NCBI GenBank assembly: GCA_028818755.1
Contig: JAPPNF010000167.1
Coordinates: forward strand, 62,001-126,000
Reading direction: 5' to 3'
DNA: 64,000 bases
Origin: Deltaproteobacteria bacterium
GTDB lineage: Bacteria; Desulfobacterota; Binatia; UBA9968; JAJDTQ01
Both the position numbers and the translations under genes were made by a program. The notes below the pieces were generated by a model, which was given only the letters and a program-made list of their open reading frames with translations, did not search any database and had not been told where the DNA came from. Of this stretch, positions 1-64,000 are shown one piece after another (positions within the stretch are counted from its first letter, which is position 1; each line of letters starts with the position of its first letter).

Positions 1-786
1 CAGGACGTCCAGGCCCGCGCCGGCGATGTCTCCCCGCTGCACGGCACTGACCAGATCGGCTTGGTTCACGATCCGGCCTCGTGCCACGTTGATCAGAAAT
101 GCCGTGGGCTTCATCTTCGCGAACACCCCGGCGTTCATCATGCCTTCGGTTGCCGGCATCAGCGGCACGTGCACGGAAACGTAGTCGGACGCCGGCAGCA
201 GCGTGTCGAGGTCCGTCAGTTCCGCCCCGAGACCGCGCGCCGCTTCCTCGTCCATGTAGGGGTCACTCGCCAGGACCCGCAGTCCGAAGCCGTGCGCCCT
301 GGCGGCCACGGCCTTGCCGATCTGCCCGATGCCCACGAGGCCCAGGGTTTGCCCGCGGAGCCGCCGCAGCACCGGCATCTTGCTCAGGTCCCAGGTGCCG
401 TCCCGCGCGATCCGTCCCGCCGGGAAGAGCCCCCGGGCGCAGGCCAGCAGCATCGCCATGGCCTGGTCCGCCACCTCGTCGATGCAGTACTCCGTGGTGT
501 TGGCCACCATGATCCCGCACCGTGTCGCCGCGTCCACGTCCACGTTGTCGTAGCCGATGCCGAACCGTACGATGACCCGGCAGTGCTCCAGGCTCTCGAT
601 GACTTTCGGCGTCATGCGGGCGTAGGTGTTGAGAACAGCATCGGCGTTCCGGCACAGGGCGATGACGTCGTCTTCGGCCTTGCACTGGCCGATGACCAGC
701 TCGGTGTCCATCTCCCGGAACATCCGGGCTTCGTCGTCCATGGACGGGAACAGGTGGTCGGTGACGGCGACGGTGTGGGGTGGCAT
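1..786 (-). CDS. D-isomer-specific 2-hydroxyacid dehydrogenase, C-terminus cut by window edge
   Basis: An open frame of 262 codons runs from an ATG at 786 off the left edge. It contains the NAD-binding glycine motif LVGIGQIG and the catalytic-Arg motif INVARGR; the Glu and His of the catalytic triad would lie beyond the edge. The family (phosphoglycerate/glyoxylate/hydroxypyruvate reductases) interconverts 2-hydroxy and 2-oxo acids with NAD(P)H. Substrate cannot be assigned. A second, complete family member lies at 2480-3454 on the other strand. Confidence 0.85.
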   Translation of the reverse strand, partial: MPPHTVAVTDHLFPSMDDEARMFREMDTELVIGQCKAEDDVIALCRNADAVLNTYARMTPKVIESLEHCRVIVRFGIGYDNVDVDAATRCGIMVANTTEYCIDEVADQAMAMLLACARGLFPAGRIARDGTWDLSKMPVLRRLRGQTLGLVGIGQIGKAVAARAHGFGLRVLASDPYMDEEAARGLGAELTDLDTLLPASDYVSVHVPLMPATEGMMNAGVFAKMKPTAFLINVARGRIVNQADLVSAVQRGDIAGAGLDVL

Positions 787-849
787 GGAGAGGGGTTTCC
801 GGGTCAGCGAGTCGGGGGAGCTTACTACACTGACTCCGGCTCAGCAATT

Positions 850-1083
850 TCAACCGGTCATCCGGTGTTCTCTTGCATGTGTAATGTCCGTGCTGGCTAC
901 CGGACGAACCTGTGACCGCAAGACCGTTGCCAGTGCAGCCGTGTTGCCATCAAGTGTCAGAAACTCAACCTCGAAGGCTTCTCCACGAGGATAGACGTGG
1001 ACAATCGTTCCAACATCGCCGATCTTCAAGCGGTAGTCAGGAATGTCGTCCGTGAGCACGATACGGTCATGTTCTTTGAGCAT
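850..1083 (-). CDS. DUF4926-type small protein
   Basis: A 77-residue protein with the compact beta-barrel-like pattern of DUF4926: hydrophobic strands separated by IGDVGTIVHVY, then EVEF. The ATG at 1083 follows an AGGAGA ribosome site and begins 4 nt after the stop of the DUF6883 gene, so the two are almost certainly co-translated. DUF4926 proteins commonly sit next to DUF6883 proteins and are suspected partner or immunity proteins; that role is inference here. Confidence 0.7.
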   Translation of the reverse strand: MLKEHDRIVLTDDIPDYRLKIGDVGTIVHVYPRGEAFEVEFLTLDGNTAALATVLRSQVRPVASTDITHAREHRMTG

Positions 1084-1087
1084 CTCG

Positions 1088-1426
1088 CTATCTCCTGAGC
1101 GGATGTGCGGTAACTAGCCGCGGCTCGTCATTCACGCTGTCAATGATCCAGACAGTCCTGATCCGTGGGTTACGTCCGTCAGGGGTTTCGATGATACCAT
1201 CGACCAAGTAGCGTGTGCCATAGTTCGACTCTTCGATTGCGACTACTTCATTGGCTGCCCCGTGAGTTCGCAATGCTTCCGCGAGTCCGCCCCAGCGCCT
1301 CCGATCGAAACCGAAACTCAAGAAGAACGCCGCTTTGCTCTGGCCATCGGAATGGCTCTCTGAAAGCAGATATTCCACGATCTTGGTCCTTTCGACGCGG
1401 GCTTGTCGTGCGTTGGGCAACTTCAA
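1088..1426 (-). CDS. DUF6883-type small protein
   Basis: About 112 residues starting at a TTG at 1426, which gives the family-like N-terminus MKLPNA and places an AGGAGG site about 10 nt upstream. A longer reading from another TTG at 1435 would put that site too close. Visible motifs are KIVEYLL, then the AFFLSFGF stretch and RWGGLAEAL, typical of DUF6883, a small domain that also occurs at the C-termini of polymorphic toxins. It is followed directly by a DUF4926 gene. Activity is unknown. Confidence 0.65.
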   Translation of the reverse strand: MKLPNARQARVERTKIVEYLLSESHSDGQSKAAFFLSFGFDRRRWGGLAEALRTHGAANEVVAIEESNYGTRYLVDGIIETPDGRNPRIRTVWIIDSVNDEPRLVTAHPLRR

Positions 1427-1462
1427 CAGGCACAATCCTCCTAACGTCCTCCTGAGCTACGC

Positions 1463-2341
1463 TCAGTTCTGGCCGGCCAGTTCTTCGAACGCCGTCATGA
1501 CGCACGCGAGGTCCTCGGAGCCCCGGCCGGCGTGGGCCGCGGCCGCATAGAAGTGCTCGGCTACTTCCGTGAGCGGGAGGGACACGTTGAGGCGACCGCC
1601 TTCTTCGAGCATAAGGCGCAGGTCTTTCATGAACAGGTCCAGTTTCATCTGTGGCGGATAGCGCCCTTCGGCCATGAGCGGACCCCTGGCTTCCATCATG
1701 CGGGAGCTGGCGGCGGTGCCCTCCCACGCGTCGAGGAGCATTGCCTTGTCAAGTCCGCCTTTGGCGCCCAACACCAGCGCCTCGGCCACGGCCGCGGTGT
1801 TGAGAGCCACTAGCAGGTTGGTGGCGAGCTTGGCGAGGGAGGCCGCGCCGACCTCGCCCATGTGGACGGTCCGGCGGGCGATGGTGTCGAACAGTGGCCG
1901 GCAGGCCTGCAGATGAGCTGCATCGCCTCCGACCAGGAGTGTGCAGTCGCCCGCGGCCACCATGGCGCTGGTGCCGCTGATTGGCGCGTCGAGAAAGCCG
2001 TAGCCACGCGACGTGGCGGCACTACCCATGCGTCGCGCCAGTTCCGGGGAGACGGTGCTCATCTGGACGATGACCGCGTCCTTGGGCGCGGCTTCCAGCA
2101 CGCCGGCCGGACCGCAAAGGACTTCTTCGACGCTTTCGAGGGTGGGGAGGATGGTGAACACGGCATCTGCTCCTTCACAGGCCCCGGCCGTGTTCTCGGC
2201 GGTGCAGAGTCCCGCGGAGGCCAGCGCGTGCGTCTGCTCCGCTCGAACGTCGTAGCCGGTGACTTCCACGCCGCCCTGCAGCAGGCGCGATGCCACGGCG
2301 GTCCCCAGAAGTCCCAGGCCCACGATACCCACTCGATTCAT
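1463..2341 (-). CDS. NAD(P)-dependent oxidoreductase, 3-hydroxyisobutyrate dehydrogenase family
   Basis: 292 residues, normal length for the beta-hydroxyacid dehydrogenase family. The N-terminal Rossmann motif GIVGLGLLG (about residues 5-13), the substrate loop with DAPISGT (about 117-123) and the catalytic-Lys helix LAKLATNLL (about 167) are all present. Family members oxidise 3-hydroxy acids or reduce semialdehydes such as tartronate or succinate semialdehyde. The gene diverges from the 2-hydroxyacid dehydrogenase at 2480, which suggests a hydroxyacid or glyoxylate-type metabolic unit. Substrate is open. Confidence 0.88.
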   Translation of the reverse strand: MNRVGIVGLGLLGTAVASRLLQGGVEVTGYDVRAEQTHALASAGLCTAENTAGACEGADAVFTILPTLESVEEVLCGPAGVLEAAPKDAVIVQMSTVSPELARRMGSAATSRGYGFLDAPISGTSAMVAAGDCTLLVGGDAAHLQACRPLFDTIARRTVHMGEVGAASLAKLATNLLVALNTAAVAEALVLGAKGGLDKAMLLDAWEGTAASSRMMEARGPLMAEGRYPPQMKLDLFMKDLRLMLEEGGRLNVSLPLTEVAEHFYAAAAHAGRGSEDLACVMTAFEELAGQN

Positions 2342-2479
2342 GCGGTTATCTCCTTGAACTGCGGCGGATCAGGCCTCTTCTACAGCAGCCGTTGGCCGGG
2401 CGGCAATCCAACGCGTCTCGCGCCCTTCACCCCGATCTGGTAACCGGTTTCCACGGAACGGTCCGATCCGGAGGAAACC

Positions 2480-3454
2480 GTGAGGCCGAGGATATTCGTT
2501 ACCCAGCCCATCCCCGACAAGGCGTTGAGCCTGCTGCGACGGCACGGCGACGTGGCGCTCAATCACGACTCCGCCCGCATCATGACCAGGGCGGAGTTGG
2601 CGGCGGCCGTGAGGGAGTGCGAGTACCTGTTTTGCCTGCTCCACGATACCGTGGACCGGGACGTTATCGGTGCCAATCCGGACCTCAGGATGATCGCGAG
2701 CATGGCCATCATTCCGGCGGGCATCGACGTGGCAGAGGCTACGGCCCGACGGATCCCGGTGACGACTATCCCGCCCATGGTCACTGAAGAAACCGCGGAC
2801 TTGGCCTGGGGCCTCTTGTTCGCGGTGGCCCGCAACATCGTGGCGGGAGACCGTACGCTTCGGCAAGGGCTCTTTCCCGGCTCCCAGTCCATGCACTTGG
2901 TAGGGCGGGGGGTCTACGGCAAGACCTTGGGCATTGTGGGGTTGGGACGCATCGGCGAGGCAATGGCACGGCGTGCTCGGGGGTTCGACATGCGCGTGTT
3001 GTACACCAAGCGGAGCCGCCTGGACGTCGGGAGGGAGCAAGAGCTTGGCGTGGAGTACGTTTCCCTGACCGAGCTTCTCCACGGCTCCGATTTTGTTTCC
3101 ATCAATGCCGTCAGCACCCCCGAGACCCGTCACCTCATCGGCTCCGCTGAGTTGCAGGCCATGAAGCACACCGCCTGCCTCATCAACACTGCACGCGGCC
3201 CTCTGGTGGACGAGGCCGCCTTGGCCGCGGCGTTACGGGAGAAGGTCATCGCCGGCGCGGCGCTGGACGTGTACGAGCACGAGCCCGAGGTTCATCCGGC
3301 GCTCAAGGAGTGCGACAACGCCGTACTTACGCCTCATCTCGGCAGCGCGGTGACCGAGACCCGGGAAAGGATGGCCCTGATCGTGGCGGAGAACATCATC
3401 GCCGTCATGGGGGGCCGCCGCCCGCCCAACCTCTACAATCCCGAGATATACTGA
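2480..3454 (+). CDS. D-2-hydroxyacid dehydrogenase (glycerate/glyoxylate reductase-like)
   Basis: 324 residues from a GTG at 2480 with a strong GGAGG site 6 nt upstream. It has the NAD motif GIVGLGRIG (about residues 152-160), the catalytic Arg in NTARGP, Glu in the DVYEHEP stretch and His in LTPHLGS, so the active-site triad is complete. The sequence resembles D-glycerate/hydroxypyruvate reductases. It is divergent from the 3-hydroxyisobutyrate-dehydrogenase-like gene and convergent with the SDR at 3512. Confidence 0.9.
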   Translation: MRPRIFVTQPIPDKALSLLRRHGDVALNHDSARIMTRAELAAAVRECEYLFCLLHDTVDRDVIGANPDLRMIASMAIIPAGIDVAEATARRIPVTTIPPMVTEETADLAWGLLFAVARNIVAGDRTLRQGLFPGSQSMHLVGRGVYGKTLGIVGLGRIGEAMARRARGFDMRVLYTKRSRLDVGREQELGVEYVSLTELLHGSDFVSINAVSTPETRHLIGSAELQAMKHTACLINTARGPLVDEAALAAALREKVIAGAALDVYEHEPEVHPALKECDNAVLTPHLGSAVTETRERMALIVAENIIAVMGGRRPPNLYNPEIY

Positions 3455-3511
3455 GGAACCGCCGGGAGCCTGCGCCGGCCGGCAGCGTGGCGCCGGCAAC
3501 CTCGGCAGGTT

Positions 3512-4261
3512 TCAGAACAACCATCGGCCACCGTCGGTCAGCAACACGTTTCCCGTCGCGAATGTGAAGTCCGCGGCCGCAGCGACGACCGCGCCGGCCA
3601 CCTCCTCCGGCGTCGCGTGGCGCTTCATGGCGTTTAGCTGAGCCCGCTTCTTCAGTTCCTCTTCACCCCACATCTGCGCCAAAGGCGTCAACGTCATGCC
3701 CGGTGCCACCGCCAATACCCGAACTTCGGGACAAAAGACACGCGCGAGAGTCTGCGTCATGCTCTCCACCGCGGCCTTGGAGGCGCAGTAGGCGACGTTG
3801 CTGCCCATGCCGGTGCGCGCGGCGTTGGAGGAGATGTTGATGATCGCGCCGCCACCCGGCGATGACTTGATGGTCGGCCCGAAGGCGCGGCAACAGCGGA
3901 ATACGCCGGCGACATTGATGGCGAAAATCCTGTCGAATATGTCGTCGGTCAGACCATCCAGATCCTTGTGCGGGATGACGGTGCTCCAGCCGGCGTTGTT
4001 GACCAGGTAGTTGAGCCGGCCTTCCTGAGCCAGAACGCTCTCCCTGATTTTACCAAGCGCCTCCGAATCCGTCACCGACGCCTGGACATGACGATGCCCG
4101 GATCCCGGGAGTTTGTTGACGACCTCCCGGGCTTCGTCCGGGCTGCTGCTGTGCAAGACGATAACCTGCGCGCCCCGCTCGGCGAAGCGGGTTGCTACCG
4201 CCGCGCCGATTCCCCGGCTGCCGCCGGTAATCAAGGCCACCTGACCGTCGAGATTGTCCAT
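3512..4261 (-). CDS. SDR family NAD(P)-dependent oxidoreductase
   Basis: 249 residues from the ATG at 4261, chosen over an upstream ATG at 4285 because GGAAGGGGAAG precedes it at a normal distance. Classical SDR features: cofactor motif TGGSRGIG near the N-terminus, NNAG, catalytic Ser on the INISSNAA strand and the YCASK active-site motif. The C-terminal LLTDGG loop is typical. It probably oxidises or reduces a hydroxyl or ketone of a small metabolite; substrate unknown. Confidence 0.88.
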   Translation of the reverse strand: MDNLDGQVALITGGSRGIGAAVATRFAERGAQVIVLHSSSPDEAREVVNKLPGSGHRHVQASVTDSEALGKIRESVLAQEGRLNYLVNNAGWSTVIPHKDLDGLTDDIFDRIFAINVAGVFRCCRAFGPTIKSSPGGGAIINISSNAARTGMGSNVAYCASKAAVESMTQTLARVFCPEVRVLAVAPGMTLTPLAQMWGEEELKKRAQLNAMKRHATPEEVAGAVVAAAADFTFATGNVLLTDGGRWLF

Positions 4262-4474
4262 AACTTCCCCTTCCGTTCGCGCCATTGTGCAAGGTCCGAC
4301 CGGCTTCGCGTGCCGATGTAAGCTGCGGGATACTCGGTACGGAAACTATGCGCTGGCGCGCTGTGTCCAGTTGGCAATAGAGCCCAAACAGCTTGCGCCC
4401 CCATCGAATCCTGCTAGACATATATACCAATAGCCCAAATGTCGGCGTTTCTTCGACGGCAAGTAGATTCACAC

Positions 4475-4480
4475 TATAAG
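4475..4480 (+). promoter_or_regulatory. candidate -10 box upstream of the RraA-like gene
   Basis: TATAAG stands 22 bp before the ATG at 4503, with a GGAG ribosome site between. The matching -35 region (TTCGAC at 4452-4457, 17 bp spacing) is poor, so an activator may be needed. The 241 bp divergent gap at 4262-4502 holds no other gene that I can see. Confidence 0.3.
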
Positions 4481-4502
4481 TGGGTGGAACGGGAGCGGTA
4501 CG

Positions 4503-5237
4503 ATGACGAAAGAAGACACACAACGAGAGGTCGCTATCGACGCGGCTCTCCTTGAGCGATTGCGGTCGCTCGACACGCCGACGGTGTGCAACGCGCTCGA
4601 ACTCGTGGTTCCCGAACGACGCGGCCACGGCTACACCGTAAAACCCCTCGTATGTGCGCGCCCCTCGCTTCCTCCGATGGTCGGCTTCGCAAAGACCGTC
4701 ACGATAAAGGCACAGCATCCGCATGACCGTACACCCGAGGAATTCCGCAAGGTTCTGATCCGCTATTACGAGTATATCGCCGCCGGCCCAACGCCCTCCG
4801 TGATCATCGTCGAAGATCTGGATGACATCCCTGGCTACGGTAGCTTTTGGGGCGAGGTGTTTACCAACGTCCACCAGGGGTTCGGAGCCCTGGGCTGCGT
4901 AACCAACGGTTCGATCCGCGACATCCCGGCCAACGCCGAGGGTTTTCAACTCCTGGCGGGCATGATCGGTCCATCGCATGCCTATGTCCGCGTGGAGGAT
5001 TTCGGCGTCGACGTCGAAGTCCAAGGCATGGCCGTGAGCGACGGCGACCTGATCCATGCGGACCAGCACGGGGCGGTGGTCATTCCACATCATGCGGCCG
5101 AGGCCGTCCTCGACGCCGCGGCCGTCATGGCCGAGCGGGAATCCTTCATCATCGAAGCCGCGCGCAAGCCCGGATTCAGCGTCGCCGACTTCGAAGCGGC
5201 ACTCCTGCAGGCGGCGAAGGTCCGCTATCCCAGGTAG
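4503..5237 (+). CDS. RraA-like / HMG aldolase-type family protein
   Basis: 244 residues with the RraA/demethylmenaquinone-methyltransferase-like fold: SLDTPTVCNAL near the N-terminus, a central glycine-rich GALGCVTNGSIRD motif whose Arg-Asp binds pyruvate or metal in aldolase members, and a DLIHADQHG region. The family includes 4-hydroxy-4-methyl-2-oxoglutarate/oxaloacetate aldolases and RNase E regulators. In this catabolic setting an aldolase or decarboxylase role on an oxo-acid is more likely than RNase regulation, but this is inference. Confidence 0.82.
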   Translation: MTKEDTQREVAIDAALLERLRSLDTPTVCNALELVVPERRGHGYTVKPLVCARPSLPPMVGFAKTVTIKAQHPHDRTPEEFRKVLIRYYEYIAAGPTPSVIIVEDLDDIPGYGSFWGEVFTNVHQGFGALGCVTNGSIRDIPANAEGFQLLAGMIGPSHAYVRVEDFGVDVEVQGMAVSDGDLIHADQHGAVVIPHHAAEAVLDAAAVMAERESFIIEAARKPGFSVADFEAALLQAAKVRYPR

Positions 5238-5240
5238 AAA

Positions 5241-5275
5241 GGCGGGCCCGCCTGGAGTCGACGGGCCCGTCCGAT
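5241..5275. terminator. possible bidirectional terminator between convergent genes
   Basis: In the 72 bp gap between the RraA-like stop and the convergent TctC stop there is a perfect palindrome GGCGGGCCCGCC (5241-5252), then a second GGGCCC. No clear T tract follows, so termination is only suggested by position. Confidence 0.3.
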
Positions 5276-5309
5276 TCGTTTCAGACTTCCTGAAACCGAC
5301 CTCCCACCG

Positions 5310-6242
5310 CTATTTCTTCAGCCCCACAACCTCCAGCAACGCGGCGTTGTCTTTGTATTGCTGCGCAAAGAACGCCGTAAACTCGGCGCGGTTCATGAAA
5401 CGCGGCGTACGTCCCGATTTCTTGACGGTACGCTTGTAGCGCTCGGTCTTCGTAGCCGCCTCGCAAGCCTGGCCCAGCTTGTCGAGAATCGGTTCCAGTG
5501 TTCCCGCCGGGGCAAAGAGCCCGAACCAGATCGAGTAACGCAGCGGCTTGCCGCCGAGCTCGTCGATGGTCGGAACGTCGGGCGCCGCCGGCAGGCGTTC
5601 GCCGTTCAGGACGGCCAACGGCTTGAGGCCGTAGTTGAGCGTCGAACCCAACGGATCGACGAGCACGTCGACCTTCCCGCCCAGAATGGACTTGGCGGCG
5701 CCGTGTCCGCCCTTGTGGGGCACGTATTTGAACTTTACCCCATAGGCCGCGGCGAGCGCCGCCTGGCCGATATGCGGCAACGAGCCGGGGGGCGGGCCGC
5801 CGGAGGTCACCGTGCCGGCCTTGGCCTTGTTGATGAGGTCATCTAGCCTGTTGAGGCCCGAGTCGGGCGAGACTCCAACCGCCATGGGGTCCTGTATGGT
5901 CATGCAGATCGGCGCAAAGCTCTTGTCACTGTAGGGGACCTTGCGCAGATGGGGCTGCGTGGTGGTTGTCCCCACCGGCATGAAGCCGAGCTTGTAGCCG
6001 TCCTTCGCGTGACCCGCGAACTGAGCGGCGCCCACCGTGCCGCCCGCCCCGCCGACGTTCCTGACCACCATGGGTTGGCCGAGAATCTCCTCGAGGTCCG
6101 GCTGGAGCATTCGGAAGCTGGCATCCGGCCCGCTGCCGCCGCCGAACGGCACGAGCACGTCGATCGGCTTTTCCGGATACTCGGCAAAGGCGATTCCCGT
6201 TGTCATCGCGATTGCAGCGACGAAGCACATAAAAGATCTCAT
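5310..6242 (-). CDS. tctC: tripartite tricarboxylate transporter substrate-binding protein (TctC/Bug family)
   Basis: 310 residues from the ATG at 6242 with AAGGAGGTCGCT directly upstream. A signal peptide of about 20 residues ends at AFA before EYPEKPI, followed by the Bug hallmark IDVLVPFGGGSG. Bug proteins are periplasmic receptors for carboxylates. It closes a tctB-tctA-tctC set and is the last gene of the long minus-strand run. Ligand unknown. Confidence 0.92.
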   Translation of the reverse strand: MRSFMCFVAAIAMTTGIAFAEYPEKPIDVLVPFGGGSGPDASFRMLQPDLEEILGQPMVVRNVGGAGGTVGAAQFAGHAKDGYKLGFMPVGTTTTQPHLRKVPYSDKSFAPICMTIQDPMAVGVSPDSGLNRLDDLINKAKAGTVTSGGPPPGSLPHIGQAALAAAYGVKFKYVPHKGGHGAAKSILGGKVDVLVDPLGSTLNYGLKPLAVLNGERLPAAPDVPTIDELGGKPLRYSIWFGLFAPAGTLEPILDKLGQACEAATKTERYKRTVKKSGRTPRFMNRAEFTAFFAQQYKDNAALLEVVGLKK

Positions 6243-6271
6243 AGCGACCTCCTTTGTTTTTCCCTTCATTC

Positions 6272-7777
6272 TCAGACTTCGGCACTATTCCGCTTGAAGT
6301 ACTTGCCCACAAAACCACCGAGCCCGAACAGATTGAGAAGAATGAGGGCCGAGATGGCGAAGAGGATGCTGGCGATCGGACTCGCGAAGAACTGAAGGAA
6401 GTTCTTGTCGGTCAGCACCAGCCCCTGTCGAAACGCCAGTTCGAGGGGCTCGCCCAGCACGAACGCGATGATGATCGGTGCCGGCGGGAACCTGTTCAGC
6501 CGCAGCAGGAACCCGGCCAGGCCGAATACGATGACGGCGATGAGGTCGACGGGATTCGACCGGATCGCGAACGCGCCGACCAGCGACATCAGCAGGACCA
6601 ACGGCATCAACAGCGTCACCGGCAGACGCAGCATCCGGGAGAAGAGGTTCGAACCGAGGGCGCCGAAGAACACCATGAACAGGTTGGCGACCAGGAGGAG
6701 AACGAATATCTGCGTGACGAGATCCGGCTGTTCCGAAAACAGCCGGACGCCGGGAATGACGCTATGAATCGTCAGGGCGCCCATCATCACCACGGTGCCG
6801 CCGTCGCCGGGAATTCCCAGGGCCAACATGGGGACCATCGCGCCGCCGCTGACGGCATTGTTGGACGCCTCCGAAGCGATCAGCCCGCTGGGCTCGCCCT
6901 TGCCGAACTCCTCCGGGTTGGGCGCTCGCCGCTTCGCGTCCGCATAGCTGATGAACACGGCCGCGGTTGCGCCCGTGCCCGGCAACACCCCAATAAAGCT
7001 GCCGATGCCGCAGCTCCGCGCCAGCGTCACCAGGCGCGGCTTCCAGGCCGACCACGGCGGGATCCTGAATCCGCCTTCAGGCACCGAAAGTATCCTCACG
7101 TCCTTCAGCGTCGCGGCCTGGTAGAGAATCTCCGAGACGGCGAAGAAACCGATGAGAAGCGGAATGACCGTCAATCCCGCGGAGAGAAACAGGTTGTCGA
7201 AGCTGAACCGGATCTGCCCGGTCATGGAATCCGGGCCGATCAGCGAGAGGAAGAGTCCGATGGTCGCCGACAGCAGGCCCTTGATCATCTCACCGCTGGA
7301 GACCCATGCCACGGTCGTCAACGAGAAGAAGATGAGGGCGAAGGTCTCGATGGGGCCGAACAGAAGCGCGACCTTCGCAAGCTGTGGCGCCACCAGGACC
7401 AGGACCGCCAGCGAGAATATGCCGCCGGCGAAGGACGCCATGGTGGCGTACCCGAGCGCCAGCGGTGCATCGCCGCGCCGCGCCATGGGATATCCATCGA
7501 ACACCGTCGCCGCGGATTGGGGAGTTCCCGGAACATTGATCAGGATGGCCGAGATGGATCCGCCATAGATCGAGCTGACGTAGATGGCCAGCAACAGGGC
7601 GACTGCCGTCGGCGGGTCCAGGACGAAGGTGAACGGCAGCGCCATGACGAGTCCCAGGACCGTACCCAGCCCGGGCAGCGCGCCAATGATGATTCCAGCG
7701 ATGGTGCCGATGGCGAGGGCGATCAGAATCGAGACATCGAATGTCTGCGCCAGAGCCTCCGGAACGAAATGCAACAT
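6272..7777 (-). CDS. tctA: tripartite tricarboxylate transporter large permease TctA
   Basis: 501 residues from the ATG at 7777 (MLHFVPEAL), the usual TctA length; upstream in-frame codons belong to the tctB overlap region. The conserved IIIGALPGLG loop in the first hairpin and GVLPGTGATAA in the middle are TctA signatures, with about 10-12 hydrophobic helices. It forms the inner-membrane carrier with TctB and takes substrate from TctC, 29 bp downstream. Confidence 0.93.
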   Translation of the reverse strand: MLHFVPEALAQTFDVSILIALAIGTIAGIIIGALPGLGTVLGLVMALPFTFVLDPPTAVALLLAIYVSSIYGGSISAILINVPGTPQSAATVFDGYPMARRGDAPLALGYATMASFAGGIFSLAVLVLVAPQLAKVALLFGPIETFALIFFSLTTVAWVSSGEMIKGLLSATIGLFLSLIGPDSMTGQIRFSFDNLFLSAGLTVIPLLIGFFAVSEILYQAATLKDVRILSVPEGGFRIPPWSAWKPRLVTLARSCGIGSFIGVLPGTGATAAVFISYADAKRRAPNPEEFGKGEPSGLIASEASNNAVSGGAMVPMLALGIPGDGGTVVMMGALTIHSVIPGVRLFSEQPDLVTQIFVLLLVANLFMVFFGALGSNLFSRMLRLPVTLLMPLVLLMSLVGAFAIRSNPVDLIAVIVFGLAGFLLRLNRFPPAPIIIAFVLGEPLELAFRQGLVLTDKNFLQFFASPIASILFAISALILLNLFGLGGFVGKYFKRNSAEV

Positions 7778-7797
7778 CGGCCGATCCTGGAACAACC

Positions 7798-8280
7798 CTA
7801 GAACAGCACACCCGTCGGGAGTGCTACGTTTGCGAACACGCCGAGCGTCAGCCACACGATGATCGTGCCAGCCAGACTTGTACCCGCAAGCGCCAATTTG
7901 CCGGGGTAGCCGAGCGCCAGGCCGGTCAGGAAGATCCCGATGGGCATGGCGATGAAGAACCCGATGAACCAAACGCCGGCGGTGGTAGCCGTCGCGGCAA
8001 GGAACGTCAGAACCACCCTCGGAACGTTGACCGACTCGAGGACATCGCCGCCGCGGTTCCGCAGACCCTTGAATATCAGCGCAGCCGACAGCGCGATCAT
8101 CACCCCGAGCAGCAATCGGGGGGCGAACATCGTTGACACGTCGCCGAACAGGTGGGCCACCTCATACCGGCTCGAAAAAGTATGGACCATCATCACCGAC
8201 GCCATCACGCCAAGCACGAGGCCGTAGATCACGTCAGCCTTGGCAGCCGAGAGGCTTCTGTCAGACACGCTGTTCTCCAT
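7798..8280 (-). CDS. tctB: tripartite tricarboxylate transporter small subunit TctB
   Basis: 160 residues with four predicted membrane helices, the TctB pattern, starting at ATG 8280 (MENSVSDRSL). The start lies inside the last 20 bp of the upstream ABC ATPase gene (stop at 8261), so translation is probably coupled to the peptide transporter. An ATG or alternative start further upstream (8328) would enlarge the overlap and is less likely. Confidence 0.85.
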   Translation of the reverse strand: MENSVSDRSLSAAKADVIYGLVLGVMASVMMVHTFSSRYEVAHLFGDVSTMFAPRLLLGVMIALSAALIFKGLRNRGGDVLESVNVPRVVLTFLAATATTAGVWFIGFFIAMPIGIFLTGLALGYPGKLALAGTSLAGTIIVWLTLGVFANVALPTGVLF

Positions 8281-9271
8281 TCTGTTCGCCGTTATAGAGA
8301 TGGCAGGCGACGTGGTGCCGCGGGTCATCGGGCCGGGGAGCGAGCTTGGGCGTCTCTTCTTCGCACACCGCGCCGATCTTCAACGGGCACCGGGTGTGAA
8401 AGCTGCAGCCCGGCGGGGGGTTGATCGGCGACGGCACCTCCCCCTCCAGGATGATCTCCTCCCGTGCGATGTCCGGATGACTCGGCAAGGCCGCCGAGAA
8501 CAGGGCCTGGGTATAGGGGTGTAGCGGGGTGCCGAACAGACTCCTGGTCGGCGCCAGCTCGACCAGCCGGCCGAGATACATCACCGCCACCTTGTGCGCC
8601 ATGTACCGCGTAGTGCCGAGGTCGTGCGCCACCATGAGGTAGGACATGCGGTACCGGTCCTGCAGATCCTTGAACAGGTTCATGATCTGAGAGCGGATCG
8701 AGACATCGAGGGCGGACACCGGCTCGTCGAGGACCAGCAGCTTGGGTTCGGAGATGAGCGCGCTGGCGATGGCGATGCGCTGCCGCTGCCCGCCGCTGAA
8801 CTCGTGGGGGAAGTTGCGTGACTGCTCGGGCCGGAGCCCCACGTCGGACAGCACCTTGGCGACGCGGTCCGCAACCTCGCGCTTGGCCACCGCGTGGTTG
8901 ACCACCAGCGTTTCCGAGACGATGTCGAACACTCGCATTCGTGGGTTCAGCGACGACCACGGGTCCTGGAAGACCGCCTGCACGTCGGTGCGGTATTGCT
9001 TGAGCGCGCTCCCCGTCATCTCATGGACGTCCTTACCCTCGAACTCCAACTTGCCGGAGGTCGGCGTTTCCTGCCGCAGGATGAGCTTTGCGGTGGTGGT
9101 CTTGCCGCAGCCGGATTCACCGACGAGCGCGAGTGTCTCGCCCTGGCCGAGGTCGAGGGTCACCCCGTCCACGGCGCGCACGTAGCCGATCGTCCTGCCG
9201 AAGATCAGGCCCTTGGTCACCGGAAAATACTTGGTGACTTCGTTGAGCTTCAGGACCGGCTGGGGATCCAC
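8261..9271 (-). CDS. oligopeptide/dipeptide ABC transporter ATP-binding protein (DppF/OppF type)
   Basis: 336 residues from a GTG at 9271, with GGAGGAG 5 nt upstream inside the end of the preceding ATPase gene. It has Walker A GESGCGKT (about 51-58), the ABC signature FSGGQRQRI, Walker B LLVLDEPVSALD, and the C-terminal oligopeptide domain with a Cys-containing PPPGCSFHTRCP motif. It powers the membrane complex of the second peptide transporter together with the ATPase at 9250-10269. Confidence 0.92.
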   Translation of the reverse strand: MDPQPVLKLNEVTKYFPVTKGLIFGRTIGYVRAVDGVTLDLGQGETLALVGESGCGKTTTAKLILRQETPTSGKLEFEGKDVHEMTGSALKQYRTDVQAVFQDPWSSLNPRMRVFDIVSETLVVNHAVAKREVADRVAKVLSDVGLRPEQSRNFPHEFSGGQRQRIAIASALISEPKLLVLDEPVSALDVSIRSQIMNLFKDLQDRYRMSYLMVAHDLGTTRYMAHKVAVMYLGRLVELAPTRSLFGTPLHPYTQALFSAALPSHPDIAREEIILEGEVPSPINPPPGCSFHTRCPLKIGAVCEEETPKLAPRPDDPRHHVACHLYNGEQNGEQRV

Positions 9272-10269
9272 TCCGGCTCCTCCAGTGCCCAGCAATCGGC
9301 GTAGTGACTGCCGCTCCCGGTCGGGGCTTTCGCGAACCTGGCCGGATACTCCGTCTTGCAGCGCTCCATGGCCACGTCGCAGCGGGGCTCGAACCGGCAC
9401 CCCTCCGGCATGTCCCAGAACGCCGGCGGCTGGCCCCTGATCGAATACAGCCGGTCCACGTCCTCCTCGACGGCCGGCACCGAGTTGAGTAGCGCCTTCG
9501 TGTAGGGATGCGCCGGGGAGTTGAAGATCTCGCGCACGGGACCGTACTCGACCACGCGCCCGGCGTACATCACCGCCACCTTGTCGCACATGCGCGCAAC
9601 GACGCCGAAATCGTGCGTGATGAAGATGATGGAAAGACCGGTTTCCTGCTGGATGTCCTTCAGCAGCCGCAGGTATTGCGCCTGGATGGTGACGTCCAGC
9701 GCGGTGGTCGGCTCGTCCGCGATGAGAACGCTCGGGAACGAGCCCAGGGCGATGGCGCCCACCACCCGCTGCTTCATGCCGCCGCTCATCTGATGGGGGA
9801 AGTCGTCGACGCGGCGCTCCGGGTCGGCGACGCGGACCCGGCGGAGCGCCTCGACCGCCCGCCGCACCAGCGTCTTGCGCGGTGCGTCGGCGTGCATGCC
9901 GATGGCTTCGACGACCTGGAAGCCGATGGAAAAGACGGGATTCAACGACGTTTGCGGATCCTGCAGGACCATCGAGATGCGCTTGCCGCGCACCTTGCGC
10001 ATCTCGTTCTCGCTCTTCTCCAGCAGGTCCTCTCCGTCCAGGAGCACCTGTCCACGGGCGATGTACGCGGCGGGCTTCGGCACCAGCCGCAGGATGCTGA
10101 GGGCGGTGATGCTCTTGCCGCTCCCGGATTCGCCGACGATACCGAGAGTCTCGCCGTGGTCCACCGAGAACGAGACGCCGTCCACCGCCTTGATCAGGCC
10201 GAGCTTGGTGTCTATACGGGTCTCGAGGTCCCTGACTTCCAGGGCCGGCCGTTCCGACGGGCTGCGCAT
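9250..10269 (-). CDS. oligopeptide/dipeptide ABC transporter ATP-binding protein (DppD/OppD type)
   Basis: 339 residues. The ATG at 10269 overlaps the stop of the permease gene (TGATG). Walker A GESGSGKS lies at about 46-53, followed by the signature MSGGMKQRV, Walker [11 protein letters not shown] and the C-terminal PEGCRFEPRCD motif of the oligopeptide ATPase subfamily. It pairs with the DppF-type subunit encoded next, which overlaps it by 22 bp. Confidence 0.93.
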   Translation of the reverse strand: MRSPSERPALEVRDLETRIDTKLGLIKAVDGVSFSVDHGETLGIVGESGSGKSITALSILRLVPKPAAYIARGQVLLDGEDLLEKSENEMRKVRGKRISMVLQDPQTSLNPVFSIGFQVVEAIGMHADAPRKTLVRRAVEALRRVRVADPERRVDDFPHQMSGGMKQRVVGAIALGSFPSVLIADEPTTALDVTIQAQYLRLLKDIQQETGLSIIFITHDFGVVARMCDKVAVMYAGRVVEYGPVREIFNSPAHPYTKALLNSVPAVEEDVDRLYSIRGQPPAFWDMPEGCRFEPRCDVAMERCKTEYPARFAKAPTGSGSHYADCWALEEPEWIPSRS

Positions 10270-11165
10270 CACACCTCCTTCAGCCGGGGGTCCAGCCTGT
10301 CGCGCATCCAGTCGCCGAGCAGGTTCAACGCGAAGACGGTGAGGGTGATGGCGAGGCCCGGGAAGAACGCGATCCACCAGGCGCTGACGATGAGTTGCCG
10401 GCCGTCGGCAACCATCAGTCCCCAGGCCGGTGTGGGTCGCGGGATGCCGACCCCGAGAAAGCTCAATCCCGCTTCCAGCAGGATCACCGAACCCACCTGC
10501 AGGGTCGCCAGCACGATGATGGTATTGGCGGCGTTGGGCAGGATGTGCCGGACGATGATGCGCAAATCCGATGCCCCGGCCACGCGCGCCCGGGCGACGA
10601 AGTCCCGCTCGCGGATACTCAGGACCTCCCCGCGGACCTGGCGGGCGTAGAGCGCCCACAGCACGAAGGTCACGACCACGATGATGGTCTGGAAGCTCGG
10701 CCCAACGGTCACCGCCAGCACCAGGGCCAGCAGGATGCTGGGCAGCGCCATGGTGATGTCGACAAGCCGCATGATGATCGCGTCGGCCAGACCCCGGAAG
10801 TAGCCAGCGATCAGCCCGAGAGCTGTGCCCAGAACGCCGCCGGCGAGAATGCCGGCGATGGAAATGGACAGCGACACCTTGGCGCCGTGCATGATGCGGC
10901 TCAGGATATCCCGGCCGAGGCGGTCGGTGCCGAGAGCGAACTCCCACGTGCCGCCGAAGAACACCGGCGGCTTCAGCCGGTCGGGGATGGAACCGCGAAT
11001 GGGGTCGTGGGGTGCCAGCCAATCCGCGCTCAGCGCCGGGATGATGAGCAATACCACGAGCACGAACATCGGGATCAACGGCAGCCGGCGAAGCCCGCGC
11101 CAGAAGCCCGGCTTTCTCCCGGTATCGTCGTCGGCCAGATCGGCGGTTAAAGGTGCGTCGGCCAT
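10269..11165 (-). CDS. peptide ABC transporter permease (DppC type)
   Basis: 298 residues with an N-terminal hydrophobic helix (about 30-47), the FALGTDRLGRDILSRI motif after the first periplasmic loop, and the inner-membrane permease EAA-type loop RVAGASDLRIIVRHILPN. About six membrane helices. It forms the translocation channel with the DppB-type subunit, whose stop lies 19 bp upstream. Confidence 0.93.
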   Translation of the reverse strand: MADAPLTADLADDDTGRKPGFWRGLRRLPLIPMFVLVVLLIIPALSADWLAPHDPIRGSIPDRLKPPVFFGGTWEFALGTDRLGRDILSRIMHGAKVSLSISIAGILAGGVLGTALGLIAGYFRGLADAIIMRLVDITMALPSILLALVLAVTVGPSFQTIIVVVTFVLWALYARQVRGEVLSIRERDFVARARVAGASDLRIIVRHILPNAANTIIVLATLQVGSVILLEAGLSFLGVGIPRPTPAWGLMVADGRQLIVSAWWIAFFPGLAITLTVFALNLLGDWMRDRLDPRLKEV

Positions 11166-11183
11166 TCCCAGGCTCCGTTCCCC

Positions 11184-12104
11184 TTATTGGTAGCGGATGC
11201 GTGGATCGAGATAGGCGTAGAGCGTATCGACGATCAGGTTGGCGACGATGAAGACGCCGGCGAAGGTGACCACGACCGCCTGGATCACGGGAAAATCGCG
11301 GCCCCGAATCGCATCGATGGCGAGCAACCCGGTGCCCGGCCAGGCGAACACGGTCTCGATCACGACCGAGCCGGTGAATATGGAGCCGGCGATGACGCCG
11401 AAATAGGTCAACGGCGCGATCGCCGCGTTCTTCAGGGCGTGGACCCAGATCACCCGGCGCTCCGGGACCCCCTTGATGCGGGCCAGCTTGATGTACTCGC
11501 TGTCCAGCACCTCCAGCATGGCGGAGCGGGTCAGGCGCATGAAGGCCGCGACCTGGAACCAGCCCATGGCGATGGCCGGCAAGACCATGTGGCTGAAGCC
11601 GCCGCGGCCGGACGTGGGCAGCCAGTTCAGGTGCACCGCGAATATCCAGATCAGCACGATGCCGAGCCAGAAGTTGGGCATGGCCTGACCGAGGAGGGCG
11701 ACGAGCTTGCCGGCCGAATCGAAAGGGGTGTCCTTGTAGACCGCGGCGAGAACGCCCACGGGCAGTGCGATGATCGTGCTGACGATGATGGCGAACCCGC
11801 CGAGCTGGATGGTCGCCGGCAGGCGTTCAAGCACCAGGCCGAACGCGGTCTGACCCTGCCACTTGATCGAGTCGCCGAAATTGCCTTGAAGGGCATTGCC
11901 CAGGAACACGAAGTACTGCTCGTAGAGGGGGCGGTCGAGACCCCACAGCTTGGTAAGCCGCGCGGCCTCCTCGGGGCCCGCGTCATCCGGCAGCATGGCG
12001 TCCACCGGGCTCCCGGTGAGGTGGGACATGGCGAACGCGATGACGCTGATGGCCAAGAGGGCGAGCAGGCTCTGCAAACTCCGGATGACCAGGTATCGTT
12101 TCAT
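11184..12104 (-). CDS. peptide ABC transporter permease (DppB type)
   Basis: 306 residues from ATG 12104 (MKRYLVIRSL), matching the family N-terminus; the ATG at 12131 would add nine unusual residues. N-terminal helix, a large periplasmic loop with LWGLDRPLYEQYF and NFGDSI, and the EAA loop ARIKGVPERRVIWVHAL are typical of DppB. About six membrane helices, partner of the DppC-type subunit. Confidence 0.92.
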   Translation of the reverse strand: MKRYLVIRSLQSLLALLAISVIAFAMSHLTGSPVDAMLPDDAGPEEAARLTKLWGLDRPLYEQYFVFLGNALQGNFGDSIKWQGQTAFGLVLERLPATIQLGGFAIIVSTIIALPVGVLAAVYKDTPFDSAGKLVALLGQAMPNFWLGIVLIWIFAVHLNWLPTSGRGGFSHMVLPAIAMGWFQVAAFMRLTRSAMLEVLDSEYIKLARIKGVPERRVIWVHALKNAAIAPLTYFGVIAGSIFTGSVVIETVFAWPGTGLLAIDAIRGRDFPVIQAVVVTFAGVFIVANLIVDTLYAYLDPRIRYQ

Positions 12105-12172
12105 TTGCCCCGTGGGAAAGAGGGCGGGCACCCGGTCCCGGGTGCCCGCCCTTCGGACGAGGGATCACGCCC

Positions 12173-13855
12173 TTATTTCGCGGCCTTCACCGTGTGCCAG
12201 TGACCGTAGCCGGTGGACGTCACGCCGGGGAATTGCCACGACGCTACCATCTTGGGGTTGAAGGCCAACTGGGTCCGCAGTTCGAACATGGGCATGCTGA
12301 CATACTGTTCGAACAGGTAGTTGAAAAGCTTGCGGGCAATGGCATCGCGCTTCTCGGCGTCCCGCTCGGCCCGGAACGCCTTGATGTTGCTGCTGGTGAA
12401 GTCGTCTTCCCACCCCTGGTAGGGGCCGCCCGGCTTGGAATAAAAGGCGCGGAACGCGACTTCGGTGGGCCGCGGCGGAGCGTTCTTGCTTGGATGGATG
12501 ATGTATGCCTTCCGTGCGCGGCCCATGGCGCCGACCGTTGCGTGATCGATCTCCCGCAGTTCCGCCTTGAAACCGACTGCGGTCAGATACTGATGGATTA
12601 GCTCCATCTGCAACGCCACTTCGGGCACGCCGGCGCTGGGTTTCAGCACCAGGTGGATGGTCGGGTCCTTGAAGGCATCGGGGTAGCCGGCTTCCTTCAT
12701 CAGCTTCTTGGCCCGTTCCGGGTTGTAGCCGTACTCCTTCTTGAAACGCTCCACCAGGGTCGGATCATAACCCTCGTGGCCCGGCGTCATGGCGTAGCGA
12801 GGCAGCAGCTTGCCGCCGCCGCCGGGGAACAGCACCTGGACCATTTCCTCCCGGTTCAGGGCGATATTCATCGCCTCCCGGATCTTCCTGTTGTACCACG
12901 GGAGGTGCTTGCCGCAGGCCTTGTCGCCCGACTCGCAATAGAGGCCGTTCAGGACGACGTCGGTCTGGATCACGGCGCGCGCCGATTCCGCCGTCTTCAT
13001 CCCGCCCGCCAGGGCGTCCTTCATCAGCTCGCGGGGGAGGTCGGCGATGGCCGCCTCGCCCGACAGTAGCATGGCGAGCTTGGTCGCGGGCTCATCGACG
13101 AAGCGGAACTCGAGGACCCTGAAGTCGGGCTTCACCGATGAATAGTGCTTGTCGAACCGCTCGTAGAGAATCTGGCCCGGCTTGCGCGACACGAACTGAT
13201 AGTGGCCGGTGCCTGCGAACTTGCGGTCGTAGCCCTCCAGACCCTCCTTGTCGAACTGCGCCTTGCTGTAGACCTTCATCACGCTGCGTCCGCCGTGAAG
13301 GAACAGCAGGTTCTTGTTGGGCTCGGGATAGGTGAACCGCACCGTGTACTTGTCCACCGCCTCGGCCTTGGCGCCCCTCAACTGGTCCACCGTCGGGATG
13401 ATGGCATCCGGGCCGGTATGGAGCTTGTAGCTGTGCACCACGTCGGCGGCGGTAAACTCTCCCCATCCATGGTGGAACTGGACGCCCTTGCGGAGCTTGA
13501 AGGTCCATACCTTGAAGTCGTCGCTGGCCTCCCACGACACCGCCAAGCCGTTCTTGGTATTCTCGCCGGTGACGGGATCCTGGTCGAGCAATCCTTCCAA
13601 GGCGGGATCCATGACGTGCCACATGGTGCTGCCGGACCAGAACCGGTTGGTCTCGGTGCCCGGCTTGCTGACCGCGGCGACCAGCTTGTCCGCCTGTGCC
13701 AGGGCCGGCCACCACGACAGCAGCAGCACCAGGCCAACGAGGGCAACCACCCCAAGATTACGCGCGATTCCGTGGGCGACGGGCCGAATGCGTCTCGGAC
13801 GGTCGGTCCGCGGCACACGGTCGGCGTGCTGACGATCATTCACAATTTGTGACAT
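12173..13855 (-). CDS. peptide ABC transporter substrate-binding protein (SBP family 5)
   Basis: 560 residues. The start ATG at 13855 has GGGAGGTACC just upstream. A long basic N-terminus precedes a hydrophobic core at about 33-50 and a likely cleavage after LAQA (about 54). The mature part has family-5 features: LRKGVQFHHG, FTAADV, YDPTLVERF. It is the periplasmic receptor for the transporter encoded downstream (12104-8261); the extended n-region is unusual. Ligands may be peptides, opines, glycosides or other small molecules. Confidence 0.9.
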   Translation of the reverse strand: MSQIVNDRQHADRVPRTDRPRRIRPVAHGIARNLGVVALVGLVLLLSWWPALAQADKLVAAVSKPGTETNRFWSGSTMWHVMDPALEGLLDQDPVTGENTKNGLAVSWEASDDFKVWTFKLRKGVQFHHGWGEFTAADVVHSYKLHTGPDAIIPTVDQLRGAKAEAVDKYTVRFTYPEPNKNLLFLHGGRSVMKVYSKAQFDKEGLEGYDRKFAGTGHYQFVSRKPGQILYERFDKHYSSVKPDFRVLEFRFVDEPATKLAMLLSGEAAIADLPRELMKDALAGGMKTAESARAVIQTDVVLNGLYCESGDKACGKHLPWYNRKIREAMNIALNREEMVQVLFPGGGGKLLPRYAMTPGHEGYDPTLVERFKKEYGYNPERAKKLMKEAGYPDAFKDPTIHLVLKPSAGVPEVALQMELIHQYLTAVGFKAELREIDHATVGAMGRARKAYIIHPSKNAPPRPTEVAFRAFYSKPGGPYQGWEDDFTSSNIKAFRAERDAEKRDAIARKLFNYLFEQYVSMPMFELRTQLAFNPKMVASWQFPGVTSTGYGHWHTVKAAK

Positions 13856-13977
13856 TGGTACCTCCCATTTAAGATTCAGATTCGCCTACGGTCTTTGGCC
13901 CTTTCATTAAAATCCCGTGACAACACAGTTCTCAACTCAGGTTCTGCATTGCGTCATGACTCCAACGCATGGACGAG

Positions 13978-15018
13978 TCAGGGAAGTTCGACGATCTCGA
14001 CCCAGACCGGTTCGTCCGACGTCCCGACGCGGCTTGTCTCCTCGAGCCGGCCCGATTCCCCGTCGATACGATAGGCGATGAGTTGGCTGGTCATCTGGCC
14101 GGCCGACACAAGCCATTTACCGGTGGGGTCGATGTCGAAGCACCTGGGAACCTCGTCCGTATCCTGGAGCGACCGCTCCGACAGGCGGCCGGATCGGAGG
14201 TCGATGGCAAACCGGCAAAGGGTGCTCGATCGTCGCTCGCTGCAGAACAGTTGGCGCCCGTCCGGCGTCACGTGGATCTGTGCGCTCCACGGTTCGTCCT
14301 CGAAGGCCTCCGGCATTATGTTCTCTCGCTGGATTTCCGCGAGGGTACCGGCCCGCGCGTCCAACGCGCAGGCGACCACGACTCCTTCCTTCTCGTTGAG
14401 CAGGTAGACGAATCGTCCGTCCGGATGATGAGCGACATGCCGCGGCCGTGATTCCGCCGGCTGCTCGAAGCTCGGCGGCGAGTTGTCCGAAAAGGTTCCG
14501 GTCCTTTCGTCGAACAGCAACTGCATCACGAGAGCCGCACCGAAATTGGGGACGAACGCGAACCGGTTCGAGGCATCGGTCATGATCTGATGCGCCTTGC
14601 TGGGCGCGGAGCGAAGGTCCGAAGGCGTCTCCTGGACATAACCCCGCGCGCCGATGGGATGGACCGCAATGAGATCCGAAGGGAACGATGCGCCCAAAAG
14701 AAACCGGCCGGTCCTGTCGACGGAGATATGAGCCATCCGCGCCGGCGCCTTCACGGTAGCGAGGTGCACCAGCTCTCCACTTGCCGAAGCGATGCGGAAG
14801 GTTTCGTAGCGCGGCGCCTCCTCGCCATCGACTTCCCCGATGACGGACGCGTAGAGTCTGCGCCGGTCGGGAGAGACAGCCAGCGGCAGGCCCTTCCCGG
14901 ACAGCCCGACGGTTTGTTTCCGTGACATCTCGCCGGTATCCGCGTTGAGATCGAACACGTCGATTCGGCCGCCACTCAACGACGAGACATAGATGTGGAA
15001 AGGGTTCTCAACGGTCAT
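13978..15018 (-). CDS. beta-propeller lactonase family protein (6-phosphogluconolactonase-like)
   Basis: 346 residues from ATG 15018 (MTVENPFHIYVSS). The repeated pattern of hydrophobic strand, DxxTG or SG turn and DPTGKWL/SPDRRRLY repeats marks the seven-bladed lactonase/Pgl family. Such enzymes open sugar or aromatic lactones. It follows an enolase-superfamily dehydratase/racemase and precedes the peptide-type transporter, which suits sugar-acid or lactone catabolism. The gap 13856-13977 contains no other gene. Confidence 0.82.
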   Translation of the reverse strand: MTVENPFHIYVSSLSGGRIDVFDLNADTGEMSRKQTVGLSGKGLPLAVSPDRRRLYASVIGEVDGEEAPRYETFRIASASGELVHLATVKAPARMAHISVDRTGRFLLGASFPSDLIAVHPIGARGYVQETPSDLRSAPSKAHQIMTDASNRFAFVPNFGAALVMQLLFDERTGTFSDNSPPSFEQPAESRPRHVAHHPDGRFVYLLNEKEGVVVACALDARAGTLAEIQRENIMPEAFEDEPWSAQIHVTPDGRQLFCSERRSSTLCRFAIDLRSGRLSERSLQDTDEVPRCFDIDPTGKWLVSAGQMTSQLIAYRIDGESGRLEETSRVGTSDEPVWVEIVELP

Positions 15019-15066
15019 GAGTGGCCTCGGAACGCATCGCAATGTCAGACATGACACCCACCACGC

Positions 15067-16188
15067 TCATGCGACCGCGAATGCGCGTACCCGGTCGAGA
15101 TCCGGCTTTACCCCCAGTCCCGCCTCGCCGGTCAGCGTGATTGTTCCGTCCCGCACCGCCGGCCAAGGGTCGGCCAGCCCTTCGCGCAGCGGGTTTGTGC
15201 TGTAGTCCACTTCCAGGGAGCCGTCCCCGCCGACCGCCGCCAGGAGATGGGCGCTGGCGACAAGCCCGATCCCGCCTCCGAGATAGTGCGGGCAGTAGCG
15301 AACGCCGGCGGCCAGGATACCGCGGACGATAGGCAGGTTCGCCGATATTCCGCCCCATTTGCAGATATCGGGCTGCACAATGCCCAGGTAGCCGCTGTTT
15401 ATCTTGTGCTCGAAATCGCGCTGTCCCCGAACGTTCTCTCCCGCGGCGATGGGGATCTTCGTCTGTTCCGCCAGCGCGCGCCATTCCTCGTCCGGCCGGT
15501 CGGCTCTAAGCGGTTCCTCGAGCCAGGACAATGGAATGTCGCCTATCCGGTCGACGAACCTTCGCGCCTGTTCGATGGTCCAGGCTTGATTGGCGTCGGC
15601 CATCAATCTCTCGTCGGCGATCAGTCCGGAACATACCTCCGAGAGGACGGCCAGATCTTCGTCGTGGCCAAAGCCGATCTTGACCTTGAACGCCCGATAG
15701 CCATCACGGCGCGCGCGTTCAACCGTTTCCGGGGCACCGGTGGGATTGACGCCGCTGGCATAGACGGAAACCGACGACCCTTCGCTCCCCAGCAACTGGT
15801 GAAGCGGCGAACCCGACTTCCGTGCGGTCAAATCCCAGGCGGCGATGTCGAGGCCCGCGATGCATTGCGCGATGGGTCCGACCTCCGCGGTCTGAATTGC
15901 AAGAACGTGGCTGCGCTCGGTGAGGTAATCGAACAACTCGGGCGGAGCCTCGAAGCTGTATCCGATCAAGAGTGGCTCGAATACCGTCTCGATCAACTTT
16001 GCCCTGTGCTCGGCTCCGCAGGTAGGATAGTTGCACCAGACCTCACCCCACCCTTCGGCGCCGTCCTGGTCCTGGAGACGGACTATGACGGCCGGCCGAT
16101 CCGTCATGTTGCCGAAGGACGTCATGACCGGTGTTTCGATGGGTGCCCGGTAGACAGTTACGTCGATTTGTCGGATGACGTGAGACAT
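15067..16188 (-). CDS. mandelate racemase/muconate-lactonizing (enolase superfamily) enzyme
   Basis: 373 residues from ATG 16188 (an ATG three codons earlier is possible). The active site is complete for the mandelate racemase subgroup: KVK (Lys168, Lys170), metal ligands Asp198, Glu224 or Glu225, and Glu251, then Asp274 and His301 as the second acid-base dyad. Members dehydrate sugar acids or racemise/cycloisomerise carboxylates by abstracting an alpha proton. First gene after the GntR regulator, with a palindromic operator candidate upstream. Confidence 0.9.
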   Translation of the reverse strand: MSHVIRQIDVTVYRAPIETPVMTSFGNMTDRPAVIVRLQDQDGAEGWGEVWCNYPTCGAEHRAKLIETVFEPLLIGYSFEAPPELFDYLTERSHVLAIQTAEVGPIAQCIAGLDIAAWDLTARKSGSPLHQLLGSEGSSVSVYASGVNPTGAPETVERARRDGYRAFKVKIGFGHDEDLAVLSEVCSGLIADERLMADANQAWTIEQARRFVDRIGDIPLSWLEEPLRADRPDEEWRALAEQTKIPIAAGENVRGQRDFEHKINSGYLGIVQPDICKWGGISANLPIVRGILAAGVRYCPHYLGGGIGLVASAHLLAAVGGDGSLEVDYSTNPLREGLADPWPAVRDGTITLTGEAGLGVKPDLDRVRAFAVA

Positions 16189-16265
16189 TTCGACCATCAC
16201 AAGGGCCGCTGGGCGCGCAGAGCGATGGTTGCGCCGCCCTATCAACTAGACTGCCAGAACACTAG

Positions 16266-16275
16266 TACAATTGTA
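16266..16275. promoter_or_regulatory. palindrome TACAATTGTA, candidate GntR/HutC-type operator
   Basis: A perfect 10 bp palindrome in the about 200 bp gap between the GntR gene and the enolase-superfamily gene. On the minus strand a TTGCAC box (16288-16283) lies just upstream and a TACTAG (16267-16262) overlaps it, so a repressor here would cover a promoter for the downstream genes. HutC-family regulators bind short AT-centred palindromes. The assignment is inference. Confidence 0.45.
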
Positions 16276-16387
16276 GCAACGGGTGCAATGGATTTTTTTG
16301 AGGCGCGCTCGGGGATCTTGCGCTCCGCGGCGCGGGACAGATGGACGGCCCCGAAGATTCCGGGAAGGTTACCGTTGAACGGGCGAG

Positions 16388-17110
16388 TCAATCGGATGTG
16401 TCGGTTGTGAATTCCATCTCGAACTCGAGCACATCGCCGGGATAGACAAGGTTCGCCGAGTAGATCAACCGGCCACTGGGGTCGAAGAACTCTCGAAACA
16501 CGCGGAATACGGGTGAGTTGACCTTGATCTGCAGGGCCTGCGCTGTTTCCAGGTCGGCGTACGAGATGGTCACCCGCTGCCGCGCGGAGCCGACCGGGAT
16601 CCCCATATCCTTGAGAACGCGGACCACGATTTCGGAAGAATACCTCTCCGGCGCTTTTTCGTAGAGGGCGTTGTCCACCCGCAGGTCGACATGACAGAAG
16701 GGTTTGCCGTCAAGAGAGTGAATTCGCTTCATGTATCGGTAGGCAACCCCGTTCTCGTCGGTCTTCGCGGCCTGGATTTCCTCCACCAATACGGAGACTT
16801 CCAACTGAGCCACCATCGACTGAAGCTGCGACAGGTCCGCCTGCATGTTCAGTGTCTGGCGCTTGGGAAGGTCAACCCGCTTGACGAAAGTGCCGCGGCC
16901 TGAATGGCGTTCTATCAGCCCCTCGGCTTCCAACGCATCCATCGCTTGCCGGACGGTCATGCGTGCCACACCCAACTTTTCCGTCAGTTCGCTGAGCGGC
17001 GGCAGTTGCGCGCCCGGGGCAAGGGTGCCGGCCAGGATCTGGTGTCGCAGCATCGCCGCGACTTCGGCGTGCAGGGGTACCGCCTCTCGTTTGATCGTAA
17101 GAAGATTCAT
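16388..17110 (-). CDS. GntR-family transcriptional regulator (HutC/UTRA subfamily)
   Basis: 240 residues. The N-terminal winged helix-turn-helix (about 10-77) contains PLHAEVAAMLRHQI, LPPLSELTEKLGVARMTVRQAM and the RHSGRGTFV wing. The C-terminal UTRA effector domain (about 95-235) shows the ERYSSEIV stretch and a VFRVFREFFDPSGRLIYSA strand. It lies between the cyclase (4 bp upstream) and the enolase-superfamily gene and probably controls this catabolic run in response to a small-molecule inducer. Confidence 0.93.
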   Translation of the reverse strand: MNLLTIKREAVPLHAEVAAMLRHQILAGTLAPGAQLPPLSELTEKLGVARMTVRQAMDALEAEGLIERHSGRGTFVKRVDLPKRQTLNMQADLSQLQSMVAQLEVSVLVEEIQAAKTDENGVAYRYMKRIHSLDGKPFCHVDLRVDNALYEKAPERYSSEIVVRVLKDMGIPVGSARQRVTISYADLETAQALQIKVNSPVFRVFREFFDPSGRLIYSANLVYPGDVLEFEMEFTTDTSD

Positions 17111-17114
17111 GGGC

Positions 17115-17804
17115 TCAATCGTCCATCAGCGCCACTGCCCTGGTCGGTCCGCCATGCGAGCCCTTGAGCCGGAGCGGGAAGCCGATGAACGTAAAGCGCT
17201 TCCCCACCACCTCGGTCAGCGCTAGGTTCTCATAGTGGGTGATGTGGTGGAAGCGGCACATCATGTGGCACGGATAAGTCTTGCTGATGGGGTTGTCCGG
17301 TGTCGGCGTGTCCACGCCGAAGGTCTTGACGCCCTTTTCCACCAGCCACATGCTGCCTTCCTCGCCCAGTCCCGGAAATGTCGTGAGGTATTCCGGCTGC
17401 CCTTTGTAACGGTCGTAGGTGCCGGTATAGAGCAGAAGGATGTCGCCCTTCCTGAGCTCCTGGCCGGACTTTTCCACCGCGGCGTCGAGCTCGTCGGGCA
17501 TGATGTCGGTGCACGGCTCCTTGTGGGACACGTCGATGCAGAGGGCGGGACCGTAGAACAGGTCCAGCGGCATCTGGTCGATGGTGGCGGCCCCTGGCCG
17601 CGGATCCAGGTGGCTGAAGGAGTCCACGTGGGTCGGGCCGTTGTCGTTCAAGAGGATTCCCGTGGTCTGGAACGAGAAGCCGCCCTCGAACCGTTGCGCG
17701 GTTTCCTCGTGGGTGGCGTGCTGGAAGATGACGGTCTTCAGGTGCCCGGGATAGACGTTCATCCCCTGATAGATCTCCACCGACAAATCCACTAGACGAG
17801 CCAT
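17115..17804 (-). CDS. cyclase family protein (kynurenine formamidase-like) with altered metal motif
   Basis: 229 residues. The family metal motif normally reads HxGTHxDxxxH. Here the region is NGPTHVDSFSH, with Asn55 where the first His is expected, while His59, Asp61 and His65 are kept. The family hydrolyses formylkynurenine, isatin or related amide or lactone bonds using Mn or Zn. AGGAGGTATTCG precedes the ATG. The gene is followed 4 bp later by gntR. Loss of one ligand may change metal or activity. Confidence 0.8.
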   Translation of the reverse strand: MARLVDLSVEIYQGMNVYPGHLKTVIFQHATHEETAQRFEGGFSFQTTGILLNDNGPTHVDSFSHLDPRPGAATIDQMPLDLFYGPALCIDVSHKEPCTDIMPDELDAAVEKSGQELRKGDILLLYTGTYDRYKGQPEYLTTFPGLGEEGSMWLVEKGVKTFGVDTPTPDNPISKTYPCHMMCRFHHITHYENLALTEVVGKRFTFIGFPLRLKGSHGGPTRAVALMDD

Positions 17805-17847
17805 CGAATACCTCCTTTGAATTTCCGTGCCGTTGGCGCGGGACCGC

Positions 17848-18636
17848 TCAGTAGGTCACCAGTCCCGCGGACACGTTCATGTCCTCACCCGTAATCGACC
17901 GCGCCCCGTCGGACGCCAGGAACACCACGGCCGCCGCCACTTCCCCGGGTTCCACCAGACGGTTGAGCGGCGAGCCTCCGGCAAGCTCGCCCCGTACCTC
18001 GTCGACGCTGATGCCTCTTCCCTCCGCCTGCTTCCGCATCACCCACTCGATGCGTTCGCCCTCCACCGCGCCGGGAGAGATCAGGTTCACGCGCACACCG
18101 TAGGGCCCGGTTTCCAGGGCCAGCGTCCGCGTCAGGCCCACGAGCGCGAGCTTGCTGGCGGCGTAGGGCGTCCTTCCCCACAACGGCCTCTTGCCGGTCA
18201 TGGAGCCGATGATTACCACGACGCCCGACCTCCGCTCGATCATTGAGGGCAGGAATGCCCGGCAGCACAGGAAGGTCCCGGTGACGTTGACCGCGAAGGT
18301 GGCTTCCCAATCCGCGGGGTCGGTTTCCCACAGGGCGGCGGAAGGCCCCCCGACGCCGCTGTTGTTGACGAGCAGGTCCACGTGTCCGAAGTGATCCAGG
18401 ATGCTTCGCGACGATTCCTCGACGCTGACGGCGTCACTGATATCGGTCACCGCCACGAACGCTCTTCGACCGAGGTCTTCCACCAAGGCGCAGGTTTCGC
18501 CGAGGGCCGCTTCGCTACGGGCGGCCAGTGCCACGTCGGCCCCTTCACGGGCCAGCGTGATCGCGATCTCGCGTCCGATGCCGCGGCCGGCCCCGGTCAC
18601 GACGGCTACCTTGTCTTTCAGCGTCGACGAGTTCAA
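17848..18636 (-). CDS. SDR family oxidoreductase
   Basis: 262 residues with cofactor motif TGAGRGIG (about 15-22), NNSGVGG, the catalytic Ser on IIGSMTG, and YAASK. The basic residue after the second strand (AARSEAAL) suggests NADP preference. It lies between the HisD-like dehydrogenase and the cyclase in one operon and may oxidise the same substrate series. Confidence 0.88.
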   Translation of the reverse strand: MNSSTLKDKVAVVTGAGRGIGREIAITLAREGADVALAARSEAALGETCALVEDLGRRAFVAVTDISDAVSVEESSRSILDHFGHVDLLVNNSGVGGPSAALWETDPADWEATFAVNVTGTFLCCRAFLPSMIERRSGVVVIIGSMTGKRPLWGRTPYAASKLALVGLTRTLALETGPYGVRVNLISPGAVEGERIEWVMRKQAEGRGISVDEVRGELAGGSPLNRLVEPGEVAAAVVFLASDGARSITGEDMNVSAGLVTY

Positions 18637-18661
18637 TGACCGCTCCTGTGCCTCAGCCGCC

Positions 18662-18694
18662 CCTCCCCTGGATTCCCGCTTTCGCGGGAATGAC
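18662..18694. repeat. extragenic palindromic repeat (ATTCCCGC family)
   Basis: A hairpin built on ATTCCCGCtttcGCGGGAAT with flanking TGG and GACGG lies between the SDR and the HisD-like gene. Related copies occur at 21862-21958 and, decayed, near 45222-45247. Confidence 0.7.
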
Positions 18695-18735
18695 GGAAGC
18701 GGGCACGAGGTCCGTTCTCGTACGAAGGAACAGTA

Positions 18736-20049
18736 TCATTCCGGACCCTCGCCCGGCACGTCGTCGAAGCGGCGCGGGTCCAGCCTGAGCCGGGCGGTGA
18801 TGGCATGTCCCTGCATGTGCTCGGCCTCGGAGATGGCGTCGGCGGCGGGCGCCACCCGGCGCGAGCCCTCGGCGGCGACCCGCTGGTAAGTGACGGTCTT
18901 GAGGAACTTGCCGACCCACAGGCCGCCGGTGTAGCGGGCGGCGCCGGCGGTGGGCAGGACGTGGTTGGTGCCGATGGACTTGTCGGAGTAGACGACGGTG
19001 GCGTGGCGGCCCAGGAAGAGCGTGCCGTAGTTGCTCAGGCGCTCCAGGAACCAGTCGGGGTCCCGGGTCTGGACTTCCAGGTGCTCCGGAGCGAAGGCGT
19101 CGGCTTCGCGCACCATCTCCTCGTCGCTGTCGCACACCGTGATGCTGCCGTAGTCCCGCCATGCCGGTCCTGCAATGTCGGCGGTGGGCCAGGTTTCCAG
19201 CCAGCGGTCCACCTCCCGCGCCGTGGTCTCGGCCAGCTCCCGGGATGTGGTCACCAGCGCGGCAGGGGAGGTGGGGCCGTGCTCCGCTTGGCCGAGCAGG
19301 TCCGCCGCCACGATCTCCGGGTCGGCGGAGTCGTCCGCGATGATCAGTATCTCGGTGGGGCCGGCCAGGAGGTCGATGCCCGTCTGCCCGAAGAGCTGCC
19401 GCTTGGCCTCGGCGACGTAGGCGTTGCCCGCGCCCACCAGCATGTCCACGGGCTCCAGGTCCTCAATGCCGAAGGCAAGGGCGGCGAGCGCCTGGACCCC
19501 GCCGATGCAGAAGATCTCGTCGGCCCCCGACGATGCCATGGCGAAGAGCTGCGGCGGATGCATCCCCTGGCCCTTTCGCGGCGGCGCGCTGGCGACCACG
19601 CGCGGAACCCCCGCGGCCTTGGGCGTCACGAGGGTCATGATGGCTGACGCGATGAGGGGATAGGCGCCGCCCGGCGTGTAGGCGCCCACGGAACGCACGG
19701 GAATGGACTTCTGCCCGAGCACCACGCCGGGCATGGTCTCGCGCTCGAAGTCCTTGAGGCTTTCCCGCTGCAGCCCGGCGAAGTTGCGCACCTGTTCCTG
19801 GGCGAAGCGGATATGTTCCTTGAGCGTCTCGTCAGTGGCCGCCTCGGCCTCGTCGATCTCCTGCCGCGATATCCGGAACGAGGCGGGGCTCCACTTGTCG
19901 AAGCGTTGCGAGTACCGGCGGACCGCGGCGTCACCCTCGTGCTCCACCGCGCGGAGGATCTCGCTCACGGTCGTCCGGATCTCGTCCGTGACCGCTTGAG
20001 GTTTGGGTTTGGGTGTTTTGAGGCGTTCCGCCACGACACTGTCCCGCAT
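18736..20049 (-). CDS. histidinol dehydrogenase family protein, probably a catabolic paralogue
   Basis: 437 residues from ATG 20049. All family active-site positions are visible: Gln and His of GQAEHGP, the catalytic Glu-His pair in FAPEHLEV, Asp and His in SDKSIGTNHVLPT, and the final His in MQGHAI. True HisD oxidises histidinol to histidine; HisD-like homologues also serve in dihydroxypropanesulfonate and other alcohol catabolism. No other his genes lie nearby, so a catabolic alcohol dehydrogenase is favoured. The start abuts a palindromic repeat and lacks a clear ribosome site. Confidence 0.85.
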   Translation of the reverse strand: MRDSVVAERLKTPKPKPQAVTDEIRTTVSEILRAVEHEGDAAVRRYSQRFDKWSPASFRISRQEIDEAEAATDETLKEHIRFAQEQVRNFAGLQRESLKDFERETMPGVVLGQKSIPVRSVGAYTPGGAYPLIASAIMTLVTPKAAGVPRVVASAPPRKGQGMHPPQLFAMASSGADEIFCIGGVQALAALAFGIEDLEPVDMLVGAGNAYVAEAKRQLFGQTGIDLLAGPTEILIIADDSADPEIVAADLLGQAEHGPTSPAALVTTSRELAETTAREVDRWLETWPTADIAGPAWRDYGSITVCDSDEEMVREADAFAPEHLEVQTRDPDWFLERLSNYGTLFLGRHATVVYSDKSIGTNHVLPTAGAARYTGGLWVGKFLKTVTYQRVAAEGSRRVAPAADAISEAEHMQGHAITARLRLDPRRFDDVPGEGPE

Positions 20050-20053
20050 AGGA

Positions 20054-20108
20054 GCGGGTTTCAAACCCGCCGGTGCGCCGTTTGCGGGCGGGATTGAAAC
20101 CTGCCTCT
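20054..20108. repeat. extragenic palindrome at the start of the HisD-like gene
   Basis: The 17 bp perfect palindrome GCGGGTTTcAAACCCGC (20054-20070) is followed by an inverted, diverged copy ending near GAAACCTGCC. It lies immediately upstream of the ATG at 20049, so a hairpin could affect initiation. The remaining gap to 20186 shows nothing else. Confidence 0.65.
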
Positions 20109-20186
20109 ACAACGCACTACGTCCTCCCGACGGCAAGAAACGATGCGCGCCCCGGCGCGTATGTATTGAGGGGAGGCCACCGGATG

Positions 20187-21359
20187 CTACTCGAACTCGA
20201 GAGTCTTGGCTTCCAGGCCGAGGGCGATCTTGCCCACGGTCTCCATGCACCGGTCGTTGGCCGGCGGCATGACGATTCCGGCCAGGGCGTCCCGGAAATG
20301 ACGTTCCAGGGGCAGCGAACGGAGCAGCCCGCGGCCGCCGGTCAGGCGGATGGCCCGTTCGCCGATCTCCTTGGCGGCTTCCGTTGCCAGGTACTTGGCC
20401 TGGTTCAGGATGAAAGTCAGCTCCACCCGGTCGGTGTTGCCGCGCAGCATTCCCAGCCGCTCCACCGCCCGCCGCGCGCTCTCCAGGAGCGTCGCCATCT
20501 CACCGATCTGTCGTTGTATCCGGAGGTCGTCGGCGAGGCTGCCGCTCATGCCGCGGAACTTCGTCTTCTTGACGTAGTCCAGGCAGAAGTCATAGGCGGC
20601 TTCGGCGATGCCAAAGTACACGCCGGTGTAGCCCGTGGACCAGATGCTCATGTCCTTTCCGAGGATCGCCCCCGGCTCGCCCACCACGTTCTCCGGCAGG
20701 ATCTCCACGTCGTTGAAGCGGATGGAATTGGAGACCGTGCCGCGCATGCCGATGGTGTCCCAGTCGTCGATGATCTCGATTCCCGGCTGGTCGGAGCGGA
20801 TGAGCACGTTCAGGAGGCCGTCGCCGAGGCCTTCGGCGCCGTCCAGCAGGCTCCAGGTGAAGTAGTAGGTGGCGCCGGTGGAGAGCGAGCAGAAGTGCTT
20901 GGTGCCGTTGAGCCTGTACTTGCCGTCCTCCTGGCGGATGGAGGTGCGGATGGCCGCCTTGTCGCGAAAGGAGCTGCCGGGCTCGCTGGTGATGGAGGCG
21001 AAGATGGCGCCGTCGTCCACCACGGTCTTGAAGTAGCGCTGCTGTTGCTCCGGGCTTGCGAGTTGCAACAGGAAGTCGACGATGGCGCAGTGCATGTTGA
21101 AGGTGAGCCCGGTGGACGCGCACCCCTTGGCGATCCTGGACAGGATCACCGCGTAGGTCAGGGAGTCGGCGCCGATGCCGCCGTGTTCCCGGGGCACCAT
21201 GAGCGCCAGCAGCCCGGCGTCCCGCAGGTCCTCGTAGTTCTCGAAGGGGAATCGCGCTTCCTGGTCGACGGCCTGCGCCCTGGCGGCGAACTTCTCCCTG
21301 CTCAGGGTCTCCGCGAGCTCGACCCAGGCCTGGAACTTTTCTGGAACCTGAAATCCCAT
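20187..21359 (-). CDS. acyl-CoA dehydrogenase family flavoprotein lacking the usual catalytic Glu
   Basis: 390 residues from ATG 21359. It has the full acyl-CoA dehydrogenase layout: N-terminal helical domain, FAD strand FASITSEPGSS (about 120-130), WDTIGMRGTVSN (about 200-211), C-terminal ERAIRLTGGRG and ERHFRDA. Where short- and medium-chain enzymes carry the catalytic Glu (GY-x-x-E-x-P), this protein has Ser348 in GLLRSLP. It may place its base elsewhere, as isovaleryl-CoA dehydrogenase does, or be a flavin monooxygenase-type homologue. Confidence 0.85.
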   Translation of the reverse strand: MGFQVPEKFQAWVELAETLSREKFAARAQAVDQEARFPFENYEDLRDAGLLALMVPREHGGIGADSLTYAVILSRIAKGCASTGLTFNMHCAIVDFLLQLASPEQQQRYFKTVVDDGAIFASITSEPGSSFRDKAAIRTSIRQEDGKYRLNGTKHFCSLSTGATYYFTWSLLDGAEGLGDGLLNVLIRSDQPGIEIIDDWDTIGMRGTVSNSIRFNDVEILPENVVGEPGAILGKDMSIWSTGYTGVYFGIAEAAYDFCLDYVKKTKFRGMSGSLADDLRIQRQIGEMATLLESARRAVERLGMLRGNTDRVELTFILNQAKYLATEAAKEIGERAIRLTGGRGLLRSLPLERHFRDALAGIVMPPANDRCMETVGKIALGLEAKTLEFE

Positions 21360-21387
21360 CATGAGCGTGGGCGGCGGAACACCCGCC

Positions 21388-21834
21388 TCAATCACGGGCG
21401 GCCTGGTTGCAGCGGCAGGTGCCGATCTGGTGCAGCTCGATCATGTTGCCGAAGGGGTCTCGAAGGAATACCTGCTGCGAGTCGGCGCCCACGAGGCCAT
21501 CGATCTGCCAGTACGCGACCCCTTGAGCGTCCAGCTCCCGGCGCGTCTCGACGATGTCCTCCACCGCCAGCGCAACGTGGGGGATGGTCGGGTCCTCGGT
21601 GTCGCTGCGCGCGGGCGGCGACTTTCCCGCCGCGCCCATGAGATGGATCTGGGCCGATTGCGGACCTTCACCGACGTCGAGCCAGAGCCCGGGCACACCG
21701 GGGATGTCGGGCCGTTTGGAATCGAGGGGGATGCCCAGCACGTCCACGTAGAAGCGCCGGGCCTCGGCCACGGCATCCGCGGTGGGGTCTATGCGGATGC
21801 CGTGGTGGTGCAGCTCGAGAACCTTGATCGACAT
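21388..21834 (-). CDS. VOC (glyoxalase/extradiol dioxygenase fold) family protein
   Basis: 148 residues from ATG 21834 (MSIKVLELHHHGIRI). One VOC module pair: a His early in the first strand, ADAVAEARRFYVDVLGI helix, IPHVALAVED with a metal His, and MIELHQIG near the C-terminus with the Glu. This matches metal-dependent glyoxalase or dioxygenase-like enzymes. Upstream lies the cupin gene, downstream the flavoprotein. Substrate unknown. Confidence 0.8.
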   Translation of the reverse strand: MSIKVLELHHHGIRIDPTADAVAEARRFYVDVLGIPLDSKRPDIPGVPGLWLDVGEGPQSAQIHLMGAAGKSPPARSDTEDPTIPHVALAVEDIVETRRELDAQGVAYWQIDGLVGADSQQVFLRDPFGNMIELHQIGTCRCNQAARD

Positions 21835-21861
21835 GATGGCAATCCGACGCCCTTGACCTGT

Positions 21862-21958
21862 CATTCCCGCGGAAGCGAGAATCCACGGGTGGGGAGGGGC
21901 AAAACTGGCGCGCTACCCCACCCCGCACCGCCTGGATTCCCGCTTCCGCGGGAATGAC
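21862..21958. repeat. composite inverted extragenic repeat
   Basis: Two opposed copies of the CATTCCCGCGGAAGCGGGAAT element (left 21863-21890 with one mismatch, right 21930-21957) flank an inner GGTGGGG / CCCCACC pair, so the whole 95 bp can fold as one long hairpin. It separates the cupin and VOC genes. Confidence 0.75.
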
Positions 21959-21970
21959 GGAGAGGACGGC

Positions 21971-22354
21971 CTACGCGGGCCGCTTGACGCTCCGGTCCGC
22001 GCCGATCTGGACCCGGTACACCAGCGCGTCGCTGCCCGGCGCCGAGTGGATGTTGTGGGGCTCGCCGGCGTCGAAATACACCACCGAGCCCGGTCCGCAG
22101 CGCTGCTCGTTCCGCTGGGCGTCGATGCCCAGACACTCTCCCTCCACCACGTAGTAGATCTCGATGGCGCCGGGATGGCTGTGCAGGTGCGGGCCGGGGG
22201 TCTCGCCGTCCCGGAAGCAGGCGATGGTGACCGAGCATTGGTCGTTGTTGATGACGCGGTTACGGATGTAGCCACCCTCGGCCTTCTCCGAGTAGGGCTG
22301 ATCGGGATTCTGGTCCGAGAACTTGCCGACGTCCTTGACGTTGAAAACTTCCAT
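21971..22354 (-). CDS. cupin domain-containing protein
   Basis: 127 residues from ATG 22354 with ACGGAGGAAAG upstream. Cupin motif 1 is visible as PGPHLHSHPGAIEIYYVVEGE (two His, Glu) and motif 2 as VYFDAGEPHNIHS. A single small beta-barrel that binds a metal; such proteins act as isomerases, dioxygenases or sensors. It lies between the alpha/beta hydrolase (23 bp) and the VOC gene. Confidence 0.85.
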   Translation of the reverse strand: MEVFNVKDVGKFSDQNPDQPYSEKAEGGYIRNRVINNDQCSVTIACFRDGETPGPHLHSHPGAIEIYYVVEGECLGIDAQRNEQRCGPGSVVYFDAGEPHNIHSAPGSDALVYRVQIGADRSVKRPA

Positions 22355-22377
22355 GGGTTCTTTCCTCCGTTTGCGTA

Positions 22378-23358
22378 TCAGTCCTTGCTGAGGAACCAGG
22401 TGACCAGGCTGTTGAACTCCTGCCACTGGTCCAGCCACAGGAAATGGTTGGCCTTGTCGAACACGTGCATCTGGGCGTCGGGGATGCGCTTGTACAGCTC
22501 CAGTCCGGGATCGACGCCCTTGTTGGAGTTCTTGCCCCACACCACCAGGGTGGGCCGGTCGATGTCCTTGACGTGGTCGCGGATGTGCTTGCCGTCGAAG
22601 CCGTACATGTCCGAGTGGCCGGCGAGGCCCTGGTCACCCCAGTACTCCTTGCCCTTGTGGTCCATGTACATCTTGTTCCACTTCTTGGAGAGGTCCATGA
22701 GGTAGTCCAGGAACTCCTCAGACACCATGGACTTGTCGTAGAAGAAGACGCCGGCGTACTTCCGCAGCCCTTCCCGGGTGTCGGTCAGACCCTCCTTGGG
22801 CATCATGCTGTTGGGCTCGAAGACTTCCTTGAAATAGGGAAGCTCGCCGGAGCCCACCTTCTGCTTCACGCCGTCGATCTCGACGTACTCCGGCGTCTCG
22901 GTGTCGTTCTCGGTCTTGAGGGCCGAGCCCGCGGTGCTGCCGCTGTCGATGAGGATGAGCTTCTTCACCAGGTCCGGGCGCTTCAGCGTGATGTAGGTGA
23001 CGATCCAGCCGCCCTGTGACTGGCCGGCCAGGTTGATGGGGCCGATGTCCAGCGCCTCGATGAAGCTGATGACGTGCTCGGCGCGGAACCGCACGTGCCC
23101 CAGCGTGTCCAGATCCCTGGGTGCATCGGTGTCGCCGTGTCCCAGCTCGTCGATGGCGTAAACGTGGAAATGCTCGGACAGCGGGATGACGTTCGGATAC
23201 CACCGGTACAGGCCCATGCCCACTTCGATGGAACCGCCGTGGACCAGGAGCAGCCGGTCGGCGTCCTTGTCGCCGGCTTCAACGTAATGAGTCCGGTAAC
23301 CGTCGGCGGTCACGAACTTGCTCTCGAACTTGTCGGGGCTGTTGAAAAGGGTCTCCAC
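22378..23358 (-). CDS. alpha/beta hydrolase, array 1 copy A
   Basis: 326 residues. The N-terminus LFNSPDKFESKF is shared with four paralogues here. Oxyanion region LVHGGS (39-43), nucleophile Ser114 in AGQSQGG and a late His305 in ANHFLWLD are present. The canonical acid site (G-x-x-D) reads GKNSNKGVD: Ser278 replaces Asp, with Asp283 nearby. The lid region between about 150 and 245 is long, as in meta-cleavage C-C hydrolases. Likely acts on a small ester, lactone or C-C bond; substrate unknown. Confidence 0.85.
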   Translation of the reverse strand: METLFNSPDKFESKFVTADGYRTHYVEAGDKDADRLLLVHGGSIEVGMGLYRWYPNVIPLSEHFHVYAIDELGHGDTDAPRDLDTLGHVRFRAEHVISFIEALDIGPINLAGQSQGGWIVTYITLKRPDLVKKLILIDSGSTAGSALKTENDTETPEYVEIDGVKQKVGSGELPYFKEVFEPNSMMPKEGLTDTREGLRKYAGVFFYDKSMVSEEFLDYLMDLSKKWNKMYMDHKGKEYWGDQGLAGHSDMYGFDGKHIRDHVKDIDRPTLVVWGKNSNKGVDPGLELYKRIPDAQMHVFDKANHFLWLDQWQEFNSLVTWFLSKD

Positions 23359-23401
23359 GGATTCCTCCTGTTGGATCTGCGCAGCGGGTCTCCCGCCGCG
23401 A

Positions 23402-24388
23402 TTAAGGCTTGGACAGATACCAGGTCACCAGGCTCACGAAATCCTTCGGGTGGTCGAGCCACAGGAAGTGGTTGGCCTTGTCGAAGATATGGAGCTGGGC
23501 GTCGGGTATGCGCTTGTAGAGGGCGAGTCCGGGATCGACGCCCTTGTTGGAGTTCTTGGCCCAGATGACCAGGGTCGGGGTGCGGATCTCGTGCACCCGG
23601 TCCCGGATGTGCGCGCCGTCGACGTAGAACTCCTTGGAGTGCTCCCTCATGTTGGTGTTGTCCCAGAACTCCTTGCCCTTGTGGGTGAAGTAGAGGTCGT
23701 TCCACTTCTGGGCGAACTTGTACAGATGCTCCACCCATTCGTCGGTGACCATGTGCTTCGCGTAGATGTAGGTGCTGACGAACTTGCGGATGCCCTCGCG
23801 GGTGCTGGTAAGGCCTTCCTTGGGGTGCATGGTGCCTTCTTCGAAGACTTCCTTCATGTAAGGCAGCACGCCGTCCTTCACCTGCACCATGGCGCCGTCC
23901 ACCTCAACCTGCCTAGGGGCGTCGGACTTCTCTTCGGTGTCGAGGGCCGAGCCCGCGGTGCTGCCGCTGTCGATGAGCACGAGCTTCTTGACCAAGTCGG
24001 GGCGCTTGATGGTGATGTAGGTGACGATCCAGCCGCCGGTGGATTGACCCACCAGGTTGACGGGACCGAGGTCCATGGCCTCGATGAAGCTGATGACGTG
24101 CTCCGCGCGTACGGTGGGCCGCCACAGGTCCGCGGTGTCCCGCGGCGGGTCGGTCTCGCCGTGGCCCAACTCGTCGATGGCGTAGACGTGGAACTTTTCC
24201 GCCAGCGGCAGCACCACCGGGTACCAGCGGTACAGGTCCATGCCGATGTCGATGCCGCCGCCGTGAACCAGCAGCAGGCTTTCGGGGTTGTCCTTGCCCG
24301 CCTCGACGTAATGGGTGCGATAGCCGTCGGCCGTGACGAACTTGCTCTCGAACTTGTCGGGACTGTTGAAAAGGGTCGGCGTTTCCAT
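23402..24388 (-). CDS. alpha/beta hydrolase, array 1 copy B
   Basis: 328 residues from ATG 24388 (METPTLFNSPDKF) preceded by GCGAGGCA. It is closely similar to copy A: LVHGGGIDIG, nucleophile Ser in GQSTGGW (Thr replaces Gln beside it), AKNSNKGVD at the acid position and ANHFLWLD at the His. It is upstream of copy A in the same direction with a 43 bp gap. A strong palindrome and a large inverted repeat separate it from the transporter receptor gene further upstream. Confidence 0.85.
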   Translation of the reverse strand: METPTLFNSPDKFESKFVTADGYRTHYVEAGKDNPESLLLVHGGGIDIGMDLYRWYPVVLPLAEKFHVYAIDELGHGETDPPRDTADLWRPTVRAEHVISFIEAMDLGPVNLVGQSTGGWIVTYITIKRPDLVKKLVLIDSGSTAGSALDTEEKSDAPRQVEVDGAMVQVKDGVLPYMKEVFEEGTMHPKEGLTSTREGIRKFVSTYIYAKHMVTDEWVEHLYKFAQKWNDLYFTHKGKEFWDNTNMREHSKEFYVDGAHIRDRVHEIRTPTLVIWAKNSNKGVDPGLALYKRIPDAQLHIFDKANHFLWLDHPKDFVSLVTWYLSKP

Positions 24389-24524
24389 CGGGTTGCCTCG
24401 CTGGGATAGTCTTGAAAGCCCGGAGGCGGCTGCCAGCCGGACTCGCAGCAGGCGCGGCGCGATCGTTGCCGCGCTGGTTTCGTGGGTGCGGCGCACCGCC
24501 GCACCGGCCAATTGTTTAGCCCCA

Positions 24525-24587
24525 AGCACCAACGCGCGTCAAACCGTCGGCTCGCGCCGGCTCCGGCTTGACGCGCGTTGTGTGCTG
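24525..24587. repeat. large inverted repeat with 17 bp arms
   Basis: The arm at 24530-24546 (CAACGCGCGTCAAACCG) is mirrored at 24564-24580 with one mismatch; outer AGCAC/GTGCT extend it. The loop is about 17 bp. It lies in the 274 bp gap between hydrolase B and the peptide-binding protein gene. Confidence 0.75.
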
Positions 24588-24611
24588 AGTGCCTGCGTTA
24601 CGGTGAATCCC

Positions 24612-24641
24612 GGTAGGGGCGACCGGCCGGTCGCCCCTACC
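24612..24641. terminator. perfect 30 bp palindrome 21 bp after the receptor gene
   Basis: GGTAGGGGCGACCGG is followed directly by its exact complement. The position, just past the stop of the minus-strand receptor gene (24663), suggests termination or mRNA-end stabilisation, but no T tract follows. The element also looks like a dispersed extragenic repeat. Confidence 0.5.
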
Positions 24642-24662
24642 CTCATTACAAACGAACCGTTC

Positions 24663-26213
24663 CTACTTGTCCAGCCAGGCGTGGGTCACGCCGCCGTCAG
24701 ACCAGCGCACGTCGCCGCGGCAGTTGGTCTTCATGTTCTTGAGGTGCGTGCGTGCCGCCTGGAAGATCGGCAGGTGCCCTACGAACAGGTGGGGCAGGTC
24801 CTGGTTGATCAGGTCCAGCGCCCTGCGGTAGATGGCCCTGCGCTTGGCGGGATCCGACTCCGTGCGGCCGTCATCCACGAGCTTGTTGTACTCGGCGTTG
24901 TCCCACTTGGCGTAGTTGTTCCTCTGACCCACGCGGAAGAACCGGTAGTACAGGCCGTCCGGGTCCGGAACGTAGGTGAGATGGCCGGGGTTCACGTCGA
25001 AGTCGTTCGCCCGCTGCCTCTTGGTATGCGCCGCACGGTCCATCACCTGGAATTTCAGGTTGATGCCGACCTTCTTGAGCTGAGCCTGCGCAAGGGTTGC
25101 CAGGTTCAGGATGACGGTCTCGTTTCGCACGATGGTCACCAGGTCCAGGCCCTTTTCGTGACCCGCCGCCTTCAGCAGCTCGCGGGCCTTGTCGAGATTC
25201 CCTTCCTTGTAGGGGTCCGGGACGTCCTTGAAATGCCACGTGGAGCCGGGATAGTACGGCTGCGCCTCCGCCGAGGCGATACCCCAGGTGATGCCGTCCA
25301 TCAGCGCCTGCTTGTCGATGGCGTATGCGATGGCCTGCCGCACGCGGATGTCCTTGAGGGGACCCTTGTTCAGGTTGAGGTTCAGGTAGAACCAGCGCGC
25401 GCCGGGCTTGAATGAAGGGGTGATTCCCTTGGGCGGCTTGTTCTTGATAGGCTGCGCCTGCTCGAACGGCACCGTCCAGACCCAGTCCAGGTCGCCGGCC
25501 CTCAGGGAGGTATAGCGCACGGTGTCGTCCAGGATCGGCCGCATCACGACCTCGTCCACGAACGGGAGCTGGTTCCCCTTGGCGTCCTTCTTCCAGTAGT
25601 TCTTGAACCGTTTCAGCTTCACGTGCTGCTTGGGCTGCCACTCCATGAACTCGAACGCGCCCGTGCCGATGGGCTTGGGCGGCTTGGACTCGAAGCTGTC
25701 CGAGTGGGTGATGAACGCCACCAGCGGACGGAACTTCACCAGGAATCCGTTGTCCGGCTTGGCTAGGATGAACTTGATCGTGTACTTGTCGACGACTTCC
25801 ATGCCCTTGATGGAGTTGAAGTTGCCGCGCCGCGGGGACTTGGTCTTCTTGTCCAGGAAGTGCGCGTAGTTCTTCTTCACGTCCTCGGCGGTCAGCTCCT
25901 TGCCGTTGTGGAACATGACGCCCTGGCGCAGGTGGAATGTGTAGGCCTTGCCGTCGTCGCTAATGTCCCAGGACTTGGCCAGGCCGGGCACGATGTCGCA
26001 CTTCTCGTCGTAGTCAACCAGGCTCTCGGCCACCAGGACGCCCATCTGTGCCGTGGGGTTGCCGACCGTGCGGTGCAGGTCCGGGGTATGCAGGTCGGCG
26101 TACATGCCGAGGGTCAGGGTCCCGCCGTACTTCTGCGCCGCCCCTTCGTTGGGAACGGCCAGGCCGAACGCCAGCAGCAGGGCGGCCAGCGAGAGCGAAA
26201 GCTTCGTACTCAT
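24663..26213 (-). CDS. peptide ABC transporter substrate-binding protein (SBP family 5), first transporter
   Basis: 516 residues from ATG 26213 with AAGGAGGAAACAG upstream. Signal peptide: basic start, hydrophobic LSLAALLLAFGLAV, cleavage near EGAA (about 26). The mature part has the family-5 features YGGTLTLGMY, LRQGVMFHNGKELTAEDV and IRVRQAIAYAID-type segments. It is encoded last in its operon (order C, D, F, B, receptor), just upstream of the two hydrolase genes. Confidence 0.92.
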   Translation of the reverse strand: MSTKLSLSLAALLLAFGLAVPNEGAAQKYGGTLTLGMYADLHTPDLHRTVGNPTAQMGVLVAESLVDYDEKCDIVPGLAKSWDISDDGKAYTFHLRQGVMFHNGKELTAEDVKKNYAHFLDKKTKSPRRGNFNSIKGMEVVDKYTIKFILAKPDNGFLVKFRPLVAFITHSDSFESKPPKPIGTGAFEFMEWQPKQHVKLKRFKNYWKKDAKGNQLPFVDEVVMRPILDDTVRYTSLRAGDLDWVWTVPFEQAQPIKNKPPKGITPSFKPGARWFYLNLNLNKGPLKDIRVRQAIAYAIDKQALMDGITWGIASAEAQPYYPGSTWHFKDVPDPYKEGNLDKARELLKAAGHEKGLDLVTIVRNETVILNLATLAQAQLKKVGINLKFQVMDRAAHTKRQRANDFDVNPGHLTYVPDPDGLYYRFFRVGQRNNYAKWDNAEYNKLVDDGRTESDPAKRRAIYRRALDLINQDLPHLFVGHLPIFQAARTHLKNMKTNCRGDVRWSDGGVTHAWLDK

Positions 26214-26306
26214 CTGTTTCCTCCTTGGTTTACTTCCTTTGCTTTGAAACCCGAAAAGAGTCCCATCACATATCTTGACCTTCGTGGTCAACCCCGAAAA
26301 TTCGAC

Positions 26307-27257
26307 CTACTCCAGCGTGATCCTCGGGTTGGCGTACTTGTAGAGGATGTCCACGAAGAAGTTCACCGTCACGAAAATCACCGCGAAAACGAGGATGAGC
26401 GCCTGCACCAGCGGATAGTCGCGGCTGTAGACCGCGCCCACCACCAGGCTGCCCACCCCGGGCCAGGCAAACACGTGCTCGACGATGACGGTGCCGCCGA
26501 GCAGGCGGCCGAACTGGAGGCCGATGACCGTGATGACCGGCACCAGGGCGTTCTTGAGCGTATGCTTGAAGATCACCCGCCGCTCGGCCAGGCCCTTGGC
26601 CCGCGCCGTGCGCACGTATTCCTTGCCGATCTCCTCCAGCATCTCCGAGCGGGTCATGCGCGCGACGATGGCGGCCATGCCCGTGCCCAGGGTGATGGAG
26701 GGCATGATCAGATACGACAACGTCGTCAAGGGAGCCGTGAAGGAGGCCTGGTAGCCGGACGCGGGCAGGATGGGAAAGTACAGGCTGAAGGCCAGGATCA
26801 GCAGGATGCCCAGCCAGAAGTTCGGAATCGAGATGCCCAGCAGCGCGAACGACATGGCGGTGTAGTCGCTGGCGGTGTTGCGCCGGATGGCGGCGATGAC
26901 TCCGGCGGGGATGGAGATCAGGATCGAGACGATGGTGGCGAAGATCGTGAGCAGGATGGTGGCCGGGAAACGCTCGACGATCAGTTCCAGGTTCGACCGG
27001 TGGTAGTGGATCGACTCGCCGAAATCGCCCAGGAGGACCTTGCCTATCCACACCAGGTACTGCACGTACAGCGGCTTGTCGAGGCCGAGGATCTTCTCGA
27101 AATCGGCACGAACGGACGGGTCGGCAAGGTCCTCGGTCGCGAAGATGAAGTCCACCGGGTCTCCCGGAATCATGTGCAGCAGGGAGAAGACGATGACCGA
27201 CACCAGGAAGAGCACCGGAATGAGGATCAGCAGACGTTGGATGATGTACTGGCGCAA
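26307..27257 (-). CDS. peptide ABC transporter permease (DppB type), first transporter
   Basis: 316 residues with the DppB N-terminus MRQYIIQRLLILIPVLF, periplasmic-loop motifs LGLDKPLYVQYL and GDFGESIHY, and the EAA loop RAKGLAERRVIFKHTL. About six membrane helices. The gene starts 20 bp after the OppF-type ATPase and is followed by the receptor gene. Confidence 0.93.
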   Translation of the reverse strand: MRQYIIQRLLILIPVLFLVSVIVFSLLHMIPGDPVDFIFATEDLADPSVRADFEKILGLDKPLYVQYLVWIGKVLLGDFGESIHYHRSNLELIVERFPATILLTIFATIVSILISIPAGVIAAIRRNTASDYTAMSFALLGISIPNFWLGILLILAFSLYFPILPASGYQASFTAPLTTLSYLIMPSITLGTGMAAIVARMTRSEMLEEIGKEYVRTARAKGLAERRVIFKHTLKNALVPVITVIGLQFGRLLGGTVIVEHVFAWPGVGSLVVGAVYSRDYPLVQALILVFAVIFVTVNFFVDILYKYANPRITLE

Positions 27258-27277
27258 TGCGGTCCTTCCTTACCGGG

Positions 27278-28249
27278 TCAACGCATGTGGCAGGCCACCT
27301 GGCGCCCGCCCGACTTTCTCTCCAGCGGCGGCTCCAGCTCGCCGCACACCGGCTCGGCGATGGGGCAGCGTCCGCGAAACACGCACCCCGGCGGCCGGTC
27401 GATGAGGTTCACCATCTCCCCCTCCAGGACCCGGGGCCGGAACTCCCGGCTGGGGTCCGGCTCGGGGATGGCCGACACCAGCGCTTCCGTGTATGGATGG
27501 GCCGGCTTGTCGAACAGGTCCTCCACCGCACCCACCTCGACGATCTTGCCGCCGTACATCACCGCCACCCGCTCGCAGAAATAGTCCACCACGCTCAGGT
27601 CGTGTGCGATGAACAGGTAAGTCAACCCCTTGGTCCGCTGCAGTTGCCGGAATAGGTTGAGGATCTGCGCGCGCACCGAAACGTCCAGGGCCGACACCGC
27701 CTCGTCGGCGATGATAAGGTCCGGCTCCAGCGCCATGGCCCGGGCGATGCTGATGCGTTGGCGCTGGCCGCCGCTGAACTCATGGGGATAGCGGTCCCGG
27801 TGCTCCGCCTGGAGACCCACCATCTCCAGCAACTCCACCACCCGGTCCCGCACCTGGTTGGCGGGAACGATGTTGTGGAGCTTGATCGGGTTGCCGAGGA
27901 TGTCCCGCACCCGCATACGCGGGTTCAGTGACGTGTAGGGATCCTGAAACACCATCTGGATGCGGCGGCGGAACTTGTGGAAGGCGGAGCGGGGCATCTC
28001 CAGGATCTCCTGTCCGTCGAAGTGCACCTTGCCGCGGGTGGCGTCCACCAGCCGCGTTATCAGCCGGGCGGTGGTGGACTTGCCGCTGCCGCTTTCCCCC
28101 ACCAGTCCGAAGGTCTCGCCTTTCTCAATGGAGAAGTTGATCCCGTCCACCGCCTTGAGCTCCGCTCCCTTGCCGCCGAACAGCGAGAAGAACGAAGTCA
28201 GCGAGAAATACTTCGCCAGGTCGTCGACTCTGAGAATTTCTTCCCGCAT
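27278..28249 (-). CDS. peptide ABC transporter ATP-binding protein (OppF/DppF type), first transporter
   Basis: 323 residues: Walker A GESGSGKS (about 51-58), signature FSGGQRQRIS, Walker B LIIADEAVSALD (Ala replaces the usual Pro after Glu) and the C-terminal RPPGCVFRGRCPI motif. An insertion FFSLFGGKG before the first strand is common in OppF. Seven bases separate it from the OppD-type gene. Confidence 0.93.
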   Translation of the reverse strand: MREEILRVDDLAKYFSLTSFFSLFGGKGAELKAVDGINFSIEKGETFGLVGESGSGKSTTARLITRLVDATRGKVHFDGQEILEMPRSAFHKFRRRIQMVFQDPYTSLNPRMRVRDILGNPIKLHNIVPANQVRDRVVELLEMVGLQAEHRDRYPHEFSGGQRQRISIARAMALEPDLIIADEAVSALDVSVRAQILNLFRQLQRTKGLTYLFIAHDLSVVDYFCERVAVMYGGKIVEVGAVEDLFDKPAHPYTEALVSAIPEPDPSREFRPRVLEGEMVNLIDRPPGCVFRGRCPIAEPVCGELEPPLERKSGGRQVACHMR

Positions 28250-28256
28250 GACGTCC

Positions 28257-29225
28257 TCAAGCCGTGTGGAGATGACAGGCCACCTGCCTGCCCTTGGCCG
28301 TGGCGAGGCGCGGATCCTCGCTCGCGCACACGTCCATGGCCTGGTCGCACCGGGGCCGGAAGTTGCAGCCCTGGGGCGGGTCGAGCAGGTTGCACACCAC
28401 GCCGGGTATGGGGTCCAGCAGCCGGTCGCGCTCGCCCCGGCGCGGCAGCGCCCGCAGGAGCCCCTGGGTATACGGGTGGAATGGGTTCTCGAAGATGGAC
28501 TTCCGGTCCGCCAGCTCCACGATGTTGCCGGCGTACATGACCGCGATGTGGTCGCACAGCACCGCGGCCACGCCGAGGTCGTGGGTGATGAAGATCAGCG
28601 ACTTGCCCAACTGCTCCAGCAGTTCCCGCAGCAGGTCGAGGATCTGCGCCTGTATGGTCACGTCCAGGGCGGTGGTGGGCTCGTCGGCGATCAGCAGGTC
28701 CGGGTTGCACGCCAGCGCGATGGCGATCATGACTCGCTGGCGCATGCCGCCGCTGAACTCGTGGGGATAGCTGTCGAGCCGCTCGTGGGGATTGGGGATG
28801 CCCACCTTGTTGAGCATGTCCTCGGCGCGCTCGTAGGCATCCTTTTTCCGCAGGCCCTCGTGGATCACGTATCCCTCCGCCACCTGGTCGCCGACGGTGT
28901 AGGCAGGGTTCAGCGCCACCATGGGTTCCTGGAAGATCATGGAGATGCGGCTGCCGCGGTAGGAGCGCATCTCCGGCTCCGTCTTGGTCAGCAGGTCCTC
29001 GCCCTTGAACAGGACCTGTCCGTTGGTGATCCGGCCCGGCGGTTGCGGCACGAGCCGCATGAGCGAGAGCGCCAGCACGCTCTTGCCGGAGCCGGTCTCG
29101 CCGACGATGCCCAGCGTCTGCCCCTCTTGCAGTTGGAACGACACCCGGTCCACCGCGGTGAGGATTCCCTTGCGGAGAAAGAAACGGGTCTCCAGGTCCC
29201 GGACGTCCAGGAGCGGCTCAGGCAC
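28257..29225 (-). CDS. peptide ABC transporter ATP-binding protein (OppD/DppD type), first transporter
   Basis: 322 residues from a GTG at 29225 with GAGGA 8 nt upstream; another GTG at 29240 has no ribosome site. Walker A GETGSGKS (about 43-50), signature FSGGMRQRV, Walker [12 protein letters not shown] and the [12 protein letters not shown] motif. It overlaps the permease stop by 8 bp, so translation is coupled. Confidence 0.92.
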
Positions 29226-30135
29226 TGGACCGTTCCTCACTCAGGCGGGGGTCCAGGACATCGCGGAGGCCGTCACCCAGAAGGTTGAGTCCCAGCACGG
29301 AAAAGCAGATGGCCAGCCCCGGGAAGATGGCGGCCCAGGGATAGAACTCCATGATGGAGCGGGCCTCGTGGAGGATGCTGCCCCAGCTCGGGGTGGGCGG
29401 CGGCACGCCGATGCCCAGGAAGCTCAACGACGCCTCGGCGATGATGGCGTGGGCGAAGTCCAGGGTCGCCTGCACCAGCACCGGGGCCATGCAGTTGGGC
29501 AGGATCTGGCGGAACAGCACCCGAAGGTTGGATTCCCCCTGCACCATGGCCGCTTCCACGTACTCCTTCTCGCGTTCCTTGAGCACCGAGGCCCGCACCA
29601 GACGGGCGAAGTTCGGCGTGTAGCGTATGGCCAGGGCGATGCACACGTTGGTGAGGGACGCGCCCAGGGCGGCCATCAGCGCGATGGCCAGCAGAAGTCC
29701 CGGAAACGCCATCACCGCGTCCATGATGCGCATCAGCACGTTGTCCAGGGTCCGGCCGGCGAAACCCGACACCGCGCCCAGGAAGATCCCTGCCGCCAGC
29801 GCCAGGGTGACGGAGCCGAGCCCGGCGATGACCGAGATGCGCGCGCCGTAGATCACCCGCGAGAAGATGTCGCGTCCGAAGGTATCGGTGCCGAAGGGGT
29901 GCTCCGCCGACAGCGGCACAAGCCGCGCCGTCAGGTCCACTTCATCGGGGTCGTAGTAGGCGATCTGGGGAGCGAACAGGGCGACCACGAAGACGAACGC
30001 TACGAACACCAGTCCAGCCACCGCCATGCGGTTCTCCGAGAACCGCACCAACCAGTCGCGGACCGATGCGAAGGCGCCGCCGACGCGGCCGATTCCGTTT
30101 ATGGTCGTTGCTTCAGCACCTGTGCCGTTGGACAT
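29218..30135 (-). CDS. peptide ABC transporter permease (DppC type), first transporter
   Basis: 305 residues from ATG 30135 (MSNGTGAEA). N-terminal helix VAGLVFVAFVFVVALF, FGTDTFGRDIFSRVIYGAR after it, and an EAA-type loop AAMVQGESNLRVLFRQILPN. About six membrane helices. It is the first gene of the 24-gene minus-strand run; the 128 bp divergent gap to 30264 carries the operator-like palindromes of the DUF4143 gene. Confidence 0.92.
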   Translation of the reverse strand: MSNGTGAEATTINGIGRVGGAFASVRDWLVRFSENRMAVAGLVFVAFVFVVALFAPQIAYYDPDEVDLTARLVPLSAEHPFGTDTFGRDIFSRVIYGARISVIAGLGSVTLALAAGIFLGAVSGFAGRTLDNVLMRIMDAVMAFPGLLLAIALMAALGASLTNVCIALAIRYTPNFARLVRASVLKEREKEYVEAAMVQGESNLRVLFRQILPNCMAPVLVQATLDFAHAIIAEASLSFLGIGVPPPTPSWGSILHEARSIMEFYPWAAIFPGLAICFSVLGLNLLGDGLRDVLDPRLSEERSSA

Positions 30136-30250
30136 GAAGAGTCCTTGCGACCCTTGAGCCGCCGAACAGTAATGGGTCCACATATCGCCTTCGCCGGACC
30201 GCCGTCAAGGAGATTCGACGTGGACCGGACTTGTGCTGATCTGGCTAGCA

Positions 30251-30287
30251 ATTCATGGTGTGAATGGATATCATTCATGGCGTGAAT
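30251..30287. promoter_or_regulatory. twin ATTCA-N5-TGAAT palindromes over the start of the DUF4143 gene
   Basis: Two nearly identical 15 bp palindromes, ATTCATGGTGTGAAT (30251-30265) and ATTCATGGCGTGAAT (30273-30287), are centred 22 bp apart, about two helix turns, so a dimeric regulator could bind both on one face. They overlap the ATG at 30264. The pattern is read directly; a regulatory role is inference. Confidence 0.55.
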
Positions 30288-31502
30288 GATTCGCTTCCAC
30301 GGCAGATTGCCCAAAACCTGCGGCAATGTCTCCGCACCATGCCGGCGGTGGTGCTCACCGGCGCGCGCCAGACCGGCAAGAGCACTCTGGCGGGAGAACT
30401 AACGCCGCCCAGGCGACGCTACGTCTCGTTGGACGACCTGGATGCCCTTGACGCCGCCCGTCATGACCCGACTGCGCTGGTCGGAGGCGAGGCGCCGGTC
30501 ACTTTGGACGAGGTGCAGCGGGCGCCGGACCTTTTGGCCGCGGTTAAGCAGGAGATCGACCGCCGCCGCCGCCCCGGCCAGTTTCTCCTGACGGGTTCGG
30601 CGAACCTGCTGTTGATGCGTCAGGTGGCGGAGACGCTGGCCGGCCGCGCCAGCTATCTTTCGTTGTGGCCCATGTCGCGCCGTGAGCAACTTGGCCTCGG
30701 CGTCTGCGGCGTGTGGGAGCAACTGCTGGCCGCGCCGGATGCAGAGTGGGCCGATATCGTAACGCAGAGCACGGAGGCCGGCCCCGAAGGTTGGCAGGCA
30801 TTGGCCCAGCGCGGCGGCTTCCCTGTTCCTGCGGTGCATCTCGGCACCGACGAGGAGCGCGCCGTGTGGTTCGATGGTTACGTGCGGACGTACCTGGAAC
30901 GCGACCTGCCTCAACTCTCCTCGTTGTCGGCGCTGCCTGACTTTCGCCGACTCATGCGCGCCGCCTGCCAGCGCATCGGCCAGACGGTGAACCAGACGGA
31001 ACTCGGCCGCGACGTCGCCCTGCCGCAGGCCACGGTCCACCGCTATCTCAACCTCCTGGAAACATCCTGCCTGCTGGTGCGCGTGCCGGCCTATGCCGTC
31101 AACCGCACGAAGCGGTTGATGAAGGCTCCCAAGCTCTACTGGAGTGACACGGGCATTGCCATGCACTTGGCGGGCGGCGAGCCTACGGGCGCATGGCTTG
31201 AGAATCTGGTGCTCAATGACCTGCTTGTGTGGCGTGACGCCCGCCTTGCCCGGACCGAAATCCTGCATTGGCGCACCGTGGCGGGCGAAGAAGTGGACTT
31301 CGTAATTGAAACTCAGGACGGCCTCTTGCCCATTGAAATAAAAGCAAGCCGCCGCCCCGGTCTCGGGGACATACGGCATCTGCGAACGTTTCACGCCGAG
31401 TATCCCGGCCAGACCCGGGCGGGGTTACTGCTGCACACCGGAGGCACCACGGAATGGTTAGCCCCGAATGTCCTGGCAACGCCTTGGTGGCAGGTGGTTT
31501 GA
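30264..31502 (+). CDS. AAA ATPase with DUF4143 domain
   Basis: 412 residues. Walker A GARQTGKST (about 33-41), Walker B-like VTLDEVQRAPDLL (about 78-90), sensor region FLLTGSANLLLM, then the DUF4143 C-terminal nuclease-like part with the EEVDFVIE and PIEIKAS motifs (Asp...Glu-x-Lys, PD-(D/E)xK-like). These ATPases are widespread, often solitary, and of uncertain function; toxin-antitoxin or defence roles have been suggested. No ribosome site precedes the ATG; a GTG at 30282 is an alternative start. Confidence 0.88.
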   Translation: MDIIHGVNDSLPRQIAQNLRQCLRTMPAVVLTGARQTGKSTLAGELTPPRRRYVSLDDLDALDAARHDPTALVGGEAPVTLDEVQRAPDLLAAVKQEIDRRRRPGQFLLTGSANLLLMRQVAETLAGRASYLSLWPMSRREQLGLGVCGVWEQLLAAPDAEWADIVTQSTEAGPEGWQALAQRGGFPVPAVHLGTDEERAVWFDGYVRTYLERDLPQLSSLSALPDFRRLMRAACQRIGQTVNQTELGRDVALPQATVHRYLNLLETSCLLVRVPAYAVNRTKRLMKAPKLYWSDTGIAMHLAGGEPTGAWLENLVLNDLLVWRDARLARTEILHWRTVAGEEVDFVIETQDGLLPIEIKASRRPGLGDIRHLRTFHAEYPGQTRAGLLLHTGGTTEWLAPNVLATPWWQVV

Positions 31503-31555
31503 CACGGCCGGTTTGCTGCGCCGACGGTGAACCGCATCATCACGAATAGCCGCAC

Positions 31556-32290
31556 TTACGAGAGCAGGTCACCGTGGCGTGTGGCCGGGACGCCGGTCGG
31601 CGGCTGACCCGGCAGCGTCCAGCGCCGCTCCAGCAAGCGCACGGCGCGCACGACCAACAGGGTCAGGACAAGGTAGATCAAACCCGCCAGAGCGAAGAAC
31701 TCCACCGCCAGGTAGGTGCGGGCAATGAGGGTGCGCGCCACGCCTGTGAGGTCGAGCAACGTGATGGTGCTGGCCAGGGCGCTGCCCTTCAGCAGGAGGA
31801 TCACCTCGTTGCCGTAGGCCGGCAGCGCCTGGCGCACCGCGCGGGGCAGTACGATGAGGCGGATCTCCTGCCAGCGCGAGAAACCCAGGGCCCGTGCCGC
31901 CTCCCGCTCCCCGCGAGGCACCGCCAGCATCCCGCCGCGGATGATCTCGGCCGTGTAGGCGGCGGTGTTCAGGCTGAAGGCGATGATCGCGCACCAGTAC
32001 GCCTCACTCAGGACCGGCCACAGCAGGCTGTCCCGTACCGCCGCGAACTGCGCCAGGCCGTAGTAGACCAGGAAGATCTGAACCAGAAGGGGCGTGCCCC
32101 GGAAGAAGAACACGTAGCCGTAGGCCGGCATCCGGAGCCAGCGATGCCGCGACGTGCGCATGAGCGCCAGCGGGAAGGCCAGGGTGGTGCCTGCCAGCAT
32201 GGCCAGCACCGTAAGCTGCACCGTGAGCCAGGCGCCCGCCAAGAGCTGCGGGATGTCGTTGGCGGCCGTTCCGTAGAACTCCGCGATCAT
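31556..32290 (-). CDS. polar amino-acid ABC transporter permease (HisM/GlnP type)
   Basis: 244 residues; its ATG overlaps the stop of the partner permease (ATGA, 32290-32287). Motifs FFFRGTPLLVQIFLVYYG, YTAEIIRGG and the EAA loop AARALGFSRWQEIRLIVLPRA are diagnostic. About five membrane helices. The partner and receptor are adjacent, but no ATPase gene occurs in this cluster. Confidence 0.92.
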   Translation of the reverse strand: MIAEFYGTAANDIPQLLAGAWLTVQLTVLAMLAGTTLAFPLALMRTSRHRWLRMPAYGYVFFFRGTPLLVQIFLVYYGLAQFAAVRDSLLWPVLSEAYWCAIIAFSLNTAAYTAEIIRGGMLAVPRGEREAARALGFSRWQEIRLIVLPRAVRQALPAYGNEVILLLKGSALASTITLLDLTGVARTLIARTYLAVEFFALAGLIYLVLTLLVVRAVRLLERRWTLPGQPPTGVPATRHGDLLS

Positions 32291-32991
32291 CCGGACCACC
32301 CCACGCCGCGCGCCGCGCGCCGTTCCAACACCTGTATGCCCGCCATGGAGACCGCGGTCATGGCGAGGTAGATGACCGCCGCGGCGAGATAGAAGGTGAA
32401 CGGTCGCTGCGTGTAGCTCACCGCCAATGCGCTCTTGCGCATCAACTCGTCCAGCCCCACCACCGACACCAGAGAGGTGTCCTTTAGCAGCACCAGGAAC
32501 AGGTTGCCCAGCCCCGGAAGCGCCGTCCGCCAGACCTGCGGCAGCAGCACGTGGCGAAACGCGCTCAGCCGTGTGAGCCCCAGGGCGCTGGCGGCCTCGG
32601 CCTGGCCCGGCGGGACGGCAAGGAATGCGCCCCGCAGCACCTCGGTCGCGTAGGCACCGAAGGTCAGGCTCAGGGCCGTCACTCCGGCCAGGAAGGGGTT
32701 TAACTCGAAGAACCCGGTAACGCCGAACAGCGTGGCCACGCGTCCGATGGCGGCGGAGGCGCCGAAGTAGACGATCAGGACCACCAGCAGTTCGGGTACG
32801 CCACGCACCGCGGTGGTGTAGGCGTGAGCGGCGGCACGCAGCAGCCGCCGGCGGGACATCCGCGCCGCCGCGCCGCCGACGCCCAGCAGCAGGCCGCCGG
32901 CGAGGGAGGCGACCGCCAGCCCGGCGGTCACGAGTGTCCCTGCCGCGAGTTGGGTGCCGAAACCGAGCAGTAGCGCCGGGGTCTCGTTCAT
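32287..32991 (-). CDS. polar amino-acid ABC transporter permease (HisQ type)
   Basis: 234 residues with RGVPELLVVLIVYFG, GAYATEVLRGAFLAVP and the EAA loop AASALGLTRLSAFRHVLLPQ. It forms the membrane heterodimer with the following permease. Upstream, 76 bp away, lies the receptor gene in the same direction. Confidence 0.92.
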   Translation of the reverse strand: MNETPALLLGFGTQLAAGTLVTAGLAVASLAGGLLLGVGGAAARMSRRRLLRAAAHAYTTAVRGVPELLVVLIVYFGASAAIGRVATLFGVTGFFELNPFLAGVTALSLTFGAYATEVLRGAFLAVPPGQAEAASALGLTRLSAFRHVLLPQVWRTALPGLGNLFLVLLKDTSLVSVVGLDELMRKSALAVSYTQRPFTFYLAAAVIYLAMTAVSMAGIQVLERRAARGVGWSG

Positions 32992-33067
32992 GCCGACCGC
33001 CTACGCGAGCGGCCATTGTCGAAACGGGATCTACCCGGCGAAGACACTGCCGCGGAATTGCAGGCCA

Positions 33068-33832
33068 CTAGTAGATGCTGAAGGGAAAGTACCGCGCGTT
33101 GATCTTGGCGTAGGTGCCGTCTGCGAGTATGGCCGCCAGCGCGGCGTTGAGCCGTTGGCGCAACGTGTTGTCTTCCTTGCGCACGGCGATGCCGATGCCC
33201 TCGTCCAGCTCGTAGGCGTCGCCCACCACCTCGAAACCGGCTCCCGCCTTGGTCTTCAGCCATTCGTGAAGCACCAACCCATCGGCGAAGATGGCGTCGA
33301 GCCTTCGGGCGGCCAAGTCGAGGTAGGCATCGGTCTGCTTGTCGTAGAGCTTCACCTTCGCGCCGCCGGCGTTCTTCGCCAGCCAGCTCGCGGCAATGGT
33401 GGCGCGCTGGGTGCCGACGGTCTTGCCGGCGAGTTTTGCGGGGTCGAAGCCGCCGCCCTTGGCGGCCACGAAGCGCACCTTGTTGCTGTAGTACTTGTCG
33501 GTGAAGCTCACCACCTTCCTGCGCTCGTCGGTGATGGACATGCTCGCCACGATGGCATCATACTTCCCGGCCAGAAGCGCCGGGATGATGCCGTCCCAAT
33601 CCTGCGCCACCAGCTTGCATTCCACCTTCAGCCGCTCGCAGAGCGCCAGGGCGATGTCGATGTCGAACCCCTTGAGCTTGCCCGACTGGTCGACGAAGTT
33701 GAACGGCGGATAGTAGCCTTCACTGCCGATTCGAAGCGGATTGGGCACACCGGAATCCGCATTCACCACGTAAGCGGAAAACGTCAGCGGTGCGATGAGC
33801 ACCGCCATCAAGCCGACGATGATTCGTTTCAT
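33068..33832 (-). CDS. polar amino-acid ABC transporter substrate-binding protein (SBP family 3)
   Basis: 254 residues from ATG 33832 with GGAGGGGTTC upstream. Signal peptide (MKRIIVGLMAVLIAP, cleavage near 24), then RIGSEGYYPPFNFVDQSGKLKGFDIDIA, the classical family-3 start, and DGIIPALLAGKYDAI with SMSITDERRK. It should bind an arginine/lysine/histidine- or opine-type ligand. Confidence 0.92.
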   Translation of the reverse strand: MKRIIVGLMAVLIAPLTFSAYVVNADSGVPNPLRIGSEGYYPPFNFVDQSGKLKGFDIDIALALCERLKVECKLVAQDWDGIIPALLAGKYDAIVASMSITDERRKVVSFTDKYYSNKVRFVAAKGGGFDPAKLAGKTVGTQRATIAASWLAKNAGGAKVKLYDKQTDAYLDLAARRLDAIFADGLVLHEWLKTKAGAGFEVVGDAYELDEGIGIAVRKEDNTLRQRLNAALAAILADGTYAKINARYFPFSIY

Positions 33833-33979
33833 GAACCCCTCCGATCCTTCTGTCCTCGCACGAACCAGCCTCTCGGGATCCCGTTTGATCATCATCCACT
33901 CTTAGAACACTAACGGTCAATCCCATAATGTTCCCAAGAGGTGGGAAGATGCCGGACCGAAGGGATTCGGCTGTTCTAG

Positions 33980-34007
33980 TTGACTAACGAACGAGATGGG
34001 ATAACAT
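33980..34007 (+). promoter_or_regulatory. candidate promoter of the amidohydrolase run
   Basis: TTGACT (33980-33985), 16 bp spacer, TAACAT (34002-34007). Transcription would start a few bases before the ATG at 34017, so the mRNA would have almost no leader; no ribosome site is visible before that ATG. Confidence 0.35.
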
Positions 34008-34016
34008 GGCGTTTCC

Positions 34017-35501
34017 ATGCCGGCCTCACGATCAGAGAAGATCCGCGCGCGCCTCGGTCACCCGATCATCGACTCCGACGGACATACGGTGGAGCTTACG
34101 CCGGTGTACCTGGATTACCTGAAACAGGCGGGCGGCCCGGATATCGTCGACCGCTACGTCAAGGCCACCGCGGCCCGCGGAACCAACCGCTGGCACGACA
34201 TGACGGAGGACGAGCGGCGCCGCGACTGGACCCGCTGTCCGCCGTGGTGGGCCCGGCCCACGCGCACGCTGGACCGCGCCACGGCGTCGCTGCCGCGGCT
34301 GCTCCACGAGAGGATGGGCGAGCTCGGGCTGGATTACGCCGTCCTCTATCCGACCGAGGGCATGGGCGGTCCGCCGGTCTTCCGTGACGAGGAGCTCCGC
34401 AGGGTGTCGTGCCGAGCCCTCAACACGTTTCACGCCGACATCTATCGCGACTGCGCCGACCGCATGACCCCGGCCGCGGTGATCCCGTTCGAGAACCCGC
34501 AAGAGGCCGTTGAGGAAATGGAGCACGCGATCAGCGTGCTCGGCCTCAAGGTCATCGTCTTCACGCACCAGCGCCGGCCGATTCCGAAGGGGCAGGGCGG
34601 CGCGCCGGAGGCGGCGCAGTACGCCTACCGGCTGGACACCTTCGGAATCGACAGCGAGCACGACTACGACCCTGTGTGGGCCAAGTGCGTCGAGTTGAAA
34701 GCGGTTCCCACCTCCCATGCCGGCTCCCAGGGCATCGGCACGCGCCAGTCCATCTCCAATTACGCGTACAACCATATCGGCCATTTCGCCGCGGCCAACG
34801 AGGCCATCTGCAAGTCGCTGTTCATGGGTGGGGTGACCCGGCGGTTTCCCGGTATCCGGCTGGGCTTCCTCGAGTGCGGTGTCGCATGGGCCTGCGTGCT
34901 GTACGCGGACCTGGTGGGCCACTGGGAGAAACGCGGACCCAAGGGTATCCACAACCTGGATCCGGCCAACCTCGATCAGGAAGAGCTGCTGCGGCTGGTT
35001 GGCGAGTACGGCAGCGACCGGGTGAAGCAGCGGCTGGACGATATCCGGAGGTTCTTCGAGGGAACCGACGCCTCGGCCATCGGCAACTACCGCAAGGCCC
35101 ACGAGCTGAGGCACCCGGACAACCTGGACGACTGGGCGCGGTGCGGGATCGCGGAGGCGGAGGAGATCCGCGACCTGTTCGTGCCCCATTTCTTCTTCGG
35201 CTGCGAGGCGGACGACCCCACGGTGGTGTGGGCCTTCAACGCGCGGGTCAACCCCTTCGGCGCGCGGCTGAACGCGATGATGAGCTCGGACCTGGGGCAC
35301 TGGGACGTGGCCGACATGCGGGAGGTGGTGCCGGAATCGTATGAGTTGCTCGAGCGCGGGCTCCTCACGGAGGACGACTTCCGCGATTTCGCGTTCACCA
35401 ACGCGGCCCGCTTCTACACGGAGATGAACCCGGACTTCTTTGCCGGCACCGTGTGCGAGGACGCGGTAGCCAAGGGCCTTTCCCCGAAGCCGGACATCTA
35501 A
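34017..35501 (+). CDS. amidohydrolase family protein (Amidohydro_2 type), long form
   Basis: 494 residues. The metal motif near the N-terminus is IIDSDGHTVEL (Asp-x-x-His form); PVYLDYLK follows, then the barrel elements FMGGVTRRFPGIRLGFLECGVAW and SDLGHWDVADM. The family comprises TIM-barrel metal-dependent decarboxylases and hydrolases of carboxylated rings and metabolites. Longer than the usual 300-400 residues. First gene of a plus-strand run with a Gfo/Idh oxidoreductase and a second amidohydrolase. Confidence 0.85.
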   Translation: MPASRSEKIRARLGHPIIDSDGHTVELTPVYLDYLKQAGGPDIVDRYVKATAARGTNRWHDMTEDERRRDWTRCPPWWARPTRTLDRATASLPRLLHERMGELGLDYAVLYPTEGMGGPPVFRDEELRRVSCRALNTFHADIYRDCADRMTPAAVIPFENPQEAVEEMEHAISVLGLKVIVFTHQRRPIPKGQGGAPEAAQYAYRLDTFGIDSEHDYDPVWAKCVELKAVPTSHAGSQGIGTRQSISNYAYNHIGHFAAANEAICKSLFMGGVTRRFPGIRLGFLECGVAWACVLYADLVGHWEKRGPKGIHNLDPANLDQEELLRLVGEYGSDRVKQRLDDIRRFFEGTDASAIGNYRKAHELRHPDNLDDWARCGIAEAEEIRDLFVPHFFFGCEADDPTVVWAFNARVNPFGARLNAMMSSDLGHWDVADMREVVPESYELLERGLLTEDDFRDFAFTNAARFYTEMNPDFFAGTVCEDAVAKGLSPKPDI

Positions 35502-35535
35502 GGCAAGCCGTCCACAAGACATTCACGGGAGATTC

Positions 35536-36594
35536 ATGGTGATTCGTATCGGCGTCATCGGCGTGGGATTTGGTGCGAAGGTGCAGGCTCCGGCCTTCCA
35601 GGACGAAGGCTTCGAGGTGACGGCCATCTGCTCGCGGAGGGAGGAGCGGGCCCGGGAGGCGGCGGCGAGCCTGGGCATTCCGCACGCGTACACCGACTAT
35701 CGGGAGATGCTGGAGCAGCCGGACCTGGACGCGGTGAGCATCGTGACGCCTCCCAACCTCCATCACGACATGACCGCGGCGGCGCTGGACGCGGGCAAGC
35801 ACGTGCTGTGCGAGAAGCCGTTCGCCATGGATGAGGCCGAGGCCAGGGCCATGCTCGACATGGCCCGCGGCACCAGCATGACCGCCATGGTTGCCCACGA
35901 GTTCCGCTTCGCCCCGGCCCGGGCTTACGTCAAGGAGTTGCTGGAGCAGGGCTACATCGGCGATTTCCAGAGCGCGTCCGTGACCCTTTTCATGAGGGGC
36001 GGGCCGCCCGGCGGCCGCCCCGGTTTCGACTGGCGCCAGCAGTACTCCTACGGCGGCGGGCAACTGGGAGGGCTGGGGTCCCACTACATCGATTGCCTGC
36101 GGGACTGGTTCGGCGACGTCGCCAGCGTCAGCGGCCGGGTGTTCACGCCGGAGGACGGCGCCCACGGCGGCGACACCTCCGACGACGCTTTCGGACTGCT
36201 CATGAGTTTCGCCAAGGGTGGTTGGGCGTCGCTGGCCGCAAACTTCTCCGCGCCCCTGGGGTCGAAGGTGCGGATGGAGATCCACGGTTCCGAGGGGAGC
36301 CTGAGCCTCTCCCACGGAGGCCCCAATCCGCCGCCCGACGGCACCGTGTTCGGGGCGCGGCACGACGAGGACAAGGAATTGCACGAGTTGCCGGTGCCGG
36401 AGCGGTTCGCCGTGGCGTCGGACGAGCGGGACGCGCGCCTGGGCGCCTTCCGGGTCCTGGCCGGAAGGTTCCGCCGCGGCATCGAGGAGGGCACTTCGCC
36501 CACCCCCAACTTCGAGGACGCCTACCGCTGCCAGCAGATCATGGACGCCGTGCGCTTCGGCGGCGCCGGCCAATGGGCGGAGTTGGGGAAGTAG
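35536..36594 (+). CDS. Gfo/Idh/MocA family oxidoreductase
   Basis: 352 residues. Rossmann motif GVIGVGFGAKVQ at the N-terminus, AVSIVTPPNLHHDMTAAALDAGKHVLCEKPFA (the conserved Glu-Lys-Pro near residue 95), and a C-terminal beta-sheet dimer domain. These enzymes oxidise or reduce cyclic polyols and sugars with NAD(P). The upstream gap is 34 bp, so it is probably co-transcribed with the amidohydrolase. Confidence 0.9.
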   Translation: MVIRIGVIGVGFGAKVQAPAFQDEGFEVTAICSRREERAREAAASLGIPHAYTDYREMLEQPDLDAVSIVTPPNLHHDMTAAALDAGKHVLCEKPFAMDEAEARAMLDMARGTSMTAMVAHEFRFAPARAYVKELLEQGYIGDFQSASVTLFMRGGPPGGRPGFDWRQQYSYGGGQLGGLGSHYIDCLRDWFGDVASVSGRVFTPEDGAHGGDTSDDAFGLLMSFAKGGWASLAANFSAPLGSKVRMEIHGSEGSLSLSHGGPNPPPDGTVFGARHDEDKELHELPVPERFAVASDERDARLGAFRVLAGRFRRGIEEGTSPTPNFEDAYRCQQIMDAVRFGGAGQWAELGK

Positions 36595-36600
36595 ATAGCG

Positions 36601-36700
36601 TCCTTCGACTTCGCTCCGCTACGCTCAGGACGAACGGGTCGATTTCCAGCCACCGTTCGTCCTGAGCGTAGCGGAGCGCCAGCGGAGCGAAGTCGAAGGA
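36601..36700. repeat. dispersed inverted repeat (TCCTTCGACTTCGC family), full copy
   Basis: Left half 36601-36636 and right half 36654-36700 are reverse complements apart from an insertion of AGCGGAGCGCC type, so the element forms a long cruciform. Partial or variant copies occur at 52745-52806 and 56632-56682. Confidence 0.85.
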
Positions 36701-36743
36701 CGCAAGTATCCGACAGGCTCCGACGAGTCCAAGGAGTCCCGCC

Positions 36744-37892
36744 ATGGCGAAGAACGGCTTCAAGGTGCTCGACAGCGACATGCACGTTTTCGAGCCTCAC
36801 GACCTGTACCTCAAGTACATGGACCCGGAGTGGGGCGACCGGATCCCGCGGGGTGAGCCGCGCAGGCGGCACGGGCAGATCCGCTTCACTTTCGCCGACG
36901 GCACGCCGGTGCGGCCCGGCGGCTCGGGGCTCCGATCGCCCCGGGGCGCTCAGGAGCAGCGGTTCGAAAAGGTGGCGCCCCACTACCGGAACTCGCTGGA
37001 GCGGGACTACGATCCGGTGTCGCAACTCGACGCCATGGACGTGGAAGGACTGGACGTGGCCGTGCTGTTCCGCACGTTTCCCTTGCACTGCGACGACGGC
37101 CTGGAGGGCGAGTACGCGATGGCGCTGTGCCGCGCCTGGAACGACTGGATCTTCGACTTCTGCAAGGAGAACCCCGCGCGGATGAAGTTCGCGGCGCTGA
37201 TCACGCTCCACGACGTGGACCTGGCGGTGGAGGAGGCCCGGCGCGCGGCGGAGGAGCTCGGGGCCGCGGGGCTGTGCCTGGTGCCGGAACCGGTCAACGG
37301 CAACCACATCCACGACCATTGCTTCGATCCATTATGGGCCCAGGCGGAACGCTCCGGAGTGCCCATCTGTTTTCACCCGGCAGGCTTTCCAAGGCAGGAG
37401 CACGCGGCGCTTCGCTTCGTCGGGCATCCGAACGACGGTTTCCTGGTCAGCACCTACAGCAAGGCGCTGGAGCTGATGATGGCCATCGGCAGCTTCTGCG
37501 GCGGCGGGGTTCTGGAGCGCTTCCCGCGCTTGCGGGCGGTCTTCCTGGAGGGCAACTGCAGTTGGCTGCCGTGGCTGCTCTACCGCATGGACGAGCGCTG
37601 GAGCGACCGCAAGGACCAGCTCGACGAGCCCCTGAGCCGTCCGCCCAGCGATTACTTCATGCGCCAGTGCTTCGTTTCCGTGGATCCGGACGAGAGGCTC
37701 GTCACCGACGTCATCAGCCGGGTGGGAGACGGCAACCTCGTGATCTCCACCGACTATCCGCACGACGACGCCCACTGGCCCCACGCCATGGAGACGTTCC
37801 TCGGCATCGACGGGGTCACGGACGCCTCGCGGCGGAAGATCCTGTGGGACAACTGCGCCCGTCTCTATGATGTGACCGGCCCGGAAGGCTGA
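36744..37892 (+). CDS. amidohydrolase family protein (Amidohydro_2 type)
   Basis: 382 residues; ATG with AAGGAGTCCCGCC upstream. The metal motif is VLDSDMHVFEPHDLY, followed by YDPVSQLDAMDVEGLDVAVLF, PICFHPAG with a metal His, LRAVFLEGNCSWLPWLLYRMD and STDYPHDDAHWPHA with the metal Asp. This closely fits the metal-dependent decarboxylase/hydrolase branch. It is separated from the preceding gene by the inverted repeat. Confidence 0.88.
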   Translation: MAKNGFKVLDSDMHVFEPHDLYLKYMDPEWGDRIPRGEPRRRHGQIRFTFADGTPVRPGGSGLRSPRGAQEQRFEKVAPHYRNSLERDYDPVSQLDAMDVEGLDVAVLFRTFPLHCDDGLEGEYAMALCRAWNDWIFDFCKENPARMKFAALITLHDVDLAVEEARRAAEELGAAGLCLVPEPVNGNHIHDHCFDPLWAQAERSGVPICFHPAGFPRQEHAALRFVGHPNDGFLVSTYSKALELMMAIGSFCGGGVLERFPRLRAVFLEGNCSWLPWLLYRMDERWSDRKDQLDEPLSRPPSDYFMRQCFVSVDPDERLVTDVISRVGDGNLVISTDYPHDDAHWPHAMETFLGIDGVTDASRRKILWDNCARLYDVTGPEG

Positions 37893-37917
37893 CGACACTT
37901 CAGCCCGTCCCCACCCC

Positions 37918-37970
37918 TGAATTCCGGCCCCGTATCAAGTACGAGGCAGGCTTTTCGCCGGAATGACGGG
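37918..37970. repeat. extragenic repeat, decayed palindrome
   Basis: ATTCCGGC at 37921-37928 pairs with GCCGGAAT at 37960-37967 around a spacer, a variant of the dispersed ATTCC-type palindromes. It sits in the 106 bp gap before the M24 peptidase gene. Confidence 0.5.
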
Positions 37971-37998
37971 GTCGGGGCATTGCAGGGACTGACTTCTC

Positions 37999-39222
37999 AT
38001 GCTCACCCGCTACGCACGCGGCACCTTCAGCGTCGATTGGGAGGACCGCTACGATTTCCCCGGGCTGCGGCGCAAACGCGTCGAGAAGGCCCAGCGCGAG
38101 CTGGCGAATTCCGATCTCTCGGCGCTGCTCCTGTGGAAGGACGAGAACGTCCGCTACCTCACGAGCCTCCGGGCGCAGCTCATCACCGGCAAGACCACCG
38201 CGCTCAACGGCGTGCTGCTGGCAAAGGGCGAGGAGCCGATCCTCCTCTGTTCCGGCGGCGAGCACGACAAGGCGCGCTTCGGCATGCCTTGGCTGTCGAG
38301 CGTCCACACCATCCCCATCATGGAGCAGCGGGAGCTCACGGATGGTTTCGTCACTTCCGTGCTGAAGCCGCTGCTGAGCGACCTCAAGCTCACGGGCGGT
38401 CGCGTCGGCATCGACCAGGCGCCGCTGTGCCTCATCGAGTCGTTGCGGAAGCATCTCCCGGAGATCGAGGCCGCCGACGGCGACGTGGTCATGCAGCGGG
38501 CGCGCTGGGTCAAGCTCGACGAGGAGATTGCGGTCATCGAGGAGTCCTGCGCGCTGGGCGACAGCGTCACCCAACGGGCGCTGGACGAGACCCGCGCCGG
38601 ACGCCGCGAATGCGAGGTGGCCGGCGACGCCATGCAGACGCTTTTCCATCTCGGCGGGGAGATGGCGCACGTGATCACGCCCTACGTGGCCTCGGGCGAG
38701 CACATGTCGCCGCCGCACCGCATCTGCACCGACAAGATCATGCGCAACGGCGACCTCTGCTTCATCGACATCGGCGCCATGTGGAACGGCTACTTCGCCG
38801 ACATTGGACGCACCACCATCGTCGGCAAGCCCACCCGCCGGCAGAAGGAGATCTACACCGCGGTCTACGAGGGGCTCATGGCGGGCATCGAGCGCATGCG
38901 GCCGGGCAACACCAACACGGATGTGTCCGACGCCATCGTCGCCCGCATCGGACGCTACGGCTTGGCCGACCATCTGTTCAGCCTGTTCATCGGCCACGGC
39001 ATCGGCATGGGCGCCAACGAGCCGCCCTACATCGGCGAGACGCTCCCCGGCGCCACCGTCTTCGAGCTCCAGCCCAACATGGTCTTCGCCGTGGAACCGC
39101 TGGTGTGGGTCCCCGGCGTCCGGGGCGGCGGCGGCGTGCGCATCGAGGACATGGTGCTGGTGACCGAGGACGAGCCGCACATCCTCTCGCGGGTCGAGTA
39201 CGAAGACCGGCTGTTGCTCTAG
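37999..39222 (+). CDS. M24 family metallopeptidase (Xaa-Pro aminopeptidase/creatinase-like)
   Basis: 407 residues. N-terminal creatinase-like domain (about 1-165), then the pita-bread catalytic domain with dinuclear metal ligands visible as Asp in FIDIGAM, Asp in FADIGRT, His in IGHGIGMG, Glu in AVEPLVW and Glu in RIEDMVLV. It could be an aminopeptidase or an amidinohydrolase/DMSP-lyase-like relative; the context with amidohydrolases favours a catabolic function. Confidence 0.88.
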   Translation: MLTRYARGTFSVDWEDRYDFPGLRRKRVEKAQRELANSDLSALLLWKDENVRYLTSLRAQLITGKTTALNGVLLAKGEEPILLCSGGEHDKARFGMPWLSSVHTIPIMEQRELTDGFVTSVLKPLLSDLKLTGGRVGIDQAPLCLIESLRKHLPEIEAADGDVVMQRARWVKLDEEIAVIEESCALGDSVTQRALDETRAGRRECEVAGDAMQTLFHLGGEMAHVITPYVASGEHMSPPHRICTDKIMRNGDLCFIDIGAMWNGYFADIGRTTIVGKPTRRQKEIYTAVYEGLMAGIERMRPGNTNTDVSDAIVARIGRYGLADHLFSLFIGHGIGMGANEPPYIGETLPGATVFELQPNMVFAVEPLVWVPGVRGGGGVRIEDMVLVTEDEPHILSRVEYEDRLLL

Positions 39223-39235
39223 CCCGACCGTTAAA

Positions 39236-39345
39236 CCCCTCTCCCTCTGGGAGAGGGTGGCCGAAGGCCGGGTGAGGGCGCCGCGGTCTTCCCGCCTTTC
39301 CGGATACCCTCACCCCAACCCTCTCCCAAAGGGAGAGGGGGTCGG
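39236..39345. repeat. extragenic repeat with CCCTCTCCC/GGGAGAGGG arms
   Basis: CCCCTCTCCCTCTGGGAGAGGG (first hairpin, 39236-39257) and CCCTCTCCCAAAGGGAGAGGG (39320-39340) frame a GGTGAGGG / CCCTCACC pair. Its translation produces a spurious N-terminal extension of the next gene. Confidence 0.7.
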
Positions 39346-39400
39346 AGGACGACGAAACGAACGGTTTGCCGAACCGGTGCTGACTTGGTTTATTTGGCGT

Positions 39401-40312
39401 ATGATGTCAGCGGGTTCTGCGGCATGGCGACGGGTAAGCACCGCATCGCGTGGTCTAGCCCTGGGTGCGCTTGTGGGGGTTTTGTTCGCGTCAAGCGTCG
39501 CCGCGGGAGAAGGCCGGCTGCAGCTCGATTACAGGGGCTACTTTGGCCGCGTGCACGGCGCCAACCTGGGGTTGACCGTCAAATTCGACACGGCTGCATA
39601 TGATTCCGATGCGGCCGCGTATGATCTCCGCGCGACGGCGTATGCTGTGCAGGTGAGCCTGAAGACCACCGGTCTGGCCAAGATCGCGCGCTGGAAGGCG
39701 ACGGCGTATTCGCGTGGCACGCTTCTTTCGGGGGAGGTGGTGCCGGTCCGGGCGGGCTACCGGAGCAAGCAATGGACCAGGAAGCGTTTGGTGGAGCTCG
39801 GCTTCGATGAAGGAACGCCCAAGCTCGTGCGCATGAAGCCCCGCAAGAAGTCCAAGGTTCCCCCCTCCCAGCTCAAGGGAGCGCTCGATCCCGCCGGCGC
39901 CTTGCTGGCCGTGCTTTCCCGTGTCGACGCGGGCCGGGTGTGTGAGCTGCGTATTCCCGTCTTTGACGGTCGCCGTCTCTACGAGCTCGTGGGGGAGATG
40001 GACGGGGACGGTGCCGGACGGCTCCGGGCCGGGCGCTACTCACCGTTCGCCGGTCCCACGGTGGACTGCCGCGTGCGGCTCGAAAGGAAGGCGGGATTCA
40101 AGAGGAAAACCGGCGACGCGGGAAAACGCGACGACACCCCGATACATCTCCGGATGGGGCGCGTGTTCGACGAGGTGCCGCCGGTGCCGGTGCGCTTCAC
40201 TGCCGACACCCGGTACGGCTCCGCGGCCGTGTACCTCCACCGGGGCAGGCTGGCCGCCGACGGCTTGAAGCGGGAACTGCGCCCCCGCCACGGCAGGAAA
40301 CGCCGGCGCTAG
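39401..40312 (+). CDS. DUF3108-like secreted protein
   Basis: 303 residues from ATG 39401 (MMSAGSAAW); the frame extends upstream only through the extragenic repeat. Signal peptide with hydrophobic LALGALVGVLFASSVAAG. The mature part matches the DUF3108 outline: LDYRGYFGRVHGANLGL, AYSRGTLLSGEVVPVRAGYRS, LDPAGALLAVL and a C-terminal LRMGRVFDEVPPVPVRF. An in-frame 21 bp repeat near 39590-39655 yields three AYD/AYA heptads. Function of the family is unknown, likely envelope-associated. Confidence 0.75.
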   Translation: MMSAGSAAWRRVSTASRGLALGALVGVLFASSVAAGEGRLQLDYRGYFGRVHGANLGLTVKFDTAAYDSDAAAYDLRATAYAVQVSLKTTGLAKIARWKATAYSRGTLLSGEVVPVRAGYRSKQWTRKRLVELGFDEGTPKLVRMKPRKKSKVPPSQLKGALDPAGALLAVLSRVDAGRVCELRIPVFDGRRLYELVGEMDGDGAGRLRAGRYSPFAGPTVDCRVRLERKAGFKRKTGDAGKRDDTPIHLRMGRVFDEVPPVPVRFTADTRYGSAAVYLHRGRLAADGLKRELRPRHGRKRRR

Positions 40313-40328
40313 CCAGAGCTGGTCGGCG

Positions 40329-41549
40329 TTAGTCAGACTTCTTCTCGCCCTGCTCCGGGCCGCCCTCCGCCCATCTCATCGCTGCGAACGCCCCCGCTCC
40401 GAAGACCGCGAAAGCGGAAATCTGAGCATACATGGTGCCGTCGAAAGTCAGGCCCACGAACGCCCCGAACGGCACCGCGACGAAGGTAGGGAGCGAAGCA
40501 ACCACCGCTGCTCCCACTCCGGCGATGTGGCCCAGCGGCTCCATGGCGAGGGCGTTGAGATTGCCGAAGAGAAGTCCGAAGCAGACGAAGACGACCAGCA
40601 GGCAGGCCATGAACAGCCACAACGGGGGAAGCCCGTCGAAGGCGAAGGCCAGCGCCCATGCAACCACGGAGACCAGCGTGACGGACACCGCCGCCGCCCT
40701 CGTGATCCGGCGCATCCCGTACCTCAACACCAGGCGGGCGTTCATGAGCGAAGCGCCTCCGATGGCCAGCGCCAGCGCGCCGAAATAGACCGGGAAGAGG
40801 GCGCCGACCCCGTAGGCTTCCTGGAAGATCTGCTGGGCAGTGCTCAGGTAGGCGATGAACGGCGCGAACGCACAGGCGGTGGCGAGGATATATCCGCGCG
40901 CGGTCCGAATCCTCAGGACTTCCAGCACGGCTCCGCCGACGGCCCGCGGCGAGAGGGATCGCCGGCGGGCGGCGGGCAGGGTTTCCGGCTGCCGAAGCGC
41001 AAGCCAGGCGAATCCGATGGCGGCGACGACGAAGAACGTCACAAATATCGCCCGCCAGCCTGCCAGCCACTGGAGGCCCTGTCCAAGGGCCGGAGCGACC
41101 GTGGGAACGAGGACGAACACCGCGATGGCGAACGACATGAGGCGAGCCATCTGCCGTCCCTCGTACTGATCGCGCACCAGGGCGATGATCACGATGCGCG
41201 GCCCCGCCGCACCGAAGCCCTGCACGATGCGGCTCGCGATCATCACCTCGAAGACGGGAGCGAAGACGCTCATGAGGCAACCCGCCATGTACAGGCCGAG
41301 GCCGGCATGGATGGCGGGTTTGCGCCCGAAACGGTCGGAGAGCGGGCCGAAGACGATCTGGCCGAGGGCGAGCCCGAAGAGCATGGCCGTGACGACGAAC
41401 TGGACATCATTCCGGCGCGGCGCCCCGAGGTCGTGACCTATGGCGGGCAACGCCGGCAGCATCGCGTCGGTCGTGAGCGCGGGGAGCGACATCAACAGGG
41501 CGACGAGGCCCAGGAATTCGCCGGCACGAAGCGCGGTCGTGCGACTCAA
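40329..41549 (-). CDS. MFS multidrug transporter, Bcr/CflA type
   Basis: 406 residues, about twelve membrane helices. Between helices 2 and 3 is the MFS motif GPLSDRFGRKPAIHAGLGLY; PALTTDAMLPALPAIGHDLG near the N-terminus and ARIVQGFGAAGPRI-like sequence in helix 4 are Bcr/CflA features. It is downstream of three hydrolase genes (72 bp) and probably shares their transcript; export of a product or import is possible. Confidence 0.9.
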   Translation of the reverse strand: MSRTTALRAGEFLGLVALLMSLPALTTDAMLPALPAIGHDLGAPRRNDVQFVVTAMLFGLALGQIVFGPLSDRFGRKPAIHAGLGLYMAGCLMSVFAPVFEVMIASRIVQGFGAAGPRIVIIALVRDQYEGRQMARLMSFAIAVFVLVPTVAPALGQGLQWLAGWRAIFVTFFVVAAIGFAWLALRQPETLPAARRRSLSPRAVGGAVLEVLRIRTARGYILATACAFAPFIAYLSTAQQIFQEAYGVGALFPVYFGALALAIGGASLMNARLVLRYGMRRITRAAAVSVTLVSVVAWALAFAFDGLPPLWLFMACLLVVFVCFGLLFGNLNALAMEPLGHIAGVGAAVVASLPTFVAVPFGAFVGLTFDGTMYAQISAFAVFGAGAFAAMRWAEGGPEQGEKKSD

Positions 41550-41621
41550 TCTTCCTCCGTGTGCGTCACGGCGGACCGGTCAACGAGGTGACGCGACGAT
41601 CTCGATGCGGCGTCGCGGGCG

Positions 41622-42605
41622 CTACTCTTTCCCCAGGAACCACGTCGCCAGGTTGTTGAAGTCCTCGGGTTGGTCCAGCCATATGAAGTGGCTCGCCTTG
41701 TCGAAGATGTGCATCTGGGCGTTGGGGATGCTCTTGTAGAGGTCGTAGCCGGGGTCGATGCCCTTGTTGGAGTTGCGGCCCCACATGACCAGGGTCGGGA
41801 CGCTGATCTTGTGGACGTGGTCGCGGATGTGGGCGCCGTCGAAGTAGTACATCTCGCTGGCGCCCTGCATGCCGTTCTTAGCCCAGTACTCCTTCCCCTT
41901 GTGCCTCATGTAGAGGTCGTTCCAGCGGGCGGAGAGTTCCATCAGGTGGTCCAGGTACTCCTCGGTGACCATGTCCTTGTTGTAGACGAAGGCTCCGACG
42001 TACTTGCGGAGGCCCTCCCGGGTGTTGGTGAGCCCCTCCTTGGGCATCATGGTGCCGGGCTCGAACACGTCCTTGAAGTAGGGGAGGTCGCCGCTGCCGT
42101 CCACCTCCACCTGCTGGCCGTCCACCTCGATGACCTGCCGCCCCTCGCCCGGCTTGCGGATGCCCGACCCCGCGGTGCTGCCGCTGTCGACCAGGATCAG
42201 CTTCTTCACCAGGTCCGGCCGCTTGATGGTGATGTAGGTGACGATCCAGCCACCCTGGGACTGGCCGATGAGGTTTACGGGAGCCAGGTCCAGGGCCTCG
42301 ATGAAGCTGATGACGTGGTCGGCGCGCACACGCACGTGGCCCAGGTCGTCCAGGTTGCGCGGCGGGTCGGTCTGGCCGTGTCCCAGCTCGTCGACGGCGT
42401 AGACGTGAAGGTGCTCGCCCAACGGAACGATGTTCGGGTACCAGCGGTAGTTCCCCATGCCGATCTCGTTGGCGCCGCCGTGGCACATGACGACCCGTTC
42501 CGGGTTGTCTTCGCCGGCCTCGATGTAGTGGGTCTTGTAACCGTCCGCGGTGACGAAACGGCTGTTCCATTTGTCCGGACTGTTGAAGATGGTGGGCCTT
42601 TCCAT
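41622..42605 (-). CDS. alpha/beta hydrolase, array 2 copy C
   Basis: 327 residues. Same family as the hydrolases at 22378 and 23402: NSPDKWNSRF start, CHGGANEIG oxyanion region, nucleophile Ser in GQSQGGW, His in ASHFIWLD. The acid position reads GRNSNKGID, again Ser instead of Asp. It follows copy D after only 3 bp. Confidence 0.87.
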   Translation of the reverse strand: MERPTIFNSPDKWNSRFVTADGYKTHYIEAGEDNPERVVMCHGGANEIGMGNYRWYPNIVPLGEHLHVYAVDELGHGQTDPPRNLDDLGHVRVRADHVISFIEALDLAPVNLIGQSQGGWIVTYITIKRPDLVKKLILVDSGSTAGSGIRKPGEGRQVIEVDGQQVEVDGSGDLPYFKDVFEPGTMMPKEGLTNTREGLRKYVGAFVYNKDMVTEEYLDHLMELSARWNDLYMRHKGKEYWAKNGMQGASEMYYFDGAHIRDHVHKISVPTLVMWGRNSNKGIDPGYDLYKSIPNAQMHIFDKASHFIWLDQPEDFNNLATWFLGKE

Positions 42606-42608
42606 TGA

Positions 42609-43592
42609 CTAATCCTCCTTGGTGACGAACCAGAGCACGAGGTCGTTGAAGTCCTGAACCTGGTCCCACCAGCAGAAGTGGCTGGCCTTGTCCAGGATAT
42701 GCATCTGCGCGTTGGGCATGCGCTTGTAGAGCTCGTACTGCGGGTCGATGCCCTTGACCGAGTTCTTGCCGGCGATGAACAGCGTCGGGTTCTTGATCCG
42801 GTGGACGTGGTCGCGGATGTGCTTGCCTTCGAAGAAGTACATGTCGTGGTGGCCCTTGACGTCCTGGTTGTCCCAGAACTTCTTGCCCCTGTGTTCCAGG
42901 TAGAAGGCGGTCCAGCGCCTGGAGGTTTCCTCTAGGTAGTCCACGTACTCGTCGGTGACCATGGAGTGGTCGTAGGCGAAGGTCTCCGTGTACATGCGGA
43001 TGCCGTCTCGGGTGTCCAGCAGCCCTTGCTTGGGCAGCATGGTGCCGGGCTCGAAGATCTTCTTGAAGTACGGCAGCTCGCCGCCTCCGGTCCGGATATT
43101 CTCGCCGTCGATCTCCTGGACGTCGCCGACGTCGTTCTCCGCGCCGGTCTTGAAGCCCGACCCCGCGGTGCTGCCGCTGTCCACCAGCACGAGCCTCTTC
43201 ACCAGGTCCGGGCGGGTAATGGTGATGTAGGTGACGATCCAGCCGCCCTGGGACTGTCCGCACAGGTTGACGGGCGCCAGCCCCTTTTCCTCGATGAAGC
43301 GGATGACGTGCTCCGCGCGCACGCGCACGTGGCCCAGGTCGGCGATGTCCCGCGGCGGGTCGGTGAAGCCGTGCCCCAGCTCGTCGACGGCGAACACGTG
43401 GAGCCTCTCGGCCAGCGGCAGAACCGTGGGGTACCAGCGGTAAAGGCCCGCGCCCAGGGCGGCGCTGCCGCCGTGCACCAGCACCAGCCGGTCGTTGGCC
43501 GGGTCCCCGGCCTCGATGAAATGGGTCTTGTAGCCGTCGATGGTCTCGTCGTGCTTCTTGTACTTGTCCGGGCTGTTGAACAACGTCTCCAC
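42609..43592 (-). CDS. alpha/beta hydrolase, array 2 copy D
   Basis: 327 residues from a GTG at 43592 with GAGGAGGTAAGCAA upstream; this gives the family start METLFNSPDKYK. Nucleophile Ser in GQSQGGW, His in ASHFCWWD, acid site GKNSVKGID. It is the most diverged copy (FIAGKNS). It lies between copies E (13 bp) and C (3 bp). Confidence 0.86.
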   Translation of the reverse strand: METLFNSPDKYKKHDETIDGYKTHFIEAGDPANDRLVLVHGGSAALGAGLYRWYPTVLPLAERLHVFAVDELGHGFTDPPRDIADLGHVRVRAEHVIRFIEEKGLAPVNLCGQSQGGWIVTYITITRPDLVKRLVLVDSGSTAGSGFKTGAENDVGDVQEIDGENIRTGGGELPYFKKIFEPGTMLPKQGLLDTRDGIRMYTETFAYDHSMVTDEYVDYLEETSRRWTAFYLEHRGKKFWDNQDVKGHHDMYFFEGKHIRDHVHRIKNPTLFIAGKNSVKGIDPQYELYKRMPNAQMHILDKASHFCWWDQVQDFNDLVLWFVTKED

Positions 43593-43605
43593 TTGCTTAC
43601 CTCCT

Positions 43606-44580
43606 CTACTCCTTCTCGATGAACCACTCCACCAGCGCGTTGAAGTCCCGCCACTGGTCCAGCCAAAGGAAGTGGTTGGCCTTGTCGAGGATGTGCATCT
43701 GGGCATTGGGGAACATCTTGTAGAGCAGGTACCCCATGTCGAGCCCCTTGTTGGAGTTCTTTCCCCACACCACGAGCGTCGGCGTCTGGATCCTGTGCAC
43801 GTGCTCGCGGATGTGCTTGCCGTCGATCTCCAATTGTCGGCGCTGGCCGGCCAGGGTCTGCTTGGCCCAGTATTTCTCGCCCCGGTGTTCGTCGTAGAGT
43901 TGGCTCCACCTGCCCGACAGCTCCATCAGGTGGTCGAGGAACTCCTCGCTGACCATGGACTCGTCGTAGAAGAATGCGCTGGCGTACTGACGTACGCCCT
44001 CCCGGGTGTCGGTCAGCCCCTTCTTGGGGCGCATGGTGCCGGGTTCGAACAGCACCTTCTGGTACGGCAGTTCCTGGGTGTCGCCGGATATCGCGACTCC
44101 GTCCACCTCGGTGGTCGTGGTCTGCAATGACGCCACCTCCGCGGGCCGCCCGGCGGTGCTGCCGCTGTCGATGAGGATCAGCTTCCGGACCAGGTCGGGC
44201 CTCAGGAGCGTGATGTAGGTGACGATCCAGCCTCCCTGGGACTGGCCGGCGAGGTTGACCGGGCCGATCCCCAAGGTCTCGATGAAGTTCAGCACGTGGT
44301 CCGCGCGCACCCGGATGTGGCTCAGTTCGTCGAGGTTCCGGGGCGGGTCGGTGTAGCCGCTGCCCAGCTCGTCGATGGCGAACACATGGAACTTTTTCGC
44401 CAGCGGGATGATGTTGGCGTACCAGCGGTAGCAACCCATGCCCACCTCGATGGCGCCGCCGTGCACCAGCACCAGCTTCTGGGGGTTTCCTTCCCCCGCC
44501 TCGATGTAGTGGGTCTTGTAGCCGTCAACCGTGGCGAACTGGCTCTTGAACTTGTCGGGACTGTTGAACAGGGTCTCCAT
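43606..44580 (-). CDS. alpha/beta hydrolase, array 2 copy E
   Basis: 324 residues from ATG 44580 with GAGGAGGCATCTCC upstream. LFNSPDKFKSQF start, VHGGAIEVG, nucleophile Ser in GQSQGGW, His in ANHFLWLD, acid site GKNSNKGLD. It is the first gene of array 2; the 120 bp upstream region (44581-44702) should hold the promoter of E-D-C-MFS. Confidence 0.87.
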   Translation of the reverse strand: METLFNSPDKFKSQFATVDGYKTHYIEAGEGNPQKLVLVHGGAIEVGMGCYRWYANIIPLAKKFHVFAIDELGSGYTDPPRNLDELSHIRVRADHVLNFIETLGIGPVNLAGQSQGGWIVTYITLLRPDLVRKLILIDSGSTAGRPAEVASLQTTTTEVDGVAISGDTQELPYQKVLFEPGTMRPKKGLTDTREGVRQYASAFFYDESMVSEEFLDHLMELSGRWSQLYDEHRGEKYWAKQTLAGQRRQLEIDGKHIREHVHRIQTPTLVVWGKNSNKGLDMGYLLYKMFPNAQMHILDKANHFLWLDQWRDFNALVEWFIEKE

Positions 44581-44702
44581 GGAGATGCCTCCTCGGGTGA
44601 GTTGCATCCCCATGCATATTATTTCGGGTGGGTCGAGGCAACCGGTCGGGGTCTCGGCGGCGTCGCCGGAGCCGGTCAGGGAACCCCGTCATGGAAAGAA
44701 AT

Positions 44703-44948
44703 TCAGGAAAAGAAGACCAGCTTGACCAATAGAGCCAGAACCGCCGGCGCGAAAGCCAGCTTCAGGACCGCCATGTCGCGTTTCAACACGGCGATGTCGT
44801 CCTTGATCTCGGCCTTGAGTTCGGCCAGATCCTGCTTGGTGGCGAGCGTTTCTACCATCGGTATCGCACCGGCGGCCGCCTTGGCCTTCTCTTCCGTGGC
44901 TCCCGCTTCGATAAGGGCATCGTAGAGTTCCGTAACGATCAAGCTCAT
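44703..44948 (-). CDS. small coiled-coil protein with C-terminal membrane helix
   Basis: 81 residues from ATG 44948 (MSLIVTELYDAL). An N-terminal helix EAGATEEKAKAAAGA, then a short coiled coil TKQDLAELKAEI, then a hydrophobic tail FAPAVLALLVKLVFF. A longer relative with the same head and tail lies at 60332-60727. It resembles the CCDC90/DUF1640-like or Bdr-like group of tail-anchored coiled coils. Function unknown. Confidence 0.75.
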   Translation of the reverse strand: MSLIVTELYDALIEAGATEEKAKAAAGAIPMVETLATKQDLAELKAEIKDDIAVLKRDMAVLKLAFAPAVLALLVKLVFFS

Positions 44949-45196
44949 GGGTTCGTCCCCGAACGCGCCCCCGCGCTCGGATGCCGCGAAAGGTCTACAT
45001 GGCACCAGGAAACCGCGGGAATGTCACGTAATGTAGCGACCGATCCAAAATCGGACGCACGATGCTTGTATGAACATCTCTCGGCGGTGAAAGCGGAAAC
45101 TTTAGCCGTAGGCGGCGCATCTTGACACCCAAGGCCCATTTTGTTGGTGTACGGAGCGAGTCCACCGGAGGGAACCCCAAGGCCATCGACGAAAAA

Positions 45197-46429
45197 ATGG
45201 TTTCAACGCTCGCAACCCGTCGTTCCAGCGGAAGCGGGAATCCAGGCAGGGCGGGGCGGCCCCTTCGCGCACGCACTGCCGGCCTTCTTGTTTGGCTCCT
45301 GTTGATGTCCTCTTCCACGCTGGTCCTCGCCGCCGACCGTAACTTCTCGCAGTACCCGGGTTTCGCCGAGTATTTTGCGGCCAACCCGCCGGCCGAAGCC
45401 GCCGGTCCGGCCGATCGGGCGCTGGCCCGCCGCCACGCGCCGCGCTTCCACCTGCCCGCGGGCCACGAAGGGCCCATCGACTTCTACCGCGACTACATCG
45501 CACACGGTTACCTGGTAACGGGCGACGGCGTCCGCATCGACGGTCCCACGCCGGCGGACCTGAACCGCTACCGCGACGACGTCCGCGCCGAGTTCACGCA
45601 CGTGCCGGGCGCGGCCGAGCCCCGGCCCGTGGTCTACGGCACGGTGGAGCGCACCGGCCTGTGGGCGCCGCAGGAATCGGATCGGACGGCCGAGGAGTTC
45701 ACGGTCGTCACCTACCACCTGGTGTTCCGGGTAAGCGGCCTGCCCGCCGCAACGCCGCTGGCCGTGGCCCTTCCGCTCCGGCTGGTGGCGGACCTCGACG
45801 ACTGGCACCAGCTCGACCACTACACCGCCGCGTTCGTGGTCCTGGCCGCGGACGGGCGGCCCGTCGCCCTGACCCTGCAGCAGCACAACTACCTGCGCAC
45901 CGACCTAGTCGGCGAGTCGGTGGAACTCGGGCCCGACGGACGCTTCGACATCGACGTGGCCATCCGCTCGAACGAGCTTTACCCCCACGTTCCGGGGCGG
46001 ACGGCGCGCCGGGCCGTACGGTTCCTGGACCATGACGCCAGGGCCTTCATGATGGGCTTCGGCAAGCGCCCGATGATGTCGGCGGACGACATCACCGACC
46101 CCGACCGCACCGTTGAGTACGAGCTCGCATTCCTCCCCGGCTCCGACGCCTTCTACGCGTTCCACGGCTTCCTCGGCGAGCGCCGCCGCCTGCCCGGCCG
46201 CGACGGCCCGCCGGGCGCCCGCTACAACACCCGGCCCGAGCTCAAGCCCCTGCCCGCGCAGATCCTCGACGGCTATTGGCGCGAGGGGAACGAGGGCGAC
46301 TGGGCGCGGTATCAGAGCAGCCGGGAGAACGGTTCCGGCCGTGCGGGCTTCGCCCGAGCGCAGGCAGCGGTGTTCCATCGCAACCTCGACTGCCTGCGCC
46401 GGGAGCGCCGAGGGTGCGTCCTGGAGTAG
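45197..46429 (+). CDS. secreted protein of unknown function
   Basis: About 410 residues. A hydrophobic segment AGLLVWLLLMSSSTLVLAA and cleavage before DRNFSQYP mark a signal peptide. The mature part has no domain I recognise; notable are RRHAPRFHLPAGHEGPIDFYRDY near the start, DDWHQLDHYTA in the middle and ELAFLPGSDAFYAFHGFLGERR late, rich in His and acidic residues. The proposed 5' end contains a decayed palindromic repeat (about 45222-45247), so the start may be downstream. Confidence 0.65.
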   Translation: MVSTLATRRSSGSGNPGRAGRPLRARTAGLLVWLLLMSSSTLVLAADRNFSQYPGFAEYFAANPPAEAAGPADRALARRHAPRFHLPAGHEGPIDFYRDYIAHGYLVTGDGVRIDGPTPADLNRYRDDVRAEFTHVPGAAEPRPVVYGTVERTGLWAPQESDRTAEEFTVVTYHLVFRVSGLPAATPLAVALPLRLVADLDDWHQLDHYTAAFVVLAADGRPVALTLQQHNYLRTDLVGESVELGPDGRFDIDVAIRSNELYPHVPGRTARRAVRFLDHDARAFMMGFGKRPMMSADDITDPDRTVEYELAFLPGSDAFYAFHGFLGERRRLPGRDGPPGARYNTRPELKPLPAQILDGYWREGNEGDWARYQSSRENGSGRAGFARAQAAVFHRNLDCLRRERRGCVLE

Positions 46430-46473
46430 TTTGGGCACACCGGTTGTCGGACGTAGCCGTGCCGAGTGGTGAG

Positions 46474-46502
46474 TTGTTTTGACCGGTCTGACTGGTTATA
46501 AT
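46474..46502 (+). promoter_or_regulatory. promoter of the antitoxin-toxin operon
   Basis: -35 TTGTTT (46474-46479), 17 bp spacer, perfect -10 TATAAT (46497-46502). The ATG at 46509 is where transcription should begin, so the mRNA is probably leaderless; no ribosome site is present. Confidence 0.65.
46482..46496. promoter_or_regulatory. palindromic operator in the toxin-antitoxin promoter
   Basis: ACCGGTCTGACTGGT is a 15 bp palindrome with 12 of 14 paired positions matching, lying exactly between the -35 and -10 boxes. Phd/YefM-type antitoxins repress their own operons from such sites; the assignment is inferred from position and symmetry. Confidence 0.5.
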
Positions 46503-46508
46503 TCTTTT

Positions 46509-46784
46509 ATGGCTATCACGTATTCGGCGTACGACGCCAAGGCGCGGTTCTCCGAGGTCCTCCGGCAGGTGCGCGATGGAAAAACGGTCAGGGTTTCCTA
46601 CCGGGGCAAGCCGGTCGCCGAAATTCGCGCTATCCGCGAATCGCCTGAAACCATCGAATCGCGACTCGATGACCTCGAACGACAAGGGACTCTGGTGCGG
46701 TCGGGGGAACCTAGGGGACCTCTGAAAACCGTTGAACGCCGCCGCGGCGCTCTGAAACGGTTCCTGGCCGAGCGCGGTGAATGA
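46509..46784 (+). CDS. Phd/YefM-family antitoxin
   Basis: 91 residues from ATG 46509. The N-terminal DNA-binding part AITYSAYDAKARFSEVLRQVRDGKTVRVSYRGKPVAEI is characteristic of Phd/YefM. The C-terminal tail (basic, RRRGALKRFLAERGE) would wrap the toxin. It overlaps the toxin start by ATGA. Confidence 0.88.
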   Translation: MAITYSAYDAKARFSEVLRQVRDGKTVRVSYRGKPVAEIRAIRESPETIESRLDDLERQGTLVRSGEPRGPLKTVERRRGALKRFLAERGE

Positions 46785-47161
46785 GCGTCGCGTACGTCGA
46801 TACCTCGGCACTTGTCGCCGTCGCCTTCGATGAGCGGGGTGCCGCTGCATGTGCGCGAAGGCTCGGGTCATTTTCGCGGCTCGTCTCCTCGAACCTGCTC
46901 GAAGCCGAGTTGCGCGCCGTGTTTGCGCGCGAAGGACATGGATTCGCCGCGAATCTTCTCTCGGGGATCGAGTGGGTGCTACCGGATCGCCCGCTGAGTC
47001 ACGAGTTCGAGACGGCACTGGAGGCAGGCTACCTGCGCGGAGCCGACCTGTGGCACATTGCCATGGCCCTCTACGTAGCCCCGGAGCCACCTGACCTCCA
47101 CTTCATCACGCTGGATGGACGGCAGCGGACCATCGCCGCGGCGCTCGGGTTCGAAGTCTGA
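46781..47161 (+). CDS. vapC: PIN-domain toxin (VapC-type RNase)
   Basis: 126 residues with PIN acidic residues Asp7 (VDTSALVAV), Glu41 or Glu43 (LLEAELRA), Asp89 (GADLWHIA) and Asp112 (ITLDGRQ), an intact Mg-binding set. VapC toxins cleave tRNA or rRNA. ATGA overlap with the antitoxin gene gives coupled translation. Confidence 0.9.
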   Translation: MSVAYVDTSALVAVAFDERGAAACARRLGSFSRLVSSNLLEAELRAVFAREGHGFAANLLSGIEWVLPDRPLSHEFETALEAGYLRGADLWHIAMALYVAPEPPDLHFITLDGRQRTIAAALGFEV

Positions 47162-47226
47162 GTGCATCTTTACTCGTGTTTCGATGACAAAGGGCGTCTT
47201 CTCTCCGCGAGGCGTCCCGATCTCGC

Positions 47227-48651
47227 CTACGCCTGAATCGCCGTCGCCACCACCAGGTACAGCGTGGTGCCCAGCAGATCGTTGAAGGCCGTCACCAGCG
47301 GGCCGGCGGCGACGGCGGGGTCGCGGTTGAGCTTGTAGAAGATGATGGGCTGCACGGTTCCGACACAGGCGGCGGCGGTGACGGAGATGACCATGCCGAT
47401 GAGCACGGCGACGGACAGGTTGAGGATGTCCGGAGTGCCCATGTTGATGAGGTAGCTGGCGGCGGCGGTGATGAGACCGCAGCTTGCGCCCAGGGCCAGG
47501 CCGGTGGCGGCTTCGCGGGCGATGACGGAGACGATGCGCTGGAAGGACAGGGTGCCCAGGGCGATGGCCCGCACCACCAGGGTGGACGATTGGAGGCCGA
47601 CGGCCCCGGCGGTGGCGATGATGACCGGCAGGAACGCCGCCAGCAGCGCCATCTTCTCGAAGGTGGCAACGAAGACCTTGGAGATCACCAGCGCCACCAC
47701 GAGCCCCAGGAGCACCGTCATCACCACCCACGAGAAGCGTTCGCCGACGCGCTTGAGCACGGAGTCGTGCGCGAGGTTGATGGACTCGCTCTCCACGCCG
47801 GCGATGGCGTAGATGTCCTTGCTGGCTTCCTCCTCGATGACGTCCACCACGTCGTCGATGGTGACACGGCCGACGAGCCGTTCCTGCCCGTCCACCACGG
47901 GGACGGAGACGAAATCGTACTTTTGCAGGATACGGGCGACCTCGTCCTGGGGCATCTCCAGCGGCACCGAGATCACCGGCCGGTCCATGATGTCGGCCAC
48001 GGCTTCGTCCGGGCTCGCCAGCACCAGGTAGCTTAAAGGCAGAATGCCGGTGACATGCCTTTCCACGTTGACCACGAAGACGTCGTGGACCTCGGGCACA
48101 TCGTCGTGGGCCCGCCGGATGAGCCCGATGGCCTGCTCCACGGTGGCGTACTGCGGCACGGACACGTACTCCGTCTGCATGATTCCGCCGGCGGTGTCCG
48201 ACGGATGATCGAGCAGGTCGCCGATCTCTTCCGCCAGCTCCGACGGCATTTCCGCCAGGACGGTGGGGGTGCGCTCTTCCGGCAGGGTTTCGAGCAGGTC
48301 GGCGGCGTCATCGGTATCGAGCTCCTCCACCAGCCCGGCCAGCTCCCGGTCCGAGAGGTCCGCCACCAGTTCGTCGCGCACCGCCGGCGAGACCAGGCTC
48401 AATACTGCGGAGGCCGCTTCCGGGGGCAGCAGGCGGAACACCCGCTGCCGCACCCCGGGCTCATCAAGCTGGTCCAAGAGTTCGGCGACGTCGGCGGGAT
48501 GAAAATCGGCCAGCAGTTGGCGCACGTCGTCGTAGCGGCCCAGCCCGGTCATCATGACGATGTTCTCGAGCGCCACGTCGCGCGGCGACGGGCCCGAAGA
48601 TGCCTGCTCGGGCCGATCCCGCGAGGGTGTATCCGGAGCTGGATGCTGCAT
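47227..48651 (-). CDS. mgtE: magnesium transporter MgtE
   Basis: 474 residues. The N-terminal superhelical domain (about 40-150, HPADVAELLDQL, ELDTDDAADLLETLPEE), a pair of CBS domains (about 155-280, MQTEYVSVP, MDRPVISVPLE) and five C-terminal membrane helices with GLQSSTLVVRAIALG match MgtE. It is a Mg2+-gated channel in the inner membrane. Divergent from sthA. Confidence 0.95.
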   Translation of the reverse strand: MQHPAPDTPSRDRPEQASSGPSPRDVALENIVMMTGLGRYDDVRQLLADFHPADVAELLDQLDEPGVRQRVFRLLPPEAASAVLSLVSPAVRDELVADLSDRELAGLVEELDTDDAADLLETLPEERTPTVLAEMPSELAEEIGDLLDHPSDTAGGIMQTEYVSVPQYATVEQAIGLIRRAHDDVPEVHDVFVVNVERHVTGILPLSYLVLASPDEAVADIMDRPVISVPLEMPQDEVARILQKYDFVSVPVVDGQERLVGRVTIDDVVDVIEEEASKDIYAIAGVESESINLAHDSVLKRVGERFSWVVMTVLLGLVVALVISKVFVATFEKMALLAAFLPVIIATAGAVGLQSSTLVVRAIALGTLSFQRIVSVIAREAATGLALGASCGLITAAASYLINMGTPDILNLSVAVLIGMVISVTAAACVGTVQPIIFYKLNRDPAVAAGPLVTAFNDLLGTTLYLVVATAIQA

Positions 48652-48777
48652 CTTGGTTCAGTGGATAGGGACGGCCCGCTTCGGATGCCGGAGCACCTAG
48701 TGTCCTGTATAGCCGCAACACGTTAAGATTACGTTAAAATTTTTCCCATGGCCGGGGCAAAAAGCAAGCGAGGGAAA

Positions 48778-48805
48778 TTTACTTGAAACCTCGTTTGGCT
48801 ATAAT
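48778..48805 (+). promoter_or_regulatory. promoter of the transhydrogenase gene
   Basis: TTTACT (48778-48783), 16 bp spacer, perfect TATAAT (48800-48805). Transcription would start about 30 bp before the ATG at 48841, leaving room for the GGAGGGGGAAA ribosome site. AT-rich DNA lies just upstream. Confidence 0.55.
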
Positions 48806-48840
48806 GGTCGGCGTCCCGCAGTTGGCGGAGGGGGAAACGG

Positions 48841-50286
48841 ATGATGGCGAGTTACGACTACGACCTGGTTTGCATCGGCAGCGGACCCGCGGGCCAGCGC
48901 GCCGCCGTGCAGGCGGCCAAGGTGGGAAAGAGGGTGGCGGTGGTGGAGAAGCAGCGCTTCGTCGGAGGCATCTGCGTCGACAACGGCACCATCCCCTCCA
49001 AGACCTTTCGCGAGGCCGTGCGTCGGGTCTACTCGCGGCCCGGGCTGGAGGTAATGGACCCTTTTTCCACCAGCGGCAGGAGCCGGCCCACCATGCAGCA
49101 GTTGGTGGGCCACGTGCACCGGGTGATCCAGAGGGAGATCGCGGTGGTGGACGATGCCCTCACCCGGAACGACGTCAAGATCCTTCATGCGCGCGGCGAG
49201 TTCGTCGACCCGCATACGATCCGCCTGGAGGCGGAGGGGGAACGTCGCGTCATCACCGCGGACAAGGTGCTGATCGCGGTGGGCACCCGGCCGGGAGAGC
49301 CCCGCGGCATGACCCCTGACGGCCGGACGGTGATCACCTCGGACGACGTTCTCGGCATCGAGGAGCTGCCCCAGACCATGGCGGTGGTGGGGGCGGGCGT
49401 CATCGGCATCGAGTACGCCTCCATGTTCGCGGCCCTGGGCGTGCGTGTCACGGTCATCGACGCCCGGGAGCGGCCGCTGGAGTTCATGGACTACGAGATC
49501 GTCGACGAGTTGATGCACCAGCTCCGCAAGGCCGACGTCACCTTCCGCTGGGGCGACGCGGTGGAACAGGTGGAGATCGTGGAGACCCCCAAGCGGCAGG
49601 GGCTGCTGAAGCTCCACTCGGGCAAGTTTCTGGTGGCCGACGTGATCCTTGTCTCCGCGGGCCGGCAGGGGGCGTCGTCCACGCTGAACCTGGAGGCGGT
49701 GGGCCTCGAAGCGGACGAACGCGGACGCCTGCACGTCGACGAGAATTTCCGGACGCCGGTGGAGAACATCTGGGCGGCGGGCGACCTCATCGGCTTTCCC
49801 GCCCTGGCCGCCATGTCGTCGGAACAGGGCAGGCTGGCGGCCTGCCGGATGTTCGGCGTGGACGCGGAGCCCATCGGCCACCACTATCCCATCGGCATCT
49901 ACGCCATCCCCGAGCTTTCCTCGGTGGGGGCCACGGAAGAAGAGCTGACGAGCCAGAAGGTCCCCTACGAGACCGGCGTCGCGCGTTACAAGGAGATTTC
50001 CCGCGGCATCATCCTCGGCGACGACTCCGGCATGTTCAAGATGCTCTTCCACCGCGACGACGGCCGTCTCCTCGGCTGCCATTGCATCGGCAGCGGCGCC
50101 ACCGAGCTCGTCCACGTGGGACAGGCCGTGCTGGGGCTGGGCGGGGGACTGGACTACTTCCTGAAGACGGTCTTCAACTACCCGACGCTGGCCGAGTGCT
50201 ACAAGACCGCGGCTTTCCACGCTGCCAACAAGCTCGCCCTGATCAGCCAAGCCAAGACGTTCATCGACGGCAACGGGTCCACCTGA
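48841..50286 (+). CDS. sthA: soluble pyridine nucleotide transhydrogenase (SthA type)
   Basis: 481 residues with GGAGGGGGAAAC upstream of the ATG. FAD motif GSGPAGQRAAVQAAKVGKRVAVVEK, VGGICVDNGTIPSKTFREA (one Cys and Thr in place of the disulfide of lipoamide dehydrogenase, as in SthA), NAD motif VVGAGVIGIEYASMFAALG and the C-terminal CIGSGATELVHVGQ. It transfers hydride between NADPH and NAD+ in the cytoplasm, balancing cofactors. Confidence 0.93.
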   Translation: MMASYDYDLVCIGSGPAGQRAAVQAAKVGKRVAVVEKQRFVGGICVDNGTIPSKTFREAVRRVYSRPGLEVMDPFSTSGRSRPTMQQLVGHVHRVIQREIAVVDDALTRNDVKILHARGEFVDPHTIRLEAEGERRVITADKVLIAVGTRPGEPRGMTPDGRTVITSDDVLGIEELPQTMAVVGAGVIGIEYASMFAALGVRVTVIDARERPLEFMDYEIVDELMHQLRKADVTFRWGDAVEQVEIVETPKRQGLLKLHSGKFLVADVILVSAGRQGASSTLNLEAVGLEADERGRLHVDENFRTPVENIWAAGDLIGFPALAAMSSEQGRLAACRMFGVDAEPIGHHYPIGIYAIPELSSVGATEEELTSQKVPYETGVARYKEISRGIILGDDSGMFKMLFHRDDGRLLGCHCIGSGATELVHVGQAVLGLGGGLDYFLKTVFNYPTLAECYKTAAFHAANKLALISQAKTFIDGNGST

Positions 50287-50372
50287 CGGCGGGGCCGCCG
50301 GCATCAAGCGAGGGATCACGCTGTGATCGCATTCGCGAGATCCGGCGAACGGACGAGCACGGGCGCTCGGTG

Positions 50373-51125
50373 TCACTCGGTCGCCGCGAGGCTGGCGTTG
50401 AGGATGTCCCCGTGGAGGTCTACGGCGGTGAGGCCGCAGTAGTCCAGGTCGTAGCCGGCGCGCACCTCGATGCCGTCCTGGAGCAACCGCTGTAGCACCA
50501 GGCGCCGGAAGCTGCCGTGGCCCATGACACCGTCCTCGTGCTCCTTCAGGTCGGCCTCCTCGTGGGTGGAGAAGTACACCGCCTGCTCGCGCGTGAGGCC
50601 GTAGTGGGTGGTCAGGGCCTTGAAGAAGTCCGCCGACCAGTACCCGGTCTGCTCCTCGGTGGCGCCGCCGGCATAGAACTCGGCCACGGTTCCTTCCCAG
50701 AGGAGCGTCCGCTTGAAGTCGATCTTGGCGCGGAACTCGGCCAGCATCGGGTCGAGGTACACTTCGTCTTCCTCGATCCCCAAGGCTTTGGCGGTCTCCA
50801 GAACGACGTGAATGTGTCCGGGAGGTTCGGGATGCAGCAGCTCGTCGGCGAGCTTCCGGGCCATGGGCGCCATGAGGTCGCGGTTCCTGCGGAAGAAGGC
50901 GATGTGCTTGTGGTAGGACGCCGCCTCCACCGTGTTGATCTCGATGGTGTACGAGGCCCAGTTCTTGAAGAACGTCCGTAGCGCGGCGCGCGGCAAGCTT
51001 CCCTCCATGAGCTGGACCATGAAGGACGATCCGGTCACGCGCTCGCGCCACCGTTGCGCCACCTTCCGGTAGTGCTCGTCCACGTAGGCCTTGGCGTCGG
51101 CGGGCTTCATCGCGGGAATGATCAT
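50373..51125 (-). CDS. TenA/PqqC-like iron-containing oxidase (haem-oxygenase-fold)
   Basis: 250 residues from ATG 51125 (MIIPAMKPAD). The haem-oxygenase-like diiron pattern is visible: Glu67 and His74 (VEAASYHKH), Glu149 (VAEFY), His188 and Asp192 (THEEAD); the last ligand is expected seven residues after His188, where Glu195 stands, with His196 next to it. Members include oxidative decarboxylases and cleavage enzymes such as UndA-like and CADD-like proteins. It ends the CoA-transferase/MaoC operon. Reaction unknown. Confidence 0.8.
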   Translation of the reverse strand: MIIPAMKPADAKAYVDEHYRKVAQRWRERVTGSSFMVQLMEGSLPRAALRTFFKNWASYTIEINTVEAASYHKHIAFFRRNRDLMAPMARKLADELLHPEPPGHIHVVLETAKALGIEEDEVYLDPMLAEFRAKIDFKRTLLWEGTVAEFYAGGATEEQTGYWSADFFKALTTHYGLTREQAVYFSTHEEADLKEHEDGVMGHGSFRRLVLQRLLQDGIEVRAGYDLDYCGLTAVDLHGDILNASLAATE

Positions 51126-51141
51126 CTGCGTTCGAGTCCTT

Positions 51142-51588
51142 TCAATCCCGGCGGGGAAGGACAAGCGTACATTGTCCCACGAGGATTCCCCGTCCTTCCT
51201 GATTGGCGCCTTCGAGGTCGCAACGGATCCACCGGTCGGCGCGGTCGGGCGACTTCTCCACCGCGCGCGCGGCAAACCGCATGGTGTCGCCCTCGAAGGT
51301 GGAGTGGGTGTGCCGCACGCTGAGCTTCCGCAACACGCCGCGCGGTCCCAGCCAATCGGTCAGCATGCGCATCAGCAGCGCCTGCCGGTAGGCGCCGCTG
51401 GCGATGAACGTACGGAGTCCGGCGTGTTCGCGCACCCAGTCGCGGTCGTAGTGGAGCTGCTGGGTGTTCTCCTGGAGTCCGGCCCAGCGCACCGTGTCGA
51501 TGACGGTCAGGGGGCCGTACTCGCGGGACACTAGCTCCGCGCCCGTTTGAACGTCCTCGAAAAATCTTTGCGCTTCCGTCGTCGCCAT
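51142..51588 (-). CDS. MaoC-like hot-dog hydratase
   Basis: 148 residues. A hot-dog pattern with central-helix LHYDRDWVREHAGL and GAYRQALLMRMLTDWLG, then VRHTHSTFEGDTM and the final strand. It resembles MaoC-type (R)-specific enoyl-CoA hydratase subunits but with an atypical catalytic loop (Asp-x-x-x-x-His not clean). It overlaps nothing; 16 bp follow to the diiron-like gene. Confidence 0.75.
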   Translation of the reverse strand: MATTEAQRFFEDVQTGAELVSREYGPLTVIDTVRWAGLQENTQQLHYDRDWVREHAGLRTFIASGAYRQALLMRMLTDWLGPRGVLRKLSVRHTHSTFEGDTMRFAARAVEKSPDRADRWIRCDLEGANQEGRGILVGQCTLVLPRRD

Positions 51589-51604
51589 GTTTCCGTGTTT
51601 CGCC

Positions 51605-52726
51605 TCAGATGACGCCCGTCTCCGCCAGCGCCTCGTGCTCGGCGGCCGAGTAGCCCAGCTCGGCCAGGATCTCGCGGTTGTGCTGCCCGAGAGTCGGCGC
51701 GGGCGCCATCTCCTGTCCCCGCACCCGGGCGACGGCGCCGCGCGGGAACGGGATGCGCCCGAAGCGCGGGTCCTCCACGTCGACGAGGTAGCCGCGGGCC
51801 GTGAGCTGCGGATCGCCGGCGAGATCCAGCGGCGTCGAAACCGGCGAGGACGGGAAGCGCCGCCGTTGTCCTTCCTCGACGATCTCCGATTTCGTGAACC
51901 TTCTTGACCAGGCCAGCACCCGGTCCATGATGAAGTCCCTCTTCTCGCGTTGCACGTCGTCCGACGACAGCGAGGGGTCGGCCATCAGCTCGGGGTCCCC
52001 GACCCACTCCGTGAACTTCTCCCACCGGCCCGGCCGGTTGATCTGGCTCACCACCCAGTGGCCGTCCTTGCACGGCAGCGCTCCGGAGATGGCGGTGATG
52101 TTGCCGCGGGTGCCCCGCCGCTCGGTGCGGGTGCCGGAGAAGGTGTACTCGACCATGGCCTGCTCGACGAAAGTCTCCAGGCAGTCCTGCATGGAGATCC
52201 GGACGCGCTGGCCCTGGCCGGTCTGCCGGAGCACGTGAAGGGCGGCGGCCGTCCCCATGGCCGCCTGGATGCCCGTGGCCAGGTAGATCATGTGGCCGCC
52301 CAGGAGCGTGGGCCGCCCGTCGCGTTGTCCGGTCAGCGAAAGCAGGCCGGAGCGGGCATAGGCGCACAGCTCGTCCTCTTCCTCCTCCACGTCGGTCCAC
52401 ACCAGGTCCGCCTTCAGCGTCGCGCCGTCCACGGACAGCCGCCGGCTACTCACCACGGCGTCGGCGCTCTTCAACAACTTGAGGAAGACCCGCGATCCCG
52501 CGGGGGACTCCAGGTCGAGGGAAAGACTGCGCTTGCCGGCGTTCAGGAAGTGGTGGAAGGCCCCCTGTTCCGGGTCGGGCTCGTCCTCCAGGAACGGGCC
52601 GGTGCGGCGCACGGCATCCCCGTCCACAGGGTCGATGCGGATGACATCATGACCCGACTCCGCGAGCAGGCGAGTGGCATAGGCTCCGGCCAGGGATCCG
52701 AGGTCGATGATGCGCGACATGGTCAA
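51605..52726 (-). CDS. CaiB/BaiF CoA-transferase family protein with altered catalytic position
   Basis: 373 residues. Class III CoA-transferase features: RIIDLGSLAGAYATRLLAESGHDVIRID, AGKRSLSLDLESPAG, and GIQAAMGTAAALHVLRQTGQGQRVRISMQD. Where family-III enzymes have the catalytic Asp (IADxxAG), this protein reads MIYLATG, with Tyr148. It may be a non-catalytic partner or use another mechanism. The second family member at 53419 keeps Asp177. Confidence 0.88.
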   Translation of the reverse strand: MTMSRIIDLGSLAGAYATRLLAESGHDVIRIDPVDGDAVRRTGPFLEDEPDPEQGAFHHFLNAGKRSLSLDLESPAGSRVFLKLLKSADAVVSSRRLSVDGATLKADLVWTDVEEEEDELCAYARSGLLSLTGQRDGRPTLLGGHMIYLATGIQAAMGTAAALHVLRQTGQGQRVRISMQDCLETFVEQAMVEYTFSGTRTERRGTRGNITAISGALPCKDGHWVVSQINRPGRWEKFTEWVGDPELMADPSLSSDDVQREKRDFIMDRVLAWSRRFTKSEIVEEGQRRRFPSSPVSTPLDLAGDPQLTARGYLVDVEDPRFGRIPFPRGAVARVRGQEMAPAPTLGQHNREILAELGYSAAEHEALAETGVI

Positions 52727-52744
52727 TCCTGGCGCCCTTCATCG

Positions 52745-52806
52745 CCGTTCGTCCTGAGCCCTTCGACAAGGCTCAGGACAGGCGTAGCGAAGCGAAGTCG
52801 AAGGAC
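52745..52806. repeat. dispersed inverted repeat, variant copy
   Basis: Contains GTTCGTCCTGAG and GCGAAGTCGAAGGAC ends of the element at 36601-36700, with a different centre (CCCTTCGACAAGGCTCAGG) that itself forms a hairpin. It separates the CoA-transferase and MaoC genes. Confidence 0.75.
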
Positions 52807-52817
52807 GGTACTCATGC

Positions 52818-53339
52818 TTACTCCTTTGCCTTCCGTTCTCGGAACAGCGCCACGGTGTGGCGCCGGGCGAACACAAGCTCGTTCTCCGCGTTGCGCACCT
52901 CCTCCAGTTGCGTGACGTAGATCCCCACGCCCATCTTCCCCTCCCGGGCGGCGATGTCGACGATGTGGCTTTGGCAGGTAAGCGGCTCGCCCAGGTGGAC
53001 GGGTTTCAACCACTCGGTCTCGCTGCCGGCGTTGCGCACGTTGGTGTAGGCCGGGGGCACGGGGAGCTGCCGGCGCACGTCGAAAGACGACGCATTCCCT
53101 TCCGGCTCCTTGACGCTGAAGGGCGTCCAGCCCACCAGGATGGGAGGCAGAAGGCGCCCTTTGTAGCCGGCGGAGCGGGCAAAGCCGTCGTCCAACCAAA
53201 GCGGGTTGGCGTCCCCGGTGGCGTCGACGTAACGGCGGACATCCGAGGCGGACAAGGTCTCCAGCGCGCGTCTCGGGCCTTTCTGGCCAATACAGTCGCG
53301 CAGCTCGTCGGTGATGATCGTTTCGGCGGATTCGTTCAT
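52818..53339 (-). CDS. MaoC-like dehydratase, N-terminal type (FAS1-like)
   Basis: 173 residues. YVDATGDANPLWLDDGFARSAGYKGRLLPPI is the substrate-loop pattern of the MaoC N-terminal (FAS1-like dehydratase) domain; WLKPVHLGEPLTC follows. It likely pairs with the hot-dog protein at 51142 for hydration or dehydration of an acyl-CoA. It lies between the two CoA-transferase genes. Confidence 0.85.
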   Translation of the reverse strand: MNESAETIITDELRDCIGQKGPRRALETLSASDVRRYVDATGDANPLWLDDGFARSAGYKGRLLPPILVGWTPFSVKEPEGNASSFDVRRQLPVPPAYTNVRNAGSETEWLKPVHLGEPLTCQSHIVDIAAREGKMGVGIYVTQLEEVRNAENELVFARRHTVALFRERKAKE

Positions 53340-53418
53340 GGGAGTGTCAAGTTGCGTTTGTTCGTGCGTCCGTCCGCGGGAGTGGCATGGATGTGGCGTT
53401 CCGTTCGGTCCGAGGACA

Positions 53419-54648
53419 CTACACCAAGGCTCCGGTGCCGGCCAGTTCCGTCAACTCACTCTCCGGGAGTTCCAGCCATTCCTGAAGCACCTCCCGTGTG
53501 TGCTGTCCCAGGACCGGGGCCGGCGACGCCGGCGGCAGGGAGCTTTCGGAAAACGCGACCGGCAGCGCGGTGGTCAGCATCGAGCCCACCCTGGGCTCGG
53601 CCATTGTCTTGTAGGCCTTCGACGGTGCTCCGTCCTCCACGAGATCCTGCACCCGTCGCATGCGCGCCGCGGAGACGCCGGCCTGCTTCAGCCGAGCCTC
53701 CACTTCGGCGCTCGGAAGCCGGCCGGTCCACGCCTCGATGCGCTCGTCGATCTCGTCGTGATGCCGCATCCGTCCCGACACGGTGGCGAAGCGGGCATCG
53801 CCGGCCAAGCGGACGTCCGTGAGTCCCTCCTCCACGGTCTCGGCCAGGGACCGCCATCGCGCGTCGTCGTGAACGCTCACCGCGCACCACTCGTCCTGCC
53901 CGGCGCAGCGATAGACCCCCTGCGGCGCGAAGCGGTCCGAGCGGTTGCCCTTCCGTTCCGGGTTCTCGCGCCTCACCGCGCTGAACATGAGGAGCGGTGC
54001 GAGCATCGAAACGCTGCACTCGAACTGGCCCATATCCAGGTGGATGCCCTTGCCCGTGCACTCGCGCTCGGTCAGGGCGCCGATGACGGCATAGCAGGTA
54101 TGAAGCCCGCCGATGTAGTCGTTCCAGGAGTTGGAGATGGCGGTGGGGGGATCGCCCTCGGCACCGGTGACCTGCATGAGCCCGGCATACCCCTGGAGGT
54201 TCATGTTCATGCTGGTCCAGTCGCGGCGCGGGCCCGTGTTGCCGTAGCCCGACATGCTGGCGAATATCAGCCCGGGGTTGGATTCCCTGAGCGTCTCATA
54301 CCCGAGCCCCAGCCGGGCCATGACTCCCGCGCTGAAGTTCTCCACCACTACGTCCGCGGCGCCCGCCAGGCGGCGGGCGATATCAACGCCCGCGGGGTGC
54401 TTGAGGTCGATGGCCACCGAGCGCTTGTTGCGGTTCGTGTTCAGGTAGGAGGCGTGGCGCCCGTCGGGGTGACGGTAAGACGACGGCCACGGAAAGTCCG
54501 GATGCTTGCTGCTCTCTATACGGACCACGTCGGCTCCCAGATCCGCCAGCAGCCGAGTACAGAAAGGCGCCGCCAGCACGTGCCCGAAGTCGAGGACCCG
54601 GACTCCGGACAAGGGGGCGTCACCGGCCTGTCTTCCAGCGTCCTCCAT
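53419..54648 (-). CDS. CaiB/BaiF CoA-transferase family protein
   Basis: 409 residues from ATG 54648 (MEDAGRQAG). GVRVLDFGHVLAAPFCTRLLADLGADVVRIES, RNKRSVAIDLKHPAGV, VVENFSAGVMARLGLGYETL and the catalytic Asp177 in SWNDYIGG. It transfers CoA between carboxylates through aspartyl-CoA intermediates. First gene of the 54.6-50.4 kb operon, divergent from the dioxygenase genes. Confidence 0.92.
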   Translation of the reverse strand: MEDAGRQAGDAPLSGVRVLDFGHVLAAPFCTRLLADLGADVVRIESSKHPDFPWPSSYRHPDGRHASYLNTNRNKRSVAIDLKHPAGVDIARRLAGAADVVVENFSAGVMARLGLGYETLRESNPGLIFASMSGYGNTGPRRDWTSMNMNLQGYAGLMQVTGAEGDPPTAISNSWNDYIGGLHTCYAVIGALTERECTGKGIHLDMGQFECSVSMLAPLLMFSAVRRENPERKGNRSDRFAPQGVYRCAGQDEWCAVSVHDDARWRSLAETVEEGLTDVRLAGDARFATVSGRMRHHDEIDERIEAWTGRLPSAEVEARLKQAGVSAARMRRVQDLVEDGAPSKAYKTMAEPRVGSMLTTALPVAFSESSLPPASPAPVLGQHTREVLQEWLELPESELTELAGTGALV

Positions 54649-54780
54649 GGCACTGGCAACTATGCCCCAGGGAAGGACAGTGTCAAGCTGGAAGCCGGTC
54701 GCGGTTGATCCAGCGAAAAGTTGACAGGCATCGACCATAACCCTATATAATCGCCACCGAAACACCGCGCACATTGGACG

Positions 54781-54820
54781 GTCACGGGCAAGGGACCATA
54801 GTCACGGGCAAGGGACCATA
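54781..54820. repeat. perfect tandem 20 bp repeat upstream of the dioxygenase
   Basis: The same 20 bp, beginning GTCACGGGCA and ending AGGGACCATA, is repeated without gap at 54781-54800 and 54801-54820, six bases before the ATG of the first alpha subunit. Two identical helix-phased sites suggest a regulator or a recent duplication. The rest of the divergent gap shows nothing. Confidence 0.75.
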
Positions 54821-54826
54821 CATGGG

Positions 54827-56053
54827 ATGAATCGCATGAATGAATTCGTCGACACCAAACAGGGGTTGCTGGGCCGCGAGATCTTCGTCGCCCAGGACAT
54901 CTACGAGCAGGAGCTGGAGCGGATCTTCGCGCGTTGCTGGCTGTTCCTCGGCCACGAGACCCAGATCCCGAACGCCAATGACTTCCTCGCCACCTACATG
55001 GGTGAGGATCCCGTGCTGCTGTGGCGGGGCGGAGACGGGAAGGTGCGGGCGTTCCTGAACATGTGCCGGCACCGGGGCAACCGGGTGTGCCGGGCGGACC
55101 AGGGCAACGCCAGTTCGCTCATGTGCACCTACCACGGCTGGTGCTACGGCAACGACGGCAAGCTCATCGGCGTTCCCGGCATGAAGGAGATCTACAGCGA
55201 CGAGCTGGACATGAGCCAGTGGGGGCTGGTGGAAGTGGCCCAACTCGACACCTGCAAGGGGCTCATCTTCGCCACCTTCGACCCCGACGCGCCGCCGCTG
55301 CTGGAGTACCTCGGCGGCCAGGACCAGGAAATCAGCTTCATGTTCGACCGGCGCGCCGGTGGCACCGAGGTCATCGGCGGCGTGCACAAGTGGGTCATGA
55401 ACGCCAACTGGAAGTACGCGGCCGACAACTTCTTCGGCGACGACGGCCACCACACGGTGACCCACGCGTCGGTGCGTCGCGTTCCCGTGGACGTCCGGTA
55501 CTACCCGCAGACCAACGACGATGCGCGCCCGGATACCGACCGCGCGCTCTCCCGGGTCGCCGAAGGCATCATACGCGACTATCACGAGGAGCATTTCGAC
55601 GAGTTGATCGAGCGCGTCGGCCCCGACATGGCCGAACGCCCCGGGCTGGTCACCACCGTGTTCCCCAACCTGTCGCCCAACTTCAGCCGGCACATGATCC
55701 GGGTGTGGCATCCCAAGGGTCCGGACAAGACCGAGATCTGGTCGTATTGCGTTGTGGACAAGGACGCGCCCGAGGACGTGAAGACCGCCATGCGCCTGCA
55801 CCTGACCCAGACCTTCGGCCCGGCCGGGAACCTGGAGCAGGACGACATGAACAACTGGATCCAGTGCACCGACACCGCGCGTGGCGTCATCGCCAAGCGT
55901 TATCCGCAAAACATCCAGGCCCATCTCGGACACGAGGACCGCTGTCCGCCCATCGGCGGCGGCAGGCGGCTGCGAGCCTTCTACTCCCGCTGGGAGATGA
56001 TGATGAACGCGGAGAGCTGGTCGGATGTCGACCTTGAGACCCGGTACTGGTAA
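54827..56053 (+). CDS. Rieske aromatic-ring-hydroxylating dioxygenase alpha subunit, copy 1
   Basis: 408 residues. Rieske cluster ligands Cys80-x-His82 and Cys100-x2-His103, mononuclear iron ligands His208 and His213 with Asp339 or Asp340 (LEQDD), and the bridging Asp205. The layout matches naphthalene/biphenyl-type alpha subunits. It should dihydroxylate an aromatic or related substrate with electrons from a reductase/ferredoxin not found here. Start chosen to match copy 2. Confidence 0.93.
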
Positions 56054-56094
56054 CGGACTCCCGCCACGCGCAACAACAGAAGGAATGACGCAAC

Positions 56095-56607
56095 GTGACC
56101 GACCACGATCTTTGGCATGAGATCAACGCCTTCCTGATCCGTGAGGCGCGGCTGCTGGACGACCGTGCGTTCGAGGAGTGGCTGGACCTCTTCACCGACG
56201 ACATCGTCTACTGGATGCCGGAGCGGACCAACCCGTGGGAAAGCGACGATCCCGCCGACAGCATGTCCAAGCCCGGCGAGCTGGCGCTCTTCGAGGAGAC
56301 CAAGGAGACCCTGCGCACCCGGGTGAAGCGCCTCGCCACCGGCATGGCGTGGTCGGAGGTGCCGCCGTCCCGCACGCGCCACCTGGTCACCAACGTTCAG
56401 GTGGAAGCCGGCGGGAACGATTCCGAGCTGCGCGTGCGTTCGTACTTCATGGTCTACCGCACCCAGCTCGAGCACAGCCAGGACGTGTTCGTGGGCGAGC
56501 GGGACGACGTGCTGCGAAAGGTCGGCGACGATTGGAAGATCACCCGCCGCACCATCGTGCTGGACCAAGCGGTGCTGCAGTCGCCGAACCTGAGCATCTT
56601 TTTCTAG
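56095..56607 (+). CDS. ring-hydroxylating dioxygenase beta subunit
   Basis: 170 residues from GTG 56095. The SnoaL/NTF2-like beta-subunit outline is clear: INAFLIREARLLDDRAFEEWLDLFTDDIVYWMPE, SRTRHLVTNV and a C-terminal DDWKITRRTIVLDQAVLQSPNLSIF. It stabilises the alpha3beta3 complex. The single beta gene lies between two alpha genes, 41 bp after copy 1. Confidence 0.93.
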   Translation: MTDHDLWHEINAFLIREARLLDDRAFEEWLDLFTDDIVYWMPERTNPWESDDPADSMSKPGELALFEETKETLRTRVKRLATGMAWSEVPPSRTRHLVTNVQVEAGGNDSELRVRSYFMVYRTQLEHSQDVFVGERDDVLRKVGDDWKITRRTIVLDQAVLQSPNLSIFF

Positions 56608-56631
56608 TGATCCTACGCTCGGAAACCCTCA

Positions 56632-56682
56632 CCGTTCGTCCTGAGCGTAGCGTAGCGCCAGCGGAGCGAAGTCGAAGGACGC
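56632..56682. repeat. dispersed repeat, right-half copy
   Basis: CCGTTCGTCCTGAGCGTAG followed by CGCCAGCGGAGCGAAGTCGAAGGAC, near-identical to the right half of 36601-36700. It sits between the beta subunit and alpha copy 2. Confidence 0.8.
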
Positions 56683-56709
56683 CTTATCCCAAGAGAGGCA
56701 GGTGACGCC

Positions 56710-57939
56710 ATGAGCCGGTTGAACGATCTCGTGGACACCCGGCAAGGGCTGCTGGACCGCCGGATATTCATCTCCAAGGACATCTACCAGCAGGAGCAGG
56801 AGCGGATCTTCGCCCGCTGCTGGCTGTTCCTCGGGCATGAGAGCCAGATCCCCAACCCCAACGACTTCCTCGCCACCTACATGGGTGAGGACCCCGTGCT
56901 GCTCTGGCGGGGAGCAGACGGGACGGTCCGGGCTTTCCTCAACATGTGCCGCCACCGGGGCAACCGGGTGTGCCGCGCCGACCAGGGCAACGCCAGCTCG
57001 CTCATGTGCACCTATCACGGCTGGTGCTACGGGAACGACGGCAAGCTCATCGGCGTGCCAGGCATGAAGGAGATCTACAGCGGCGAACTGGACATGACGC
57101 AGTGGGGGCTGGTGGAAGTGGCCCAGCTCGACATCCACAACGGGCTCATCTTCGCCACCTTCGACCCCAAGGCGCCGCCTTTGCTGGACTACCTCGGCGG
57201 CCAGGAACAGGAACTGGGGGTCATGTTCGACCGCCGCGCCGGCGGCACCGAGATCATCGGCGGCGTGCACAAGTGGGTCATGAACGCCAACTGGAAGTAC
57301 GCCGCCGACAACTTCTTCGGCGACGACGGCCACCACACCATTACCCACGTGTCGGTGCGCGAAGTGCCGGTGGACGACCTGTCCTACCCCCGCACCAACG
57401 AAGAGCCCCGCCCCTATTCCGACGACATCGGCTTCACGCGAGTCGCCGGCGGCATCATCCGCGACTACCTGCTCGACCACTTCGACGAGGCCGTGGAGCG
57501 CATCGGCCCCGACCTGGCCCAGCAGGCCGGCCTCGTCACCACCGTCTTCCCCAACGTGTCGCCCAACTTCATCCGCCACATGATCCGTGTGTGGCACCCC
57601 AGAGGCCCCGAGAAGACCGAGATCTGGTCCTACTGCGTCGTCGACAAGGAGGCGCCCCCGGAGATCAAGACCGCCATGCGCCGTCACCTCACCCAGACCT
57701 TCGGCCCCAGTGGCAACCTCGAGCAGGACGACATGAACAACTGGGAGCAGTGCACCGGCACCGCCCGCGGCGTCATCGCCCGCCGCTACCCCCAGAACAT
57801 GCAGGCCCACCTCGGCCACGAGGAAAAGTCCGGCGCCTTCGGCGGCGGCAAGCGCCTGCGGCAGTTCTATGCCCGCTGGGCGATGATGATGGATGCGGAG
57901 AGCTGGGGTGAGGTGGATCTGGATACGAAGTACTACTGA
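56710..57939 (+). CDS. Rieske aromatic-ring-hydroxylating dioxygenase alpha subunit, copy 2
   Basis: 409 residues, highly similar to copy 1 throughout. The same Rieske ligands ([10 protein letters not shown]...CTYHGW) and iron ligands ([18 protein letters not shown]) are intact; differences concentrate at [13 protein letters not shown] and in the C-terminal third, which may tune the substrate pocket. ATG with AGAGGCAGGTGACGCC upstream. Probably shares the beta subunit with copy 1. Confidence 0.93.
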
Positions 57940-57975
57940 CAGCCATGGATACCGCGTTGGGGTCTTCTACCTCAA

Positions 57976-58006
57976 GGCGCCGTGCAACATCCACCACGGT
58001 AGCGCC
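57976..58006 (+). terminator. hairpin after the dioxygenase cluster
   Basis: GGCGC...GCGCC with inner CCGTG/CACGG forms a stem 37 bp after the alpha copy 2 stop. There is no T tract; a role in ending the operon is only suggested. Confidence 0.3.
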
Positions 58007-58049
58007 GCTTATAGATTGTAGTTCAACGCGCTTGGAAGACAAGAAAGAT

Positions 58050-58125
<76 letters not shown>

Positions 58126-58197
58126 GGGTGTGTTTGCGTGGGCGGGCAACCACCAATCTATCAGTCGTCCGCGCATGTCGGCAAGCGATTGCCGGCG

Positions 58198-58260
58198 CAA
58201 CCGCGTCGCCATCCGCCCTCCCTCCACGGGCAGGTTCGCGTTGGTGATGTATCCGCGGAG
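58198..58260 (-). pseudogene. remnant of an SDR C-terminus
   Basis: Minus-strand translation gives YITNANLPVEGGRMATR, nearly the same as the final residues YITGADLPVEGGRMAAR of the SDR at 58661-59458. Nothing upstream continues the gene. It is a 3' fragment left beside the tRNA, through duplication or an insertion/excision event. Confidence 0.6.
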
Positions 58261-58307
58261 CAGCGGGTGACTTGGACAGCGAGTCAGTGGACGTTCAGGG
58301 GGGAGGA

Positions 58308-58472
58308 TTAGTTCGTGGTGCTGCGTCCGGCCACTGCGTCCCGCAAACCCTCCAGCAAGCCTTCCAGACGCGAAACCCTGTCTGACAGAGAGCGCATGTC
58401 ACGGTGAAGCGTCCACAGGAACGCCAACACCGCCACTACGCCGCCAATCAGTACATACTCGGTAGCAACCAC
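58308..58472 (-). CDS. small membrane protein with coiled-coil tail
   Basis: 54 residues from GTG 58472 to TAA 58308. The N-terminus EYVLIGGVVAVLAFLWTL forms one membrane helix; DMRSLSDRVSRLEGLLEGL forms an amphipathic coiled coil. A GAGGG site is near the start. No family recognised. Confidence 0.5.
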   Translation of the reverse strand: MVATEYVLIGGVVAVLAFLWTLHRDMRSLSDRVSRLEGLLEGLRDAVAGRSTTN

Positions 58473-58562
58473 CCCTCAACCCTAAGGCACGGGCTGCCCC
58501 GTGTCAAGGTTCTTGACTAAGTTGTTGAAAATTACTGGAATCACCCGTCACTCGGTGATTCT

Positions 58563-58645
58563 CAGCCGCTTCGCTGTAACCCGGATCAAGTCCGGGATGA
58601 CACTCTGCGTTTCCGGGACGATGCTCTGTCCGGCCGGGATGACGA
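58563..58645. repeat. short GGATCAAGTCCGGGATGAC-type extragenic repeat
   Basis: Downstream of the SDR lie AACCCGGATCAAGTCCGGGATGAC and two diverged copies of CCGGGATGAC (58605-58640). It belongs to the same general class of dispersed palindromes. The gap 58473-58660 holds no gene I can support. Confidence 0.5.
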
Positions 58646-58660
58646 GTTTGCGGGCGCCCG

Positions 58661-59458
58661 TCACCGCGCCGCCATCCGCCCCCCCTCCACCGGCAGATCC
58701 GCTCCCGTGATGTAGTCGGCCCACTGGGAGGCCAGGAACAGCACCGGGCCGACGAAATCCTCGACCTCGCCCTTGCGGCCCAGGGCGGGCGGGGTGAACT
58801 CGCCGGCGGTGTGGGAGGGCTCGGGGCCCTCGCTGGCGCCCTTGGCGATGGCCTCGTACTCGTAGATGCTGGTAAGGCGGTTGGGGGTGAAACCCGGGCT
58901 GACGGAGTTGACGTTGATGTTGTCCAGACCGAGTTCCACGGCCATCTGCCGGGTGAGCATGACGACGCCGCCCTTGGCGGCGCTGTAGGCGGAGCCGCCG
59001 GCGGTGCCGCGGTGTCCGGCGATGGAGGCGATGTTGACGATCTTGCCGCCGCCCTGGCGTTTCATCACGGGCGCCACGTGGCGGGTGGTGAGGTAGGCGG
59101 CCTTGAGGCAGATGTCCAGCACGAAATCCCACTCGCCGGGCTCCATCTCGATGATGCTCTTGGGTGGGTAGATTTGTACGGCCGCGGCGTTGACCACCAC
59201 GTCGATGCGGCCGAGCTGCTCCACGACCCCGTTCACCATGCGGGCCACGTCGGCGTCGTCGGAGACGTCGCAGCATGCGGGAACCGCGTCCACCTCCCCC
59301 GTGAGCTTGCCGATGCATTCGAGGGCCTTCTCTTCCCTGAGGTCGTTGATGGCCAGCTTCGCGCCGTGATCGGCGAAGCCCTGCGAGAAGGCGGTGCCGA
59401 GCACGCCGGCGCCGCCGGTGATGAGAACCACTTTGTCCTTTAGTCCGAGATCTCTCAT
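58661..59458 (-). CDS. SDR family oxidoreductase
   Basis: 265 residues: TGGAGVLGTAF cofactor motif (about 14-24), DLREE, NAAAVQIYPPK, catalytic Ser in ASIAGHRG and YSAAK. The acidic DLR after the second strand suggests NAD+. C-terminal LPVEGG loop. A remnant of a related gene lies at 58198-58260. Substrate unknown. Confidence 0.88.
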   Translation of the reverse strand: MRDLGLKDKVVLITGGAGVLGTAFSQGFADHGAKLAINDLREEKALECIGKLTGEVDAVPACCDVSDDADVARMVNGVVEQLGRIDVVVNAAAVQIYPPKSIIEMEPGEWDFVLDICLKAAYLTTRHVAPVMKRQGGGKIVNIASIAGHRGTAGGSAYSAAKGGVVMLTRQMAVELGLDNINVNSVSPGFTPNRLTSIYEYEAIAKGASEGPEPSHTAGEFTPPALGRKGEVEDFVGPVLFLASQWADYITGADLPVEGGRMAAR

Positions 59459-59516
59459 TGAAAATTCTCCTGGGTTTCCGCCCGACCGCTCCTACAACTT
59501 CATCCTGTGCCGCCGA

Positions 59517-60224
59517 CTACCGGTGCGCCGCCCGGAGTTGCGGCACGCCTCGCAGCGACTCGACGTGCGCAAGGGCTTCCGCCCGGGTCACCACCGTGGC
59601 GTACTTGCTGTTCATCTCGTAGAGGTTTACGAGGTGCGAGAACTGCGAGCGGTCGAAGGTGCCTTCCTCCACCACGAACACGGGGAAGCCGTAGGAATAG
59701 CCGTCGATGACCGTGGAGCGGACGCAGCCGGAGGTGGAGGCGCCGGTGACGATCAACGAGTCGATGTTCTTGCGCGTCAGGTAGGTGATGAGGTGGGTGC
59801 CGAAGAACGCGCTGGCCCGCGCCTTGTGCACCACCCACTCGTCCTTGCGCGGACGGATCATCTGCGGGAACTCCACCGCCTTGGCGCTCGCCGTGGTGGG
59901 TTCCGCGGCGCGCTTGGTGGCGTTGCCGAAGACCGCCTTGAAGTCCGGATCGCTGGTCGAATAGACCACCGGCACCTTGCTCTTGCGGCACGCCACCAGG
60001 AGTTTCCTGATGTGCGGCAGCGCCTGCCACGCGGCCTTGCCGCAGCTCGACCGGAACTCGTCGATGGCCTCCAAGGTCTCCATCGGCTTCGTCCCGGTGA
60101 AGGCGGTAATGACGTCGATGATGAGCAGCGCGGGCCGCTCGCCGAAGGGCTGCTTGCCTTTGTAGCCGGCCTTCTCGTAGATCCGGCGGTCGTGCTCCGG
60201 AACGATCTTTTCCCAATCTCTCAT
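59517..60224 (-). CDS. isochorismatase family cysteine hydrolase (N-carbamoylsarcosine amidase-like)
   Basis: 235 residues from ATG 60224 with ACGAGGAGGAGCC upstream. Catalytic triad: Asp in LLIIDVITAF, Lys in VVHKARASAFFGT, Cys in TSGCVRSTVIDGYSYGF. N-carbamoylsarcosine/nicotinamidase-type hydrolase of an amide or carbamoyl bond. It is 58 bp upstream of the SDR gene in the same direction and likely in one operon with it. Confidence 0.9.
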   Translation of the reverse strand: MRDWEKIVPEHDRRIYEKAGYKGKQPFGERPALLIIDVITAFTGTKPMETLEAIDEFRSSCGKAAWQALPHIRKLLVACRKSKVPVVYSTSDPDFKAVFGNATKRAAEPTTASAKAVEFPQMIRPRKDEWVVHKARASAFFGTHLITYLTRKNIDSLIVTGASTSGCVRSTVIDGYSYGFPVFVVEEGTFDRSQFSHLVNLYEMNSKYATVVTRAEALAHVESLRGVPQLRAAHR

Positions 60225-60331
60225 GTGGGGCTCCTCCTCGTGGGAAGTACCATATACCAAACGGCGGATGGCACTCAAATGCGGAGGTGGAGTGGGGAAG
60301 GGTCTTCGGATTACGCTTCGTCAATCCGACC

Positions 60332-60727
60332 TTATGGGAAGAAGGTCAGCTTGACCAGCAGGGCGAGGATGGCCGGGCCAAAGCTGAATACGGCGAAGCG
60401 GAGGACGGCGATCTGTTTGTCAACTCTTGAGAAGTTTTCGTTGGTGACGATCTCAAGTCGTGCAAGGTCTTCTTTGGTGGCCATGTTGGCCTCGACCTTG
60501 GCGAGGCGGCCTTCGACTTTGGCGATGCGGTCGTCGAGTCTGGCGACGTCTTCCTTGGTGGCCATGTTGCTCTCAAGTCTGGCCATGTTGGTCTCAAGTC
60601 TGGTCATTTCTTCCTTGGTCACCATGCTTTCCGCTGGTGGTACGGCACCGGCAGCGGCCTTGGCCCTGTCGGGGGAAGCTCCGGCCTCAATCAGGGCATC
60701 GTAGACTTCGGAAACGATCAGGCCCAT
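60332..60727 (-). CDS. coiled-coil protein with C-terminal membrane helix (paralogue of 44703-44948)
   Basis: 131 residues from ATG 60727 (MGLIVSEVYDAL). Same head (YDALIEAGASPDRAKAAAGA) and tail (FGPAILALLVKLTFF) as the 81-residue protein at 44703, with an expanded middle of heptad and 14-residue repeats (MATKEDVARL, MATKEDLARL). A tail-anchored coiled coil of unknown function. Confidence 0.78.
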   Translation of the reverse strand: MGLIVSEVYDALIEAGASPDRAKAAAGAVPPAESMVTKEEMTRLETNMARLESNMATKEDVARLDDRIAKVEGRLAKVEANMATKEDLARLEIVTNENFSRVDKQIAVLRFAVFSFGPAILALLVKLTFFP

Positions 60728-60922
60728 CAGTGCGTCTCCGGATGCGCCGCTCGATGGTATATGGTTCGTTCCAGAACACGACACCAGGAAACGACGGTAA
60801 AGTCAAGAATGGTCACGTAACGAACTATCGGCGCTCCGCGGGGGTTCTTTAGGGTGAAGTCGGGCCGCCCCGCCTGTTCCGTTCGCGGGAGTGGTGGAGA
60901 GACGGCTGATGGGGAGTCTGGG

Positions 60923-61549
60923 TCATGCCCGCAACGCCGCTAGCATGTCCCGTGCCGCGGCCCGTGGGTCCGGGGCTTCGGAGACGGCGGAGATGAGAGC
61001 GATGCGCGCGGTGCCGTGGGCCTTGATCTCAGGCAGGTGGTGTTGCTTGATGCCGCCGATGGCGAAGACCGGGACGGATGCGCTGTCCGTGACGGTCTTG
61101 AGCGCGGCGGGTCCCTGGGGTTCGCCGAAGGCGAGCTTGGAATCGGTGGCGTAGATCGGTCCGAACAGGACAAAGTCGGCGGCCGCCTCCGAGGCCGCAC
61201 GCGCCTCCTCAACGGAATGGGTGGAAACGCCGATCTTCCGGTCCGGGCCGAGTAGTTCCCGTGCGACCTTGACCGGCAGGGCATTCGCCGCCAAGTGCAC
61301 GCCTGCGGCGTCCGAAGCCAGCGCAACGTCCACGCGGTCGTTGACGAAGAGCTCCGCGCCGTAGCGGTCGCACAACCGCTTCACTTCCCGGGCCAGTTCC
61401 AGCAGTTCCCGTCCGCCCAGGTCCTTCTCCCTGAGCTGTACAGCCCGCACGCCGCCCTCCAGCGCCTGCTCCAGCACCCACGTGAGCTCGCGCCCCCCGG
61501 TGGTCTTGCGGTCGGTGACGAGATACAGGTCGAAGTCGATGGATCTCAA
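60923..61549 (-). CDS. thiE: thiamine-phosphate synthase
   Basis: 208 residues. No ATG begins this frame at the expected point; a TTG at 61549 gives LRSIDFDLYLVTDRK and a normal length. Motifs YLVTDRK, VQLREKDLGGRELLELA, FVNDRVDVALASDAAGVHL and GPIYATDSK are diagnostic. It joins HMP-PP and HET-P to make thiamine phosphate. It lies downstream of thiG (gap about 74 bp). Confidence 0.85.
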   Translation of the reverse strand: MRSIDFDLYLVTDRKTTGGRELTWVLEQALEGGVRAVQLREKDLGGRELLELAREVKRLCDRYGAELFVNDRVDVALASDAAGVHLAANALPVKVARELLGPDRKIGVSTHSVEEARAASEAAADFVLFGPIYATDSKLAFGEPQGPAALKTVTDSASVPVFAIGGIKQHHLPEIKAHGTARIALISAVSEAPDPRAAARDMLAALRA

Positions 61550-61623
61550 CGGTCTGCTGTCCGATTGAGGTTGAAGTCTCCGGCTTCCGGGGACGGCTGT
61601 CTGAAGGCCGCTCGCGCCCTCGG

Positions 61624-62433
61624 TCAGGTGAGGAGCCCTTCGATGGGGCTGGAGGCCGTGGCGTAGAGCTTCTTGGGAATGCGGCCGGCCAGGAAGGCCT
61701 TGCGCCCGGCCTCCACGGCCTGCTTCATGGCGTCGGCCATGAGCACCGGGTCCTTGGCGCCGGCGATGGCGGTGTTCATGAGCACGCCCTCGCAACCCAT
61801 CTCCATGACGATGGCGGCGTCGGAGGCGGTGCCCACGCCGGCGTCCACGATCACCGGGATGGACACGTTCTCCTGGATGATGCGGATGTTGTAAGGGTTG
61901 CGGATGCCCAAGCCGGAACCGATGGGCGCCGCCAGCGGCATGACCGCGGCGCACCCCATGTCCTCCAGCTTCTTGGCGGTGACCACGTCGTCGCTGATGT
62001 ACGGCAGCACGGTGAAGCCGTCCTCGACCAGCAGCCGCGCGGCCTCCAGCGTTCCCGGCGTGTCGGGATACAGGGTCTTGTCGTCGCCGATGACCTCGAG
62101 CTTGACCATGTCGCCGACGCCGGCCTCCCGGGCCAGGCGGCAGGTGCGCACCGCTTCCTCCGGCGTGTAGCAACCGGCGGTGTTGGGCAGGATCGTGAAC
62201 TTCTTGGGGTCCAGGTAGTCGAGCAGGTTCTCCTGGTCCCGATCGGTGATGTTGACGCGCCGCACCGCCACCGTGACGATCTCCGCGCCGGAGACCTCGA
62301 TGGCCCTGCGGGTTTCCTCGAAGTCGCGGTACTTGCCGGTGCCGACGATGAGCCGGGAGCGGAACTCCTTCCCGGCCAGGCGCAGGCAATCGGTCGCTGC
62401 CGCTTCGGTGGCTTGGGCTGTGGATTGGGTCAT
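61624..62433 (-). CDS. thiG: thiazole synthase
   Basis: 269 residues: [49 protein letters not shown], Schiff-base Lys in [21 protein letters not shown], and [26 protein letters not shown]. It builds the thiamine thiazole from DXP, dehydroglycine and ThiS thiocarboxylate. 4 bp downstream of thiS. Confidence 0.95.
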
Positions 62434-62437
62434 GGCT

Positions 62438-62638
62438 CTATCCGCCGCCGACGAAGTGAACGATCTCCACCTCGTCGCCTTCCTTCAATTGGGTCTCGCC
62501 GTGCGCGTCCCGGGACACGACCTCGGCGTTGAGCTCCACCACCACGCGTCCGGGCCGGATTTCCAGGTGCTCCAGGAGTTGGCCGACGCTGATGTCGGTC
62601 GCGACTTCGCTGTCCTTGCCGTTGATGCGGATGACCAC
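62438..62638 (-). CDS. thiS: sulfur carrier protein ThiS
   Basis: 66 residues with the ubiquitin-like outline [49 protein letters not shown]. The C-terminal Gly-Gly is present. It carries sulfur to ThiG. No ThiF adenylyltransferase is adjacent. Confidence 0.92.
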
Positions 62639-62691
62639 AGCAGACTCCCCCGGTCGGAGTCTTATAGAATACTAGTTAACGGGTCCCGACA

Positions 62692-63639
62692 CTAGCGCGC
62701 CGCGGCGATCTTGATCTCCAGTACGCCGATCCCCTCCACCTCGCCTTCCACCTTGTCGCCGACGTTGAGGAAGATGGGCGGAGTGCGGGCGAAGCCCACG
62801 CCCGAGGGTGTTCCCGTGCTGATGATGTCGCCGGGCTCCAGGGTCAGGCCGTCGGACAGGTGCTCGATGGTCGTGGGAATGTCGAAGATCATGTCCCGGG
62901 TGTTGCCGTCCTGCATGGTCTCGCCGTTGACGCGGCACTGGAGCCGGATGTTCTTGGGGTCGGGCATGGCGCTCTTGTGCACGAGGCTCGGCCCTATCGG
63001 GCAGAACGTGTCCAGGGACTTGCCCTTCCACCACTGAAGATGCGCGCGCTGCAGGTCGCGGGCGGTCATGTCCAGGCAGACGGTGTAGCCGAAGATGTAG
63101 TCGTTGGCCTTGGCGCGGGGGATGTTGCGGCCCTTGCGGCCGATGACCACCGCCAGCTCAACCTCCCAGTCGATCTTGCTGGTGACGGGATGCGCCAGCA
63201 GCCGGCCCTGGTCGCCGATGACCGCGGTGGCCGGCTTGGTGAAGAACACCGGCACCTTGGGCGTGTCGAGCTGGACTCCCCGTGCGCGCACGCCCTCGTC
63301 GATATGCTCCTGGTAGTTGACCCCCAGGCAGATGACGTTCTTTCGGGGCACGGGGATCGGCGACAGCAGCCGTACGCGATTGCGTTTCACCAGGACTTCC
63401 GCCTGAGCCAGCCTGCGGATGCCCTTGGAATCCAGTCCCTGGACGTACTTGGCTGCCTGCTTTGCCGTGTTGACGGCCTTGCCGCCGGCCTCGATGAAGG
63501 CCTGCATGCCGTCCAGATACGAAGCGGTAGCGCCCGGGAGATAGCGCCTGCTGACTTCCCGGAGGTCGACAATCTGATCGTCCTCGATCATCATTCCGAG
63601 GCGGGTCTTGCTGCGAAAACTGTAGGTGACGAAGCGCAT
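62692..63639 (-). CDS. fumarylacetoacetate hydrolase family protein
   Basis: 315 residues. The FAH-domain motifs VNYQEHIDEG, KIDWEVELAVVIGRKG (metal Glu-x-Glu), YIFGYTVCLDMTARDLQ, and GDIISTGTPSGVGFAR are complete. Members cleave C-C bonds or hydrate/decarboxylate acylpyruvates and 2-hydroxyhexadienedioates in aromatic catabolism, which fits the dioxygenases nearby. Confidence 0.92.
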   Translation of the reverse strand: MRFVTYSFRSKTRLGMMIEDDQIVDLREVSRRYLPGATASYLDGMQAFIEAGGKAVNTAKQAAKYVQGLDSKGIRRLAQAEVLVKRNRVRLLSPIPVPRKNVICLGVNYQEHIDEGVRARGVQLDTPKVPVFFTKPATAVIGDQGRLLAHPVTSKIDWEVELAVVIGRKGRNIPRAKANDYIFGYTVCLDMTARDLQRAHLQWWKGKSLDTFCPIGPSLVHKSAMPDPKNIRLQCRVNGETMQDGNTRDMIFDIPTTIEHLSDGLTLEPGDIISTGTPSGVGFARTPPIFLNVGDKVEGEVEGIGVLEIKIAAAR

Positions 63640-63837
63640 CGACGAACTCCTTCTCTCTTCCGCCGGATCCCTTGCGGGTATGTGACGCTCTCTTTGAAGA
63701 ACCGTGTGGACAGGCGTTCGGAAAAGAACGCCATATCCTCATAGGAGAAGCACCGTACCGTTGTCAACCCGCCGCCGGCTCCGGCCGGCCGCGTCACGAA
63801 ATTGCATGGCCGGAAGGGTGGTGGTACCTTTTCGCCT

Positions 63838-64000
63838 GTGAAGAAAGCCAAGGGACAGCGCACCGCCATGGAGGTAGGGGACCGCGTCCTGGTGAAAGGC
63901 GACATGCGCAAGCAGGTCATGCTGGTGGCCAGGGTGGAAATCCCCCACTCGACCCAGAAGGTCTTCGTCACGCGGTCGGGGGGCGACTTCACGGTGGGCC
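63838..64000 (+). CDS. start of an unidentified protein, cut by window edge
   Basis: An open frame from GTG 63838 (or ATG 63868) continues off the right end, encoding a basic start then DRVLVKGDMRKQVMLVARVEIPH and FVTRSGGDFT. Divergent from the FAH gene; the gap 63640-63837 shows nothing else I can support. No family recognised from 54 residues. Confidence 0.45.
   Translation, partial: MKKAKGQRTAMEVGDRVLVKGDMRKQVMLVARVEIPHSTQKVFVTRSGGDFTVG

Follow-up and report, generated by a model that had tools for sequence, protein, structure and literature searches.

The window, that is, the whole stretch of 64,000 nucleotides analysed here, carries five alpha/beta hydrolase genes in two arrays, A (copies A1 and A2) and B (copies B1 to B3), and all five reading frames are open (Table 1). 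Pairwise identity among the encoded proteins is 55.2–68.2%, the DNA has a G+C content of 64.9%, and Pfam Abhydrolase_1 matches every copy (E 4.5e-19 to 7.6e-23). The proteins have the core fold of the alpha/beta hydrolases, with the nucleophile elbow after strand 5 and a His after strand 8. The initial annotation, made from the sequence alone, had described five such hydrolases with Ser at the usual acid position, and this description was borne out in all five copies, as were the motifs it listed: GQS[QT]GGW around the nucleophile, [NS]HF at the His, G/A-[KR]-N-S at the acid position and a late conserved Asp in KG[VIL]D. The shared start LFNSPDK was found in four of the five copies and reads IFNSPDK in B1.

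Table 1 Hydrolase genes and neighbouring features in the window
Feature	Position	Strand	Remarks
A1, alpha/beta hydrolase (Ser113, Asp137, Ser277, Asp282, His304)	22378..23358	-	326 aa, start GTG, acid position GKNS
A2, alpha/beta hydrolase paralogue	23402..24388	-	328 aa, start ATG, acid position AKNS
B1, alpha/beta hydrolase paralogue	41622..42605	-	327 aa, start ATG, acid position GRNS
B2, alpha/beta hydrolase paralogue	42609..43592	-	327 aa, start GTG, acid position GKNS (GKNSVKGID)
B3, alpha/beta hydrolase paralogue	43606..44580	-	324 aa, start ATG, acid position GKNS
Peptide-type solute-binding protein (SBP_bac_5, PF00496), upstream of array A	24663..26291	-	E 9.5e-95
Rest of peptide-type ABC importer (two permeases, two ATPases)	26307..30183	-	read from translations
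Cupin, VOC/glyoxalase and acyl-CoA dehydrogenase genes, downstream of array A	20187..22300 (approximate)	-	domain scan; likewise beside array A in L011
HisD-like (histidinol-dehydrogenase-like), SDR, cyclase (PF04199) and GntR-type regulator, further downstream	16388..20064	-	HisD-like and cyclase scanned; SDR and GntR from translations
MFS transporter close to Bcr/CflA, downstream of array B	40329..41549	-	197.4 bits, just under the cut-off of 200.9 bits

At the place where relatives carry the strand-7 catalytic Asp, all five copies have N-S, and HMMER aligned the Ser of this pair with the Asp of HsaD (WGREDR) and of DxnB2 (GKND), in the column of the MehpH strand-7 acid. Each copy has L[IV]L[IV]DSGSTAG in the stretch that follows strand 6. 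We next compared the five copies with 11 relatives, six of them from APA_bin_73, one from RHO1_bin_74, one each from an uncultured Rhodospirillales MAG and a Pseudoxanthobacter soli MAG, and two from Rhizobium plasmids. Among these 16 distinct sequences Asp137, directly after strand 6, is invariant (A1 numbering, counted from the residue after the start), and the nucleophile Ser113, Ser277 and the late Asp282 are each likewise found in 16/16. His304 is present in all 15 rows that reach its column, the remaining row stopping at a contig end, and lies in the motif [NSD]HF or NHY. For these rows MAFFT and hmmalign agree at Ser113, Asp137, Ser277 and Asp282. In AlphaFold models of two of the five copies, A1 and B2 (mean pLDDT 82.9 and 83.8), strand 5 spans residues 107–112 with Ser113 next, strand 6 spans 130–136 with Asp137 immediately after it, strand 7 spans 269–274 with Ser277 in the following loop, a helix begins at 281 with Asp282 in its first turn, and strand 8 ends at 299, before His304. 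In the class to which we assign the family, an Asp or Glu directly after strand 6 bonds to the His and is essential, and the strand-7 place needs no acid; at these two positions all 16 sequences have Asp137 and Ser277.

The meta-cleavage product hydrolases HsaD, DxnB2, BphD, CarC, CumD and MhpC were among the best neighbours in both sequence and fold, and the NCBIfam HsaD model matched the five copies (E 4.7e-24 to 1.8e-33). An Asp after strand 7 and a Trp after the catalytic His are diagnostic of meta-cleavage product hydrolases. The aligned rows of HsaD, DxnB2 and CumD have a Gly after strand 6 (LVLMG in HsaD and DxnB2), an Asp at the strand-7 place, a GNS nucleophile and a GHW His, whereas the family has Asp137, Ser277, GQS and Phe or Tyr after the His. 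Scores against the curated equivalog models were also far below the cut-offs (84.8–115.8 versus 400 bits for HsaD, and 53.1–77.3 versus 462.15 bits for BphD), and we rejected membership in the HsaD/BphD group. The monoalkyl phthalate hydrolase MehpH (8hgv, 8hgw) was rejected as well, in view of the Ser that the family has in its Asp259 column (Asp in the apo chain 8hgv, Asn in the complex chain 8hgw); conversely, at the site of Asp137 MehpH carries a Ser.

A wider set of fetched loci gave 53 distinct matches, and after a fragment (L044) was dropped, 52 rows remained: 16 carry an acid only after strand 6, 27 carry one at each place, seven only after strand 7 and two at neither (states read from MAFFT, as hmmalign displaces four of the two-acid rows by one position and does not align several of the weak ones). 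Four loci of the window's own genome (L006–L009) are among the two-acid rows, and one of them, L007, matches MehpH at E 5e-37. By itself a strand-6 Asp proves no catalytic role, because 27 other rows have it and yet keep the strand-7 Asp.

Precedents for an acid in this place exist. The report on ZenA from R. erythropolis, a zearalenone lactonase, describes a triad Ser128-His303-Asp153 with Asp153 in the loop after strand 6; its D153A/L/N variants were inactive, whereas D264A/L/N, altered in the canonical range, remained active (PMC10913051). The strand-6 Asp of the family stands at this published alternative position, and the spacing from Ser to acid is similar (25 residues in ZenA, PMC10913051, and 24 in the five copies). 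According to the same paper, swapped acids have also been engineered (PMC10913051), and a classification paper describes migration of the acid to strand 6 in many alpha/beta-hydrolase clusters (PMC11878206). ZenA differs from our copies in having a second Ser directly after the nucleophile (PMC10913051), where all five copies have Gln or Thr, and none of the 55 PDB sequence matches at E 1e-5 was named ZenA, judging by the match names. Two further cases suggest that a triad acid can be less important than one would expect: in lysates, marginal activity was left in ZenA-Scfl D137A (PMC10913051), and MehpH, with a triad Ser125-Asp259-His291, was used as a D259N mutant to obtain the complex (PMC9977937), for which its authors suspected weak activity (PMC9977937).

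We consider it very probable that the products of the five genes are active serine hydrolases with the triad Ser113-His304-Asp137. They would fall into the meta-cleavage-hydrolase/MehpH part of this fold, and their triad acid would lie directly after strand 6 instead of strand 7, Ser277 marking the vacated acid position and Asp282 opening the next helix without being part of the triad. An acid after strand 6, as in known subfamilies, was the very alternative that the initial annotation had named against its own reading; the invariant Asp137, which had been overlooked, fits it. Haloalkane dehalogenases of subfamily II (LinB, DhaA) likewise have the triad acid after strand 6. Haloalkane dehalogenases use an Asp nucleophile (PMC10503415), in contrast to the Ser of the five copies. 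We infer that Asp137 pairs with His304 and that the reaction is hydrolysis: His304 would activate Ser113, Ser113 would attack the acyl bond of what is presumably an ester, a lactone or a similar compound, with water then freeing the product. The enzymes would work without an acid at the strand-7 place; most likely they are ordinary functional enzymes, and their family is small and patchily distributed. To our knowledge, no activity has been described for any of its members; a literature search for relocated catalytic acids found none, searches on BphD residues and on DhlA acid-swap mutants brought nothing useful, and the family itself has no name under which to search. If the assignment is right, the family would add to the instances of moved catalytic acids, within a region of the fold in which the solved relatives in the aligned rows keep the ordinary position. 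For annotation it would be a reminder that an enzyme lacking the strand-7 Asp is not for that reason dead or exotic.

The late Asp had been proposed as the new acid, and conservation does not separate it from Asp137, both being found in 16/16. Asp282 might serve as the triad acid by way of a remodelled loop after strand 7, and it fits such a role that its position is variable in the two-acid rows and that the loop is one residue shorter in the family than in those rows. Still, the aligned residue is Arg in DxnB2 and Asp in HsaD (PLDGAL), where it coexists with the ordinary acid, and residue 282 lies in the first turn of the helix in both models; in addition, Asp137 offers an acid position documented for ZenA (PMC10913051). 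For these reasons we ranked Asp282 below Asp137 and regard it as an unlikely triad acid. Invariant in the family and variable in the two-acid rows, Asp282 is a family trait, which is no indication that it took over from the acid. It seems about as improbable, or slightly more so, that the family catalyses a different reaction needing no triad acid, such as that of a lyase or transferase. The fold does include non-hydrolytic members, according to the classification paper (PMC11878206), but the family conserves the nucleophile Ser, the His and a carboxylate following strand 6, and nothing positive points toward other chemistry.

We also considered whether the copies are inactive paralogues that keep only the fold. 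This would agree with the reduction of array B to a short chimera in the same-genus genome G110 and with the lack of a full copy at E 1e-60 in six of the nine genomes of the genus, with at most 15 candidates scored per genome. However, dN/dS in same-genus orthologue pairs, which cover each of the five copies, was 0.069, 0.064, 0.102, 0.159, 0.116 and 0.053 (six of six pairs), and these orthologues are thus under purifying selection for every copy; the two Rhizobium copies gave a similar value (0.079). With Ser113 and Asp137 kept in 16/16 and His304 in every row that reaches it, inactivity is very unlikely. The earlier view of the conserved copies as functional enzymes with a re-wired acid survives in part: they look functional and the acid has probably moved, but the late Asp as its new location is probably wrong. 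Four paralogue pairs had dN/dS of 0.34–0.64, a hint that change sped up once the genes had duplicated, although dS may be lowered by codon bias in DNA this rich in GC. In the cap (residues 144–262) the five copies share 48.9% identity on average, compared with 71.2% and 65.4% in the core parts. Because the cap diverges most, the copies likely have different substrates; they would share the same machinery and probably act on several related compounds. Orthologues group by copy in the tree, which indicates that the copies arose before these species separated.

The tree was built without the acid-state columns. The 16 family rows form a single clade (100/100); a different clade contains all 27 two-acid rows, with one strand-7-only row among them. 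In the best tree these two clades are not sisters, and the row nearest to the family is L039 (92/79), on a long branch. A clade of all rows with a strand-6 Asp was unsupported in the best tree, yet was not rejected (p-AU 0.226), and the deep order is unsure because of the long branches. A two-acid intermediate, represented by the MehpH-like paralogues of the same genome, is possible but is not seen in the tree. We can only tentatively suggest that an ancestor like these paralogues had both acids and that the strand-7 one was later lost, given that the two clades are not sisters and that L039 has Asn at both places. If true, enzymes in three states (with the acid after strand 7, after both strands or after strand 6) would be available for comparison, and for the two-acid ones it could be asked which acid does the work; these apparent two-acid paralogues would make the order of steps in the acid switch testable by mutation. 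L039 itself (265–1140) is a hydrolase on a Natronosalvus rutilus plasmid, its Asn residues lying after strand 6 and at the strand-7 place. In the window's own genome, a frame from position 1411 of L010 (C35) encodes an alpha/beta hydrolase in which Val follows strand 6 and Asn takes the place of the strand-7 acid, hence with an acid at neither according to MAFFT.

Within its own genus, the locus is conserved in part. In APA_bin_73, a second species, array A is flanked on both sides as in the window, and array B on its upstream side, the contig breaking off within the B1 copy; because the arrays and flanks recur there, the arrangement is more than chance. A fourth hydrolase, absent from the window, is found at array B of this genome (L012, 3609–4577). 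RHO1_bin_74 retains B3 and its upstream flank up to the contig end. In G110, what is left of array B is a stretch of about 70 codons from the start of B3 that runs into the final codons of B1, before the conserved MFS gene (L044, 1501–1743, on G110:C199), apparently the result of a deletion between tandem copies. There (L070) the MFS gene is followed by sequence like window positions 33833–31558 and then 17111–11002. When window positions 17112–31557 and 33834–39501 were compared with L070, the block of array A and the peptide importer was not at that place, and no long DNA matches to the array A block were found there.

The family looks rare and patchy within reach of these searches. In the class of the window's genome it was detected at E 1e-60 in 3/148 genomes, its own included, all from one genus (3/9 genomes), with at most 15 candidates scored per genome. 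Searches around two other carriers returned only the already known genome in each case: one of 397 genomes in the order of G149 and one of 385 in the class of G148 (both at E 1e-45, best five candidates per genome), one of three in the family of G149 (E 1e-40) and one of 398 in its phylum (E 1e-40, best five candidates per genome). Plasmids contributed two of 72,556 records at E 1e-30. Two exact peptide patterns, which relatives without the patterns would escape, recovered 74 stretches from genome contigs and five relatives among them.

The initial annotation had also paired each array with transport. As gene order this is correct, with array A after the peptide-type ABC importer and array B before the MFS carrier, and a Rhizobium relative lies directly after genes annotated as an ABC permease and a substrate-binding protein. 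As to its meaning, the pairing is only a hint, because the relatives at L014 and L015 show no peptide-type ABC importer in the stretch read. The Rhizobium leguminosarum relative is near genes annotated as catechol 1,2-dioxygenase, SDR, 3-keto-5-aminohexanoate cleavage protein and cupin, L014 has an SDR and a TauD-like gene close by (as judged from the sequence), and L015 has nothing obviously related nearby. Inferring a substrate from the neighbour sets of array A, Rhizobium, L014 and L015 was judged too weak and set aside. Between the arrays lie two genes of the amidohydrolase-2 family (PF04909; window 34017–35501 and 36744–37892). Finally, a palindromic repeat of ~100 bp with a strong predicted hairpin is located at window positions 21860–21959, with partial copies near 18657–18697 and 45215–45259; among the matches listed, genomes of the genus hold at least dozens of copies at ~79–88% identity.
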